This document shows, in pieces, positions 1 through 64,000 of a stretch of DNA of 64,000 nt. Location: positions 62,001 to 126,000 of the forward strand of contig BDIU01000009.1 of assembly GCA_002118135.1 (NCBI GenBank). Direction: 5' to 3'. Source of the DNA: Trebouxia sp. TZW2008 (lineage: Eukaryota; Chlorophyta; Trebouxiophyceae; Trebouxiales; Trebouxiaceae). Numbering within the stretch: position 1 is the first letter of the stretch; each line of letters begins with the position of its first letter. Both the position numbers and the translations under genes were made by a program. The notes under the pieces are model-generated. The model ran no database searches, had not been told where the DNA came from, and saw only the letters and a list, made by a program, of their open reading frames with translations.

Positions 1-51
1 TATATCGGCCACATATTTCTGGTGCACTGACCTAATGATACTCTTTCATAG

Positions 52-618
52 GTGGGACGCTTCTTTGTGACCAGTGACATCCTGTGTCTCTTCATCCAAG
101 GCGCTGGAGGTGGAATGCAGCCCAGCCAGAACGCATCATCACGCCGTATGGGAAGGGTACTGTTGCTGATTGGTTTGGGAGCACAGCTGGTCTTCTTCTC
201 TGTGTTCCTCAGCATTACAGTGTATGTCAACAAAGCACGCATATACGGTCTCAGGACAAACTCAACCTTGAGGCCAGTCTTCTTCTGCTTGTACAGCACT
301 ATTGCCCTTATGTTCACTAGAAACATCTACAGGTTGGCTGAGTTTGCACAGGGGTATGATGCTTTCATTGCAACCCATGAGGCGTTCTTTTACGTTTTTG
401 ACTTCACCATGATTTTCAGTTGTTTCTTGTTGTATGCTTGGTTCCATTTTGGACTATACCTAGGGCCTCAGGCAAAAGCAATAGGCACAGAGGGTCCTAA
501 GAATGGTCTTGAACAGTTGTCAAACAACATTCCAGTCTCAGCAAACTCTAGTGGTACTGAGCTCATACAGCACCACACTGGACAGGCAAATGCTAAGGTC
601 AGGCTTCAGAATGTGTAA
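52..618 (+). CDS. RTA1-like membrane protein, 3' terminal exon (partial)
   Basis: This is the last coding exon of a multi-pass membrane protein. It opens right after a TAG acceptor at 49-51 and runs 188 codons to a TAA; the 5' exons lie before the window. The conserved start (GRFFVTSDILCLFIQGAGGG) and the later segment IYRLAEFAQGYD followed by THEAFFYVFDF are hallmarks of the RTA1/RTM1 family, whose fungal members are seven-helix proteins linked to lipid export and stress resistance. Four hydrophobic stretches are visible (about residues 1-20, 35-57, 72-90, 108-130), followed by a polar tail of about 50 residues. The family is best known from fungi but also occurs in algae; substrate here is unknown. 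The GTG at position 52 belongs to the exon and is not a start codon. Confidence 0.8.
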   Translation: MGRFFVTSDILCLFIQGAGGGMQPSQNASSRRMGRVLLLIGLGAQLVFFSVFLSITVYVNKARIYGLRTNSTLRPVFFCLYSTIALMFTRNIYRLAEFAQGYDAFIATHEAFFYVFDFTMIFSCFLLYAWFHFGLYLGPQAKAIGTEGPKNGLEQLSNNIPVSANSSGTELIQHHTGQANAKVRLQNV

Positions 619-1899
619 ATATGTATTCTGGGACAGCATTGCCAGCTGGAAGTGTTCCAGGCTATTGCAAACATGCCAGAAATTCTCTTTGCGCAGCTAT
701 CTCAAGCATTGCATATTGCATTCATGAACTGAGGGGGAGTGGTTGCACAGTCTGGTCTATGCATTGAGATGGCTTTCAATGCAAGCCAAGTGCACAAGTG
801 AGACGCAGATGAAACTCAGAGCCAGTGCAGCACTGACTTTAGCAGCTGAGGATCCTAATAATGGGCAAGATGCTCTGTAGCACATCTGCATGCCACTCAC
901 GCAAGCTTCGAAGCTCACACGTTTAGGCCCTAAACCCTGAAGAACACCTGTCCGGAGCATCTGAACATTTGTGTTGTTTGTCTGACACCTTAGCCTGCAA
1001 ATTTTGGCCAGGTATCAGCGCTGGCAACAGCAGCAGTTGCTCGAGTTATGCATATATGCTTGCATATACACCAGTGCACAGCGCTAGTGAGCCAATCCGT
1101 GATCATGTGCATGCTCATGACTGCTGATCAAGCGGGGTGCAATGGACAAAGCTCACAATCATGATGATCAGCCACTTGTACAGTACCAGTGTGCACTGAG
1201 CCTTTGCAAGCTGCAATGGTTGCTGGCAATTGGCAGCAGGGCAGGACAGCGTGGTGCCACCGCAACAGTGCGAAACAAGTTTGGCGGCTACACGGACATT
1301 TGCGAGGCCCATATATGCCCACGACACTGCAGCAACACTGCCCATCAACTTCACATCATCACATGTTGCAGATCGTACAAGTTTAAAATTTTAGCCTAAT
1401 AAAAGAAGACTTAGTGTGCTGGCTGACCCAGGCCTGTCAGAATAGCAATTGCTCTACAGGCAGCAATCCTGGGCTGCCTTCTCTTTCAGGAGCTCCCATT
1501 ATTATGGCGCCTAACGGCATGGACTGGTCCACTACTCTTGATGGCTGACCTAGAAGGCTGACAGCTGCAATCTCAGCTTCGCCACAAAAGTCGTGATGCA
1601 GCTTGCATCGTTTGCATTGTGATGCAGTGCGGCTTCAGGTTGGCAAGACCCTTCCAGGTTGACCAAATGCGATGTGAAGGTTTGCTTTGTTCAAAGGCTT
1701 CCTGTCTACTTTGTACAAAGTTGAAGTCCTGCTCTTCTGGACATGAAGGGGGCAAAGCGCGCTGAACGGTTTAGAATGTACAGAATTGGGGAGAATTTGC
1801 AGGTACAACATAAATCACTTGGTCACTCTGCCTATCTTGTTTACATCATGCGTTCATGCAGACACATCCCTGGAGGTGTGCATGCTACTGCTATTGCTA
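619..1899. other. Intergenic region between convergent genes
   Basis: This stretch lies between the stop of the RTA1-like gene (+) and the stop of the CW-finger gene (-). It should hold both 3' UTRs. An AATAAAAG motif sits near 1399. I see no convincing coding exon or RNA gene in it. Confidence 0.6.
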
Positions 1900-4800
1900 C
1901 TACTGCCTTTGGACTGAAGCACTGCCTGAACGCTCAGCTATGCCTGCCACTGCTGTTTGTGGTGGTGGTGATCCCTTCTGACTCTGCACGCTTGACTCAA
2001 GCATGCTCTGCCGTTGCAGCTGGTCCTGCTGTTGTTTCCAGCTGCAACTGTGTACAGCGTCATTCCCATCATGCCCACCAGCCAAGCCATTCTGTCTGTC
2101 AAGAGGCACAAATGTTTGATGCTGATCACTTTCTTGAGAATGCTGAGACTGCCCATTTGGATGCAAACTTTGCCTGTCCTGATGCTGCGTCAACGCTGAC
2201 GATTGCAGTTGCTGCTGCGAAGGCTGCCTAGCAAAGCTGCCATCCAGAGCATCAGTCTGTATTGCAGACACAGACTGATGCTCTGTCTGCTGAAGGGGAT
2301 GCCTGAGTTGCAGCTGTCCTGCATCAGGTTGAGATGATTGTTGTGGCGGAATCTGCTGCTGTAGCTGCTGCGGGTGATGCTGCTGCTGGTAACCAGGCAG
2401 TCTCGCCAGCAGCTGAGAGTCAGGGTGCTGCTGATGCTGCATCTGCAGTGCTTGCTGTGATACTAGCTGTTGCTGTGATGGCAGCATTGCAGCTAAACTA
2501 GCAAGAGTGGAAGCCGATTGCGTCGCAGCAGAGGGCTGAGCAGCAGGGACATTTGCCACAGCAGGGTTTTGCATAGGGGGGCGAGTCAGCGTCTGGGCAC
2601 GTGACTGCCCATGTGACTGCGCATGTGACTGCCCATGTGACAGCGCCTGGCTTGGCGGTGGCAGCCGCACTTGTGACTGTGACGACACTTGAGGCTGTGG
2701 GTGCGTCAGTGCTTGCGGTTGCGTCTGAGACAGGATCTGCGAGAGTGAGTGAGGCCTGCCCTGCCCAGGCATCCCTGAAGGGGATGTGGGCTGGGGTGAT
2801 TGAACCCCAGCAGGCTGCTCTGGTTTCAGAGCAGCTACCACTGCTGATGGTGCTGCTGCTTGTGCTGCTGCTGTCACTGCTGCAGCAGCAGGTGGGTTTT
2901 GTGGCTTGCTGACTTGTGCGCGGGGAATGACATCAGGTATCTGGGACGTGACGTCTAGGCCGAGCATGGCGGCTGCTGTCATAGCTTGCCGCTTGAGTGC
3001 TGCAGCTTCTGCTGCTTGAGCAGCCCCAGATGGGAAATTGCCACCCTGCACACCAGCAATATTGCAGCTGTTGGTTCCCAACGAATCAACAGATGTACAC
3101 TCCAGGGTAGGGAGCCAGATTGGCTCACTGGACTTCCTGCCCTGAAAGCACAGGTGAATGTGCCTGTGGTACTGTTGAGAAAATGTCAAAGACCATGCAA
3201 AGAGTAATGGTGCATAATAAAGCAAACATGACCCTGGCATGTCTTGTGTCCGGTGCAACTCTAGCACAAATGGACTGGTGTAGCAGCACGGTCCAGGCAA
3301 AAGCAATGGTGATCAAGTACAACGTGCTAAAACTAAGCGTTTTGACAAGCTAAAGTTGAGCGTTTTGACTGGCTAGCTGGAAAAGGCCTGCTGAGCTGCA
3401 ATGCTATAAGCGCATTTAGTGGCACCCTGCAAAGGTTTGGTTTCAGGGCTGTAATCTCTGTCAAAAGTCATTTGCCACTGACTCTGTCGAGCTCTGGTAG
3501 AATGAATGAGAAGTGGCAAGGCAAGAACATGTTGGCAAATTGTACAAGCCGTGTCAAGCTTGATGGATGCCAGTGCAAGAATAGTGAAACAGACCCAGAG
3601 CAACAATTATGACGCTCCTTGTTAACACGTGATGGCATGACATTGACACCTACCTCAAAGTAGCGTGCAGCACTTGCCACGTCAGCTGCCTGAGCAGCTA
3701 GCTCAGCAGCTGCTGGGGTATGGGTGGCCAAGCCCTCCCAAACCCAGAAGGGCGGCGGGGTAATGGCCTTGCCCTTGCCCTTTACAATTTCCCACAACCC
3801 TCCTAGGGCTAGCAGCTTCTCAAAGCCCTTGTGCTGCTTGCGAGCCTACAGCAGAGCAAGGCTTGTTGGACCAAATTTGACTGAAACTTATTTAAATTCA
3901 TTGAAATTAAAACAAACCAAGTTTTTTGGATTTTTTAACGGAATCATCTGCATGGTAATTGTGCTGTTTGCACGCTTGACAGCAGCACCATCACCGGAGC
4001 AAATTAGGCTTGCTTGAATGGCCTACACTGTCTTTCAACATCAAGAAAAGAAAACTGCTCCCAAAATTGAGGTGGCACCAATGGAAAATCATCCTCCAGT
4101 GACTGGGGCCAGCAAAAGGGGGGACTATCAATGAGCAAACTGGTTAGTGCTGACTCGCATGCAGTGAACAAGCAAAAAGGCTGTCAATACCTTTTGTGTT
4201 GGGCGCATTGCAGCAGCCTGGGCTGCAGCATTCTGCCCTGAGGGCGGTCTGGAACCGCCCTGCCTGCTCTGATGTCTGGGGGGCCCTGGAGGGGGTGGCG
4301 ACTCTTCCTTGAGGGGCAAGGAGGGGGGTCTTTTGGGGCGCAGGGAATGTCTTACACCTCCTGTGGGCACCATGGTATGGTCAGTTGCCTCTCCTGTACT
4401 GTTGTTCAAATTTGGCGTATCGGACGTCCCTATAAAGACGCTCAGAACAAGCCTGCCTGGCAAGACAGGACTTGGGTCACACACACCTAGCACATGTCCT
4501 GGAACGTGTAAGTATTACTACTTTATCATTGGCATGTTGTGCAACACAGCAGCGACCCTCAGGCATCCCTGCTGTGATGATCAGACAAAGCCAGCTTGAC
4601 AAGATGCGAATTGGGCCACACTTACCTAGCATCTTTGCTAGGATGTCTGATCATAAGTGACGCTAGTGTTTGCTTTCATGCATATCAGTCCAGCCATCTC
4701 AGGAGCTGCTGTGCACCTTGTCACTAGGACCAGCTACTGAGTCAGCTTCTATGCAGCTCAGCGCTAGTACCAGCTGCCAAAAGAGCTGCCATGCTGTTCA

Positions 4801-7517
4801 GATCTAGAAGCAATCACCTGAAGACCTTCTATGCAGCTCATCACCAGAGTCGGCTACCTAGACAGCTTCTGTGTGGCTCAACACTAGTATCAGCTGCCAC
4901 ACGAGCTGCCATGCCGTTCAGATATAGAAGCAATCACCTGAAGACCTTCTATGCAGCTCATCACCAGAGGCGGCTACCCAGACAGCTTCTGTGTGGCTCA
5001 GCACTAGTGTCAGCGGCGAGAAGAGCTGCCATGCCATTCAGAAATAGCAGCAAACACCTGAAGACCTTCTATGCAGCTCAGCACAAAACACAGCTGACTG
5101 AACACCGTCTGTGCAGATCGTCACTAGGATCAGCTAATTAGACAGCTTCTGTGCAGTTCAGCACTACTTTCAGCCACCAAAGGAGCTGCCATGCCATTCA
5201 GAAGTAGCAGCAGCTCACCTGAAGACCTTATATGCAGCTCAGCATAAAACACAGCTGACTGAACACCTTCTGTGCAGCTCGTCACCAGGATCAGCTAATT
5301 AGACAGCTCCTGTGCAGCTCAGCACTAGTTGCAGCCACCAAAGGAGCTGCTATGCCATTCAGAACTAGTGGCAATAAGCTGATGATCTTCTATACAGCAC
5401 AAGAAACAGCTGACTGAACAGCTTCTATGCAGCTCGGCACCAGAAGCTGCTACCTGAACAGCTTTCATGCAGCTCAGCATTACTATCAGCTACCGGATAG
5501 CTTCCATGCAGCTCAGCATCAGCAACAATTACCTAAAGAGCTTCCATGCAGCTCTGAAGCATGCGCATCCCCATCGCGATTGGCCTTTGGCTTGTAATCC
5601 AAATCATGTACATTAGCCTCAGCCTGAGGGTACAGGCGAGAAGAAGAGCTTGACCCCAGTCGGGTTCGCTGGGCTTCAAAGGGGGGGTCAAGGGCTGACT
5701 CAGCTCGTTTAGTACCCTGTGAGCTGCTCCCAGAATTGCTTCTATGGGCTGTTGGCCAGGAAGTTTGGCGAAGACTTTTGCTTGCAGCTTTTGACCTGCA
5801 AAAGTTGTAGCATCTTAGCATTAGGTACGGGCTTGTCCCTGATTGATATGCAGTCGCAATGCTGGCCCCATTGTCTGCACACCTTTGGGCGACAAGATGA
5901 GCCTGATGTATGGCCCACAGAAACAGGGTGAGGCATACCTGTTACCTCCCTCGCGTCCGCGCGTGCACAGGTATAGATCAATCAATCAATCAATTTTGAC
6001 TGGCAGCAAATCACAAACATTCTCTGCAAAGAGACGTTAGCTCGACAGGCATTGAGTTGTTGCTAAAGCCAAGTGGTGCCTTGTGACACTTTCAGGCCCA
6101 GGCCAGCGCCTTTCTTTTGAGCTGTAAGGAGCTGTTCAGCAGCACTCAAGCTCTGTGCTGGAACTTGACAAAACCTCAACGATTGGCATGACATAGGATA
6201 GGGAAAACCAGCTGCACAATGCAAAAGATGACCAGAATGAGAACTTTTGGTCCTGAGTGCGTGAGTATGATGCTGGACAAGATCATACTGACCCAGCAGA
6301 TAAGCATGATCTGCTGGATCATACTTAGCAGATTCAGAAGCCGCGCAAACTAGTTTCCTTGAATAAAAACTTCATGAAAAACCACTCACTCTCTATTTTG
6401 TTCTGTTAAGGAATTCATCATCTCCGGGGTTCCAGGTGGAAATAAAATATTAACAGGTGCCAAAATCAGCATTTACAGGGCAGATGCAATAATCCTCCAA
6501 TAGAGGTTGGCCTCAAATACTGGCACAGACAGCATTCTCATACAATCTTCAATGACATACTGAGCCTGAATGACGAAGCAGTACATACAAATTTATTTAC
6601 ATGCTCAAGCAGCCATGTGTGCTGACATTTCCTTGGGGCATCACAAGCTCACAACATCAGCCTACTCTTTCAGAACAGTGATCATGGTAAATGTCTTGAT
6701 GTAATCCTAAGTCTGCTGAAGCCAGCACAACAGAGCACATCTTAGCTTACATCAGCAGTACAGTATCAACGCTTTAGTGTGTGATGGCATCATAGGGGAG
6801 CACATCAGCTAACCTGTCAGCATGACTCCTACTTTTGCTCTTGTTTGGGACATGCCTGCTGCTTGAGGGTGCTTTGTACTCTGCCTCACCAAAGCCTGGG
6901 TCAATCTCAACATCCAGCTTGTAGCTCTGCAGCAAAAGACAGGGAGAGTGAGTTCACATGCTGCAGCCAGCCAACAAAGCTGATGGCATGTGCCATACAG
7001 TGGCAATGATTATAGGTTTAGTCAGTCTGTGAGGTACTGAAACGGCCCCAACCCCTCCCAAAGCATGATTTTCTGTGCCACATGATGCATGTGGAAGCAT
7101 ATGCAACTGCATGGGTGCAGCAGGGAGGTGTTGATCTTGATCTTGAACTTGCACTTGCAAGGCAATGTTTGACCAAGTGTTATCTGGAGACTGGGCCTTT
7201 TGAATGGCTCATACCTCTTCAGGAGCTTCGCAGGCTGCCTTCTCCTCGTCTGGGTTCATGTAACAGTACCTAAGCGCAACACACCAGTCCTTGAGCCAAG
7301 CTCAAAGCATATAGGTATGACATAAACGGCAACAGGCGTGCGGAAAGCACGCTGACCATGGAGTATCTTCGTCGATGACAGTGCCTGGAGGTAGTCTTCG
7401 CCATTTCTGGCAGTTCGGATTGTCGCATTGCGCCCAGACGTCCTCCTGAGCTTTTGCAGTTGCTGCTGATGCAGATTTTGCCGCACCGGAACCGCTTTTT
7501 TTGCCACCCTTGGCCAT
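1900..7517 (-). CDS. CW-type zinc-finger, glutamine-rich nuclear protein
   Basis: Seven exons join in phase: 7517-7357, 7269-7215, 6926-6814, 5795-5533, 4456-4191, 3845-3654, 3045-1900, giving 731 residues. The start is the ATG at 7517 with a basic Lys/Ser/Ala leader. A CW zinc finger spans about residues 28-67. Trp28 begins it, Cys31 and Cys36 form the C-x4-C pair, and Trp39, Trp54, Cys56 and Cys67 complete it. Its second half (YCYMNPDEEKAAC) is split off into exon 2. CW fingers in plants and animals read methylated H3K4. Residues 351-731 (exon 7) are extremely Gln/Ser/Pro-rich, with QQQ and HGQSHAQS-type runs, like transcription co-regulators. Exon 6 holds a distinctive aromatic patch (PPPFWVWEGLATHT) that I do not recognise. 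The first donor is the unusual GTCAGC. Intron 4 carries a large echo array. The first two exons are the surest; the long downstream chain rests on phase agreement only. Confidence 0.78.
4690..5560. repeat. Echo array of CW-gene exon 4 donor
   Basis: About 14 degenerate units of 55-65 bp, built on GAGCTGCATAGAAGCTGTT on the minus strand, fill intron 4 right after the exon 4 donor at 5533. Several units repeat the exon end followed by GGTAGC or GGTAAT, so they look like copies of the real donor. The pattern reads as tandem duplication of the exon-intron junction. Confidence 0.8.
5861..5995 (+). repeat. Dispersed repeat family R1, copy a
   Basis: This copy matches related segments at 14327-14460 and 53229-53347 on the other strand, and partly at 48453-48500. 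Shared landmarks are CCATTGTCTGCACACC, then CAGAAACAGGGTGAGGC, then ACCTCGCG and CACAGGTAT, and a terminal (ATCA)n run. The short tail and intron locations suggest a SINE-like retroelement. The copy lies in an intron of the CW-finger gene. Confidence 0.65.
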
Positions 7518-8174
7518 ACTGGACGCTGTTCAAATGCAGAAAGCTTTTACGACGGGTTGGCGGGGTCGAGAAGCTTGTGGGGCGCTTTCACTCACGAAGC
7601 TAGCAAGTGAAGAGCACTTGTTTTGATCTTTGCTTTTCTATCCACAATAAATTCCGCACAAGCGCTTCCTGCCTGTCTGCCCGGGCACCTCGTGCAACAT
7701 CGAGCATGCACAACGGCGTTTGTGACTCCGCACAACGCACAGATAGCAAGTAAGGCGCAAAGTTTGCTGCACGAACTTTGCAACAGCGGCTTATTCTGCT
7801 AGCAATAAAAAACGAAAAAGCAGGCGCTATGCGAGCTGCGAGAACATTTCCGAAACGCAATGCATAGTCAACACGCCTGACAACGCCGCCCCCAACACAA
7901 AGACATCTTCGTCGCGTTTGATACTGCAGCTCAGGCGACGCGCAGCCACCCTTGGCCCCGAGTGTGATCCGGATCAATTACGTCCAAGTACGTACCAGAG
8001 CGCGCGCTGTGTGCTGCGTGCAATGCGTCTTGACGGGCATGTGCAGCAAATCTGCAGCGTTCGTCCGGTCGCACGTCGTGCAATTCCTCCCTGCAGCAAG
8101 TTGCTCGTGGCATGATCAGCCTTGGCCTGAACTTGCAGGTCGATCGCTGGACCCCAGCTCCGCCTGCGCAGCGA
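7518..8174. promoter_or_regulatory. Bidirectional promoter region, CW-finger and PITH genes
   Basis: This 657-bp gap separates the divergent start codons of the CW-finger gene (-) and the PITH gene (+). It is visibly richer in CpG (CGCG, GCGCGC near 7990-8010) than neighbouring introns. No other coding exon is convincing here. Transcription start sites cannot be placed from sequence alone. Confidence 0.55.
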
Positions 8175-9657
8175 ATGCCGCCTTTCCAAGGCTGCTGTGC
8201 GCACGATCACGACTGTGAAGAGGCTGACTGCGGACCCTCGTGGTCACTGCACGAACATGTTGACCTTGCACGGGTGTGTCACAAGCTTGGACTTCTGCTC
8301 TTCTACAGTTGCACAAACTCTTTCAGCGATCCCAGGTTGAACGGCTCGGCTCATTGATGTGCATGCATGGCTTCTGTAAGTGTATACTGTCCACTGCAGG
8401 TCTCATGCTTGAATGAAGCCAGCGCCGGCAGCGCAAAGCATGTCTTTCGAGCCTGGCCAGAGCGCCTTCAGGATCCAGCAATCCCTCTAGACAGCAATGA
8501 GGATGACGCAGAGCTGCTGATCACAATACCATTCAATGGTGCCGTCAAAGTCAAGGCGATCAGCATCATTGGAGGCGATGATGGCTTGTCACCTGCAAGA
8601 TTGAAGGCGTATACGAATCGCAATGACCTGGATTTTGCAGCAGTCTCAGACATGGCTCCAGTGCAAGCATGGGATCTGCAAGAGCAACAGCAAGCCAGCA
8701 TGGAGTATCCCACACAGTAAGCATTTACAACAATGTCATTTGTCCAAGCATGCAATGTATGTCAACTGAATTCCTGGCTTGCATTCTTCATCTTGGTGAG
8801 TCATGTGCAACTTGCATGAATATCTCCACCCAAGTTGAGACCTGCACCAATCACACTTGAAAATTCACTGCCGCATGAAACCAAGTGCAACAGCGTGCAA
8901 GGCGCTGTCAGGCATATACCTGTTTTGCTAACCCACACTTCATTGCGCATCATCTGGCGCATGATACATTCTGCCTGTCATCAGCTGAAGCTATGATGAT
9001 CATCCCCATGACAAAACCATGACATAATCTAGTAAATGCTTAGTAACAGCAAATGGTCAGTGGTCAGTGTTGTAAGTATATATATTTGAGGTTGTGGCAT
9101 GTGCCTTGCAGAGTGCTCGGCCACTAAGCGTAGGCTGGTGCAATGCGCTGCAGAGTTGCGAAGTTCAATGGTGTGCATACCTTGATATTGCATATTCCAG
9201 AAAACTTTGGGGCAGACCATACCAGGGTGACATTTATTGGCATCAAAGGAGATTTCACAGAGGTAATCACAGGCTCCCTCTTCTTCTTGCCAAAATAGCA
9301 GTACGTCACAATGCAGACATCTGCTTAGTAGCTCACGTCTGCTTGTTCTGACAGCAGTGTAGTTTGTTGCCTCTTCTGCAGAACATACATGTGGCTACAG
9401 CTGCCATTGTGCATGTGTCAGCTGCAGTGACCAACGACAAAGAGCGTCTGATGCAATGCATGCAAGCTGCATTCATCTTGATCATAGCATGCAAGCAAAT
9501 CTCTGATAACTTGTTGGATGCTGGTTCCTGAGAAGTGTGAGCGTGACTGCAGAGAAAGACAGGACCTGTAACTGCGGTCTATGAAGCAAGAGCAATGCCT
9601 AAAGACCACAAGGTTGCAGACCCCAGCAAGACTTTCCGAGAAGTCGGTGGCTACTGA
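8175..9657 (+). CDS. PITH-domain protein (PITHD1-like)
   Basis: Four exons join in phase: 8175-8273, 8400-8716, 9154-9262, 9553-9657, giving 209 residues, the usual length for PITHD1. The His/Cys-rich leader (CCAHDHDCEEADC) resembles the His/Cys-rich start of animal PITHD1. The PITH core begins at VSCLNEA (residue 34) and includes ELLITIPFNGAVKVKAISI, IPENFGADHTRV and FIGIKGDFTE. It ends with the typical VYEARAMPKDHKVADPSK and a GGY terminus. PITH domains bind the proteasome in thioredoxin-like TXNL1, and PITHD1 is a free-standing cytosolic version. The donor of exon 2 is CA|GTAAGC. The introns are short and carry no echo copies. Confidence 0.93.
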
Positions 9658-10468
9658 TCTGATCTCTGCACAGCACATACTTTGGCATCACATCTGGACC
9701 CTGGAATGCATTGCTGACTTGGGTGCATTTGTCACCACTGTCCATGCGCACCTGTCTGCAAACACATTTAGGCAAGCTGATGTTTGACACGGTGCACAGC
9801 TGATTGTCTCAGTGCAGTCAAGCTTGATGTTGATTGCTTCCAAGATGGTGCGTCTACGGCAGTCTGTGCAAGTGCTGATGCCAATGCACATTCGAACTGA
9901 TGGTAGCATGTGTTACATGACACAGTCCTGTTTGCCAAATCTTTTCAAGCTGTGAGAGCTGCTGCTGCAACTCTCAAAACGATCCAACTCAGCACGAACC
10001 GTCATGGTGGTCAAAAGTCTGATCACTTTGGCTGTAGAGCTGATGCGCTTGGACGCATGCAGCTGTGGCAGGCTGCAAAGTGCAACCAGATAAGCAAAAT
10101 ATTGCGTTAGAGGGGACGACAAGCTTCACGACAATTATTGTTGCAACGTACTAACAGAGGTGAAAACCATCTGTCGAGCCACTGTGCAAATTTGAAATGA
10201 CACCCTAAAGGCCTATCCAAATTAAAGTGGAGACTTTTGCTGCGATCTGTGCGTGCTATCTAAACATTGTCAGCTATTGATCATGCTTCTACACTTGCAA
10301 ATACGCAACGCAGACATATGTTCAGGACTCAATGACATCATGGCATGCATGCAAAGAAGAAGATGGACATTTCATTCTGGAACACTCCCATGCTGTGTAA
10401 GCATGATGCTACTAACTAGACACATTTTGGCAACAACATCACCACGACAGTGGTAACAAGCATTAGCA
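9658..10468. other. Intergenic region between convergent genes
   Basis: This lies between the stop of the PITH gene (+) and the stop of the galactosyltransferase gene (-) and should hold both 3' UTRs. I see no coding exon, RNA gene or repeat here. Confidence 0.6.
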
Positions 10469-13400
10469 TCATTGCGATGCTGATTTTCTGCGTCTGGATC
10501 GTGTTCTTGTTAGCCATAACACACACAGAATCAACACAACACACAACAGCAGCAGACCAAAACACAAAGGATTGCTGAGACTCTGTATCAAGCTGTGACC
10601 GTGGCGTTGCATGATAGCTTTTGTAATTGGTGTCCCGTGAGCAGCAACAGATGACTGATCGCCCTCGGACATGGAGGCGATATGAGCCAGCATGGATGCA
10701 ACCACAGATTTGCGTCCTTCATCCTGTCGAGCCGCACTGTCAAATTGCTCTGTGTCTTGTACGTTTGTGGCAGTTTTCACATCGGCTTGCTGTTGTAGCA
10801 TTGTGTCCACAATCCCGTCCAAATACGTTCTGGGTCGCGCAGTTTCCTCAGAGATCACGTCATTGAGCCTGCGATCAGGGGGATCATCCAGGGGCTGTTT
10901 GGCTGTCCCTGCCCCAATGCCCTCTTTGCCGCTCAGGTCAGCCAGCTTCTGTTGAGGTGAAGAAGAAGAACCGGAAGAAGAGGAAGAGGCAACATCAGAA
11001 AAAGAAGTATCATGACTGCCAGCAATGACACCAGCTGCCTGAGTGTGCGGCTGATTGTACCAAACCACATTGCTGCTGTCAAAGTCTGTGTGGCATAAAT
11101 TGCATGTGCGGTAGCATTGGTCCTTCGCTGGTGACTCTTGACACAGAGTTGCTAGCTTAGGTGATGCTTCAACTTCAGCACAATATTCCGCCTGCAAATT
11201 TGAAAGTCAGGATGTTTCATGCAGCATTGCAAAACATAGCTATACGTGAGCAATGACAGCGTGGTCAACATAAGGGACAACACAGCAGGCAAAAGGAGCA
11301 CAGCACAGCACAGCACAGCCCAGCACAGCACAGCGCAGCGCAGCGCAGCGCAGCGCAGCACAGCACAGCACAGCACAGCAGAACGCTTACGTCCAAGCAG
11401 AAAATGCTGCTGCCATTGGCCAGCTCCTTGTAAAACTGTGCCAGCTCTTGCATCACCCTAGTTGCCTGCCACAGCACATTATCGGGACCAGTCACTGATC
11501 TGCTGCTCACTGGTGCATATGTCTTTGGTGTCAGCAACTTTATTATCCGTGCTACCTCATGTTTGCTTGGTTCAAAACAGCATAGCAGGCATAGCGCAGC
11601 GAGCACAGCACAGCAGGCATAGCGCAGCGAGCACAGCACAGCAGGCACAGCATAGCAGGCGCAAGCCATTTGGACCAGTCAGAGGTGTGCTGCAACAGCG
11701 CTGCGCTCAATGTGTTGGCATTGTGTGCTGTGCGACCTCTCCTTTGCTCAAACATTGCGAGTTTGGAGGGGAAAATAGCAGGCATAGCATAGTAAGCACA
11801 GCACAGGAGGCGCAAACACAATTGGCAGAGCACAGCACGCATAAGCATTTTGCAACAAGCCATCGATCAGTTGCATTACAGCATGCACAGCAGGCATAAC
11901 ACAGCATGTACAGCACAGCAGGCATAACACAGCATGTACAGCACAGCAGGCATAACACAGCATGTACAGCACAGCAGGCATAACACAGCATGCACAGCAC
12001 AGCAGGCACAGCAGGCACTAGAGACACATTCCCTAGCCTTACCTTGCCACATTCTCTGCTTAGCTCCTCTGAGGGCGGGCAGTAGGGTTTGTGATGCAGC
12101 TCACAGAAACCCTCATTCAGCATAGCTACCATCTCAATGTTGGCTAGATCTTGAAACACAGCCCCGGGAGCCTGCACAGCAAATCAGCGTGACTGCAATA
12201 GTAAGAACAAAGGGGAACTAGCAAAGAACTACACCTGGAACAGAGAGAAAGTAAAAGTGGAGCAACAAAGATGTGAAAGTGGAGCAATGCCCCAGGAGCC
12301 TGCACGGCAAAAGGTCAGAAGCAGTGATTTTTGCTGTATATATTTGTTGGCATTCAGCATGGCAGCCACTCCAAAATTGGCTAGACCTTGCAACACAGCC
12401 CCAGGAGCCTGCACAGCACAGAAGTAGAAGTGACATTTTTAACTTAACATCAAACTGGTAAGTTCTCAGGATGTGAATGGCATGTACATGCATGTCGCAG
12501 GCCGTTAGTAGACTTGCGCTTCAGCCTGTAGCCAAGACAGACAGTGTGTGTGGTATGACAACACTGTATTACCTGGTGATGAGTTCTGAGGGGCCCAGGG
12601 GGACCCTGGGGGAGAGAGAGACTGCCTTGTGATGCGTCGCAAAATGAGCAATGTTCTGTTACCTGAGCGTAGGGAATTAGTGACTGCATACAGTTGCTGT
12701 AATAATTGCATTTTTGTGCTGTACAGACTGCTTGTGTTTGCTGTGATGACTGTGCATGATGTTGGTAAGTGGTGAGGCTAAGGGCGGGTGGGGGAACAGC
12801 CCTCCGTGTGAGCCATTGTAGTGACTGCATGCTGCCGTGTTACACAATTCTGTTACCACCTTCAAGTGGTGCATTGAATGCACGCAAATGCTGTAATGAC
12901 TGTGCATCACCTCATTGGTAAGTTCTGAGGGCAACACTGGGTGGGGAAACAGCCTGCTTTGCGTTCTGTACATTGCATAATTTTGTTATGCGCCTGTTGT
13001 AATGATCAAAGCATCCTGCCCAGAGCTTTCAGTGTGGAACCAGGGCTTTCTGCATGCAATTGCTGTAAGTGAATATCGTCATGAGTGTGTAGTACCTTGT
13101 TGGTGAGTTCTGAGGGTAAGGGTGGGTGGGGGAACAGCCCGCCATGTGAGCCATTGTAGAACTCCCCCCAAGCAGTCCGGGAAAATTGCTCATCCAGATT
13201 CCATGGTGGGCAAGCCAATGCTGACCAGCTGCACAACAAAACACCCTTTGACTCAAACAACAGTATCATACACTTTTTGATCAGGATCAATCAACCAGAA
13301 TCAAACAGAATCATGCCAGAAGAGAATGTCTTGCAGAACAGAATAAGGCATGCCATGTCTTAATCCATCGTTCTCAGGCCACAACCTAAAGGTCGCACCA

Positions 13401-16400
13401 TTATACTGAGAAATCCAATTGGCATGCAGAATGGTCAAATTCTTGCACAAATGTCTTCTCAAGTGGTTGGCTTTGATGCAGAGATCAATCACAAACTACA
13501 TCAGCTTTTGCTGTCAACATGACGAATGATGCTGTCTTCACAGCAAGTGTGCGCAAGAGCAATTGTGAGCAATTGCTGTTTTGCAATGCTTGGCTTGAAA
13601 CTGTGAGGCATGAGCTGCAGCACTATATGACATATTGATAACCATGTGTGCTTTGAAAATTGTTCAGCTTGTGAACAGACTTGGTTGCTCAAAGACAGTC
13701 GCTTGGTGACTATACGAGCCTAGCAAGGCCTTTGAGCCCAACTAGCATGCGTTACTATGTATGTATGTATGTGTATGCAGGGACACTTTATCTAGGTTTG
13801 AAAGCAGATTCACTCCCAATTTGTGGAGGGCACTTCAGCATTTCAGGCATAGCGAAACCCTAACCCATATTTTCTCATAGCTATACAGATTCAGAAGCAT
13901 ACTTCAATTCAAAGACGATTTCAGGGAAACTCACTTTGTTTTGAAGGCATGCTTGTTCCATTTCCAGTTCATGGAGGGCACTTCAGCATTCCAGGCGTAA
14001 TGACTCACAATCATGTTGGGGCCTGCGTATATCACACATGTGAAATCTCAACCATCCCTGGCTTCCTGCATTTGGTTTTTGGTCTTTTGCTTGCTTCCTG
14101 CTGCTGCTCCTTGCTCTTTTCATAAAACCCACTCGAAGTACGGAAACATATCGGTATCAAAAGTTGCTTTTCATAATCCTCTGTCTTATAAATCTGAACT
14201 CTCTCTGCTGCTGCCGCTTGCTTGGCTGCCCATTCTGTTTGACAGCTCAAAATTCTGAAACTTCTCAGCTGTTGCCAAAATTGGCAAGGCCAGACAGAGC
14301 AAGGTGTGTGTGGCGCAAGTTCTGACTTGATTGATGATTGATCAATACCTGTGCTCGCGCAAGCGTGAGGTAGGTTACAGGTATGCCTCACCCTGTTTCT
14401 GTAGGCCATACAGCAGGCTCAGTTTGTCACCTGAAGGTGTGCAGACGATGGGGCCCAAGCTCTGACTTGCCAGGCAGTCATATGGGTTGCAGTGACAGTA
14501 CATGATGAACAGCTGCGCAGTGTTTCGACAGCAAGAGCGGATGTCATTGTGATGAACATGTTCACGCTGTTTATCTCTCTTGTGCTCATCTTGTAGCATG
14601 AATGCTAGGTCTCAAAGTACAAATCTTGAACTGGCAAGCTGTTCATTCTCACGCGTCAATTGTCATTCACATGAGTTGCCAAGCCATACAATTGCTTGAC
14701 AAAATGAACTGTCTGTTACATGAAACTTGCGCTGAGTACAGCAGAAAAGTGTCCAGGAGGTTGCATATCTGCAAGTGAAACAATTTTCAAACAAATTTGC
14801 TGGCAATGCAGTATGGTCCCGACTTCGTTTTGCTGCTGCAGGTTACCTTCATGCCATTTTGAGCAAGAGCCGAGGATTTGCAAGAAAACATTTGGAGCTT
14901 TTGCCAACAAGGGCAGAAGTCCTGAAACAGCAGCAGAAAACAAGCAACAACAAACACCAAGAAAAGGAAAAGCGTGACGGCAGCTTCACAACTTTTTGGC
15001 TGAAGAGCGCGTGCAGCGTTTGGGACAACATCTTGCCGTTTGCAGCTGTCCCTTGCTTTCCTGGCCACTTTTGGATAAAGCTGAGGATTTTAAATTGGAT
15101 GTCCTGAGCTCTTGCCAAAAAGGACAGAGAAAGCAAGGGACAGCGGCCAAAAGCAAGCAAGAAGCCAAACAAAACAAAGCAATAACCAAGCAAAAGGCAA
15201 ACAGCAAGCATGCGACAAAGAAGCAGAAAGCAACTGCAAACCAGCAACAGGAAGAGGAAATGCTTGACAGCAGTCTGCACTTCCTTTGTTCAGAATGCTG
15301 GCAGCGTTTGGAGAATGCATGACAATGCCGCAGAGCTGTTGCCTGACAGAGCAGAAGTGTGAAGAACAGCAGTAGAAAGCAAGCGGAAAAAGTGACAAGA
15401 GACTATACCTTTTTGTTCAACGCGCCCGCAGCGTTTAGGGGTTGCATTACCATGTTGTAGCTGGCTGTTGCCAAAAAGCTGCAAGAGGCATCAGAAAAGC
15501 AATAAACAGCAAGCAAGAAGCGGCAGCGACAAGTGAGACAACAGTTTGTTAACCACTACACCTTCTTTATTTAAGGCGCCTGCAGCATTTGGGGGATGCA
15601 TGACAATGTTATTGTAGCTACGATGGCGGATCCCCAGTTGTGCTGCACCCAGTGCAATGGCATACATTTCAGCAATCCAGGGTCGCCTTATAGGTGTGTC
15701 CGCAGGCAGCTCCTGCATATAGGACAATCGATCTAATTCAGAGGTCTGTCATGCACTTGTCGCTTTGGGTCAAACCAGTTGTGCTGCCCTAAGTGCAATG
15801 GCATACTTTTTCAGCAATCCATGGTTGCTTGAATATGCAATGACAACCATATCAGCCACACAATGATCTGGTCATATGCCTGTCAAGCGTTTGTCTGTTT
15901 ATGCATGCCAGATGCCAGCTTGACAGCGACAACATACTTTCAGCAATGCAGGGTCTCCTGACATGCATGTCAGCAGGCAGCTCCTGCAAAAAAAGCAGCA
16001 CTGATTTCATGGCTGTCAAACATTCATTGCTGTTGTGCTCTGGCAAGTTCCAATGCCATACAGCTACAAAATTCAGGATCATGTGTCAGCAGGTAACTAC
16101 TGCAGAAAGTGATAGAAGCTTCAGACCCATCAAGTCGCATAGAAACAGGGCCTGTGTTGCATGCATTGATTGAGCTTGTGCAAGGTTTTTTGGCAGCTGG
16201 CATTGCCATATGGTTACATAGGACTTTGAAGTGCAAGATCAAAGCTTTCATGCTTTGATCGGCGTTGCATGGCTGCACTTTCCGTGGACCTTGCTTTGAT
16301 CTGTGCCTGCTGTTGTCAGCGCACTTGTCTGTCATAGCAACAGATTTAGATTAGAGGATGACACTGAGCATGCTGATCTGCAAACGGCCCAGCATATGCT

Positions 16401-19400
16401 GTGTGTATGCGCAGCCAGTGCTTGCTTTGAGACAGATCACTCTGAGCTTTGAGTGATGTCAATGGCATCTCAGGCCATAGCGTCTACTCAGTTGCTCCTT
16501 GCGCACACAAATTATTGCAATCGCCCCAGTGTTGCAAAACGCTTCAAGCTACATTTGTAGCGATTGTGCGCTCTTGTGCAATGTGCAATGCAGAAAGCAA
16601 AACAGGTTTATGGTGTGACCTGGGCATATTTCTCATGGAAGATCCGCATCTGCTTGGTGTACTCCCACCAAAGAGGCGCAACACGCTTCAAGTCAGATGC
16701 AGCATACACGTATATCTCGCCCACTTCGTCTGCCAGTTGTAATGGTGCTTGCACATCAGTCATCACCTCTTGATGCAGTTTCCTGCTTCCATGATGAGTA
16801 CCTGTGTCATATTGAAACTTGGTCTAACTTGCACTCATGTCAGTCCGCATGGGAGTCAGAATGCATCAATGCAAGATGAATGGAACATTGCCCACTTCAT
16901 GTGCCAGCTGCAATCAAGCCACAGCATCAGTCTGTACCACCTCTTGCCGCAGCTTCCTAACCCCTTGATGACTTCTCAGGCCTGCAGCTGCATGGATTCA
17001 AATTCTTGTGCTATGCTGCTGCGTACACGTCCATCTTGCGGGCTTTGTCTGCCGGCTGCAGCAGAGCCTGTGCAACACTATGTGCTGTGCTACCTCTTGC
17101 CGCAGCTTTCTGCCTGTCTGGTACGTACCTTCATGACAATGAAATTTGACAGTGTGCAGAGATTTCTGTGAGGGTGGCTTGCTTTTATGCAAGATGGCTT
17201 AGATCCTGCCCACTTCGTCTGCCAGCTGCAACTGAGCCACAGCATCAGTCACCACCTGTTGCGGCAAATTCCTGCTCTTGTGATCAGTTCCAAAGCCACC
17301 TACATAAATGTTGTTCATAATCCTCAGATTTGGTGCAGCATGCGCATATATCTGGCCCAGCTCATCTGTCAGCTGCAGCGGAGCTTGTGCATGAGTCATC
17401 ACCTCTTAATGCAGTTGTCTCCCTGTGTGATGCGTACCTGCGTCATGTTGGATCTTGAAAGGTTGCAACAAATTGGGTGGAATTGTAGCAACTGATTGTA
17501 TTTTGGGCTGTGCAGTTGGCTTGTTTACATCGGCTAACCCGTTTGTTACATTTGGTTTTGGACCCCATTATGCCAGTCACTGCAGAAAAGTGCAGAGGTT
17601 CTGATGAGTTGAGGGGTTTCAGTCGGCCTGACTGGCTTAGTCATATGATGAAAATGCAACATGACAAACGACCTGTTTAGCGTCTGTTCAGTCAGTCGAC
17701 AGGAGTTGGTGATGTGTGGCACCGGAGAGACTCTTGAAAACAGTCGTGTGCAGAGATCTGAGTAGGTTGCGGAATGAATTGTGTTGGCTCCAAAAGTTGG
17801 TTCAGAAGTGTATTCTTATTCTATTCATTTCATTTGAAAAATATGCTAGACAGGCTCAGCAGGTCCAGCTAGGCGCATACTGGATCAAGCAATACAGAAA
17901 TACAGAAGTACGGAAATTTATGCAGGCAATCATTTGCTTCTCAATACCCTCAGCAGGATTATATATGTGTTATAGCAATTCACTAGCAAGCATGCAGATG
18001 ATGAGTATAATGATGAGTCACCTTGATGAGTCTCAACGGCCTGAAGATGAGGATGATTGGTTAAGCCATCTGCATGTGACTTGTTTACTAATGCCAGCTG
18101 GGCTGCTCGCGCCGGCAGCAGCCTCTTCTTCCTTAGGATCTGCTTGGTACTGGAGCCCAGTGAGCCCTGCTGTAGGGCAGCCTCTGCCATTTGATTCAGG
18201 AGCTGCCTTTCAACATTGCCCATTGAGCCCTCCTGATAGGCAGTTTCTGCCCTTTTCTGCAGCAGCCGCCTTTTGATGCTGCCCATTGAGCCTTGCTGGG
18301 AGGGCAGCAGCTTTTGGGCAATGAATTGGTTGAGCTCCTTCATGTACCACATCCCCTGGGCTGCCCCCCACCCTGAACCCGCCCCCAACTCATCAATCGT
18401 AAACCACCTGTGCACCACACAAAGCAAGTCGTTTGTTCTATTGTAATTCACTCGAAATGCATGACACACTGGCTGAGCACCATCATATACCAGCATCCCC
18501 TGGGCCGTCCCCCACCCCCACCTCCCACCCCTGCCCCTAATTCACCAATTGTAAACTCACCTGTGTGTCACACAAGGCAACTGTCATTCTTTCTTCTGAG
18601 CCAGCACTGGTGCAGCACACCAGGTAGCTTTGAGTCCTCAACTATGGACCATCTGTGTATCATCCCCGCCCCCAACTCATCAATTGTGAACCAGCTGTGC
18701 ATGAAATAAGGCACGACGTGATTTGTACATGAGGTGACCTGTTTGCAAGCCCCTTCTAAATTAGGTAGGTTCTGAGTCTCCAGTGTCCATTTCTTGTGCC
18801 AATTGCATCAATGCAGTGAGCTTGCGCAGAGAAGTTTTTGTGCTATAGACAAGGCAGGCATGAAACTGTGCATAGAATCAGTGTGTTGGCCATGTCAGGA
18901 CAAAGCAATGCTACTACAGTAATATCTCCTTGAAACAACTACCTTGTTTACCAACCTTACCTGAATTGTCCATACTGAGAGGAACCACTGCACTCGGAAC
19001 GCAGTGATTGTTGCTCACCAATGGCACTGTCCTTACATCGAGTTTGTCTTTCCTTTGGGTGTCCTTACAAAGAGAGTTTACTGTAATGCAAGTCCTGGCT
19101 ACACAGCAAGCACTGCTTTCAAGAGCTGAGGATGTCTTCACTTGTGCAAGCACTCACCTTTGACTTGGATGCAGCTGGGGAGGTCCAGAGATTCAGTTCA
19201 GCAACAAATTCAGCATGAGAATGCAGATGGAACAGGTGCACGACATTTGCATGAAATGCCTGCATGACTTATGATAAAAGGTCTGCATGATGTATATTTG
19301 ATACGGCTGCATGACTTGTATGTGCATCAGTTGCTGACCTGTGAAAGGTCATATCAGGGTCTACAATCAGAAAGTAGTCACCAGCTGGTTGAATGTTTTC

Positions 19401-20117
19401 CAGCCAAGACATGACTCCATAGGGCTTGTTGTAGGGTATGTAGTCATCACCAATACCCTCTGGGTCCCTTTGCGTTTCTGTATAGTACACCTGATAAGGG
19501 TTCACGCTTTGCTGACCCTGCGGCATTTCCAGCACTGCAGAATTCGTCATTGATCACAACAATAAACATAACAAAAGCACATTACCCTTTCTAGCATATA
19601 CTGCTAGGTTTGTGCAGCGCTGCTTGTACTGCCATGTCAAGTGCGGCACACAATGAGCAGTTGCCCCGAAGCCATGCAGCTGAATGATATCAAGCAGTTC
19701 AGGCGTGATTAGTTGTGCAAACGATCATGTGTACTCCCATGCATGTGCATTCCTTTGACCATTTCCACAATCTTATAGACATTCTGTACCTTGAGTGTGT
19801 CCATGTCGCAGCATGCAATACGGGAAAACATTCCTGGACTGCCCACTTTCTTCCATGACCAAAATTGACCAAGAACCTACTTCAAAGTAGCAATCACACG
19901 GCATTTCTTTCCAAGTTGCGAGCGCACAAGCGCCCGTGCACCGTTCAGCGCTCACCTGCCAGTTGTGGTAAGTGTTGCACTCCGATGGCACTACTGTGTG
20001 TATGAGGGCGGGCCGTGAAGCGCTGGCGGTTGCGGCGTTGTCCAGCGGCCTGGTCAAGATCAACGCTGGTAAAGCCACGCAGAACAGCAGCGCAAAGCGC
20101 AGATCACGCCTCATCAA
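10469..20117 (-). CDS. SERGT1: Peptidyl-serine alpha-galactosyltransferase (SERGT/GT96)
   Basis: Eleven exons join in phase: 20117-19956, 19876-19790, 19517-19339, 18407-18022, 16729-16620, 15712-15562, 14022-13935, 13228-13096, 12171-12043, 11555-11391, 11191-10469 (770 residues; Chlamydomonas SGT1 is of similar size). The enzyme adds galactose to serine of extensin-type cell-wall proteins in the ER/Golgi. A signal peptide covers residues 1-22. The catalytic domain shares the HPAT/SERGT fold: ECNTYHNWQ, INKP-like YNKPYGV, the DxD-like DPD at 136-138, DLKRVAPLWWEYTKQMR, RPWIAEMYA and SHYAWNAEVP. Then come CPPWNLDE, GGLFPHPP and MLNEGFCELHHKPYCPPS. A six-cysteine ShKT domain sits near 527-563. 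A C-terminal membrane anchor spans about 737-757, before an Arg-rich tail. Exon 4 inserts three 21-residue repeats into the catalytic domain. Introns 3 to 8 hold echo arrays. Confidence 0.9.
11296..12010. repeat. CAGCA pentamer and 28-bp satellite in SERGT introns 9-10
   Basis: Runs of CAGCA and CGCAG fill 11299-11381, beside the exon 10 donor. Shorter CATAGCAGG-type runs occur at 11578-11660. At 11884-12010 a 28-bp unit (CATGTACAGCACAGCAGGCATAACACAG type) repeats about 4.5 times. The ORFs crossing these runs are low-complexity Cys/Leu/Ala and are not genes. Confidence 0.85.
12280..12960. repeat. Echo copies of SERGT exon 8 donor side and exon 9 acceptor side
   Basis: Intron 8 (12172-13095) holds three degenerate copies of the exon 8 end, around 12575, 12770 and 12920. 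They carry the AGTTCTGAGGG...GGGGAACAGCC signature of GGLFPHPPLPSELTNK. Closer to exon 9 are two copies of its 5' part, near 12290 and 12345-12420, with GCCCCAGGAGCCTGCAC. The first kind includes the donor and the second the acceptor. Confidence 0.8.
13800..13862. repeat. Echo copy of SERGT exon 7
   Basis: A degenerate copy of exon 7 lies just downstream of it in transcript order, with GGAGGGCACTTCAGCATT preserved. It has lost an open frame and is read as intron. Confidence 0.7.
14327..14460 (-). repeat. Dispersed repeat family R1, copy b
   Basis: This copy is near-identical in plan to the copies at 5861-5995 and 53229-53347. It starts with GATTGATCAATACC and ends at GATGGGGCCC. It sits inside intron 6 of the galactosyltransferase gene. 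Confidence 0.65.
14990..15995. repeat. Echo copies flanking SERGT exon 6
   Basis: Downstream of exon 6 (15712-15562) three copies of its donor end occur near 15410-15480, 15270-15330 and 14995-15045. They are recognisable by the GCAGCGTTTGGGG-type core of HPPNAAGALNKE. Upstream, two copies of its acceptor end occur near 15785-15830 and 15930-15995, with CAGGCAGCTCCTGCA. The real exon is flanked on both sides by copies of itself. Confidence 0.8.
16865..17415. repeat. Echo copies of SERGT exon 5 acceptor side
   Basis: Upstream of exon 5 (16729-16620) at least three copies of its first part occur, near 16880-16960, 17205-17270 and 17345-17405. Each carries the ACTTCGTCTGCCAGCTGCAA-type boundary. 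One still encodes a sequence like TDELGQIYAHAAPNL, comparable to DEVGEIYVYAASDL of the true exon. Confidence 0.8.
17842..17905 (+). repeat. Dispersed repeat family R2, copy 1
   Basis: The core CAGGCTCAGCAGGTCCAGCT followed by AGGCGCATACTGGATCAA recurs at 33866-33955, 61850-61928 and, inverted, 62818-62938. All copies lie in introns. An ATTCATTTCATTT run precedes it. Confidence 0.65.
18022..18407 (-). repeat. In-frame 21-residue triple repeat in SERGT exon 4
   Basis: Within exon 4 three consecutive 63-bp units (about 18120-18310) encode QQGSMGSIKRRLLQKRAETAY, QEGSMGNVERQLLNQ... and QQGSLGSSTKQILRKK.... The repeat lies between the GWGAAQGMWYMK block and the DEVGEIYVYAASDLKRVAP block of the catalytic domain, which are close together in other family members. 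It looks like an expansion loop. Confidence 0.75.
18478..18715. repeat. Echo copies of SERGT exon 4 acceptor side
   Basis: Two degenerate copies of the first 60 bases of exon 4 lie upstream of it, near 18490-18570 and 18660-18712. They share CCCCAACTCATCAATTGT and the CACCTGTG boundary. Both still show a polypyrimidine-AG-like context. Confidence 0.75.
18914..19092. mobile_element. MITE-like element, TA-CAGTAA termini, copy 1
   Basis: The left end TACAGTAATATCTCCTTG and the right end, whose reverse complement is TACAGTAAACTCTCTTTG, form imperfect inverted repeats flanked by TA. The interior repeats the phrase TGTCCTTACA. It shares structure with 21943-22110. It lies in intron 3 of the galactosyltransferase gene and has no coding capacity. 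Confidence 0.6.
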
Positions 20118-21267
20118 GCTGCCTTCGTCTGAGTCGCAGCCTCATGTGCGTAAACCTCGCCTCCAAGAGCCTGCCCAGATGCGCAGACGTGCTCTCGGGG
20201 TATGCAAAGCCTGCAGCTATAGCGTCTGCGGGCGCAGCAAGCACGCGACTGGCGATGCCTTCTGGCCGTTTCGAGCGCACAAAGGCCACATCGTAGGGTA
20301 AATCCACCGCGGTGTCGGCGACGCGGCAAACGTCAGCTTCTACAAAAGCGTCAATGCAGCAGTTTGACCGGGGGGACATTACTAATGCAGCCTGGTGTGC
20401 AATGATCAGCGCTTTGCTTGTCTCCTGCACTATTGAGCTCAAATAGCGAATGCATCACACGAGAGTGGCTTGTCATGTTGAATTATTTCCTGCTTTGCAT
20501 GTTTTCAAGATGATGCTGTCACACTCTAGGCATCACTGTGCAAAGGCTGCAGCACTCAGGTTTCGCAGGCTGTTTTGAGCCAGGATAACAAGTAATTAAT
20601 TATAAGCCCTCCATTGAACTTGCAAGACAGACTTACACTGATGCCAATGCAAGCCAAATGTGCTTTCAATTCTGTCAAGGCACATGCCTGCAAGCAGCTA
20701 ATGCCCACGCATGTCGCTCTTGTTGGCAATTGTGGGTTTGATACTTGCGATGTTAGTCGGGTGCTCAAGTCCAATACTTGCACATCTTTGTTCATTCATT
20801 GAACAGCATCCATAGGGGTCTTGAGGCTGTGCATCAACTATGTACTTTCAATCAGAAGTCTAATGGATCCTCCCACTGCAAATCTCGCCAGGCAATTGTT
20901 GCAAGCTAATCTACAGTTTTGAATCAATTGCGCCACAAAGGTGTGAGATCAAAGCCAGGGCAGCGGCAGCTCTCCTGGGGTTCAGGGTTGTCTACCAACT
21001 GCGAAAAGTCTGTTGACAAGCTCAAGTGCAGCTGCCAAGCATCAAATATGGCCAATGAGCAATTCTACATTCCAAAAGTAACACCATACATGTACATCAT
21101 TGATGATATCATTTCAAAGCCAGCGTTAACGCAGCGTTGGGGTAGCTCTCCTTGGGTCAAAGATTGTTTGCCTACTGGACAGATAGCTGTTGAAAGTTTC
21201 AAGAGCAGCTACCAACAGTGACCATGGCCAGTGAGCTATTCTACACTGTGAAGACAATCTTGTTGTT
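20118..21267. promoter_or_regulatory. SERGT promoter and HPP-gene 3' flank with echoes
   Basis: This lies between the SERGT start (20117) and the HPP stop (21268), both on the minus strand. The part near 20118-20450 is CpG-rich and is probably the SERGT promoter. Around 20945-21010 and 21115-21190 are two copies of the HPP terminal exon end, with AGCTCTCCTTGGG and GTCAAAG, lying beyond its stop codon. No other gene is supported. Confidence 0.55.
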
Positions 21268-23352
21268 TCACAACCAGCGCTGTGGGTAGCTTTCCTTGGG
21301 GTCAAAATTGTCCACCAGCAGTGCCACTATAACCATCACCATCTGCCCAATGATATTAGCCAACAGGATCTTGCAGCCGCCAATTAGCCTCGTCAAGTAG
21401 CTGTGCTCCATTGACGAAAAGATACACCAGGCAGCAGCATTGTTGTAGCAGTTACCTGAGTCACAGTCTGCGACTGGGAAGGTGCTCTGTGGTGCTATTG
21501 TGGTCAGCAACAGTGCAGTAGCAGCCCCTGCATTGCATGAGCAGTGCTGAGGTCATCACATTTGCATCATGCACTAGGCAGCAGCTTTGTTGTAGCAGTT
21601 GCCAGAATCGTGGTCTGTGACTGGAGCCGTGCTCTGTGGCCCAATTGTGGTCAGCAACAGAGCAGTCGCAGCCCCTGCATCACATCAACAGCAGTGGATG
21701 CATCAGGCAGCAGCATTGTTGTAGAGGTTGCTAGAGCCGCAGTCTGCGACCAGAAAGGTGCTCCCTTGTGCGATTGTGATCAGCAACAACGCAGTAACAG
21801 CTCTGCAAGACATCAGTAGCAATGACTTCGTTTCAGCAGTGCCATGATGCACCGTCACAACACAACAGGAGATGCAAGCGTCAGAAGGACTCCAAGCTGT
21901 CAGTGTAAGCAAGCTGATTGCAGAGCCCAAATGCAAGTGCTAGACAGTGACTTCTCTTTGTAACAAATGCTGTGGTCCCCAATTGTCCTTACATCAAATT
22001 GTCCTTACTCAGAGGTGCCACTGCAGTCGGTGACTGGTTACCAAATGCATTGTCCTTACATCCAGAATGTGCTGACATCAAGTGTGCTTACAAAGAGAAG
22101 TCACTGTACTGATTTCAGTTCTGATTGATCTGTGTGATGCTGCATGCGTCTTGCAACAATTATGCTGTTAGCTCACCGGGAGGGAAGGGTGACGCACTCA
22201 GAGCAAGTAGGGCAACTGACGTGGCAACTGAAAGGGGCCGTGCAATCCATGCCTTGTGACCCAGCAATACACGGAAGATTAGTCCTATGACCCCAGACAA
22301 GATGGTTCCACCTGCAATGCAGCGCCTGCTTAAGCTTGAGCCCTTGAGTTTAGCAAGCGGGTTTTTTGTTGCTGCTTGGAAACTCTAGACATGCACATTG
22401 AACAGACATAATCATGAAGGTAGCGCTCAGATACAAAATCAACACAGACACAATCAATTGCATCCCTGTGGTATGATGTGCCAATCTGCTCAGGTGCATG
22501 CGCATACATTGCAGTGTAGCTGCTTAGACAGGCAATCAGTAATTGTGTTGCTTGAACTGAAGCGTGCCAGCAAGCTGCATAACAGCACAGCCTGTTGGTT
22601 GATGCAATACAGACATGCTGATTGCACATACATGGCATTGATCAATGCAGCAGTAAGGCAACCAGAAGTGACTTTACCCATTGCATTCCAGGGCTGAGCA
22701 GCTGGTAGGGAAGGTGTGCCGTACAGTAAGGCAGCAGTAGGTCCAAACGAGGCTAGCATCAACGGCAGTGACCATGAATAGTCAATCCAGGTGAAGATCC
22801 CGCCAACAAGCAGAATACTGCAAAAGCAGCCAATCCATGCCAATCCAGCCTGCGTGTGAAGCACATGGAAAGTCATGCTAATGTTGCTTGACTTTGTGGA
22901 GTTGCAGCTGTCAAGCTTCATTTAACCTTATAAAGTTCTGCTCTTGGAGGGTGCTTTTGTCCGCAGCCTTTCCACCTTCGAAAATACAGCCCCACAATGT
23001 GCACTAAGAAGCTGCAAGAAGTGCAGGCAAGTCGGTATTGAGGCCTAGTGCTCGGGTTGATACGACACACCGGGTGGAACAACGATGGCGCAAACGGAAT
23101 CGCATGCGCTTGGTGAACCTGCATACTGAATGCTGCTGCAAACGCATTGCTTGCTCACCTGACCGAGGCCCAGGAATGCTCCGACGAGTTGTGCAGGTAT
23201 CGCGGTCGATCAGCCCCAGCTGAGGCGGTCTTTGGCTTTTCAGGCTTGCCGACGTCAGAAGAAGATTGCAATTCTGTGCCTAGCTCAATGTCTGATGTAA
23301 GCGGCTGAGAGGCCTGCCGTCGCTCCTCGATAGCGGCACGTGACGGCGGCAT
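21268..23352 (-). CDS. HPP-family multi-pass membrane protein
   Basis: Five exons join in phase: 23352-23159, 23011-22927, 22849-22678, 22311-22177, 21527-21268, giving 281 residues. HPP-family proteins have four or five helices; the plant and cyanobacterial members studied transport nitrite, in plants into the plastid. The family core is clear: PLMLASFGPTAALLYGTPS then AAQPWNAMG (exon 3), and GVIGLIFRVLLGHKAW with a following helix (exon 4). The name motif reads FPPGAATALL here and is split by intron 4. The terminus VALLVDNF...YPQRW is typical. Helices lie near residues 94-116, 118-140, 155-172, 180-196 and 240-265. The N-terminal 64 residues are hydrophilic and not obviously a transit peptide. 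Two extra copies of exon 5 lie in intron 4. A small internal intron in exon 5 after GACTCAG is possible. Confidence 0.85.
21540..21815. repeat. Echo copies of HPP exon 5 acceptor side
   Basis: Two tandem copies of about 135 bp, at 21575-21685 and 21705-21812, precede exon 5 in transcript order. The nearer one still encodes GAATALLLTT-like sequence after a CAG acceptor. The farther one has lost a base at the acceptor and shifts frame. Confidence 0.85.
21943..22110. mobile_element. MITE-like element, CAGTGACTTCTC termini, copy 2
   Basis: A 19-20 bp inverted repeat, ACAGTGACTTCTCTTTGTAA, bounds about 160 bp next to TA dinucleotides. The interior repeats TGTCCTTACATC. This fits a Tc1/mariner-type non-autonomous element. 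It lies in intron 4 of the HPP gene. Confidence 0.75.
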
Positions 23353-24478
23353 GCTGGATCGGCACGAGTCAATATGGCGACAGCCAGGGTGCGCGTTTGA
23401 TCACTGACATGCATCCATTCGCGAGCTTCGGTGCTTTTGCAGCATTGCACCAAGTTAGATGACGGATACGCAGGCGAAGGCGCCGCAGCATAACAGCATG
23501 TCTGCTACAGCTGCAGCTTCGAAAGGTTGCCAGTGACAGGATTCGCAAGGCCACGTGTGGTAGAATTTTGTCATGCTGCAGAGGTCACAGGAGTACGTAC
23601 TGCAGCATGCAATATTGCGCTGGCGCTCAGCCACGCGCCCTTGACGCGTCTCCAAATGAGACCAAGCACCTTCCCTGATCATCGCTCGTGCTCAAGCTTC
23701 AAGGCATGCATTGCTCTAAGCCTGCTCATCTTGGAGCGCTCAGTTGAATCATACCATGCGTGACAGTTGATGCCAAAACGTGATGGGAAATGCTTGTGAC
23801 CATGGCTTCGAGCCATTGGCTCAACGACGACAAGAAGCTCAAGCCTTGAATTGATATGCTTTGGACAGACAGCCACATTTTCATGCTGGCGTTGCGAGAC
23901 ATGGAAAGTTGACATGCTTGAGGATGCATGCTAATGTTAATACCAGATGACCAGTTATACCAGGTATTCATTAGTAGCTACCGTGACAAGTGCGCAATAC
24001 TGATTGCAACTGCAGTTGCAACACCGGTACCGCAAAACATTCACTCAATTCAGGGATGTGATTTCGTTGACAGTGAACGGCCAGCTATCCTCAGCTACAA
24101 TTGCAAGAACGGGCATATGCATGTCTAAGAGAGCATTAATATTATCCAAATTGCTGTGCACTTTCTTGAAGGCTGCTAAAGCTTCATGCGTGTAGCAGAC
24201 ACCTGCACCAGGCTTGTGCTGGAGATCTGATCAATTGCACAAAGTCGTTTTTGAAGAGCAACCAACCATGGCATAGCCTAGACCTCAATTGCCATCGAAT
24301 ATGTCACAATAAACTATGCTGCCATGCACATGCTGCAGATGAAGCGCTACTGTGCTTGCCTTCTCAGCTTAGATCCCCTGACCAATGTTCATACAATTGA
24401 CGCTCTGTGCTACTATACATTCTGCTGACAGTTGCAGTGCCATCTTGACCCTGATAGCTTGCACATTATGATTAGCAT
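23353..24478. promoter_or_regulatory. HPP promoter side and DUF1802 3' flank
   Basis: Both neighbours are on the minus strand, so this holds the HPP promoter (near 23353-23700, GC-rich) and the DUF1802 3' UTR. No coding exon is convincing. Confidence 0.5.
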
Positions 24479-25491
24479 TCAGCTCATTGAGACCTCACTG
24501 CAGTCAGTCAATTGCTGCAGGGCTGTACGCACTTCATGCTGCTTTTCTTTGTACTCAGAATCATTGATCACATCTTTAGCTTCTTCAAGTTGTCGTTGTT
24601 GTACACCCTGCTCCAGGGTTACCCAGGAGAAACAGCCCCAGTAGTCATTTTTTGGCGGGAAAACCAATGGCTGCTGCAGCTCGCTGCACCGCAGCTGCAT
24701 GACAGTAATTGGTTGCTTAGCTCTCCATTTCAGTCTAGTGGTCAGGAACTCATCTGTCCAGATGTGATGTGCTGAGAGTGCTGCTAACACATTGGGGTCA
24801 AATGTCTGCCAGCAGCCGGTGACTCTTGCTATGTGTTTGACAATGAGCTCTGTAGCAATCTTCTGATCAAAAGCAAGCTCCTGCAGTCAGGACAGGCCTG
24901 TCTGTAGATATGCATGCAAAAGCTTGATGATGGACACAAGCATCTATGCTCCAGATTTGTGTCATCTGGCGTATGATGCGCAAGCCAGACCTGCTGATAT
25001 TTCTGGTTTGCTTGAGGTGCCAGCAAGCTGGTCTTGCTGTGGAAGGAGGTCGGGAAAAGCAGGAAGGTGGCAGCTGCAGGTTTGAAAGTTGGCTCCCTGA
25101 TGCCGCCTTTACGCAGAATGATCTGGAACAAAATAGGCACGGACCAATCAGCAAGACCCAGATTGCCTTGTCAGCTGATGCATGGGTCATACATCTTGTG
25201 GTCACTGCCCAACAACATGCGTTTTCTCAAGCACGCATGCTTGTCTGGATAGACATCAAGCTGACGCACTGTCTGATCCCCTTTTCCCAAAGCCGCGCAT
25301 GTGACCGCCCACTCCTTCAACGCAATCTTCAGCACGCTTTCATCGCTGCTTTTTGCAGTGTCCTGTTCCTTGACAGCCGGACTGACAGCGGCGCGAACAG
25401 GTGTCCTGTACGAGCAACGCTTTGCCGCTGTGCGTCGTGCGGAAGTTGCAGCAGCGTAATGTGATGGCACAGCTTGAGCTTGAGAAAGCAT
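24479..25491 (-). CDS. DUF1802-family protein, probably plastid-targeted
   Basis: Three exons join in phase 0: 25491-25270, 25122-24991, 24880-24479, giving 251 residues. The DUF1802 signature is complete: LKEWAVTCAALGKGDQT, then IILRKGGIREPTFKPAAATF and FPTSFHSKTSLL. The C-terminal block HHIWTDEFLTTRLKWRAKQP follows, then DYWGCFSWVTL and a charged coiled tail. DUF1802 proteins occur in bacteria, cyanobacteria and plants; the biochemical role is unknown. The first 50 residues are Ala/Ser/Arg-rich without acids, as in algal transit peptides, so plastid location is inferred. The start codon lies 17 bp after the stop of the upstream glycosyltransferase gene. No echo copies occur in its short introns. 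Confidence 0.9.
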
Positions 25492-25508
25492 TCACACGCA
25501 GAATGGAT

Positions 25509-28500
25509 CTATTCTTGCTGCTGCTGCTGACGCCAACGCTGTAAACACTCGAGCTGCATGCTGTGCAGGTCATAGCTCCGAATCCACCTTCTGAAGTCAT
25601 TGCCACCCTTATGCTTCAAGCATGCATACATGTCTTTGTTGCAGTTTTGCCTGTTTGACCTCAGCAAGTCAGCCATGCCGTACAAGGTGTGGATCACGGT
25701 CTAAAAAACAACATTATCGGAACCAAGCAAGCTGTTTCAAAAACTGCTGCCCAGGCGTTTGCATCACTTCTTGCAATTGCACAAATTTGGCATACGAAAC
25801 ATCATACACTAGACTCAACTGACTCCCAGCAATATTTTGTTGCGTCAGCACTGCCACTGGCAAGCTTTGCTGCTCCTGCAATACTGAGCCAGCACAGGAC
25901 GGTCTATACACAACTTGACTGCCTTCCAACACTGTACAATGCCCTAAGACACCTGTCTGAATCCTGTCTTTGGGATATCTATAGTTTCCACTTTCAGCTG
26001 CACCATCGAACATGTCCCAGGCCACTTGAGCTGGCAAGGGCACTGTGGTATAATGAGCCTGAAACAACTTGCCAGGTTCTGCCAAGGGATTTGCCTTTCC
26101 GCCAGATGTACGATGAAAGAATGCTACTTGGCCTTGTGGGTTGTGATGCAAGATTCCCACATGCTCTAGCTTGCTGCCCTATAGCAACAGTAGACAAAGC
26201 TTACAGAATGATAAGTCTGCAATATTCTCTGGACATTGAATACTGACGATTCCTGACATTGTCTGTATGACCCCCTGGTTGGGTCCTTGAGACAGTGAAA
26301 AGTCATGGACGGAATCAACTTAATGCCAGTGATATGTTGCAGTGCTGATTTGACAGGCAGGCTTGTACATCCTTGCTCAAGTGATCAAGTGTGCTTCTCC
26401 ATGCGAACTGGCAGGGTACATGTATCTGGGCCCAAGCATGAGCCCACGGAATGCCAGTCAATGCATATGTTTGCAATTTGATGATGCATTGACAACAGGC
26501 AACAGTAGTGACATTCATAGCACGATTGCACTGCATGAAGCATGTTTGGTGGTACTGTTGCAAAGTGCTACAGACGGTAGTAAGCAAAGATGGACATTAT
26601 TAATACAAGGCTTGCTTCTTCATAGAAACTGGCAGGGTACAAGTGTTCGGGCCTAAGCATGGGCTGATGGAGGGGCAGCTAATGCAGACGCATGCAATTT
26701 GATGATGCATTGACTGCAGGCAACAGTGGTGACATTCATAGCACGATTGCACTGCGTGAAGCATGTTTGGTGGTACTGTTTTACGAAGTGCTGCAGGCAA
26801 TAGTAAGCAAAGGTGATATACTGGCAGTACAAGGCTGATTATGACTCACCTCTGCTACATCATGAAGGCAGAGCCTCACGTACTCAGGCACCTGAGCAGC
26901 AGCAATTGTATTGTCTTGAGCTGAGAAATGCTCCATACGAGGCACAGCAATCAAACAATCTGCCAGGCATGCTTGTGAATCATGACAGATTGCATGAATG
27001 CTGAGAGGGCTGAGCCAAGGAGTGGATGTGTCACTGACTGGGTATATACATGTGTGGACGGATAAACAAATTGAACAAATAAATGATGACTGAGATTGCA
27101 GAGCAACATGCATGCAACGCCTGCTGATGTGCATACAGGAAAGTCATTTACAGCATGCATCAGCTGGTGCAAGCTGGTGCATCAGAAAGCAGAAGCAGCA
27201 GCACAGAGGTAGCAACAGGACCACCTTTTGCAAACAAGTACAAGAAAACGCCTGAGCATCATGTGCAACAGTATGCAGCAAGAAGCAACAGATCATTCAG
27301 GCCCCGTGCTGTGACCTCACACACTGCACAAGACTGAGGACACTCATGTAATTCAAATCTTCATGTATGTCACACTGCAAACAAGCCTTCTCGCTGCTTG
27401 CTTATGAATGTGTTTGGCTTCTGAAAACAAGAGTTGTTGCATTCTCAACTCGCTGACTGACAATACCCTGACCATTTGTGCAAACCTCACCTGGTAGTAC
27501 TCTAAACTCTTGTCAGCCAGAGCAAATGCAAGCAGGAAGCTGTCCTTGTCGCCGTTCATGAGCTGTTTGTACACACCATCGTCACCCCAGGAGTTGATGA
27601 ACCAGGTCCACTCAACAACATCTGCATGTCGTTGCCTACAAGACAATAGTCATAGGCTGCTGAGAAGTGCATGCGCAACTGCAGGCAGAAAGCTGTCCCA
27701 AAACCCATGCATGAGCTGGGTGTAGACGCCATCATCACCCCAGGACTTGATGAACCAGGTCTACTCAACAACATCTGCATGTCGTCGCCTGTGAGACAAC
27801 AGCAACTGCAGATTCAAAGGCTGGCACTCTGACACTGTGGTGAGAGCAGCTGCTGACAGCAAAGCAGTACGGCAGATCTGCAGACTCTTCACGGTGTGGC
27901 GGGCAGGAGTGGTGCGTGGTCTCGGTGCTAGCACCAAAGGACAGCAACGAGTCAGCAATCGAGGTCGACTAGGGTTGTTATGTACATAAGTTTTCCGAGA
28001 ATTTTTGTACGCATAACGCGTATATTATGCATGTATCCGTACAAACGCCCATTTTTGCGTACATTTGGCCAAAAAGGGCGTGACACTGAAAGGACGCTTG
28101 TACAGCGTGTACAAATGTACAAAAACATGATATACTTAGTCAAATATGAGTCAACTGTTGCATGTGACTCATGGTTTCTTACGTAATCCTACCTGTCATG
28201 AGACAATGAGTCATCAGTGAGCCACTTTTTAAATTTCTTTTGCTTCTATGGGCAAATCTACTGAAAATTGCAACGCCCAATGCAACGTCTATCATTATGC
28301 ATAGCATAAATGCTTAGAAATAAGGCCAAAATTGATGGAAATGCAGCTGAAATGCCCAAAGTTGAGGCAAAACCTGCACTATGTACGCATCCTTGGTACG
28401 CACGGTTTTCAGCGTATATACACGGCCAACGAGCCAATGTACGCGTATATACGCAGGTACGTTTATACGGAGTACCGTACACGCAATGCGTACATAACAG

Positions 28501-31285
28501 CCCTAGGTCAGTAGGGGTTACGTAACAGCGGAGAAGGCCGATAGGCAGCCCATGACCTGGTGAACAAGGTGCCGCAGTTATACAGTAACTAGAAGTTTTA
28601 TCTGTAGCTGAAGTTGCTGCAGAGACCAAGGCCAACTTGACCAAGACTGCATGGCGCCGCTTGCAAGGCAAACAGGGCTGCACACTCACAAGCTGTTGAG
28701 CAATTCACAATTCATCACAGCAGTCGATGCTTATGTATACCTGTCCAGCAGAAACTGGCCGCTCTCAGCAAACATAAAGGAGCTGTTACCGGTGGATGCA
28801 GCAGCCCACGGCTCGCTCCAGCCCAGCATGTGGTAGGCCTCAGCTCGGATGCCTGACACGCGCGACAAGGGCACAGCAAACAGATCTGGCCTGCACAACA
28901 GACACAAACTTGGTAAATTGAAAGTAAAAGCCTTTGCTAAAGCCCATGGCTCACTCCAGCCCAGCATATGATAAGCCTCAGCTCTGATGCCAGACACATG
29001 TGACAAAGGCACAGCAAACAGATCTGTCCTACAGCAAAGACAGCAGAATTGTTAGCAGGCGCTTTTGCAAACACAAAGGAGCTGTTGGCGGTGGCTGCAG
29101 CAGCCCATAGCTCACTCCAGCCCAGCTGGAGACAGGCTTCAGCTCTGACGCCGGACAGCCGAGACAGGTGCACAGCAAGCAGATCTGGCCTGCATAACAG
29201 AAATAACATCAGTTGATGTAAGCAGCAGCGCATGGCTCACTCCAGCCCAGCATCCGATAGGCTTCAGCTCTGATGCCTGACACTCGTGACAAGGGCACAG
29301 CAAACAGATCTGGCCTGCAGCATAGGCAAAATGTAGTGTTAGGCATGGCAGAAGGCAAAGGCAATTCACCAGAAAATGTGGCTGTGTATCTAATTCTCAG
29401 GGCTGTCAGCAATACCAGGTCCATCTCGCACAAAGCTGATCAGCACCTGGCACACTATGGTGCACGGAAGCACAAGAAGACAGTGACTCACCAAAAGATG
29501 TTGCCATGCAGCTTGTACTCAGGGCTGTCGAACAGCAGGGCCGAACTTCTCACAGGTATCTTGTAAGCACCCAGCATACTGCCCTGTGCATCGGTAACAA
29601 CTGACAGACCTTCTTGCATATAGGAACAAAAGAGAAACTCACCAAAAGATATTGCCATGTAGCTTGTATTCAGGGCTGTCAAACAGCAACACTGGATTCA
29701 TCACCGGTATGTTGTCAGCGTCCAAAAGGATGACTTCAGTGAAGCTGGTGGCATAGAGGGCAAAGGCCTTCAAGGCATAGCCCTTGATGTTGGCTGGCTT
29801 GTGGTGGGAGGGGTACGGCACAGTGGTGGCGTCTCTGCAAGTGACATCTGTAAAGTTTGTCTGCAGACCCAAACAGAGTTCATTTAGGTCTGAAAGATTT
29901 GTGTTTCTTGCTAAGATAAGAATTTGCAATGTTGGCTCATTCTTGCCTAAAGGAGTTTTGTTTCTCTCCAAGATAGGCATTTATGATGTTGGCTGGCTTG
30001 TGGTGGGAGGGTTACGGCACAGTGGTGGCGTCTCTGCAGGTGACATCTGTGAATTTTGTCTGCAGACCCAAAAAAAGGAGTTCATCTTTGCCTGAAAGAC
30101 ATTTTGTTTCTCCCTAAGATGGATATTTGTGATGTTGGCTGCCCTGTGGTGGGATGGCCACAGCACAGAGGTGACGTCCCTGAGATTTGTCTGCAGACCC
30201 AGAAAAGAGTCTCTTTCTTCCTCCCAAAAATCAGAGTGAACTAAATGTCAATCATCATGGCTGTTTCCAGATATCCAAAGGGTGCAGATTGACAACACCT
30301 GAGAGTGATAATGCGGCTGGCTAAATCATATGCCAGTGTCATGCACTTTTGGCCTCTTCAAAACCTGTCTGTCAGGCACGCATGCCACCAAGCAGCTGTT
30401 TTTTAAACTGCCTGCCTTGTGTGCAATCAGCCAACATGCAGTAGTTGTTTGCTGATTGGACAAACCAAGAACCATGACATGCTTCATGCATACCTGTATT
30501 GCATGCACGACAAGCGGGAATGCACCTCAAATATGGCTTTGGTGGTGGCATCAATCTCATCAACCACATACCTTTTGTGCAAGCAATCAATATGCTGTCA
30601 CTGTCTGCAGGCACAATATGCTTCATCTGTACATATACTGCAGGTGACTTTGGCAGGAGTTCACCTCAAACACAGCTTTGGTGTAGGCATCAATCTCATC
30701 GGCCACATGCCAAATTTCAACAGGAAGGTCGCACTGCAGAGTTTCTCTGAGGATTTGCAGGGCCACAAACGCACTGCCCAGCCTGAGAGATTTCCCAGCT
30801 GGCAAAAGGATGCCCCGCGTTGGCCGGTGGCTCAAGGGGATGTAGCTTGTCTGAGAGATGATGGGTTTCAAGTGATGATAAGCAGCAACAAAAGCACTTT
30901 GCTCTGGAGACTCTGGTGCAGCTGCTGGGATGGGGTTGCTTGTGAAAGTGGACAGCACATTGGGCTGTAGCTTGGGTGCTAGGGCTGACTCTGGCTGGTG
31001 CAACTGCTTCTGTGCTGTTGTTGTGTCAGACAACATTTCAGGAAAGGCTTCAGCTGAGCTTCGGGCGATGCTTTCCAAGACTGTCTGTGTGCCGACGGCA
31101 GCTTCGGGGATTCTTGGAGCTGGCAATCCCCCGCTGCCTCCATCTGGGTAGACTAAGCTGGCCCCAGGTCCGGACAAGCGGGCGACTACCGTTATGACAG
31201 CTAGAAGAGCCAAGATGAGGCTTGCAGCGAATATGGTTGTCCTCGACTCGCTTTGCCGACCTAACAAGCTAGGATGTCGTCTCAT
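25509..31285 (-). CDS. GT71/MNN1-like alpha-mannosyltransferase
   Basis: Seven exons join in phase: 31285-30665, 29860-29643, 28890-28741, 27635-27491, 26891-26850, 26178-25768, 25700-25509, giving 592 residues. The protein is a type II Golgi enzyme: a single helix at about 16-38 is followed by a Pro/Ala/Ser stem. The catalytic part begins at LPVEIWHVADE. Signature blocks are YPSHHKPANIKGYALKAFAL, EVILLDADN (DxD at 254-256), PEYKLHGNIFWPDLF, ESGQFLLDRQRH, VEWTWFINSWGDDGVY and HHNPQGQVAFFHR. These match MNN1-type transferases, which extend N- or O-glycans; the sugar is inferred. The 42-nt exon 5 and the last exon boundary are the least certain. An alternative end without the last intron stops at 25714. 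Introns 1 to 5 are rich in exon copies and host a MITE-like element. Confidence 0.85.
26385..26835. repeat. Two 215-240 bp tandem units in GT71 intron 5
   Basis: The units at about 26400-26600 and 26630-26830 share GAACTGGCAGGGTACA, then TTTGATGATGCATTGAC and CATTCATAGCACGATTGCAC, and end close to the exon 5 donor. They fit the same junction-duplication pattern. Confidence 0.75.
27655..27790. repeat. Echo copy of GT71 exon 4
   Basis: An almost full copy of exon 4 lies upstream of it in transcript order. It keeps the VVE.TWFIKSWGDDGVY reading but has an in-frame TAG where the true exon has TGG, so it cannot be a substitute exon. Confidence 0.85.
27970..28505. mobile_element. GTAC-rich inverted-repeat element (MITE-like)
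   Basis: TAGGGTTGTTATGTAC at the left end pairs with the reverse complement of GTACATAACAGCCCTA at the right end, one mismatch in 16, and both ends abut TA. The interior is unlike its surroundings, rich in GTAC, CGTATA and ACGCGT. No transposase ORF is present. It sits in intron 3 of the GT71 gene. Confidence 0.65.
28891..29325. repeat. Three echo copies of GT71 exon 3 acceptor side
   Basis: Units at about 28894-29026, 29035-29190 and 29205-29325 each begin after a T-rich GTAG or GCAG and copy the PDLFAVPLSRVSGIRAEAY part of exon 3. They are truncated at different points, and only the copy nearest the next exon (28890-28741) is complete with a donor. Confidence 0.9.
29340..29580. repeat. Echo copies of GT71 exon 2 donor side
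   Basis: Two copies of the exon 2 end, near 29350-29440 and 29488-29565, follow the real donor at 29643. They carry the LLFDSPEYKLHGNIFW region, the first clear and the second strongly decayed. The clear copy still ends in TTTTGGTGAG. Confidence 0.85.
29985..30215. repeat. Echo copies of GT71 exon 2 acceptor side
   Basis: Two copies of the QTNFTDVTCRDATTVPYPSHHK start of exon 2 lie upstream at about 29985-30075 and 30130-30205. The nearer has a TAA in the PYPSHH coding region. Both keep the TCTGCAGACAAA acceptor. Confidence 0.85.
30515..30575. repeat. Echo copy of GT71 exon 1 donor side
   Basis: GGCATCAATCTCATCAACCA with TTTGGTGGT repeats the end of exon 1 at 30662-30715. One copy is clear. 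It lacks the exact donor. Confidence 0.7.
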
Positions 31286-31585
31286 TGCGTGCCCTCTGTG
31301 CGAGCATCACTCGACAGAGCAGTGATCAACGAACTGGCTGTGCTGCAACTCATTACGGAGCGAGGTCCACTGCGGACATCAAAGGATCGGCTGAAAGCAG
31401 AGTTCAAAGAGAAACCTGCTGCCCGGTGTGATTTCACTCTGCGCGGTGGTATGTCGCTAGGTCAAACTGGTGCAGCAGCAGAAGTCAAAGCGGAAGCCAG
31501 TGCGGCATTGGTCTCGGAGCCATCATCACAACACAGCACAAACAGCTTGTGCTGCTGGACGTGAGCGCTGCACAAACTCTGTCAA
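31286..31585. promoter_or_regulatory. Bidirectional promoter, GT71 and WD40 genes
   Basis: Only 300 bp separate the divergent start codons at 31285 (-) and 31586 (+). The plus-strand ORF here runs into a stop before 31586 and overlaps the GT71 start, so I treat it as non-coding. Confidence 0.55.
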
Positions 31586-34500
31586 ATGTCTGCGATTCCA
31601 CTCCCCGAAACTTCAGGTGACGAAATACATCTCGGGCAGCAGAACGCGTCATCTGAGCCTCTCCAGGTAATTAGTCACTTCAACGGAGAGCTGCACAACG
31701 CGGATGCTGTCCGCAACCCCACTTCCGGAGATTCTTCAGAACAGCTTCTTGACTCGGTCAAAGACTGGGAAATCGAGGTAGATGATAGCGAAGAAGATGT
31801 CCATAACGAAGCCACTCGGCAAGCCTGGGAGGACAGGCAGTTCATGAGTGTCGGTGGGGATCTGCGCTGTCTGGAAGGTCAGTGGTGGTGCTCATCTTCA
31901 CACATATCACCAAAAGGAGCTCGAGCATTTCAGTTGGGTGCGGAAACCCGATGTAATGTGGCTCACCTTTCAAAGAAACCGCTTTTGAGACTTGACCGTC
32001 ACTTGGGCATGAGCTCACACCTTACATAAAGCACACTCAAGCTGATGCAGCTACTGCATGATCTTGCCCAGATGTCAACGAACGCAGTTTTGCTGGCACA
32101 GATGATGATGATGATGATGATTACGATGATTATGATGGCATTGATAGTGATGACGACGACATCATCGATGATGATGACGACGTCATTGATGATGATGATG
32201 ATGATGATGAGGACTTCATAGTGGAAGCAGATGCAGTAGAAGAAGGGGTGCCTTGGGACATAGACCCACCAGAGAATTTGGCAGATCCACTGAATGCTGT
32301 ACCATCAGAGGCAGATCCTGCTGAGCATGACCCGCATGAGTATGGGCTCGCACTTGCTCCAGGAGACCCTGACCTTGACCTAGGTTTGTACACTTTTTGC
32401 TCAAGTATGGGAGTGCATTTGCTCCAGGAACCCCTGATCTTGATCTAGGTTTGTACACTTCCTGCATGACTATGGGTTTGCATTTGCTCCAGGAGACCCT
32501 GACCTTGACCTAGGTTTGTACACATCTGGCATGAGTATGGGTTCGTACTAGCTCCAAAAGACTTTGACTTTGGCATGCTTATCACCTTACCTTTGTTAAA
32601 TGCAAGCAGTCTTCTGCAGGTCTCTATGATGAAGAAGTGATGAATGCACCAGATAAAGACTATGTTGAACAACATGCAAATTTTATCAATTCAACACGAT
32701 GACGACATGTTGCAAGCGTGTCTCTGCGTTTGTCAGATGCGAGCATGCTTCCAAGGTCTCTGTGATGAGTACCTGATGATTGGTTCAGATGTGGACTTCA
32801 TGGACATGATTCGACTTCTTCCTCACACTTCTCAGAAGTAACCATGCCCCTCTAGATGTCTGTGATCAGGGCATGATTGGGCTGATGAAAAGGACCTGTT
32901 GTTGTTAAGAACATGCTCACAGCATCATGACAGATTTCCTAGACACCTTGTGATTGCAGCCTGAGCTCATTAATTTTGAGTCTACTATACCTCGAGCACT
33001 AGCACTCCATTTCATCATCTTCATTACCTTAGCCACTTGTAGGCATGCTTCTACAATTCTTTATGATGGAGACATGCTCAACGCAGATGGAAGAATTCAT
33101 GGGCATGGTTGAGTTCTTTCTGCACACTTCTCTGATGGGAGCATGCTTCTACAGGTCTTTATGATGAAGAAGAGATGCATGTGATTGAGCCAGATGAAGT
33201 CATGTTTGAGTCAGATGAAGACTTTGATGAAGATGACCTGCCGGAACTTGCGGGAGAGCTTGATGAGTTTGAGGAGCCGGAGTACTACACGCATTTGCGA
33301 GAATTACAGGTATGCACCAATGTGCAATCACGCATCTGCATTTACGCACACCGCTCAACCTTAGTAGTCCTCACAATTGTACAGTTACAAGATGTTGTCA
33401 CACAGCTAACTGGCACTGATAACTTCAACGAATTGGAGATGTTGTCACACAGCTAATTGGCACTAATATCTTTTATGAATCGGAGGCAGAGAACCCCATG
33501 CAATCGCGAGAATCAGAGGGACGTGTGCATGAGTCCTTGTTCACAAGCTGTTGGAACAAAGCCAAATGGCAAGCTGGCATTGTTGCTTTGTGTGCGTTGC
33601 ACCGGCAAGAGTACTTCAAGCATTTGTGTAATTTAGTAACATGCATTTGTGCGCAATTGACAAGATGTTGCAATAGACCCGACTTGCCTTGATGACTTTC
33701 ACAGCCTGTACATGCAAGAGATTCTCAAACACATTCTGTCTGCTCGTGACGACAGCAGCAGCTTAGTCAGCAGCGCAGCGCAGCTCAGATCATCCCCAGC
33801 TGCAGACAGCTTCAGATCTGCTTGACTCATTTGCTGAGGCGTACTCTCGTTTTCTTTTATTCTAAACATTGGCTAGACAGACTCAGCAGGCCCAGCTAGG
33901 TACATACTGGAGCAACCAATGGTCTCCAACCAGTTTGGTCCTGTGCTACTGTCAGTCATGATCTACATCCTGCAACATCATCAATATACCCTGTCAGGGC
34001 CACATGAGATTCAACAGCAGCAGCGTCATTTTATTATCCATTCCTACGTTATCTTCTACTTTTCCTTGCTTTTGTACAGCTGCCATTGCATGATTCAGCA
34101 ATTGCACACTGCATGGAGTAACTCGCATTTCTTGTAAACGCCACAAGGTATCATGCACACGAACAGCTGCAATGGCTCAGCAGATCCAGGTGCACTCTCC
34201 GGCTTCTGCAGACCAAAGTTGACTGCTGACATTCATGCTTCTAGAATGGCAGATTGTCCAATACATCATTTCAAGAAGCTTGGTGGGCGAGACATGATCT
34301 GCTGTGCAGTTCACGATGCACCCATCATGGAGTATCCTAAACATTGCACAGCTGTCGTTGCATGCTTCAGCAATTTGCACACTGCATTGCATGGCTTACA
34401 TGGCTCGTGGGCGCGATTGACATGTGAGCCTGCTGTGCAGTTCACAATTCAGCCGGCATCATTATCAGATGACAACTGCATTCTTCAGCAATTGCACACT

Positions 34501-37500
34501 GCATGAATTGATTCACATTGCTTGTGGGCGCCATTGACATGTGACCTGCTGTGTAGTTCACAATTCAGCCAGCATCAGGATCAGATGACAAGATTCCAAG
34601 CTTTTGGGGTAGACAGCATATTGATGATGATGATGATGTTGATGATGACTGTGAGTTTCACACGCACCCATGTCCTTTTCTTTCATGTTTGTTGCTTATG
34701 TTCAAGCCTATGTCAAATGCCAGAAGTGCCTGCCCTGCCCTGCTGTGCCCTGACATGCTGCGCCCTGCCCTGCCCTGCCCTGGGCCAGGCTCTTCTGCCC
34801 TGCCCTGCCCTGGGCCAGGCTCTTCTGCCCCGCCCTTTCCCGCCCTGCCAGGCCCAGCCCCGCCCTGCCTTGCCCTGCCCGGGACCAGGCTGTTGTACCC
34901 TGCCCTGCTGTGCCTTGCCTTGCCCCAGCCCACTCTGGTCTGCCCTGCAGCATTGTGCCTTGTGCTGCTTGAATCAATTCTGCTTGCACCATTTTGCTTG
35001 CATCCATCTTTTCTCCGCCTGGCTTCTTTCTGTTTGACGTCCTTGACGGAATTTGCCCTGTCTTGTCCTTCCAGGCTCTGTTCTGGCCCACGCTGTATGG
35101 CCTCTGGCTTTGCCTGTGCTGCCCTGCCCAGCCCTGCCCCTGCCTGGTTTTGATCTAGCCTCATTGCCCTGCCCTACCCTCTCCTGCCCTGCTCTGCCTT
35201 GCAGTTATTGATTCACTCTGCCACTGCTGCACTGTTGTTACGCCGTCTTTGACTTTCTTCTGTCCTGCCCTACGCCTTGTTGCCCTGCCCTTCCAGTCAG
35301 CATGCCAGTCCCTGCAGTGACATGTCATCACGACCCCACCCGCTAACAGCAACCCCCCTTTGCAGAGTACAAGATTCCATGGCTCTACTGGACTGAGACA
35401 TCAGCTGTTGTGTTTGAGTTGAAGTGCATGCTGAGTGTATGGCATGCTGAGTGTCATGCATGCTGAGTGAAGTGCATGCTGAGTGAAGTGCATGCTGAGT
35501 GAAGTGCATGCTGAGTGAAGTGCATGCTGAGTGAAGTGCATGCTGAGTTCTGAGTGACTGAGTGCAGTGACAAGTCAGGAGGCAGAGACTGAAGAAGAAG
35601 ATGAGGTGCCCCAGGCGAGCTTCTTCAGCAACGCACAGAACACAAGACTGCCATGGTTTCATCTCAGTGCCTGTAGTAATCATTTTCAGGCAGCAGACTC
35701 ATTGAGTGCAAATGGAACCCCAAGCTGCGGCACTATTACAGGTACCTCCTCATATCGAATGATAGGTCATCAGCTTGCAACAAGATTCTTGTACAAGTTG
35801 GGAGCGCATCACTGAAAAATTATGTGTTTCTTGAATTCTATACTGTTTGATAAGTCTTTTTTCGTTCGCTTACAATACTTTTTTAGAGTGTAGAGAACAT
35901 AGCTTGGTCGGTCAGAGTACCCTACAAAATGTCCTGCTCAAAACCGTATGGAGACATTGATCAATGAACTTGCTTTCCACAGTGAAGTTTTGCACTGTGA
36001 GCTGATCACTGGACTGTTGCCTCGAGAAAACATTGATGGTGGTTTTGTCTGTGTTCAGCTCAAATGCAGTGAACATCTCACAGCGATGGACATTGTTGTC
36101 AAGCTTGGCTGCCCTCAGTATTGTGGCAAACAACAGCGACATAGCATCAGCAGGAAGGACTCACTCCTTGTTGCCTGGGAGGAAGATATCTCAAGAGAAT
36201 AAACAAGTGAGTGTGTAATCATTTTGTAGGAGCATCATGGCTCTTGGGCTACCTCTTGAGACAGAGGCTTCCGTCATGACGCCTAATGGCGTAGACTTGT
36301 CTTCTTTTCTTTTCGTTTCTTTCATCATGCTCTGTCATAGCAAGTGCTTCATGGCATACACAATCTTCTGCAGCAACAACCTTTTTGCAAACGCCGCAGT
36401 TGATGCTGAAGTTATGGAAGAGTAAACCAGCAAGACTTATTGTTTTCCAACAAAGAGTGTGTGGGGCTCCAGGGCTAATGTGTGATGGCACAAAACAGCT
36501 TAGGCAGGAGCGCCTGAAGTCAGTTTGATGCTTCTGTACGCAGCTAGCAGGGTCACATTACCCCGCAAACAAGCATGCGAGTGATGATAACGATGTGTAT
36601 GGCTATGTGTCAAGCACTCATGATCTAGCTTTGCTGATTCAGGCTCGCAAGAAGAAGAGATTGTGATGCTGAATGATGAATTCACCCTAGCAGTTTGGCG
36701 CCTGCCAGCTGCACCAGCAGCTTCAGCTTCTGTGTCAGTTTCAGCAGCAGCTTCGGCAGCAGCTGAGGCTTCAGCGGCACCTGAGAATGCAGCTTCCACC
36801 TCAGCTGCAGGCGCTGCCTCTGCTCCAGCTGCTGCAGCAAGTTCCTTAGACGCGCCTGAACATGACACGCGGCTGAAATGGTTATTCCCTGGACTCAGTG
36901 AGCAGCAATTGCTGAAAGTAATGCACGCCAGGCACAATCCAAGGTGGTCGAATAGAAGACGCAGACGAGCAATAGGCGCGCATAGGAAGGCTATGCAGAA
37001 AGTGGCAGTGACTGGAGAGACAGATGCTGTACTGATGGCCTTCACTGAGACTCGTTTCAGGGCGTACAGCATAGACAGATCGCCTGATGGCAGATTTCTT
37101 GCTATAGGTGAGCATGACATGCCTGTTCTGATTGGATCTTGCATGTGAGCCTTGCAAGTCAGTTGCGTGGTGGGTCAACAATGAGCCATGGACTACAAAG
37201 CAGACAGGTTGTCTGATGGCAGATTTGCTAGTGTTGGTGAGCATGACTCTCAGCTGCTTCATTGTCTGTTCTTGTTGATGTTGCAAATGGATCTTGCATG
37301 TTGCTCTTGCACTTGATCTTGCATACTTTATTGCATGTCACGCGCCTTGTGGCTTAGGGCTGAATTGGGTGTACCTTGCAGACAGATCGCCTGATGGCGA
37401 ATTTCGTTGCTGTCAGTGAGCATGGCCTTGAGCTGCTGCACTGCCACTTCTTGTTGATCTTGCGTGTCAAGTGCATTGTGGCTCAAAAATGAGTTGGGTG

Positions 37501-40500
37501 TACAGTGTAGACAGGTCGCTTGATGACAGCTTTGTGGCTGCTGGTGAGCATTGCCTTGAGCTGCTGCACTGCCAGTTCTTGTTGATCTTGCATGTCAGAT
37601 GTTGTGGCTCAGCAATCAATAGGGAGTGCAGCAGAGACAAGATGCTTGTTGACAGGTTTGTATGGCGGTGAGCATGACCTTGAGCTGCTACACTGCCACT
37701 TCTTGTTGATCTTGCATGTCGGGTGGTGTGGCTCAGCAATCAATAGGGAGTGCAGTAGAGACAGATCGCTTGATGACAGATTTGTAGATGTTGGTGAGCA
37801 CCCTTGGGCTGCTTCGTTGTCTTGTTTCAGGCGCAAGCAGCTGCCTGAAACAAGTCAATGAGACAGCAAAAGAGCAGCCACTGCATTGCTGACCTGCATC
37901 ACTGTGTCTTCTTTACGTCTTCTAGGCAGAATACTTTTGGCCGAAAGACAGCACTTGGCTATCACTCTGACAGTAGCCTCTTCTTCTTTGCATCCATTCT
38001 TCTTGCCTTTTCTTGCATCTGCTGTTTCTTTTGTGTCCAATTCTGCAAAAGGTGGACTGAGCTGAACTGCTTTGCAGGCGGCTCTGGCGGACTGGTCTCT
38101 TTATACGAGCTGGCAGTAAATCCAGATCATGAATCTCGTGCGCCTAGTAACAGCACGCCTGACTCGCACGGACAGACTAATCCAGATCTGAGGAGCGCTC
38201 ATCATGTCTCATCTGACATGCACAGACAGAGTGATGCAGCCTTAAGGAGCGCTAAACTGGCAGCCAGCAGGAAGGCATCTTCCAAACTAGAAAAGCCAGA
38301 TTCCAGCAGGTGCCCTCTGGCTCTGCAGCTGGTTAGTCATATAGCGCTTGAGAGCTATGATGGCATGATCAAGCCGGAAACAATGGCAAACAGGTAAGGC
38401 CATGTCAGCATACAGACTGCAAAGGTACATATGAGCAAGGGCAATCTGATGTCAGAACGGTGCCCCTGCAAACAAAAACAGCCTTTGCCAAGAAAATCAC
38501 TGCGCTATTGAGTTGTATTGTGCTCCTACCTCTCCAGCTGGTCAGTCATGCAGCGCCTGAACGTTGCGACTGTGTGATCAAGTCAGAAACAATCGCCGCC
38601 AGGCAGGACACTGCTGGAGTAATACAAGAAAATGATGACACATTTCAGCACATGTGTGAGGTGTGTGAGGCCCAAGTCCTATCTTACCAGGCTGGCTTGA
38701 TTTGGGCATCATAGTAATAGCTGTTGATGTACTGTTGAAAACCCAGACAAATCAATGCCAGGCAGGACACTGCTGGAGTGAATGCCGTTGTACTGTAATT
38801 CCTTGTCATAAGCAGACTGTATACACCAACATGCTGTAACCTTGTGAAGCAGCTTGATACAGCATTGATTGCATGTGAACTTGATCATCTTGTGGTCATT
38901 TGAATTCCTATGTGAAATGACCTGGGCTTTCTGCATAACAAACATGATCATCAATGCAAGCTTTTTGGGTGTGCAGTGTGCGATTTGGCGTGGTGGCCGG
39001 CCGCCTCAGGCTGTTAGTAGCCTGCCAAAATGGCCTGGTGTATGTCTTTGAGGTGGGCCCAGGGCCGCTGGATTCAGCCCCTGCTGGGCTGCCCTGCCAC
39101 AGCTTGCAAAGTGGCCCTGAAAATGCCTCACACCCAGAACAACGTGAGGTGAGTGGTCTCTCATTGCCTCTCCAGCTTAGTGCTACAACGTGGTTGATTG
39201 CAAAAGGCATGCCAAAATGATTTAATGTACAGCTTTGAGGTCGGGCGGGGGCTGCTAGATTCAGCCCCTGCTGGACTGCCCTGCCATAGCTTGCAAAGTA
39301 GCCCTGACATTTCCTCACACCCAGAACGACGCGAGGTAAAATGACTTTCTTGAATCCTAGACTCTGTCTGGGTGACACACCATCATCTAAACTGTCAGTA
39401 GCCAATATCCCCATGGCTTTTTCATGCAACGGCTCCCTTCAGTCTGTAGTGCCAACTGATCACACATGGCCTTCTGAATGTGGTTCAGATGCCAAGTGTA
39501 CAGCTGCCGGTTACGCTGCAGCAAATTGAAGCATGCCAGACACGAAATGCATGAAAACAGTGCACACTGAAGACTGTACTTCTCAGATTCGCCAGAAGTG
39601 CCAGCTTCTGATCACAGCAGCTGCAGGTTTGAAATCAGTATGCAAGCCTGACATGAATACCTCTTGCACATGCATATGTCAAGACGTAAAAGCAGATGAC
39701 CATGTATACAATCACATGGGATCATGCAGTGTCTCACTGGCTGCCATGGATGCACAGCACAACAAAATTCAACATAAAGAATAGTTTGCCGGGGGGTTTT
39801 GCACAGCTGAACAGGCTGAATGACATATTACTCACCCGGTATGTCTACTGATGGTAAGATTGCAGCTGTTTCAGGAAAACGCTCAGCCCAAACTGAGTGC
39901 TTACCTGTGTCGCAATTTGAGATTGCATACAGATCCCCATTTGTGTGCATATGCAGGTCTTGTTCATGTCAGATCGCCGCAATTTGTCAATGCCTACACA
40001 TCCCGATCTGTGTGCACATGCAGGTCTTGTTCATGTCAGACCAGCAGCTACATGATGTGCATGAACTGGCCTTAGATGGAGCTCCTGAAGACACGGACTG
40101 GGAGCCTTACTCAAGCACAGGCTCAACAGCAGTGCTGAAAAGCTTTCCAGGACCTTGCAACTTTGCAGCTGCAAGCCCAGACGGCCAATGGGTGGCGGTC
40201 GTAGGGGATTCAGCTTGCGTAGTGCTGCTGCATCGAAGCGACGAGTACAAAGTGCTTGTTAAAACGCTTGCCGAAACCTCGTCAGCAAGGAGGAAGCGTC
40301 AGAAAAGTGCTCTTCTGCAGTTTCGCGCAAAGCGACCACGGATAGACCGTCGCATGTATCCAAACGAATCCAGAGACCCAGCAGGTGAATCCTTCAGTTT
40401 GAATTTGACTACTGCTGCTTGTAGCTTTTCAGTCTTCTTCTTCCCCTCCTGCTGGCTTCTCTTGCACTTCAATTCTTTACATTTTGTTCTTCATTTTCTT

Positions 40501-43500
40501 TACATACATTGTTTCTGCTGAGTGGGCCCCTTCTTCTTTCTGACACATTGGAAATATACAGAAAAGGACAGGTTTGAAGTGTTTTCGTGCCAACTGTCCT
40601 TCCTGTCATATACTGTTTTCACTGCAGAAAGATGCACAGATGGATGTGTTTGATGACATCATGCTGTGCTGTGCTGTGCTGGCGTGCTGCCTTTAATACA
40701 AGCTGCATAGCTGCATAGCTGTCATGTCAACTCAAACTTTGGCTAAGCCACTTGGCAGCAGCATTTGCATGGTCTGCAAGCCCAGGAATAAGCTTCCTGG
40801 CCTGCTGTTACTAGAGGCTCCAAATATGATACCTACCAATGTAGACTAGAGTGCTGTTTTCTCATAAGCACATACCCCTTTGACATCCCACTCACAGCAA
40901 ATTCAAACAAGCGCTGATGGCAACTTGCTTGCAGTGTTCCGGGACAACTGCCAGGCAGTCAGTCTTCTTCTCTCTCTGCTTCCGCTCCTCTCTTGCTCCT
41001 CTTCTACTCTTGCCCACTCTGCTTCTTCATGTTGCAAGCAGCCAGCACTGCTGTTGGAACTCTGACAGCAGCTTACTTTCAGGGACCAGCGACCACCAGC
41101 AGGCAGTGACTGTACTTCTTCTCCGCTTTAACTGCTCTCTTGTTCTTTGCTAACTCTTCTTCTTCTGGTCGCAGGCAGTCAGTACTGCTGCTGGAACTCT
41201 GACAGCAGCTTACTTGCAGGCTCCAGCGACTACTATCAGGCAGTCGCCATTCTTCTTCTCCCTCTGCTTGACCTCCTCTCTTCTGCTTCTGCCCTGACTC
41301 TTCTTCTTCTTGTGGTTGCAGGCAGTCAGTACTGCTGCTGGAACTCTGACAGCAGCCTACTTGCGGTGTCCAGCGACTACTACCAAGCAGTCATGGTCTT
41401 CAATGTCAAGACCAAGCAGCAGGTGTGATTCGCTGTGCATGCCCTGCCCCTTCAGCATTATGATGGCATGGGCTTGTTTGTGCTTTACGTCATCGTCATC
41501 CTGACCATCATCAACACTCTCCAGGATCCCTGTGTTTCTATGGACTCAGTAAATCTGTAGAGTGCACAGTTGGCCAAATAAAAATTCCCAACAATTCTTG
41601 CTGTGACCGCTTGTATGGAAAGGACAAAAGCTCACACTCCATCAAGGCACTGGGCCCTTTTTGCTTCTCAGCTGACACTCAGGCCATTGTGATTTGGTTT
41701 GGTTTGGTCTGGTGATGATTTTATGTAATTATATTTGGCTAAGCTTGGATTGGATTTTCTTTGCTTCGCTTTGCTTTGCTTTGCTTTGCTTTGCGTTGCT
41801 GTGCTTTGCTGTGCTTTGCTTTGCTTTGCTTTGCTTTGCGTTGCTTTGCTTTGCTTTGCTTTGCTTTGCTTTGCTTTGCGTTGCTTTGCGTTGCTTTGCT
41901 TTGCTTTGCTTTGCTTTGCTTTGCTTTGCTTTGCTTTGCTTTGCTTTGCTTTGCTTCGCTTCGCTTGACTTTCAAACTCAATTGCTTACTTTGATACAAC
42001 TTTTGACTGAAATTTGCAGGTAGTCAGGTTTGAGGACCACCTGGATCCCTGCCTGGCGCTGTCTTTTGCCCCTTGGGATCCACAGCTGCTGGTCTTTGCT
42101 GAGAGCAACTCCAGGCTGTATGTCACAGGTAAGTCACATTGTGCATCTCAAATCATGTGCATCATGCATCAGATATCAGTGCTACACAGCAATTGCCTTA
42201 TCTGCCCCCAAGGATCCACAGCTGCGGGTGTTGGCTGAGTGCAACTCCAGGCTGTATGTGACAGGTAAGTCACATCGTGCATTACAAGTCACTTGCAGCA
42301 TGCTTCACAGGTCGTTTGTGTCAGGCACGGTGCAGCTGCTTGTCCACTCAGTCACTATGCCAATCCCATCCCCCTCAACACCCTCAACCCGATCCCCCTG
42401 AGCCTCAGCCCCGTTCCCTTAACCCCTCATCCCTGAGCCTCCCTTCCCTCAATCCCCCTCCCCCCCCCCCGCCTCCCTTGCACGTCTGACATAGAAGTGT
42501 GCGATGCAGATTTGCGACATGTGTGCAAAGCCCGGCAGCAAATCCAAATTCAACAAGAAGACAAGAGAGACCCCCTCAATTTCATCAGGGACGAAGGCTC
42601 AAACCATATCAAGGGCTTAGCCATCACGCCTGGCGGTCGTCTGCTGATTGCTCATAAGGTGAGGTTACTCTTTGCTGCAATGCCATACCCCTTTGAGGGA
42701 AACATAGGAAACAAAAACAGATCAAAACAAAGGAAAGGAAGAGACCAAAAAGAGAAGGATAAAAAAGATCTCTGCATGCACAAAGCTTTGCTAAATCACA
42801 TCAGGGGCTTAGCCATCACGCCTGGCGGACGTCTGCTGATTGCTCATAAGGTGAGGTTTCTGTTTGCTGCAATGCCATACCCCTTTGAGAGAAACATAGG
42901 AAACGAAAACAGATCAAAACAAAGGAAAGGAAGAGACCAAAATCAGAAGGATAAAAGAGATCTCTGCATGCGCAAAGCTTTGCTAAATCACATCAGGGGC
43001 TTAGGCATCACGCCTGGCGGTCGTCTGCTGATTGCTCATATGGTGAGTCTTCTCTTTGCTGCAATGCCATACCCCGTTAAGAGAAACATAGGAAACAAAG
43101 AAAGATCAAAACAAAGGAAAATTCAGAAGGAGACAAGAGATCTCTGTATGCACAAAGCTTTGCTGAACACATCCAGGGCTTAGCCATCACGCCTGGCAGA
43201 CATCTGTTGATTGCTCATGTGGTGAGTGCTGTCCTTGTTGCAATGTCAACCCATTGTGAAAAAACATAAACAAAAGGAAAAACAGACAGAAACAAAGGGA
43301 AGGAAATGGCAAAAAGCACAGGAAAAAAAGGAGACCTACACAGTCACGCAGCATTCATGAATCACATCAAGGGCTCAGCCATCACGCTTGGCAGACGCTT
43401 CTTGATTGCTCATGCGGTGAGTGTCCTCTCTGCTGCAATGCCATACTTCCATGAAAAAAGTATCAAAAAAAGGGAAGAAGCAAAGGAAAGGAAATGGTAA

Positions 43501-45860
43501 GAAACAGCAGGCGAAAACAGACATCTCCACAGGCATGAGGCTTCTATAAACACATCAGCGGCTTAGCCATCACACCTTTTGTTCCTCTGCTGATTGCTCT
43601 TGCGGCAAGTGCCGTCTCTGCTGCAATGTCTTGCCTCACCAACTAGCACATGAGTGATTTGTCATCTACAACAATATCTTATCTTACCGTACTGACAGCA
43701 CTAGATTTTGTCGCAGGATCGGCTTGTCCAGTGTGACTTTTTGAAAACATGGTCTCCTGGGTTGCACAAGTCCTTTCCCGCCAAGTTCAAACAGGCTGTC
43801 CAGCTGTTACTGAAGGCGTCAGCGTCCAAGTCCAACGGCAGCAGTAACTCCCAAGGTGCTCATATGACTCACTCGATGTAACTCACTCAGTGTGACTCAC
43901 CAACACGACTCACCAATTTGACGCACTGTGCTCAATGTCACCACTCAACAGTCATACTCACTGTGCTCAAGATATAGCGCTGCATCAACATCTTCTTGTG
44001 AGCCATGCAATCCTGTGCAACTGGTGACCGCTGCATTTCACCACATATAATCAAATGCTTGCAATTCGAGATCCTTGCTGCCTGCAGTCAATGTATAGCA
44101 TGTCACGTTGTTGGTCATGCTTAAATGACATCAGCTGTATGTGACCTTGTGCAATCAAGAGCTTGCGGTTCGACGCCATTGATGCCTGAGCTCCATATGC
44201 AGCATTTTGCCAACCCTATCTTGTCAGCGATGCCGTCCTGTTGAACTGTTGAGAGCTGCATGTGACCGCATGTGATCAAGCGCTTGCTAGTCAAGTCCCT
44301 TGCTGTGTGGTAGAAGATGTCAGTGAAAGGTCGGCTTTGCAGCCAGAGTCAGCTTGACTTACGCTTGCATTGGCCCGCAAACCTCTACGTTGGTCGCCTT
44401 TGCATGCATGCTCTAGGTGTGTGCTTGCAAGCCTTAGACTGCAAGCATGCTTTTGACTTTCAGGTTTTAATGAGGACGGCAGTCATGCACTGGCTGTCAA
44501 TTGGCATTTGCATTGAGCAAGACATCATTCCTCAGCAGTTCATTGTGTATGTCCCTCTTTTGACCCTCGTCCTTCTGGCTTCAACACAAAGTTGCATTTT
44601 TCAAACAGCAGTTGCATTGTGGGATACAGGCAGCAAAGCTGCATTGGCAATGCTGTTCAAAGCGGCACTGCTGAGGACTTTGGGGCTTGCAGCCATACCA
44701 AAATATCAACCTATTCAGTTTCGACAGTCCAGAATGACATCTCGTTCATCTGCATAGTCACATGTCTATCAACGCTTCTTCTCGACAGGTGTTGCGATGT
44801 GGTATGCAGGCAGCAAACCTGCATTGGCAATGCTGTCCAAAGAGGCGCTGCTGAGGATTTTAGGGCTTGCAGCCATACCAAAGTATCAACGTATTAAGTT
44901 TCGACAGTCCAGAATGACATCTAGTTCATCTGCAAAGTCACATGTCTATCAACGCTTCTTCTCAACAGGTGTTGCGATGTGGTATGCAGGCAGCAAACCT
45001 GCATTGGCAATGCTGTCCAAAGAGGCGCTGCTGAGGATTTTAGGGCTTGCAGCCATACCAAAGTATCAACCTATTCAGTTTCGACAGTCCAGAATGACAT
45101 CTAGTTCATCTGCATAGTCACATGTCTATCAACGCTTCTTCTCAACAGGTGTTGCGATGTGGTATGCAGGCAGCAAACCTACATTGGCAATGCTGTCCAA
45201 AGAGGCGCTGCTGAGGATTTTAGGGCTTGCAGCCATACCAATATCAACCTATTCAGTTTCGACAGTCCAGAATGACATCTAGTTCATCTGCATAGTCACA
45301 TGTCTATCAACGCTTCTTCTCAACAGGTGTTGCGATGTGGTATGCAGGCAGCAAACGTGCATTGGCGGTCTTACCAAAAGAGGTACTGCTGAGATTTGGG
45401 GCTTGCAACCACACTTCATCATGGCCGTTTCTCTCTTGACCATCAACTGTCTCAGCTCCATTGGAAAATTGCTTCTCAGGCGCAGCTGTTGCAACATGGC
45501 ATGCAGGCAGCGAAAATGCATTGGCGGTCTTACGAAAAGAGGTACTGCGGAGGATTATGGGGCTTGCAGTCTCACCGTAACATCAATCTATCCAGTCTCA
45601 ACAGTCCTGAAGTACGCATGTGCATGATTACATGTCAACCAGGGCTTCTCCTACACAGTGGTCGCAATCTGGTGTATGCAGGCAGCAAACATGCACTGGC
45701 AATGTTGCCCAAAGAGGTGTTGCTGAGGATTTTGGGGCTTGCAGCCTTTCCACTGGGGAACTGGATGGTAGGACTGCCTCCAAGGGCAGCAACAGAATGC
45801 ATGCCTGAACGGCCGCTGCCACTAGAAGCCCTCAGGCAGCTACAGGCAATGCCTCAATGA
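31586..45860 (+). CDS. Long WD40-type protein with Asp-rich N-terminus
   Basis: Well-phased exons: 31586-31877, 32072-32383, 33155-33309; then 35366-35423, 35697-35741, 35894-35945; then 36643-37107, 38078-38393, 38977-39148, 40024-40384, 41322-41422, 42020-42128, 42495-42658, 43717-43855, 45682-45860. The junction after 33309 and that before 36643 are unresolved; an exon ending at 33745 (LYMQEILKHILSA) is likely. The N-terminus is acidic with long Asp runs. WD-blade sequences recur: AYSIDRSPDGRFLAI|GGSGGLVSLYEL, VACQNGLVYVFE, FAAASPDGQWVAVVGD, CCWNSDSSLLAVSS, and ITPGGRLLIAHKDRLVQCDF. The last exon reads LPKEVLLRILGLAAFPLGNW, like a short F-box or SOCS-type helix, which hints at a degradation or scaffold role (inference). 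Two fused gene models cannot be excluded. Nearly every intron holds echo arrays, so gene finders will struggle here. Confidence 0.72.
32384..32575. repeat. Echo array of WD40-gene exon 2 donor
   Basis: Three tandem 64-bp copies of the exon 2 end follow the real donor at 32383. Two keep GACCTAGGTTTGTACAC or the near form GATCTAGGTTTGTACAC, including the GT donor; the third has decayed. Confidence 0.9.
32600..33110. repeat. Echo array of WD40-gene exon 3 acceptor
   Basis: Four degenerate copies of the LYDEEEMH start of exon 3 lie near 32615, 32750, 32850 and 33045. They have GCTTCTACAGGTCTTTATGA-like boundaries and lie ahead of the real exon at 33155. Confidence 0.85.
33866..33955 (+). repeat. 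Dispersed repeat family R2, copy 2
   Basis: It reads GGCTAGACAGACTCAGCAGG, then CCCAGCTAGGTACATACTGG, then CCAGTTTGGTCCTGTGCTA. It matches 61850-61928 over most of its length. Confidence 0.7.
34733..35300. repeat. CCCTG pentamer arrays
   Basis: Dense CCCTG runs cover about 34733-34955 and again 35115-35215 and 35260-35300. The long ORFs on both strands here (Cys/Leu/Pro or Gly/Arg/Ala) are products of the repeat. It lies in an intron of the WD40 gene. Confidence 0.9.
35418..35560. repeat. 16-bp minisatellite spanning a donor site
   Basis: The unit GAAGTGCATGCTGAGT repeats about seven times starting exactly at the exon end at 35423 (GAA|GTGCAT). Every unit therefore repeats the putative donor. 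Confidence 0.8.
37185..37810. repeat. Five echo copies of a WD-blade exon donor
   Basis: After the donor at 37107, copies near 37190, 37375, 37495, 37630 and 37745 repeat the DRSPDGRFLAIG sequence. Most end in TTGGTGAGCA or a close variant such as GGCGGTGAGC. The encoded blade fragment is still readable in several. Confidence 0.9.
38440..38620. repeat. Echo copy of WD40-gene exon 38078-38393, donor side
   Basis: CTCCAGCTGGTCAGTCATGC and AAGTCAGAAACAATCGCC repeat the end of the preceding exon. A second short fragment lies near 38755-38775. Confidence 0.75.
39190..39340. repeat. Echo copy of WD40-gene exon 38977-39148, donor side
   Basis: A full-length-looking copy of the exon second half, with CCCCTGCTGGACTGCCCTGC and a CGACGCGAGGTAAAA donor, follows the true donor CGTGAG|GTGAG. 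An in-frame TGA early in the copy blocks coding. Confidence 0.85.
39935..40023. repeat. Echo copy of WD40-gene exon 40024-40384, acceptor side
   Basis: ATGCAGGTCTTGTTCATGTC occurs at 39953 and again at the true acceptor 40019, a direct duplication of about 66 bp across the splice site. Confidence 0.85.
40880..41321. repeat. Echo copies of WD40-gene exon 41322-41422, acceptor side
   Basis: Three units (about 40900-41020, 41030-41155, 41160-41310) repeat a WD-blade segment of the form NSDSSLLAVSSDYYQAV and the following T/C-rich tract. The most diverged reads SADGNLLAVFRDNCQAV. Phase agreement favours only the last, complete exon. Confidence 0.8.
41755..41970. repeat. (CTTTG)n microsatellite
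   Basis: About 200 bp of CTTTG with scattered CGTTG and TGTGC variants lies in an intron. The long ORFs in all frames are artefacts of the repeat. Confidence 0.97.
42200..42270. repeat. Echo copy of WD40-gene exon 42020-42128, donor side
   Basis: GGATCCACAGCTGCGGGTGT followed by GCAACTCCAGGCTGTATGTG and ACAGGTAAGTCAC duplicates the last 60 bp of the exon with a perfect donor. Confidence 0.9.
42780..43605. repeat. Five echo copies of WD40-gene exon 42495-42658 donor
   Basis: Units spaced about 185 bp (near 42795, 42985, 43165, 43360, 43545) repeat RGLAITPGGRLLIAHK coding sequence, each followed by GTGAG in the first four and by GCAAG in the last. Identity falls with distance from the exon, as expected for an ageing array. 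Confidence 0.92.
44615..45681. repeat. Six echo copies of the WD40-gene last exon, acceptor side
   Basis: Units of about 180 bp begin with TATGCAGGCAGCAAA (or a close variant) and encode GSKPALAMLSKEALLRILGL. They occur near 44630, 44808, 44990, 45170, 45345 and 45505 before the true exon at 45682. Several are open for about 40 codons after a usable AG. Confidence 0.92.
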
Positions 45861-47230
45861 TCGATTGCAGCAAAGTGGTATCTTTCCAGTCCTTACTGAT
45901 GATCTCTGGCCATTTGAGGAGACTTGACTTGTAGAACTGCCTCCAAGGGCAGCAATAGAATGCATGCCTGAAGGGCTACTGCCGCTAGAAGCCCACAAGC
46001 AGCTGCAGGCAATGCCTCAATGATTGGTTGCAGCAAGGTGGTATCATTCCAGTCCTTACTGATGATCTCTGGCCATTTGAGGAGATTTGACTTGTAGAAC
46101 TGCCTCCAAGGGCAGCAATAGAATGCATGCCTGCACGGCCGCTGCCACTAGAAGCCCTCAAGCAACTACCGGCAATGCGTGAATGATTGATTGCAGCAAT
46201 GTGGCAATATTCCAGTCCTTGCTGATTGCCTCTGGCCATGTGAAGCGGTTTGGCTTATAGAACTGCCTCCAACGGCGGCAACAGAATGCATGCCTGAAGG
46301 GCCACTGCCACTAGAAGCCCTCAAGCAACTACAGGCAATGCCGTATCAAAAACTTGCTGCACAGTAGTGCTGCTCATCTGGTGGGATTTGGCTTATGCGA
46401 CTGCGTTGAAGACATCGTCAGATAAGATGTGCAAAGAGTCATTTCAATTAGATAGAAAATGTCTGAAGCAGCCACAGGCAATGCGTCAAGGGTCACTACT
46501 AGCACATGTAGTGCCGACTGCTCATGTCTGAATGCAAGAAGGGATGCCTAGGCAGCCAATGTCAGCAGACAGTCGCAAGCAGCTACAGGCAATGCTTAGT
46601 GGAATGATTGCAGCACGGTAATGAATTGCCAGTGCTTGCTGATAGATGAATTCTGATCACATGATGGGAGTCATGTTCAAGCCTTTTTCGTTTTTGTTGG
46701 CAATTTATTGATGTTTATAAGCAGGCTGCAGCAGGCTGTTGAATGATGTAGGTAGCATAATGCGTTTTGTTGTACAATAAAGGATTCGAACAGAATTCAC
46801 AGATGTCAGTCCCATGAAGTGTGTACACCTGGTTCCGGGTGTACAGTGCAGCACGCAGTGTTTGATGTTGACTGCAGCCTGGCAGTATCACACGGCACGT
46901 AAGATGTTGAATGATCTCTCTCTCTCTTGGTAAAATGCTGTCAGTTCAACATTGCCTGTATTGGCCATGATGCTTCTGTATTTTATCATAGCGTCTATCC
47001 AGGAAACGTCAAAACGCGAGACCAGCTCACAAAATGTACTTTAACTCACATGAAACTGGACAATCTGGCTGCACAACTTCGGTTGAAACAGTACAAATTC
47101 ATCAACACAAATCGTTATTCGTGACTGAGCTACCGGCACTGCAACGTTGCAATAAACTTGGGGCCATTCGTTGCAAGCAGATGCATTGACCTTGGCATCA
47201 AAGCTGATGCTACACAGCAAAAAGAACAGT
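45861..47230. other. WD40-gene 3' flank with trailing exon copies
   Basis: After the stop at 45858-45860 the last-exon end is repeated near 45930-46030, 46090-46185, 46260-46345 and more weakly to 46650. The phrase CAGCAATAGAATGCATGCCT recurs. An AATAAAGG motif at about 46780 could be a polyadenylation signal. Nothing codes in 46700-47230. Confidence 0.7.
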
Positions 47231-49634
47231 TCAATGCCTGTCCATCTGTTTCAAGGTTGCAGCTGCAGCTGGGTTTTGTCTGTTGAGACCCTTGAAGATC
47301 CAGTACTTGAAGAGCGCATCCATTGTGACAGGAACGATGGCAACAAATGTATAGATTGGTGCTTCCTGCAATGCAGAACAGCCACACTCAACTCGACAAA
47401 GCAGTCAGCCGTGTTGACAGCTTATCTGCTCAAAGATTGTTATTGGCTTTGCTGTTTGGCAAGGCAATGTATGCACCAGACACTTGAAGCATACATCCCA
47501 AACACATGTGCCATGTGCAAAACAGCGCTGCAGCTGCATAGTGCACATCGAAATGGCATGCTACAGCTGCGTTCTGTTGATGTGAAGTGTCAAAAAACCC
47601 AGGCATCTGCTACAGCAGGTTCTGATGCTTTTGCATGCAGAGGTCTTGTCAAATAGAGCAGGCAAAGCTTCAAAAAAGCAGCTCAGAATACACAGCAATC
47701 ACAAATGCAACATGCACCACTGCTTGGCACCCAACGGCAGTGCCAAAAGTATGCGATCAAGGTTGATGCAGAAAAGACGGGAGGTAGTGGAAGTCGTGAT
47801 GCAGCAAGGCACGTGACACTCAACCATGCTGCTAAGGCAGACGCTCACCTCAATTTCAGCTCCATAATGGTCTGAAATGATGTGAAGCACAGCTGTCCAT
47901 CCCTCCTCAGAGTGGTACCCAAGCAGAATGTCAGTGGTCGCAATGATCAGAAACGCCTTGGCTGTATCACTCAGGCCGCTGAAGATCCTGCCCAGCGTTC
48001 GGAACAGAATCCCTCGGCCTTCTGTGTCTTTTAGCAATATGCCAAAGCCTGTCAAGCCTGTGATGCTGTCTGAGACAGCCGTGCACACATTGTGTTTGTT
48101 CTTCTCAATGAACTCGTCTAGGAGCTCATGAGCTTCTACCCTGAGTTGAGCTTGCAACTCAGTGTAGCTAAGAGGCGGGGCTCGGCCAATGGCAGCGTCC
48201 ATGCGCATGCGCATCTCTGCTTTGTGAACCTCCTTGGCTCCTTCAAGTTTCTGCTTCTCGCTGATCTCAAAGGCGTGGGGATTGACCCGCTCAATGACGG
48301 TGATCACTGGCTTGAACACAATTGCTCCCAAGATCCAGCCGGTCAGGATTGGCGCAATCAGCAAGATAGCTGCAAACCACAAAACAAGCTGACCTGGCAG
48401 GACAAGACTTTGCGCTGCACATACCAAGTTTGTTTGTGATTACCAGAAAAGCCCTGTCACCTACCTCACGTTTGCGCAGGCACAGGTATCAAATCAACCC
48501 AGATCAAGCAGAAAAGATGCACTTGAAGCAAGCTTGAGGCCTTGTTGATGCATAGATGCGATTGTTGTTGTCGCAGTGACAGCTGCGGTCCATAAATGAC
48601 ATTTGTGCGGAACAAAGATTTGCATGGGCAAGGTATTGTGTGGCATGCCATGCCATGCAACTCAATGCACAGGAGCAGGCATCAGATGCTGATGAGATCA
48701 CAGTGTTATTCTTGCATGCTGATGCCAATGAGCAGCGCTTTAGCATGCTGCATGTGCTATGAACAGCCGGGATTCCAAACGCTCGATGATTAATTTGCTG
48801 CAGTCTGCGCATTGGAAAGCAGGTGCTCGATGATATGCACAGCTTGCGGGTGCGAGTGGCAAGATGTGATTCAATGCCTGAGCAAAGCATGGCCAAGACA
48901 AGTTATGGCTAAAGGTAGTGGATGCTACCTCCAAACTTGACTGCTTCCCTTGACTCCCACTGATTGGTGAGAAACTCAGTCTCAACACGCTCCTCTGCTT
49001 CAAGTCGTTTGAAGCCAAGCCTGTACTGAATGCCGATGGTGTCTATCATAGGCCTCAGATACTCATCGCGAGGTGTCCTGCTGCCCATGCCACGCCGCGG
49101 GTTGTTCTTTCTGAACTGATCTGCAGGGGTTGGGTCTCCTGGCGGTCCTTCCCAATCTGGATCCCAGTCTTCCCAATCAGACCAGGAAGACCCTCTTGCG
49201 CCTTGCTGCTTGCCATCCTTGCCATTGGATTGACTGGCAAGCTTGTCCTGTGAGGTGCTGGCAAGCTTGTCGCTGAGGGTGCCAATATCCTCCTTCTCTG
49301 TTCTTGCAGCAGACTGTCGTATGTCAGGACCAGACTTCTCGTTTGCAGTCTCTGCTGTTCTCTTGAGGTCTTTGCTGGACTTAGGCTTAGAATCGCTGTT
49401 GCTGTCGCTGTTGCTGTCGTCAGAATCAAGTGGCCGCCGCCTTCTGAAGCCCCATGCTGCGCATGTTACTGAAGATTGGCGTTCTTTGCACAGATGATGC
49501 CTCTTGAGCTGATGCCGCTGACAGTTGCAAGAGGCTTGTGTAGCACAAGGCTTTCGCCTAGAAGGCTGTCGGCAAGGCGACGCTGCGCAGGTTGCTGTCT
49601 GACTAGCAACTCCAAAAGTCAGCAGCTGGGACAT
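47231..49634 (-). CDS. Nuclear-encoded CemA/PxcA-like plastid envelope protein
   Basis: Three exons join in phase: 49634-48929, 48393-47849, 47365-47231, giving 461 residues. The N-terminus (about 1-60) is rich in Ser, Arg, Gln and Cys, transit-like. An acidic Ser/Asp region follows to about 150. EFLTNQWESREAVKFGGQLV leads into the first helix (AAILLIAPILTGWILG). The CemA-type core is SDTAKAFLIIATTDILLGYH then GWTAVLHIISDHYGAE. The terminus FVAIVPVTMDALFKYWIFK and LNRQNPAAAATLKQMD matches the conserved CemA end. CemA and its cyanobacterial relative PxcA support light-dependent proton extrusion. Plants also carry a nuclear CemA-like protein (DLDG1), the likely counterpart here. It is divergent from the MUB gene. 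Confidence 0.9.
48453..48500 (+). repeat. Dispersed repeat family R1, fragment d
   Basis: CACCTACCTCACGTTTGCGC and GGCACAGGTATC match the end of the other R1 copies. The rest of the unit is missing. It is in an intron of the CemA-like gene. Confidence 0.5.
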
Positions 49635-50253
49635 GCTGTCAGCTGTTGAACCAGCGGTGAACAGTTGCTGTCACAGAAGCAGCAGTCGCCATGTTGGCAA
49701 AGCTGCTGATCTCAACAGCAGTTTGCCTTCATGAGTTCGTGCCCACAGAGGCGCACCAGCAAATTGCAGTTGTTGGACTGAGATCGGAGCGCTATGCACG
49801 GCTGCAAGTCAAAGGCTCAAGCGCGCTCGTTCACAAGGTTTCTTACGCTGTCAAAGTTTTCTGTTCAAACCGTAACATCGCCTCCGTGTTCACGCTGCGC
49901 CAAAGCTGTCCTGACTGTCCTGTCATAGCACCTCATTAGCTTCGTCTCGCTTCAATCGCTTGCTCGAAATCGCTGGTACTCCTTGTGCAGTCCGCCGATC
50001 GCGCTTGATTGCGGCATCCTTGCCGACGGTGGTGTCCTTGCAAACAGGTCGATACATGTGGTGACTTACGGGCAGGTTCCTCTGAAGTACAGCTTCATCG
50101 GCAAACAAAGGGGAGCCCTGCTGCACATGCCCTTGATGACCAGTTATCAGTAGTTTCGGGGCCACAATACGATCGGCGCAAACCCCAACACCGCGATTCA
50201 GCTGCTGCAGACAGCTTCTGTAGCTGGTCTGCAGCAGTGCACGGGCACAAGGA
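49635..50253. promoter_or_regulatory. Bidirectional promoter, CemA-like and MUB genes
   Basis: This 619-bp interval separates divergent starts at 49634 (-) and 50254 (+). An 82-codon plus-strand ORF at 49691-49939 has no recognisable family and may be chance or an upstream ORF. Confidence 0.5.
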
Positions 50254-51424
50254 ATGTCCGACGACCTGCACATTAGACTCAGGCATACACAAGGCGACAT
50301 CGGGCCAGTCGAAGTACCAGGTATGCAGGGTCGTGTGTTTCTACTGTTTTGCAGAGTATGTGAGTCACACAAGTCACTTTACAAGCCAGCAAGCGTTTTG
50401 TGCTCATGCTAGGCAGCTTGACGATCCAGCAATTCAAGGAGCGCGTCATTGCTGACTGGCCCAGAGGTACAAACTGCATGCTGCTTGCCCGCAGCCTTTG
50501 CAGTTTGTTCCAACGTTGCTCCCCATGGAGGCAAATTTGCTTACTTTGTATGGTGAACAGATGGCGCTCTAGCTTTGGAAACTCCGTCATCCCCAGCAGA
50601 TCTCAAGATTATTCTCAGCGGCAAATTTCTGGAACCAGGCCAAGTGCTTGACGGTACGTCCTTATAAACTGGCCTTATAGACTGGCTGCACACCCAAATG
50701 CAGTTTTTGTTGGAGCATATTGCCATTTGATGTTGCATTACCGCCATACATGTGCCCACTTGACTGCACACAATGTGCTTTGTGCTGCGGCCCAATGCTG
50801 CATAACTGAGCCTCCAACGGGCTTATCTTGTGCAGATCTACGACCAAGCATGGGCGACCCAAAAAGCGATTTCATTGTCACGATGCATTGTGTTGTAAGG
50901 GCAGCAGGATCCACCAAATCAGCAGGTGGGCCGTTTTGCCTGTCAGTAACGAGCCATTACATATTACGCATTCCAGCGCATATGCTAGGTTTTGCCTGTC
51001 AGTGCATGCTGCTGTCATTACCAAGCTGTTGTTCATTCATGCATTCATATACCTTCTGGTGTCTTCAACATCCAGCTGCAAAATGCCGCGGCATGATTGG
51101 GGTTTTGGTGCATGTGCAAATAGCTGCGCAGTCTCAGCAGCAATTGCGTTTGCAGCCGACTGGAGATTAAGTCTCCTGCAAAAGGCAATGTTGCGACAAA
51201 ATGCAATGCAATGCAATACATGTGTACATGACAATGCAGTATTCAAGCACTTGTGCATATCTGGTCATGCAACTTGTCATGTGTGTGACATTACACTGCT
51301 CTAACAGCATGCATGGTGCGCTGCTGGCGCATGCATCTTCCCCTCAAGGTTTTCATGCTACTCTTTCGCTGCAGTGCGGTCTAAAGACAAAGAGAAGGCA
51401 TCAGGGTGCTGTCTTGTTCAATGA
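50254..51424 (+). CDS. MUB: Membrane-anchored ubiquitin-fold protein (MUB/UBL3)
   Basis: Five exons, all introns in phase 1: 50254-50320, 50413-50466, 50561-50653, 50836-50925, 51375-51424, giving 117 residues, the standard MUB length. It starts MSDDLHIRLRHTQGDIGPVE. The fold continues with SLTIQQFKERVIADWPR, SPADLKIILSGKFLEPGQVL and FIVTMHCVVR, all matching the UBL3/MUB pattern. The C-terminus is GCCLVQ: a CaaX box (CLVQ) for prenylation with a neighbouring Cys that may be palmitoylated. MUBs sit on the plasma membrane and in plants recruit E2 enzymes. The introns are short to moderate and echo-free. Confidence 0.93.
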
Positions 51425-53041
51425 TCAAGTACACTAGCACTGGTCCTCAGCACGCTTCCAGTCTACAGGCAACGATCTGTTGCTGGTTCTTTGTGCCGTC
51501 CTGCTGAGCCTACAAAGAGGCTGAGATAACCAAGTTGGCTGTGCAGCACATCAGCTTCATCAGCTTAGATGTGAGCGGTGTCACAGACACTCTCATGCCC
51601 AAGTGACCTCTGAGTCTCAAACAGGCTGACACAGCCAACCCAACTTGCAACAGCTTGTACATTGCTCAGCTTGACCATGACTCAAGCAGCTAGTAACACT
51701 ACAAGCAACTGCCCCATGACTAGTCAGTGTTCCCTTTTTTGCAACAAAGTGTTTGAAAGTATAGTTAGCACAGCTGTCGAGGCCAGACATAGTCCTCTTT
51801 CGGCAACAAGCATGACCCACATGCCTGTGTGCCGATGTCATCAGCTACGCGTTCAGCGTTTGCAGAAGAGTCCCAGCTATCACTCAATTCTGGAGGGGAT
51901 TAGATGCTGTGTTAGGATGCCTGCGGTCAATCAGCGAAATTCATCATGATGACAGTACTTGTGATCAACAGATTTTCAAGAACATACCACGAACAGAATC
52001 TCCGACATTGTGTTGCATGGTCGTGTCACATGGCAAGCATCAGACAATCCTTGCCCCGCAAAATGAGCACGCTTGTTTGCAAACATTACTTCCCACATGA
52101 ACGTAGAAAGTTCACCATGGCTGCGGTTCTAGTAATTGCAAACAATGTGCGCAATTTCGAGCATGCCAGTTTGCAAGTCCACACCTACCTTGTAGCGGCG
52201 TGCTTGCTAGCATTGCGATCTTTCAAATTCGCCACAACAGCTGCGATCTGCGCTTTTGCAGAGGAGCGCTGCATTCTGCAGATGTTCCTGGGGTGATAAC
52301 AGGCAGGTTGAACGAAATTTCTGCAATATGACAAGTGCCAATACTGCCTTAAGTACCAGAACAAGTCGGGAATTCGAAATAGGACAAAAATTCCCAAAAA
52401 TCTCCCTGTGCTTGTGGCAGCTTTTGGCGATCGCTATGTCGATACACAGGCAGCGCAAGTCACGTACTCAGCTACGTTCTCGCAGGAAACACCAAGTGGT
52501 GTATGTGGGGAGTAAAGATGGTGATGTGACGGTGGTTGTGAGATCGTTGAGCATCTGCTAGGTACGCTTGAACACGAACTCACGCATATTCCGGGAAGCA
52601 ACTCCTGCATCTGCAGCTGCTTCACGACTCTTGACTCAAGCGGCATCGCGAAACTTCATCGTCCCATCAGTTACTCGGGCCACGAATTGCCCGGGAAGCA
52701 ACAGCTCTCCATAGTTGCCTCCAGCCCAGCAGCGATCACGTAGCCTCGATTGCACGTCAATCTTGCAGCTTTGTCACCTCTGCATGCCTAAGACTGGCTG
52801 TTCTCCTTCAGCATAGCAAGCTCACTCTGTTCAAAATGCTCCACCAGGCTTCAGGCTACTTCTAGCCACTTCTACAAACACTCAGCTCAGCTTATGAGAC
52901 GTTCTGCACCCCAGCTTCATGCTGCCTGCAGGCACAATTTACATTGCAAGAGCCATCGTCAGGCCTTTGCATGGCAGCAACCTCGGTCCCTGCAAGGTGC
53001 CTCAGCAGTAGACACCAGCAGCTAAAGCAGTAGCCGCTAGC
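51425..53041. other. Intergenic region upstream of the DDT/PHD gene
   Basis: It spans the MUB 3' flank and the promoter of the DDT/PHD gene. On the minus strand 52273-52192 reads like a short first exon (MQRSSAKAQIAAVVANLKDR, then a GTAGGT donor), but no matching second exon could be found. No other gene is supported. Confidence 0.45.
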
Positions 53042-56000
53042 ATGGAGAATGGCAACTTAGCAGCTGGACTGCAGCAAGGCAGCTTGTATGCATCAGCCAG
53101 GCCATCAAGACTGAGCAGGCGTACCATGGCTGCTGATGTTCAAGCCACCTCCATAGATGGCACAGATGCCTCTGACGCAGAGGCAGTTGCCACACACAGC
53201 AAAGGTGAGTGCAGCATCACACAGTGCTTGATTGATATCCGTGCCCACGTGAGCGCGAGGTAGGTCACAGGTACGCCTCACCCTGTTTCTGAAGGCCATA
53301 CAGCAGCCTCGTTTTGCCACCTGAAGATGTGCAGACGATGGGGCCGGCACCGCGACTGCATGATACAGTGTGCACAGCGAATACATGTCCAGCATCACGC
53401 AGTGGCATCATGCATGCTGTCTGCATCTGCGATTGTGCAGAAAAAGGCAAGCTGTGCACATCAGTGATGGCTGAACAGGCAGATGGGAAGGTCAGAGCTT
53501 TCATTCCTGACCTCTTACAGTAGATTGAGTTGCATTGGTGATGCATGCCTTGGCTGAATCCAAGCTGTGGCAGTGCCCTGCATGTGTAGGTGGCTGCACC
53601 CCTACAACAGCGCCATGCCATTGTGCCTTTGTGGCAGATATGAGACAGATGCAAGCTGCTTTGACCGTATGACGGTGCAAAATGCCATTGGCTAGCGATC
53701 TACATTACTATTTCATGGCATCTGGCCAAGCATGTTATCCCAGGCGTCAGATTCCTGATGTGCATTTGGTCTGTGCCATGTGAACAAGAGCATGTGCTTT
53801 GCAGCTGCTGCCTCAGAGCCAAGCCATGATGATGACACATCAAATCACATGACAGCTGGTGATGAACCTGAATCAGTAGCAGACCCGGCCTTAGTCAACC
53901 CAGAAGCTGGTCCAGCATCTGAAGCTTTAGGCAATCCAGAAGCTGACATAGCAGCTGATGCTGATGGGCAGGAAGCTGTAGAGGAATCTGCTCCAGCAAT
54001 TCCAGCAGAGATCCCAGACAAGATTCTGCTGCAAAGACTAGCTGACAGATCTGCTGTCAATGCTCCATCAGATGCAATTGGTAGGTCCAAGCTCTTTGCA
54101 ATGCCCTGCCTGGCTCTCAGCATGCATGATGACGACCATACTTGTGCACATGCAACAGCGCTTCAACAGCACAGTGTCGTGTCTTGCTCAGAATGCATCT
54201 GTTTCATGACAGCAATGTGTGTACTGGTGCTGCATGATCACAATTTAAGCTCGGCTTGTGCAGCATGCTGTTGCTCATCTGCTCGATGCAGTCAAGGGCA
54301 AGAAGTTCTGTCAAGCACAATGTTGTTATGGTTGGCATGCGTGCTTGACTTGGTCGAGCCTTGTTTGTCCATGCTGCTGTAAAAGGCTTTTGCTAAAGTT
54401 GTATGTAGATCATGAGCTGTTGTCTCAATTCTGGAAGTGTATTGCCACATGTTTGCAGGAGATGCATTAACAGCATACATCATATTGAGGCATTTGCATC
54501 AGATAGCAGTGGTGTGCCAATGCCTCTGAGTCATTACTTACTAATAATGGCATGTAAGAGTTGGCTGCAGAAGTCTCGGACGTCTCAGAAGTCTCAAATT
54601 GTCATGCAAGTTTGTTGCGAAGGATGCTTTGGCTGCATGCAACACACTGAGGGCAGCCTCATGGCAGATTAGGCTGATGTTGTTTGTGTTTGAGGAGCTG
54701 TGTGCATTTCGTTTCAGGGGCTGTCCCTCTTTCGCTGCAGGGGACGCATTGGCAGCATACAACATACTGAGGTACTCTCAGGGCAAATCAAGCTGAGCCC
54801 CTTTGCTTTGAGGAGCTGCGTGCAGCCCTGTTGGACCCCAACCCCTCGCCCTCACGGATGAACTGCATGCAATTTCCTGCTTGTGTTGCAGGGGATGCTT
54901 TGGCTGCGTGCAACATACTGAGGGCATTCTCATGGCAGATCAGGCTGAGCCCCTTTGCCTTTGAGGAGTTGTGTGCAGCCCTGTTTGACCCCAACCCCTC
55001 GCCCCTCATGGATGAACTGCATGCAGTTTCCTGCTCGTGCTGCAGGGGATGCTTTGGCTGCATACAACATACTGAGGGCATTCTCATGGCAAATCCGGCT
55101 GAGTCCATTTGCCTTTGAGGAGCTGTGTGCAGCCCTGTTCAATCCCAATCCCTCGCCCCTCATGGATGAGCTGCATGTAAGTTGATGCACGGTGCCTTAG
55201 CATATGCTCTGTTCCCCTTGCCGTCTCAGCATAGCACCTGCAGCATTGGTCCTCTCGCTACACACATGTTGTGCCTTGAAGCTGTGCTGTCCTGAGTCAG
55301 GAGTAGGATGACCAAGGCAAACCTTGAATGGCGTGTCTGACGATGCAGCAGCGCATGTCATGATCATGCCATCGTGCTGTGATTGTTTGAAAGCATGGAA
55401 AGCTTGGTAACATGAACATGCGTCGCATGATCATGGTCAAGAAAACCTGAACAATATCAGCCGACTGATGCTGTCAACATTGACAAGACTAGCCAGAAGA
55501 TTGTGGCCAAATGCATTGCGTGCGTTTGCAAGCAGTGGCATTTCTTTTTGACGCTTTTGGCTTAATGAAGCATAACCTGAAATGCTCACATGAATTCTGA
55601 GCTGGGCTAAATGCTTCTGGGTCATGTGTTCCTGCTGCTGCAGATATGCCTGATCCGATCGCTGGCAACTGACGAGAACAAGGCAGAGCGTGCAGAGCGT
55701 GGTTTAAACCTGGGCTGTTTAGATGCCATGAGCTGGCCAGAGTTTGTGTGGGAGTACCTGTACATGCATGAAGATGATCTTAGACATCACAGGTATCAAA
55801 GACACAATTCTGTTTGTTGTCGCAACCACATGCCAGCAAGCTAACAAGCGTTTTGGCTGCAAACGGAAACATAGACAAACAACATGGCAATGTCACCAAG
55901 CCTGAGTGCGTCAGAATGTAAATGTCATTTGGCACCCTGCCTGTAATACCACATGACTTCAAGTTTTGGTGCACAACTCTAAGAGGCACTGAGAATGCTA

Positions 56001-59000
56001 CACTGTGAAGTCAACCAACAGATTAATATGACCACTCAGCAAGTATATGCTGGAACATGTTGTTGTTGTTATTGTTATTATCATTATTATTATTATCATT
56101 GTTATTATTTATTATTGTTGTTATTATTATTGTTATTATTATTGTTAGTATTATTACTATTGTTGTTATTATTATTATTACTACTCAGCAAGTCAATCTG
56201 GTGCAGGTATACCCAGTTGCAGCCAAAGCCGGATGCAAATGAGCTTGGTGCAGCACAGAAGCGAGCCTCTTCGCCTGCGACAGAGGCAGCTTTCAAAGGC
56301 GGCTTGTCAGATCAAGGCACAAAGACAAGCATTGCAGTCACAGGCCGAAGTCCCAGCAAATATGGCAGGGCTGCTGGAAACAATCCTGCAGGAGGGGCAG
56401 CCGCGAGTGGCCCCTCAGGGGCTGCTGCCAATGGCCCTGTTGCAGGCTCTGAAACCATGAATGAGGTCATTGCCAATATTAGAGCTGTCATGAAGCGACA
56501 GCCCTTCCGACATAAGACTCAAGTGGAGTATTACGCCTTACCCCCAGGAGTCAAGGTAACAAGCTCCTGTTCAAGTTCATGCCAGCACTTGCTTTGCTTG
56601 GTTCTAGCAAAAGGTTGAATGCTCAGCATCAAACCGTTTTGTAGCAGGACTTGGGTGCAGGTCATGTTACTTATCGCTTGCTGCATTGAGTCGTGTACAC
56701 GGCACAAACCTTTGGAGAATGTTGCATGCAAAAGCACCACACATTTCTGTCTGGCTTGCAAAGCTGTTCTTGGTTGGCAGCCACTTTTGTGGACATTTGC
56801 CATCAAGTCAGGTAGCTGTGTAGCAGTCAGCTCAAAGATAAGTAGCGTGTTTGAAATAAACATTGAATCAGCAGTGCAGAGGGACATATTACAAATGCAC
56901 GGCCATGGGTTTATGCAGAGCCATGCTTTGCCAATGTCTTTTCTTCCTCCTTGGACTTCTTCTGCTTCTTGCAAGCAGAAATTTGGGTCAACTTGTCTTC
57001 TTCTGCTGCTGCTGCTGCTGCTGCTGCGGCTTCTGAATTTTGTGCTATCTTCAGGCAGCCATTCTGGTGAGCTTGGTGAATGACTTGCTAGACATCAGCA
57101 GCGTGCGGCACGAGATTGACAAGAGGGAGCAGGCGGGGCAGTGGGTGGCCGGCAAGGGGGGTACCGGGGGGTCATTTCCCATGAGGTCTGAAGAAGAACG
57201 GGCCAGGCGGGCTGACGCCACCTCAGATGCAGAGGTGAATGGTCACCATAGGTTTTGCATCACTTCTTGTCCAGACGACACTGTTTGGTCAGTTCTATGA
57301 TCTGCATGTAAGTCAGGCAAGCTGATGACGACTCGAATACATATGTAACACATTGTGACGCATGCCCCAATTTTTCCCCCTGTTTTGTCTATGAGAAAGT
57401 TTCGAAAATTGTAAGGCAGAAACTGGGAACAAGGCAGAAATGTTTCAGGCTGACGGCAACACAGAGGTATGCGTGCTGTGTGGGTCGGGTGGTAGCCTGC
57501 CATGCTGTGCTGTGCTATGTGGTTGTTAGACCTGCCAATTTACGCATTGCAGGGAAACTCCAATGATAGCAAAGTATAGCCTCAGGCAAAAGCAGATGTA
57601 TTTGAGGATGACGGCAACACAGATCTGTGTGTGCTTTGCGGCCTGGGTGGCAGCCTGATGTGCTGTGCTGTGCTGAGCTGAACGAAATGTTTTGAACACT
57701 ATTCTGTACCCTGCAGGGAGCTTCTGACAACAGTGAAGCACAGCCTCAGGCTAAAGCAGAGGTGTTTGAGGATGATGGCAACACAGACCTATGCGTACTG
57801 TGCGGTCTGGGTGGCAGCCTGCCGTGCTGTGCTGTGCTGTGCTATGTGGTATGTTTGATTAACTGCTCTGTACCCTGCAGGCAGATTCTGACAACAGCGA
57901 CGCACAGCCTCAGGCTAAAGCAGAGGTGTTTGAGGATGACGGAAACACAGACCTATGCGTGCTGTGCGGCCTGGGCGGTAGCCTGCTATGCTGTGACGGC
58001 TGCCCTGCTGCCTATCACATGCGCTGCATTGGGGAAACGGCCAAGTCTATTCCTGAGGGGGAGTGGCTGTGCCCTGAGTGCAGCGTTGGTGGCAGAGGTA
58101 TGTGCTGCTGTTGTGTAGATGTGGTTTGTTAAAGATTTGTGGATGCTGCTATGGCCGTCGTTTGCTTCAGCTGCAGTGCCAGGACTGTGATTTCGACAAC
58201 AGAAGTACATGCTGCCAACAATGTTGCGCCTTTGCGCTGGTGCTTTTGTGCCTTTGTGCTGCATTGGCAGCTCCTCAGCCCTGACCGTGCTCATGACATT
58301 GACATCTGCTGTGATTCACATATACTTCAGCGCTTCCAGGTTGCTCTTTGGTTCAAGAGAGGCAACAGAATTGCGGCCCCTTGGGCAGAATCAGCACAAG
58401 CAGCCCTTTTGCTGCTCACAAACGATGACCACTTGACAATAGCGACACATGTTCATCTTGAAGCTTACGCTTCAACCCCAGTAATGTTTCCAGGGGAGGC
58501 AGCAGGGCTGCGCATCCCAAGGGCAGGGCAGAACCAGCACAAGCAGCCCCACTGGATGTGCCACGGGTGCCTGTTCAGGAGTGGTAGACCAGCCCTTGGG
58601 GACATTGGCAGGGAAGCCCTTGAAGAGGGCCCTGTGCCAATGGACAAGTGAGGCGCAGTCTCTGTTGTTCACTTATAGAGTGGTTTCTCATTGTGACATC
58701 TGCTTTTGCCAACAAAATGGTCCTTGCATCAGATTGTGTGTCTACTCAGAGGCACCACTGCGGTCAGGATGCAGTGCTTGGCTCGCAATTGCATTGACTT
58801 GATTCAAGAATATCCTCATAGCAACTACACACATATGAAGAACCTACTGTACTGTACTGCAAACGTCACTGACATTTGACTGTTACTGTCACTGTCAGTG
58901 TGACCACCAGTGTTGCCATTGTGGTGTTGTTATTGTCCCTGAGTCTGTCATCTGTGTCTCATGTGGCGTATGCAAACAGCGTAGCTGGCTGCCTATTGTA

Positions 59001-62000
59001 CGTCAAGGGTCTTCTCTGTGCTGTGAAGTTCTGTGCAGCCTCACCATGATCGCAGACATGCTGTCTTATGCAGCAATATGCCTAACCACTTTGGATCTGC
59101 ATTTGACGTCGTGCCACTGCTACCTGGTAGCTGCTCTCTCAGCGCTAGGTATGGCACGAAGAAGATGTTGGTCAGAAACCGCAGCGCACAAAAGGGAAGT
59201 GAGGAAACGCCAATGATTGCACCTGTGATGCCTATCAACGGTGCATGGTATCTCAATGGTCATGTCTATGCTTTTATGATTGATTGTGACTGTTGCATGT
59301 TTCCTTGTTATGCATGGACAAAGGGCTGTGGTTTTACGATGATGGTTGTGCATGCAGGTGGACAGGTGAGGTAGCAGCCCAGGAAGCAAAGGCACTGAGG
59401 AAAATCAAGGGGGAGGAGCGACCCCACCCCACCTCTGTCCAAGCCCTCCAGGAACCCCCTCAAGTCAAAGGTGATACCACACATAACATAACAACAACAG
59501 TAGCCCTGACAGTCTCAAAAGCAATTATGGCAATCACATGAGTGATGACATCAACAATACAGGTATGATGTTGATGAAGTTGGCATTAGTCATAGCGATG
59601 ACAGTGGTTTGTGTGGTCTAAGTCATGTCTTGCCAGGTGCGCAAGTCAAGGAACTGCAGTCCAAACGGTCCCTGTTTGGGCAAGGCTGATGCAGACTTTG
59701 CCAGCAGGCAAGCGGAGAGGCATGTCAGATTGCCCGCTAGATGTGTCTTGAACAGCCTCAATACTGACTCAAGTTTTGTATTTGGTCTCTGTCATGCAGA
59801 GCTTGCAAGCTTGTCAGCCGAGGGTTACGTCAACCGATACCGTAACAGCTGGACTGCAGCTGTGGCCGCCACCAAAACCTTTGTGGACGACATGGCGCGT
59901 AAGAGGGGCCGGCCCCCCGCAGGGGGCGGGGGGCGAATCAGCATCCCAATGGCTGACCTACCAGTGCCTGTGCCTCTTTCCAAATTTCAATGGCCATCTG
60001 TGAGCACCTGTTAACTACAGCTGCTTTGCATTACCGTTATCATCATCACAGCACTTGTTACGGCCTGCATGAAATGGCCAGAAAGGAGGCGGCCCCTTGC
60101 AGGAGAAGGGGGGCGGGTCAGCATCCCCAAGGCTGACCCACCTGTGCCTGTGCCTTTTTACAAGTCTCAATGGTCATCTGTGAGTACCCAGTCATGTGTA
60201 CTCTTATCATTGATTGATGTTGTGATCACTGTCACTATGCCCCAGAGGAAGGGCTCCACCCCTGCAGGAGGAGGGGTGGGATCAGCATCCCCATGGCTGA
60301 CCACCCAGTGCCTGTGCCTCACTCCCACTTCCAATGGCCATGTGCAAGCATCCTTTGATTTCAACATCGATGTTCAGTACTTTTATGATCACTATCACTA
60401 TGACCCAGAGCAGGGGCGACCCCCTGCAGAGGGAGGGGGCTGGGTTAGCATCCCCATGGCTGACCTGCCAGTGCCTGTGATTCTTTTCAAATTATAGTAG
60501 CCGTCTGTGACCACCTGCATGCTTGTCACAATGTATCTAGATCCAGACTCTACATGTTTGCCTACTAGCAGCTTCAAACATTGTGTTTGCGGAAGCCATT
60601 CATCTTCCCACCAGCAGTCTAAGGTATGATGCCAATTGCATCTGCCTGCTTACCCTGCAAGTCCTCATCCCACAAGTCTGCTGATGGCTAGTACGTTCAT
60701 ATGCGTGCATTTGCACGACGGTCCAGCTTGCGTTCTTGTCTGCACATGCGTGTGTGTGCATAGCCAGCTGGGAAGTGTCAGAGGAGGGAGGGGAGGGGGG
60801 GGGGTCTGGTGCAGTGTAGTCACTGTCACATATGCCGCAACCCTCTGCTAAAGCATTCAGGCGCCAGTGCATTTCTGTGCGTCAATCCGTGTGCAAGTAG
60901 AGCTTGCACTCATGTTTGAGCGCATATAGCCTGCACTCATGTCTGGAACGCATGCAGCTTGCATCAGTGTCTGTTCGTGTGTGCGTAGTCAGCTGGCAAG
61001 GGGCAGCGGGGGACTTTGGTGCGGTGTGGACAATGCCACATGTGCCGCAACCCCCTCATGAAGAAACCCTGCCTCAACCCCATCGTGCCCCGTAGCCTAG
61101 ACGGCCTAGGCGATGAGGGCACTTCTGCACCCAAGTGAGTTTGGCTGCAATAGCTTTTCCTCTTCTTGCACATGCCATTGATGCAAAATTGACACACAAT
61201 CTCACGCAGATTAACATTGACCCCTCCAGCATTGCAACTGCTGACATCTGTGAACAAGATTGCATGACCTTCTGTCAGCAACAGCTCAGCAGAAGCAATC
61301 ACAAGGAGACGGCTAGGACTGCAGCTGGTCTTGCTTTGTGATCTGATTCAGTTGTGTTAATATCACGCATGACCAGGAATGTTCTGTGGAAACAATAATG
61401 TGTTGCTATTGATACAGGCTGATGACCATTGCACATTATGCTATGAAGCTGGAAAGGGAGGTGTGGGGCGTTTTGGAAGGGCCCTGGGGCAGCGACACCT
61501 GGATGAGCTGGCGCAGAGACTGGGCTCAAAGGGTGAGCCCTGCCCTCTTCCTCTTCACACTGCTAAAGTCCATAACACTTATCATACACTTAGCAAGTGT
61601 TGACAGTCAGATCATGTTATGTAGACATGGGCAAAGCTTTCCACACAGTATTGTTGATGTTTTGCTTGAAGGCTGACTGTCATGCTGAATGAGCCCACAT
61701 CAAGAGAAATTGACCTGACTCTCTGCAGATAGTTTGTTAGTGTGTATGCGCATGACACGTGCATCCTAAATGAAGGCAATGTTATGTGAGGACAAAGTTC
61801 TTGTGAGAAAGTGCCACTCACTGAATTGTCAATTCTTCATTCTTAACGTGACAGGCTCAGCAGGTCCAGCTAGATACATACTGGAGCAATCAACTGTCTC
61901 CACCCAGTTTGGTCCTGTGCTATCCTACAACATTTGAAATGAGCATGGAGAGAGGTGATGTCCGCTGTTACATCAGACGACTTTTGTAGTTGCATTTTCC

Positions 62001-64000
62001 TGCAGGTTAGAACAGCCACAGTGGCAGAACCTGTGGCTCACGCAATCTTGGAGTTAGAATCTCATCTGCGGCCAACTGCCCTCAGCCCCAGCTGGGGCAG
62101 CCAGGGCAAGCCCCAGCCCACTGGGGCTATCGCCCGCAAAGGCCCTGCAAGCTCAAGGGCCACTCCCAAGCCTGGCAAGGAGCCAGCTGTGGCCACCGCC
62201 AGCAAAAGTGGCAGACTCAGCACAGCTGGCAGCTCAGGCCGTAATGGTATGTGATGTGGCCTACTGCCCTGCTTCTATGTGGATGCGCTGTAACATTGGC
62301 AATTTGTGGTGTTTCCTTCATAGCAAAGAGCAAGCTGGATGCTTGTGAAAGAGAGTGTCAAGACAGGCTAGTTAACAGTCTGACCGTGCATGTGTGATGC
62401 AGACGGGGCTGCCTCAAAGCCAAGGCGCAACTACAAGGAGGAATCAGACTCAGGCCCCTCTGAGTCGGATGAAGAGGAGCAGGACCCATTTGCAGCAGGC
62501 GATGATGATGACACATCCATTGTGGACAACCAAGGGCAGTCTGGTCTGAAAGGCTGGGCATTGAACCAGCGCAGCAAGTGGGGCACAAGCTTCAAGGGCA
62601 GTACCAGACTCCCGCAGGATGCTGCCAAACACCTAGCTCGCAGGTACAATGACAGCTCTCAGTAAGATAGAGTCAGCCCTGAGGCAACTGTGTCCTCTTT
62701 GTGTGGCGTGTTGATGACATGTGTATGTTTGGGCAGTTGTCAGGCACTCAGGCCAATGGTAAGCCCAGAGATACTTGGCAGTCAACTAGTACAAGGACCT
62801 CTCCGCCCTGCATGTCCAACATGGTTGGTTTAGGTTAGCAAATGATCCAACTGGTTGGAGACAGTTGATTGCTTCTGTACGTACCGAGTTGGGCCTGCTG
62901 AGCCTGCCTAGCCCACATTTAGAATGAATGAAATGAATGAATGTTGCCATGGTCCCAAGTTTGTGAAATTGCAGCAAGTGGTGTACAAGCTCCAAGGGCA
63001 GCATCAGACTGCCTCTGGATGCTGACAAACGTCTTGCTTGCAGGCATCATTACTATCATGAGCAGGCTTGTCGACAATTGCGTTCATATTGTGCAGCATG
63101 ACAATAATCCTCTTCCTTATTACAACCAATTGCAGACAGCAAGGGCTATACTGACAGATCTCAGTGACGCATGGGCAAACAACCAAGCAGTCCATACATG
63201 TCGGGATTCATTGAGCTATCTGTGTGTCCGTGGCTGCTTTCAGCATTCTGTGCGAGTGTGGTTGCAGGGGTGGGGCTGTACGGGTGGCAGGCGCCAAATA
63301 CAACACCAAACATCTGGCCCTGCAAGCCCGTCTTGCCTGGAGAGGAGCCATGCAGGTGAACCACCACAATATCGTCAGTTGTACACTTTGCTGTCAGCGT
63401 CATGGTGTTGCATTGATACAGCTCACACACACGTTTGCTCAGTTGCCTGCGTGTATATGCTTCTTGCCTGGAGAGGCGCTGTGCAGGTGAGCCATGACGC
63501 AACTTGCAGATGTATGCTACAATAGCATGCATAACCATTTCAGATGTGTGTTGCACTCAAAGGTACTCAATAGTGAGGGTGCACTTTGCAACCAGCATCA
63601 GATGTCCCTAGTGACTTGCAAAAGGCACAAACCTTTCGTGTTGGTGCATACTGGCTCACACATAGGCTTGCTCAGATTCACCAGCGCGCTTAGGTTGCTG
63701 TCAACTCAGGTTTGCATTTTGCCTGCTGGCGTAGCCTACAACCAGCAGCGTGCTTGATCATCATCATCATCATCATCATCATTATATCATCATCATCATC
63801 GTCATCATCATCACCATCATCATCATCATCGTCAAACCATCAGTACCATCATCATCGCGGTGTGTCATATCATCAGTATCATCATGGTGGGTTGTGTTAC
63901 CGTATAGGGAGCACGTACAGCGTCAGAGCTGGCATTACAGCTGCGTAGGCTGGACAGCTTCATACAGTGGGAATCCCTAAAGAGACCCTTGGTGGACATT
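53042..64000 (+). CDS. DDT/PHD chromatin protein, PTM-like (partial at 3' end)
   Basis: Seventeen exons in phase: 53042-53204, 53805-54080, 55046-55176, 55644-55792, 56207-56555, 57055-57234, 57881-58097, 58494-58647, 59143-59247, 59358-59470, 59800-59999, 61001-61134, 61418-61532, 62006-62246, 62403-62643, 63268-63355, 63908 to the edge (983 codons). A DDT domain covers about 147-240 (DALAAYNILRAFSWQIRLSP; MSWPEFVWEYL). Then AAILVSLVNDLLDISSVRHE. A PHD finger at about 440-480 has LCVLCGLGGSLLCCDGCPAA, YHMRC and GEWLCPEC. A CXXC-like knuckle (RCGQCHMCRNPLMKKPC) lies near 688. The end LALQLRRLDSFIQWESLKRP matches plant PTM. PTM-type proteins read chromatin; in Arabidopsis PTM carries retrograde plastid signals. 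Exons 9 and 10 have alternative boundaries. Confidence 0.86.
53229..53347 (-). repeat. Dispersed repeat family R1, copy c
   Basis: It matches the copies at 5861-5995 and 14327-14460, from TTGATTGATATCC to GATGGGGCC. It lies in intron 1 of the DDT/PHD gene, antisense to copy a. Confidence 0.65.
54450..55045. repeat. Four echo copies of the DDT-domain exon
   Basis: Tandem units near 54455-54520, 54610-54735, 54741-54893 and 54894-55045 copy GDALAAYNILRAFSWQIRLS and, in the two nearest, the whole exon. The unit is about 152 bp. The real exon (55046-55176) differs at its end by CTGCAT|GTAAGT; the nearest copy has CTGCAT|GCAGTT. Confidence 0.92.
56050..56190. repeat. (TTATTG/TTATTA)n microsatellite
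   Basis: About 130 bp of T/A-rich trinucleotide repeat lies in intron 4 of the DDT/PHD gene, close to the acceptor at 56206. Poly-Leu and poly-Asn ORFs here are artefacts. Confidence 0.95.
57420..57850. repeat. Three echo copies of the PHD exon, acceptor side
   Basis: Units near 57435-57530, 57553-57685 and 57717-57848 repeat AKAEVFEDDGNTDLCVLCGL and stop after the first zinc-ligand pairs of the PHD finger. The third unit is open, in phase, and has TGCAG| and |GTATGT sites. Confidence 0.92.
58325..58425. repeat. Echo copy of exon 58494-58647, acceptor side
   Basis: CGCTTCCAGGTTGCTCTTTG followed by GGCAGAATCAGCACAAGCAG repeats the start of the next exon (AGQNQHKQPHW region). Its frame is broken. 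Confidence 0.75.
58672..58862. mobile_element. MITE-like element, decayed copy 3
   Basis: The segment shares TGGTTTCTCATTGTGACA at the left, TACTCAGAGGCACCACTGCG inside, and CTACTGTACTGTA at the right with the element at 21943-22110 (TACTCAGAGGTGCCACTGCA). The ends are degraded. Confidence 0.5.
60065..60500. repeat. Three echo copies of exon 59800-59999 donor side
   Basis: Copies near 60070-60185, 60240-60350 and 60405-60515 repeat GGRISIPMADLPVPVPLSKF coding sequence. The first ends in TCATCTGTGAGTA, close to the true donor CCATCT|GTGAGC. Confidence 0.9.
60760..60850. repeat. Echo copy of exon 61001-61134, acceptor side
   Basis: AGCCAGCTGGGAAGTGTCAG with a poly-G tract, then CACATATGCCGCAACCCTCT, repeats the CXXC-like exon start. 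One unit is clear. Confidence 0.8.
61850..61928 (+). repeat. Dispersed repeat family R2, copy 3
   Basis: CAGGCTCAGCAGGTCCAGCT, then AGATACATACTGGAGCAATC and CCAGTTTGGTCCTGTGCTA match 33866-33955. Confidence 0.7.
62818..62938 (-). repeat. Dispersed repeat family R2, copy 4
   Basis: On the reverse strand the R2 core runs GGCAGGCTCAGCAGGCCCAA and later CAATCAACTGTCTCCAACCA. It is preceded by a CATTCATT run, and lies in an intron of the DDT/PHD gene. Confidence 0.65.
62955..63050. repeat. Echo copy of exon 62403-62643 donor side
   Basis: GCAGCAAGTGGTGTACAAGC and CCAAGGGCAGCATCAGACTG repeat the SKWGTSFKGSTRLPQDAAK part of exon 15. Confidence 0.85.
63450..63495. repeat. Echo copy of exon 63268-63355 donor side
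   Basis: TCTTGCCTGGAGAGGCGCTG then TGCAGGTGAGCC repeats the LAWRGAMQ end with its donor. Confidence 0.85.
63752..63845. repeat. (ATC)n microsatellite
   Basis: An ATC/GTC run lies in the last intron of the window, before the exon at 63908. The His/Ile/Ser ORFs through it are artefacts. Confidence 0.95.

Follow-up and report, generated by a model that had tools for sequence, protein, structure and literature searches.

By which process do introns lengthen when transposons are not involved? To our knowledge, such lengthening is poorly documented, and the question is raised in concrete form by a 64,000-nucleotide stretch of the Trebouxia genome (hereafter the window; contig C9:62001-126000 of an assembly of 68.5 Mb in 527 contigs). 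An initial annotation of this DNA had described, at roughly 30 sites in introns and gene flanks, degenerate tandem copies of the neighbouring exon end together with its splice site, and had proposed tandem duplication across exon-intron junctions as a major process of intron growth and perhaps of intron gain. In the following, such a copy is called an echo and the exon that it resembles its parent; copies of an exon head with its acceptor and of an exon tail with its donor are called acceptor-side and donor-side echoes, respectively.

Local direct repeats in the window and in other nuclear loci

Comparison of the window with itself (blastn) yielded 96 direct HSPs, 91 of them with an offset of less than 5 kb, versus 10 inverted ones; within an offset of 3 kb and at a length of at least 30 bp, there were 89 direct HSPs and 1 inverted HSP. 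The direct repeats form 34 clusters that span 15.4 kb in total, in agreement with the number of sites initially described, and nine of these clusters have no assigned parent exon (Table 1). Seventeen further nuclear loci, together 165 kb, contain 165 direct HSPs versus 4 inverted ones, in 67 clusters that cover 15% of the bases. The smallest offset per cluster has a median of 138 bp in these 67 clusters (5-95% range, 73-215 bp), and a strong frame bias is seen neither in the offsets modulo three (28/19/20) nor in the TRF periods from 30 bp upward (16/10/16). A nucleosome-sized unit was considered, as the BLAST offsets, with low-GC contigs included, peak at 120-180 bp, yet the TRF periods are broad (mostly 30-240 bp) and show no sharp nucleosomal peak, and such a unit is not claimed.

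That these similarities reflect chance, assembly error or dispersed repeats is hardly conceivable. A third-order Markov control for all 244 kb examined gave a single direct HSP, versus 770 in the real sequences, a count that includes low-GC contigs dropped from the later counts. The copies are about 65-97% identical, i.e. they differ from each other, whereas assembly duplicates would tend toward identity, and each of the three arrays that were searched genome-wide matches one genomic place, itself, with match counts of this kind being lower bounds. Thus, chance similarity and dispersed repeats, which had been named at the outset as findings that would overturn the initial annotation, received no support. 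The units lie head to tail at a single locus and are direct rather than inverted, as is typical of minisatellites and other local tandem duplications. Introners, in contrast, are dispersed through the genome and similar to each other, while the three arrays are locus-specific, and similar introns spread genome-wide were not seen for them. The likeness to introners (PMC9860276) lies in the mass addition of intron sequence, in green algae as well.

The low-GC contigs C7, C17, C18 and C19 (loci L007 and L016-L018) were dropped from the nuclear counts and kept in the totals of the Markov comparison. The stretches examined have a GC content of 0.39-0.44, carry direct and inverted repeats that are dense in three of the four, and contain tRNAs in three of the four; they are probably organellar. 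No match was obtained in searches of the window against Rfam, of window positions 42400-43700 against plasmid records, and of part of the window (two frames of 15 kb) against Pfam, and no internal repeats were found in the 27 retrieved proteins.

Exon ends are copied on the side of their own exon

In two minus-strand genes, the exon boundaries could be set by Trebouxia homologues together with GT-AG signals. The mannosyltransferase gene (PF11051, 31285-25714) has six exons and a clean reading frame; the HPAT-family gene (20114-10469) was modelled for most of its length, the end of exon 4 and the start of exon 5 being approximate. For the joined-exon queries, the best named hits were Trebouxia proteins, namely P0012 (C0004) with 66% over the full query and P0001 (C0005) with 56% over 64%. 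These two anchored genes contain 14 clusters, namely 11 with junction echoes, two in intron interiors and one apparent in-frame coding repeat. When the coding repeat is dropped and the cluster at HPAT exon 5 is included, 11 of the 13 intronic clusters consist of copies of exon ends, and the tandem repetition of adjoining exon ends is therefore real. Its sidedness is as initially described, in both genes: copies of exon heads lie upstream and copies of exon tails downstream of their own exon. Recognisable arrays make up 37% and 16% of the intron bases in the two genes.

As to extent, the evidence is weaker than the initial description. Echoes had been ascribed to almost every long intron, and 8 of the 12 introns of at least 500 bp in the anchored genes carry one at E<=1e-3; up to about fourteen copies had been described, and the largest number counted at a junction is six (locus L035). 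The short introns of the PITH and CemA-like genes had been noted as free of echoes, which fits the absence of clusters from 5557-11777 and 46643-54613, where the matches to these genes are found. The apparent coding repeat (18155-18298), near the end of HPAT exon 4, consists of 63-bp (21-codon) units that appear to be in frame.

Six further junction clusters were assigned to a plus-strand WD40-like gene, with weaker exon evidence than in the anchored genes: the exons of four of the six are supported by homologues at E<1e-3, and support at cluster 39020-39337 is weak (E 0.16). With this gene included, 17 of 19 clusters are at junctions; 18155-18298, 39911-40040 (boundary unclear) and 45768-46643 (stop-codon end) were dropped from this count. 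In the latter array, the stop-codon end is plain in the parent (45855) and in two copies (46018 and 46181). Because a stop codon and its 3' flank are echoed here, splicing is not required, and the process is not called splice-linked.

The predicted protein P0025 of a relative contains a different repeated peptide upstream of the exon that it shares with 41322-41422. This peptide may be a translated intron array, and it may indicate that arrays turn over between lineages. Echoes resemble exons and could thus mislead gene finders in Trebouxia genomes.

Table 1. Exons, echoes and other repeat clusters in the window
Feature	Position	Strand	Remarks
Mannosyltransferase exon 1	30665..31285	-	tblastn with Trebouxia P0012, GT-AG model; parent of the echo at ~30479-30572
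Donor-side echo of mannosyltransferase exon 1	~30479-30572	-	GT kept
Two acceptor-side echoes of mannosyltransferase exon 2 head	29984..30210	-	AG present; in-frame stop in one
Mannosyltransferase exon 2 (parent)	29643..29860	-	
Two donor-side echoes of mannosyltransferase exon 2 tail	29357..29573	-	GT present; second found only by laxer search
Three acceptor-side echoes of mannosyltransferase exon 3 head	28941..29331	-	AG present
Mannosyltransferase exon 3 (parent)	28741..28890	-	
Acceptor-side echo of mannosyltransferase exon 4	27680..27802	-	Parent 27491-27635; in-frame stop
221-bp tandem duplication, interior of mannosyltransferase intron 5	26392..26815	-	Without exon sequence
Two acceptor-side echoes of HPAT exon 4 head	18470..18719	-	Exon start 18407
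Acceptor-side echoes of HPAT exon 5 head	16890..17457	-	Acceptor approximate; outside junction-level counts
Two acceptor-side echoes of HPAT exon 6 head	15775..15988	-	Exon start 15712; AG kept in one
Donor-side echo of HPAT exon 7 tail	13778..13851	-	Exon 14022-13935; two in-frame stops, GT lost
Two donor-side echoes of HPAT exon 8 tail	12743..12957	-	Exon 13228-13096; GT kept in one
Two acceptor-side echoes of HPAT exon 9 head	12280..12418	-	Exon 12171-12043; AG present; nearer one short, E 0.28
Intron-interior cluster, HPAT gene	11777-12010	-	
Acceptor-side echoes of WD40-gene exon, units 137-148 bp	40914..41392	+	Parent ~41322-41422; tblastn P0025, P0027
Donor-side echo of WD40-gene exon ending ~42128	42067..42307	+	
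Exon tail with donor, ~192-bp units	42601..43630	+	GTGAGG/GTGAGT in most copies; putative exon assigned from its donor; first copy taken as parent
Acceptor-side echoes of WD40 terminal exon, ~180-bp units	44604..45752	+	Single genomic match
Terminal exon end with 3' flank, 163-bp units	45768..46643	+	TRF 3.5 copies
Acceptor-side echoes of PHD-finger exon, ~160-bp units	57431..57995	+	Parent ~57872-58078; acceptor approximate
Clusters without assigned parent exon	4695-5557, 20965-21245, 21421-21824, 32605-33181, 34072-34591		
Clusters without assigned parent exon	59904-60517, 60789-61056, 62571-63044, 63331-63494		

The pattern is genome-wide

Echoes were also found at exons chosen by rule elsewhere in the genome. 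Entries of kinase and helicase family searches whose open frame did not exceed 140 aa were taken in order of E-value, giving 25 exons (the 19 first, one being skipped at a contig end, and six of a further 19). Nine of the 25 carry echoes, seven acceptor-side and six donor-side; L044 and L047 are among the nine and were left out of the junction-level counts, as their splice sites are not fixed. Around the 25 exons, repeats cover 0.21-0.28 of the exon ends and of the 400 bp that precede the exon, 0.13 of the exon middle and 0.07-0.19 at distances above 400 bp; on the downstream side, coverage is 0.19 within 200 bp of the exon and about 0.1 farther out. The exon-side breakpoints vary, with about 30-150 nt of exon being copied. 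Of 32 clusters in these loci, 12 touch the chosen exon and 20 lie where neighbouring exons are unannotated.

Selection on the exon-joined copy and apparent decay of the echoes

Junctions with assigned splice sites numbered 21, with 50 echoes; echoes with less than 30 nt of exon were excluded, as were those of HPAT exon 5, L044 and L047, and L041, the acceptor of which is probably misplaced (both echoes read CA), was retained. In 32 echoes at least 15 nt align on the exon side as well as on the intron side. At the 15 junctions with at least two echoes each, the N:S ratio is 3:24 for changes specific to the parent and 178:79 for changes specific to an echo (Fisher P 4e-9; a further 88 sites, at which changes were shared or multiple, were not used). 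At the ts/tv of the intron parts (231:168), a ratio of 2.69 is expected under neutrality, so that omega is about 0.05 in the parent and 0.84 in the echoes; the latter value cannot be told from neutrality at the observed ts/tv (P 0.11), but differs from it at a lower kappa (P 0.044 at 2 and 0.003 at 1). Thus, the parent is strongly constrained and the echoes change in a near-neutral manner, and the exon-joined copy is therefore the gene, while the echoes look mostly like near-neutral relics. A selected copy is found beside decaying copies, single steps of intron growth are legible and can be put in order, and parent and echoes side by side provide an internal clock with a built-in neutral control.

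It might be argued that some transcripts make genuine use of the echoes as alternative exons or splice sites, as the dN/dS between parent and echo, pooled over all echoes, is 0.26, whereas we reckon with about 0.4-0.5 for a neutral echo beside a constrained parent, and as in-frame stops are fewer than expected (10 observed versus 17.8). We regard this as improbable, not only in view of the near-neutral changes specific to the echoes. Frameshifting gaps occur in 18 of the 50 echoes, stops in 9 and either of the two in 24; each echo represents one exon end, unlike duplicated or mutually exclusive exons, in which the entire exon is copied with both splice sites and in frame; the array offsets are not multiples of three in 39 of 67 clusters; and L035, the sole acceptor array checked, shows no donor at the position expected for it, the exon-side end of the echo. 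The low dN/dS had also prompted the idea of mini-exons, which was abandoned because no exon-side donor was seen by eye at the six echoes of L035 and the singleton changes are near neutral. As judged from the sequence, the evidence is mostly against echoes as constitutive exons. Nevertheless, in the echoes of L027, L035 and mannosyltransferase exon 3 silent changes are many and amino-acid changes few, and the low dN/dS means either that echoes in which few amino acids have changed are more readily detected or that some echoes were in use for part of their existence; the pooled value is a hint of such past use in some of them.

Of the 49 echoes in which the splice dinucleotide is covered, 41 have kept it, a retention that speaks for alternative exons and agrees with the initial statement that the copies include the splice site, although it has been lost in some, e.g. 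the GT in the echo of HPAT exon 7. Among echoes spanning 25 nt on both sides, it is kept in 22 of 23, versus 638 of 993 nearby dinucleotides. This raw contrast is strong, but the parent side is fixed; with this taken into account, the fair expectation is about 0.74-0.77 and the contrast is reduced to a P of about 0.01-0.02 (hand arithmetic), and selection on the splice sites of echoes is not claimed.

A probable process: tandem duplication and a coding filter

Intron growth is, in our judgement, likely to result from frequent head-to-tail duplication of 70-215 bp combined with a coding filter. Stretches of about this size would often be duplicated throughout the nuclear genome, each at its own locus. 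Duplications within coding sequence would mostly be lost, while a duplication that straddles a junction would be tolerated because the exon-joined copy still provides a complete exon with a functional splice site. The outer copy would stay in the intron, be spliced out and decay, and in repeated rounds acceptor-bearing heads would accumulate upstream and donor-bearing tails downstream, so that the introns lengthen; a stop codon with its 3' flank would be subject to the same duplication. Tandem duplication across junctions as a driver of intron growth, as initially proposed, is supported by the share of intron bases in arrays and by the recurrence of the arrays elsewhere in the genome.

It should be noted that this poses a splicing puzzle, as the spliceosome would have to ignore multiple near-copies of the real splice site, either acceptors upstream or donors downstream. 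Exon definition, i.e. the pairing of the nearest acceptor and donor round the exon body, may keep it off the outer copies. The duplications themselves might arise from error-prone repair, for example fill-in of staggered breaks, or from replication slippage. Fill-in of nickase-induced staggered breaks with 43-bp overhangs leads to small tandem duplications in mouse and human cells (PMC8355091); this mechanism yields head-to-tail duplications independently of homology, and a link to the alga may be drawn by analogy.

The other part of the initial proposal, intron gain, is not supported. In the AGGT model, as outlined in parts of two articles (Rogers 1989, Hellsten 2011, Gao and Lynch 2009; via PMC3443670 and PMC4974935), the duplicated segment is exonic and the intron arises between the copies. 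Local tandem duplication of exon sequence beside splice sites and duplicated splice signals are indeed shared with the algal arrays, but the algal copies adjoin their own exon end in an intron that pre-exists and grows. In two-sided self-comparisons, which were separate from the laxer echo search on the exon's own side, no exon-head copy downstream and no exon-tail copy upstream, the arrangement expected under this model, was found at E<=1e-3 in the two anchored genes and the 25 exon loci, L047 being set aside because its exon start is not fixed. It is thus very unlikely that the arrays are new introns born of duplicated AGGT-bearing exon segments. Novel intron positions by tandem duplication in Drosophila, as far as the portion of that article goes (Lehmann et al. 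2010, PMC2891723), are a handful of proto-splice-site cases within coding sequence; as in the alga, partial exon duplication alters gene structure, but arrays of exon ends in introns are not part of that account.

The closest published case found is the RdRp gene of potato, in which the end of an intron was duplicated together with the adjoining exon head, giving rise to a new spliced intron and exon, as shown by RNA reads (Ma et al. 2016, PMC4974935). The duplicated unit is that of an acceptor-side echo, and the 50 algal echoes likewise span an intron end and exon head or, on the donor side, an exon tail and intron start. In contrast to the single potato gene, the alga shows this in many genes, with donor-side copies as well and up to six counted copies, and the outer copies look dead. 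The algal events are of the same kind, repeated and apparently mostly without a surviving product. Titles and beginnings of abstracts in the open-licence literature contained no genome-wide account of exon-end arrays in introns, and a term search of the main text of Trebouxia and Asterochloris genome papers revealed no account of such arrays.

Filter or targeting

Simulations were used to gauge how many clusters a filter alone would leave at junctions. With uniform duplication and a coding filter, the junction share is 0.25 when introns measure 800 bp and 0.89 when they measure 150 bp. Matched simulations included sequence decay and near-identical BLAST settings and ended with introns of 560-911 bp and a repeat coverage of 0.15-0.55, compared with observed means of 786 and 756 bp and coverages of 0.37 and 0.16 in the anchored genes; exon sites evolved at 30% of the neutral rate and large deletions were absent, which are simplifications. 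The expected junction share was 0.37-0.51, versus the observed 11/13 (P 0.0006-0.014) or 17/19 with the WD40 gene (P 3e-6 to 5e-4). A junction excess beyond uniform duplication and a coding filter is therefore possible in terms of these models, but not proven.

Duplication might accordingly be directed to exon-intron junctions and not merely filtered there, with the outer copies still decaying, for example owing to nucleosome-scale breaks or to transcription-linked damage at exon edges. Apart from the simulated excess, the peak of repeat coverage at the exon ends and the first 400 bp upstream of the 25 exons points in this direction. We nevertheless consider targeting doubtful. Two simulations just outside the matched range gave junction shares of 0.57 and 0.62 (P 0.04 and 0.08 for 11/13), and when the three short-unit TRF arrays in these introns (11297-11380, 11577-11657 and 15148-15195) are counted as interior, the ratio becomes 11/16 (P 0.01-0.12). 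Runs in which introns of initially 80-150 bp had grown rapidly and recently (depth 0.3-0.6) reached junction shares of 0.62-0.98 by the filter alone, although in those attaining at least 500 bp recognisable repeat made up 0.57-0.92 of the intron bases, above the observed values. A circular-shift test of the overlap of arrays with 19 exons gave 7 loci versus 5.2 expected (P 0.20; for bases, P 0.07); it permits placement inside exons and is thus not the right null, yet it counts against a junction preference, as do the broad TRF periods and the variable depth of the exon-side breakpoints. That junction-directed, nucleosome-scale duplication is the main engine of intron growth, with some echoes being useful for a while as alternative exon ends, is less probable still and on balance unlikely; if true, it would account for the excess at junctions as well as for the codon constraint that remains in the echoes.

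Other features of the window

Among the clusters without an assigned parent are large tandem arrays, with units of 120-161 bp at 4695-5557 and of 147-176 bp at 20965-21824. Long pentanucleotide arrays (TTTGC, AGCAC and CCTGC-like) at 41755-41966, 11297-11380 and 34729-34880 form a class distinct from the echo arrays. A coding stretch for an RTA1-like membrane protein is located at 52-618 on the plus strand.
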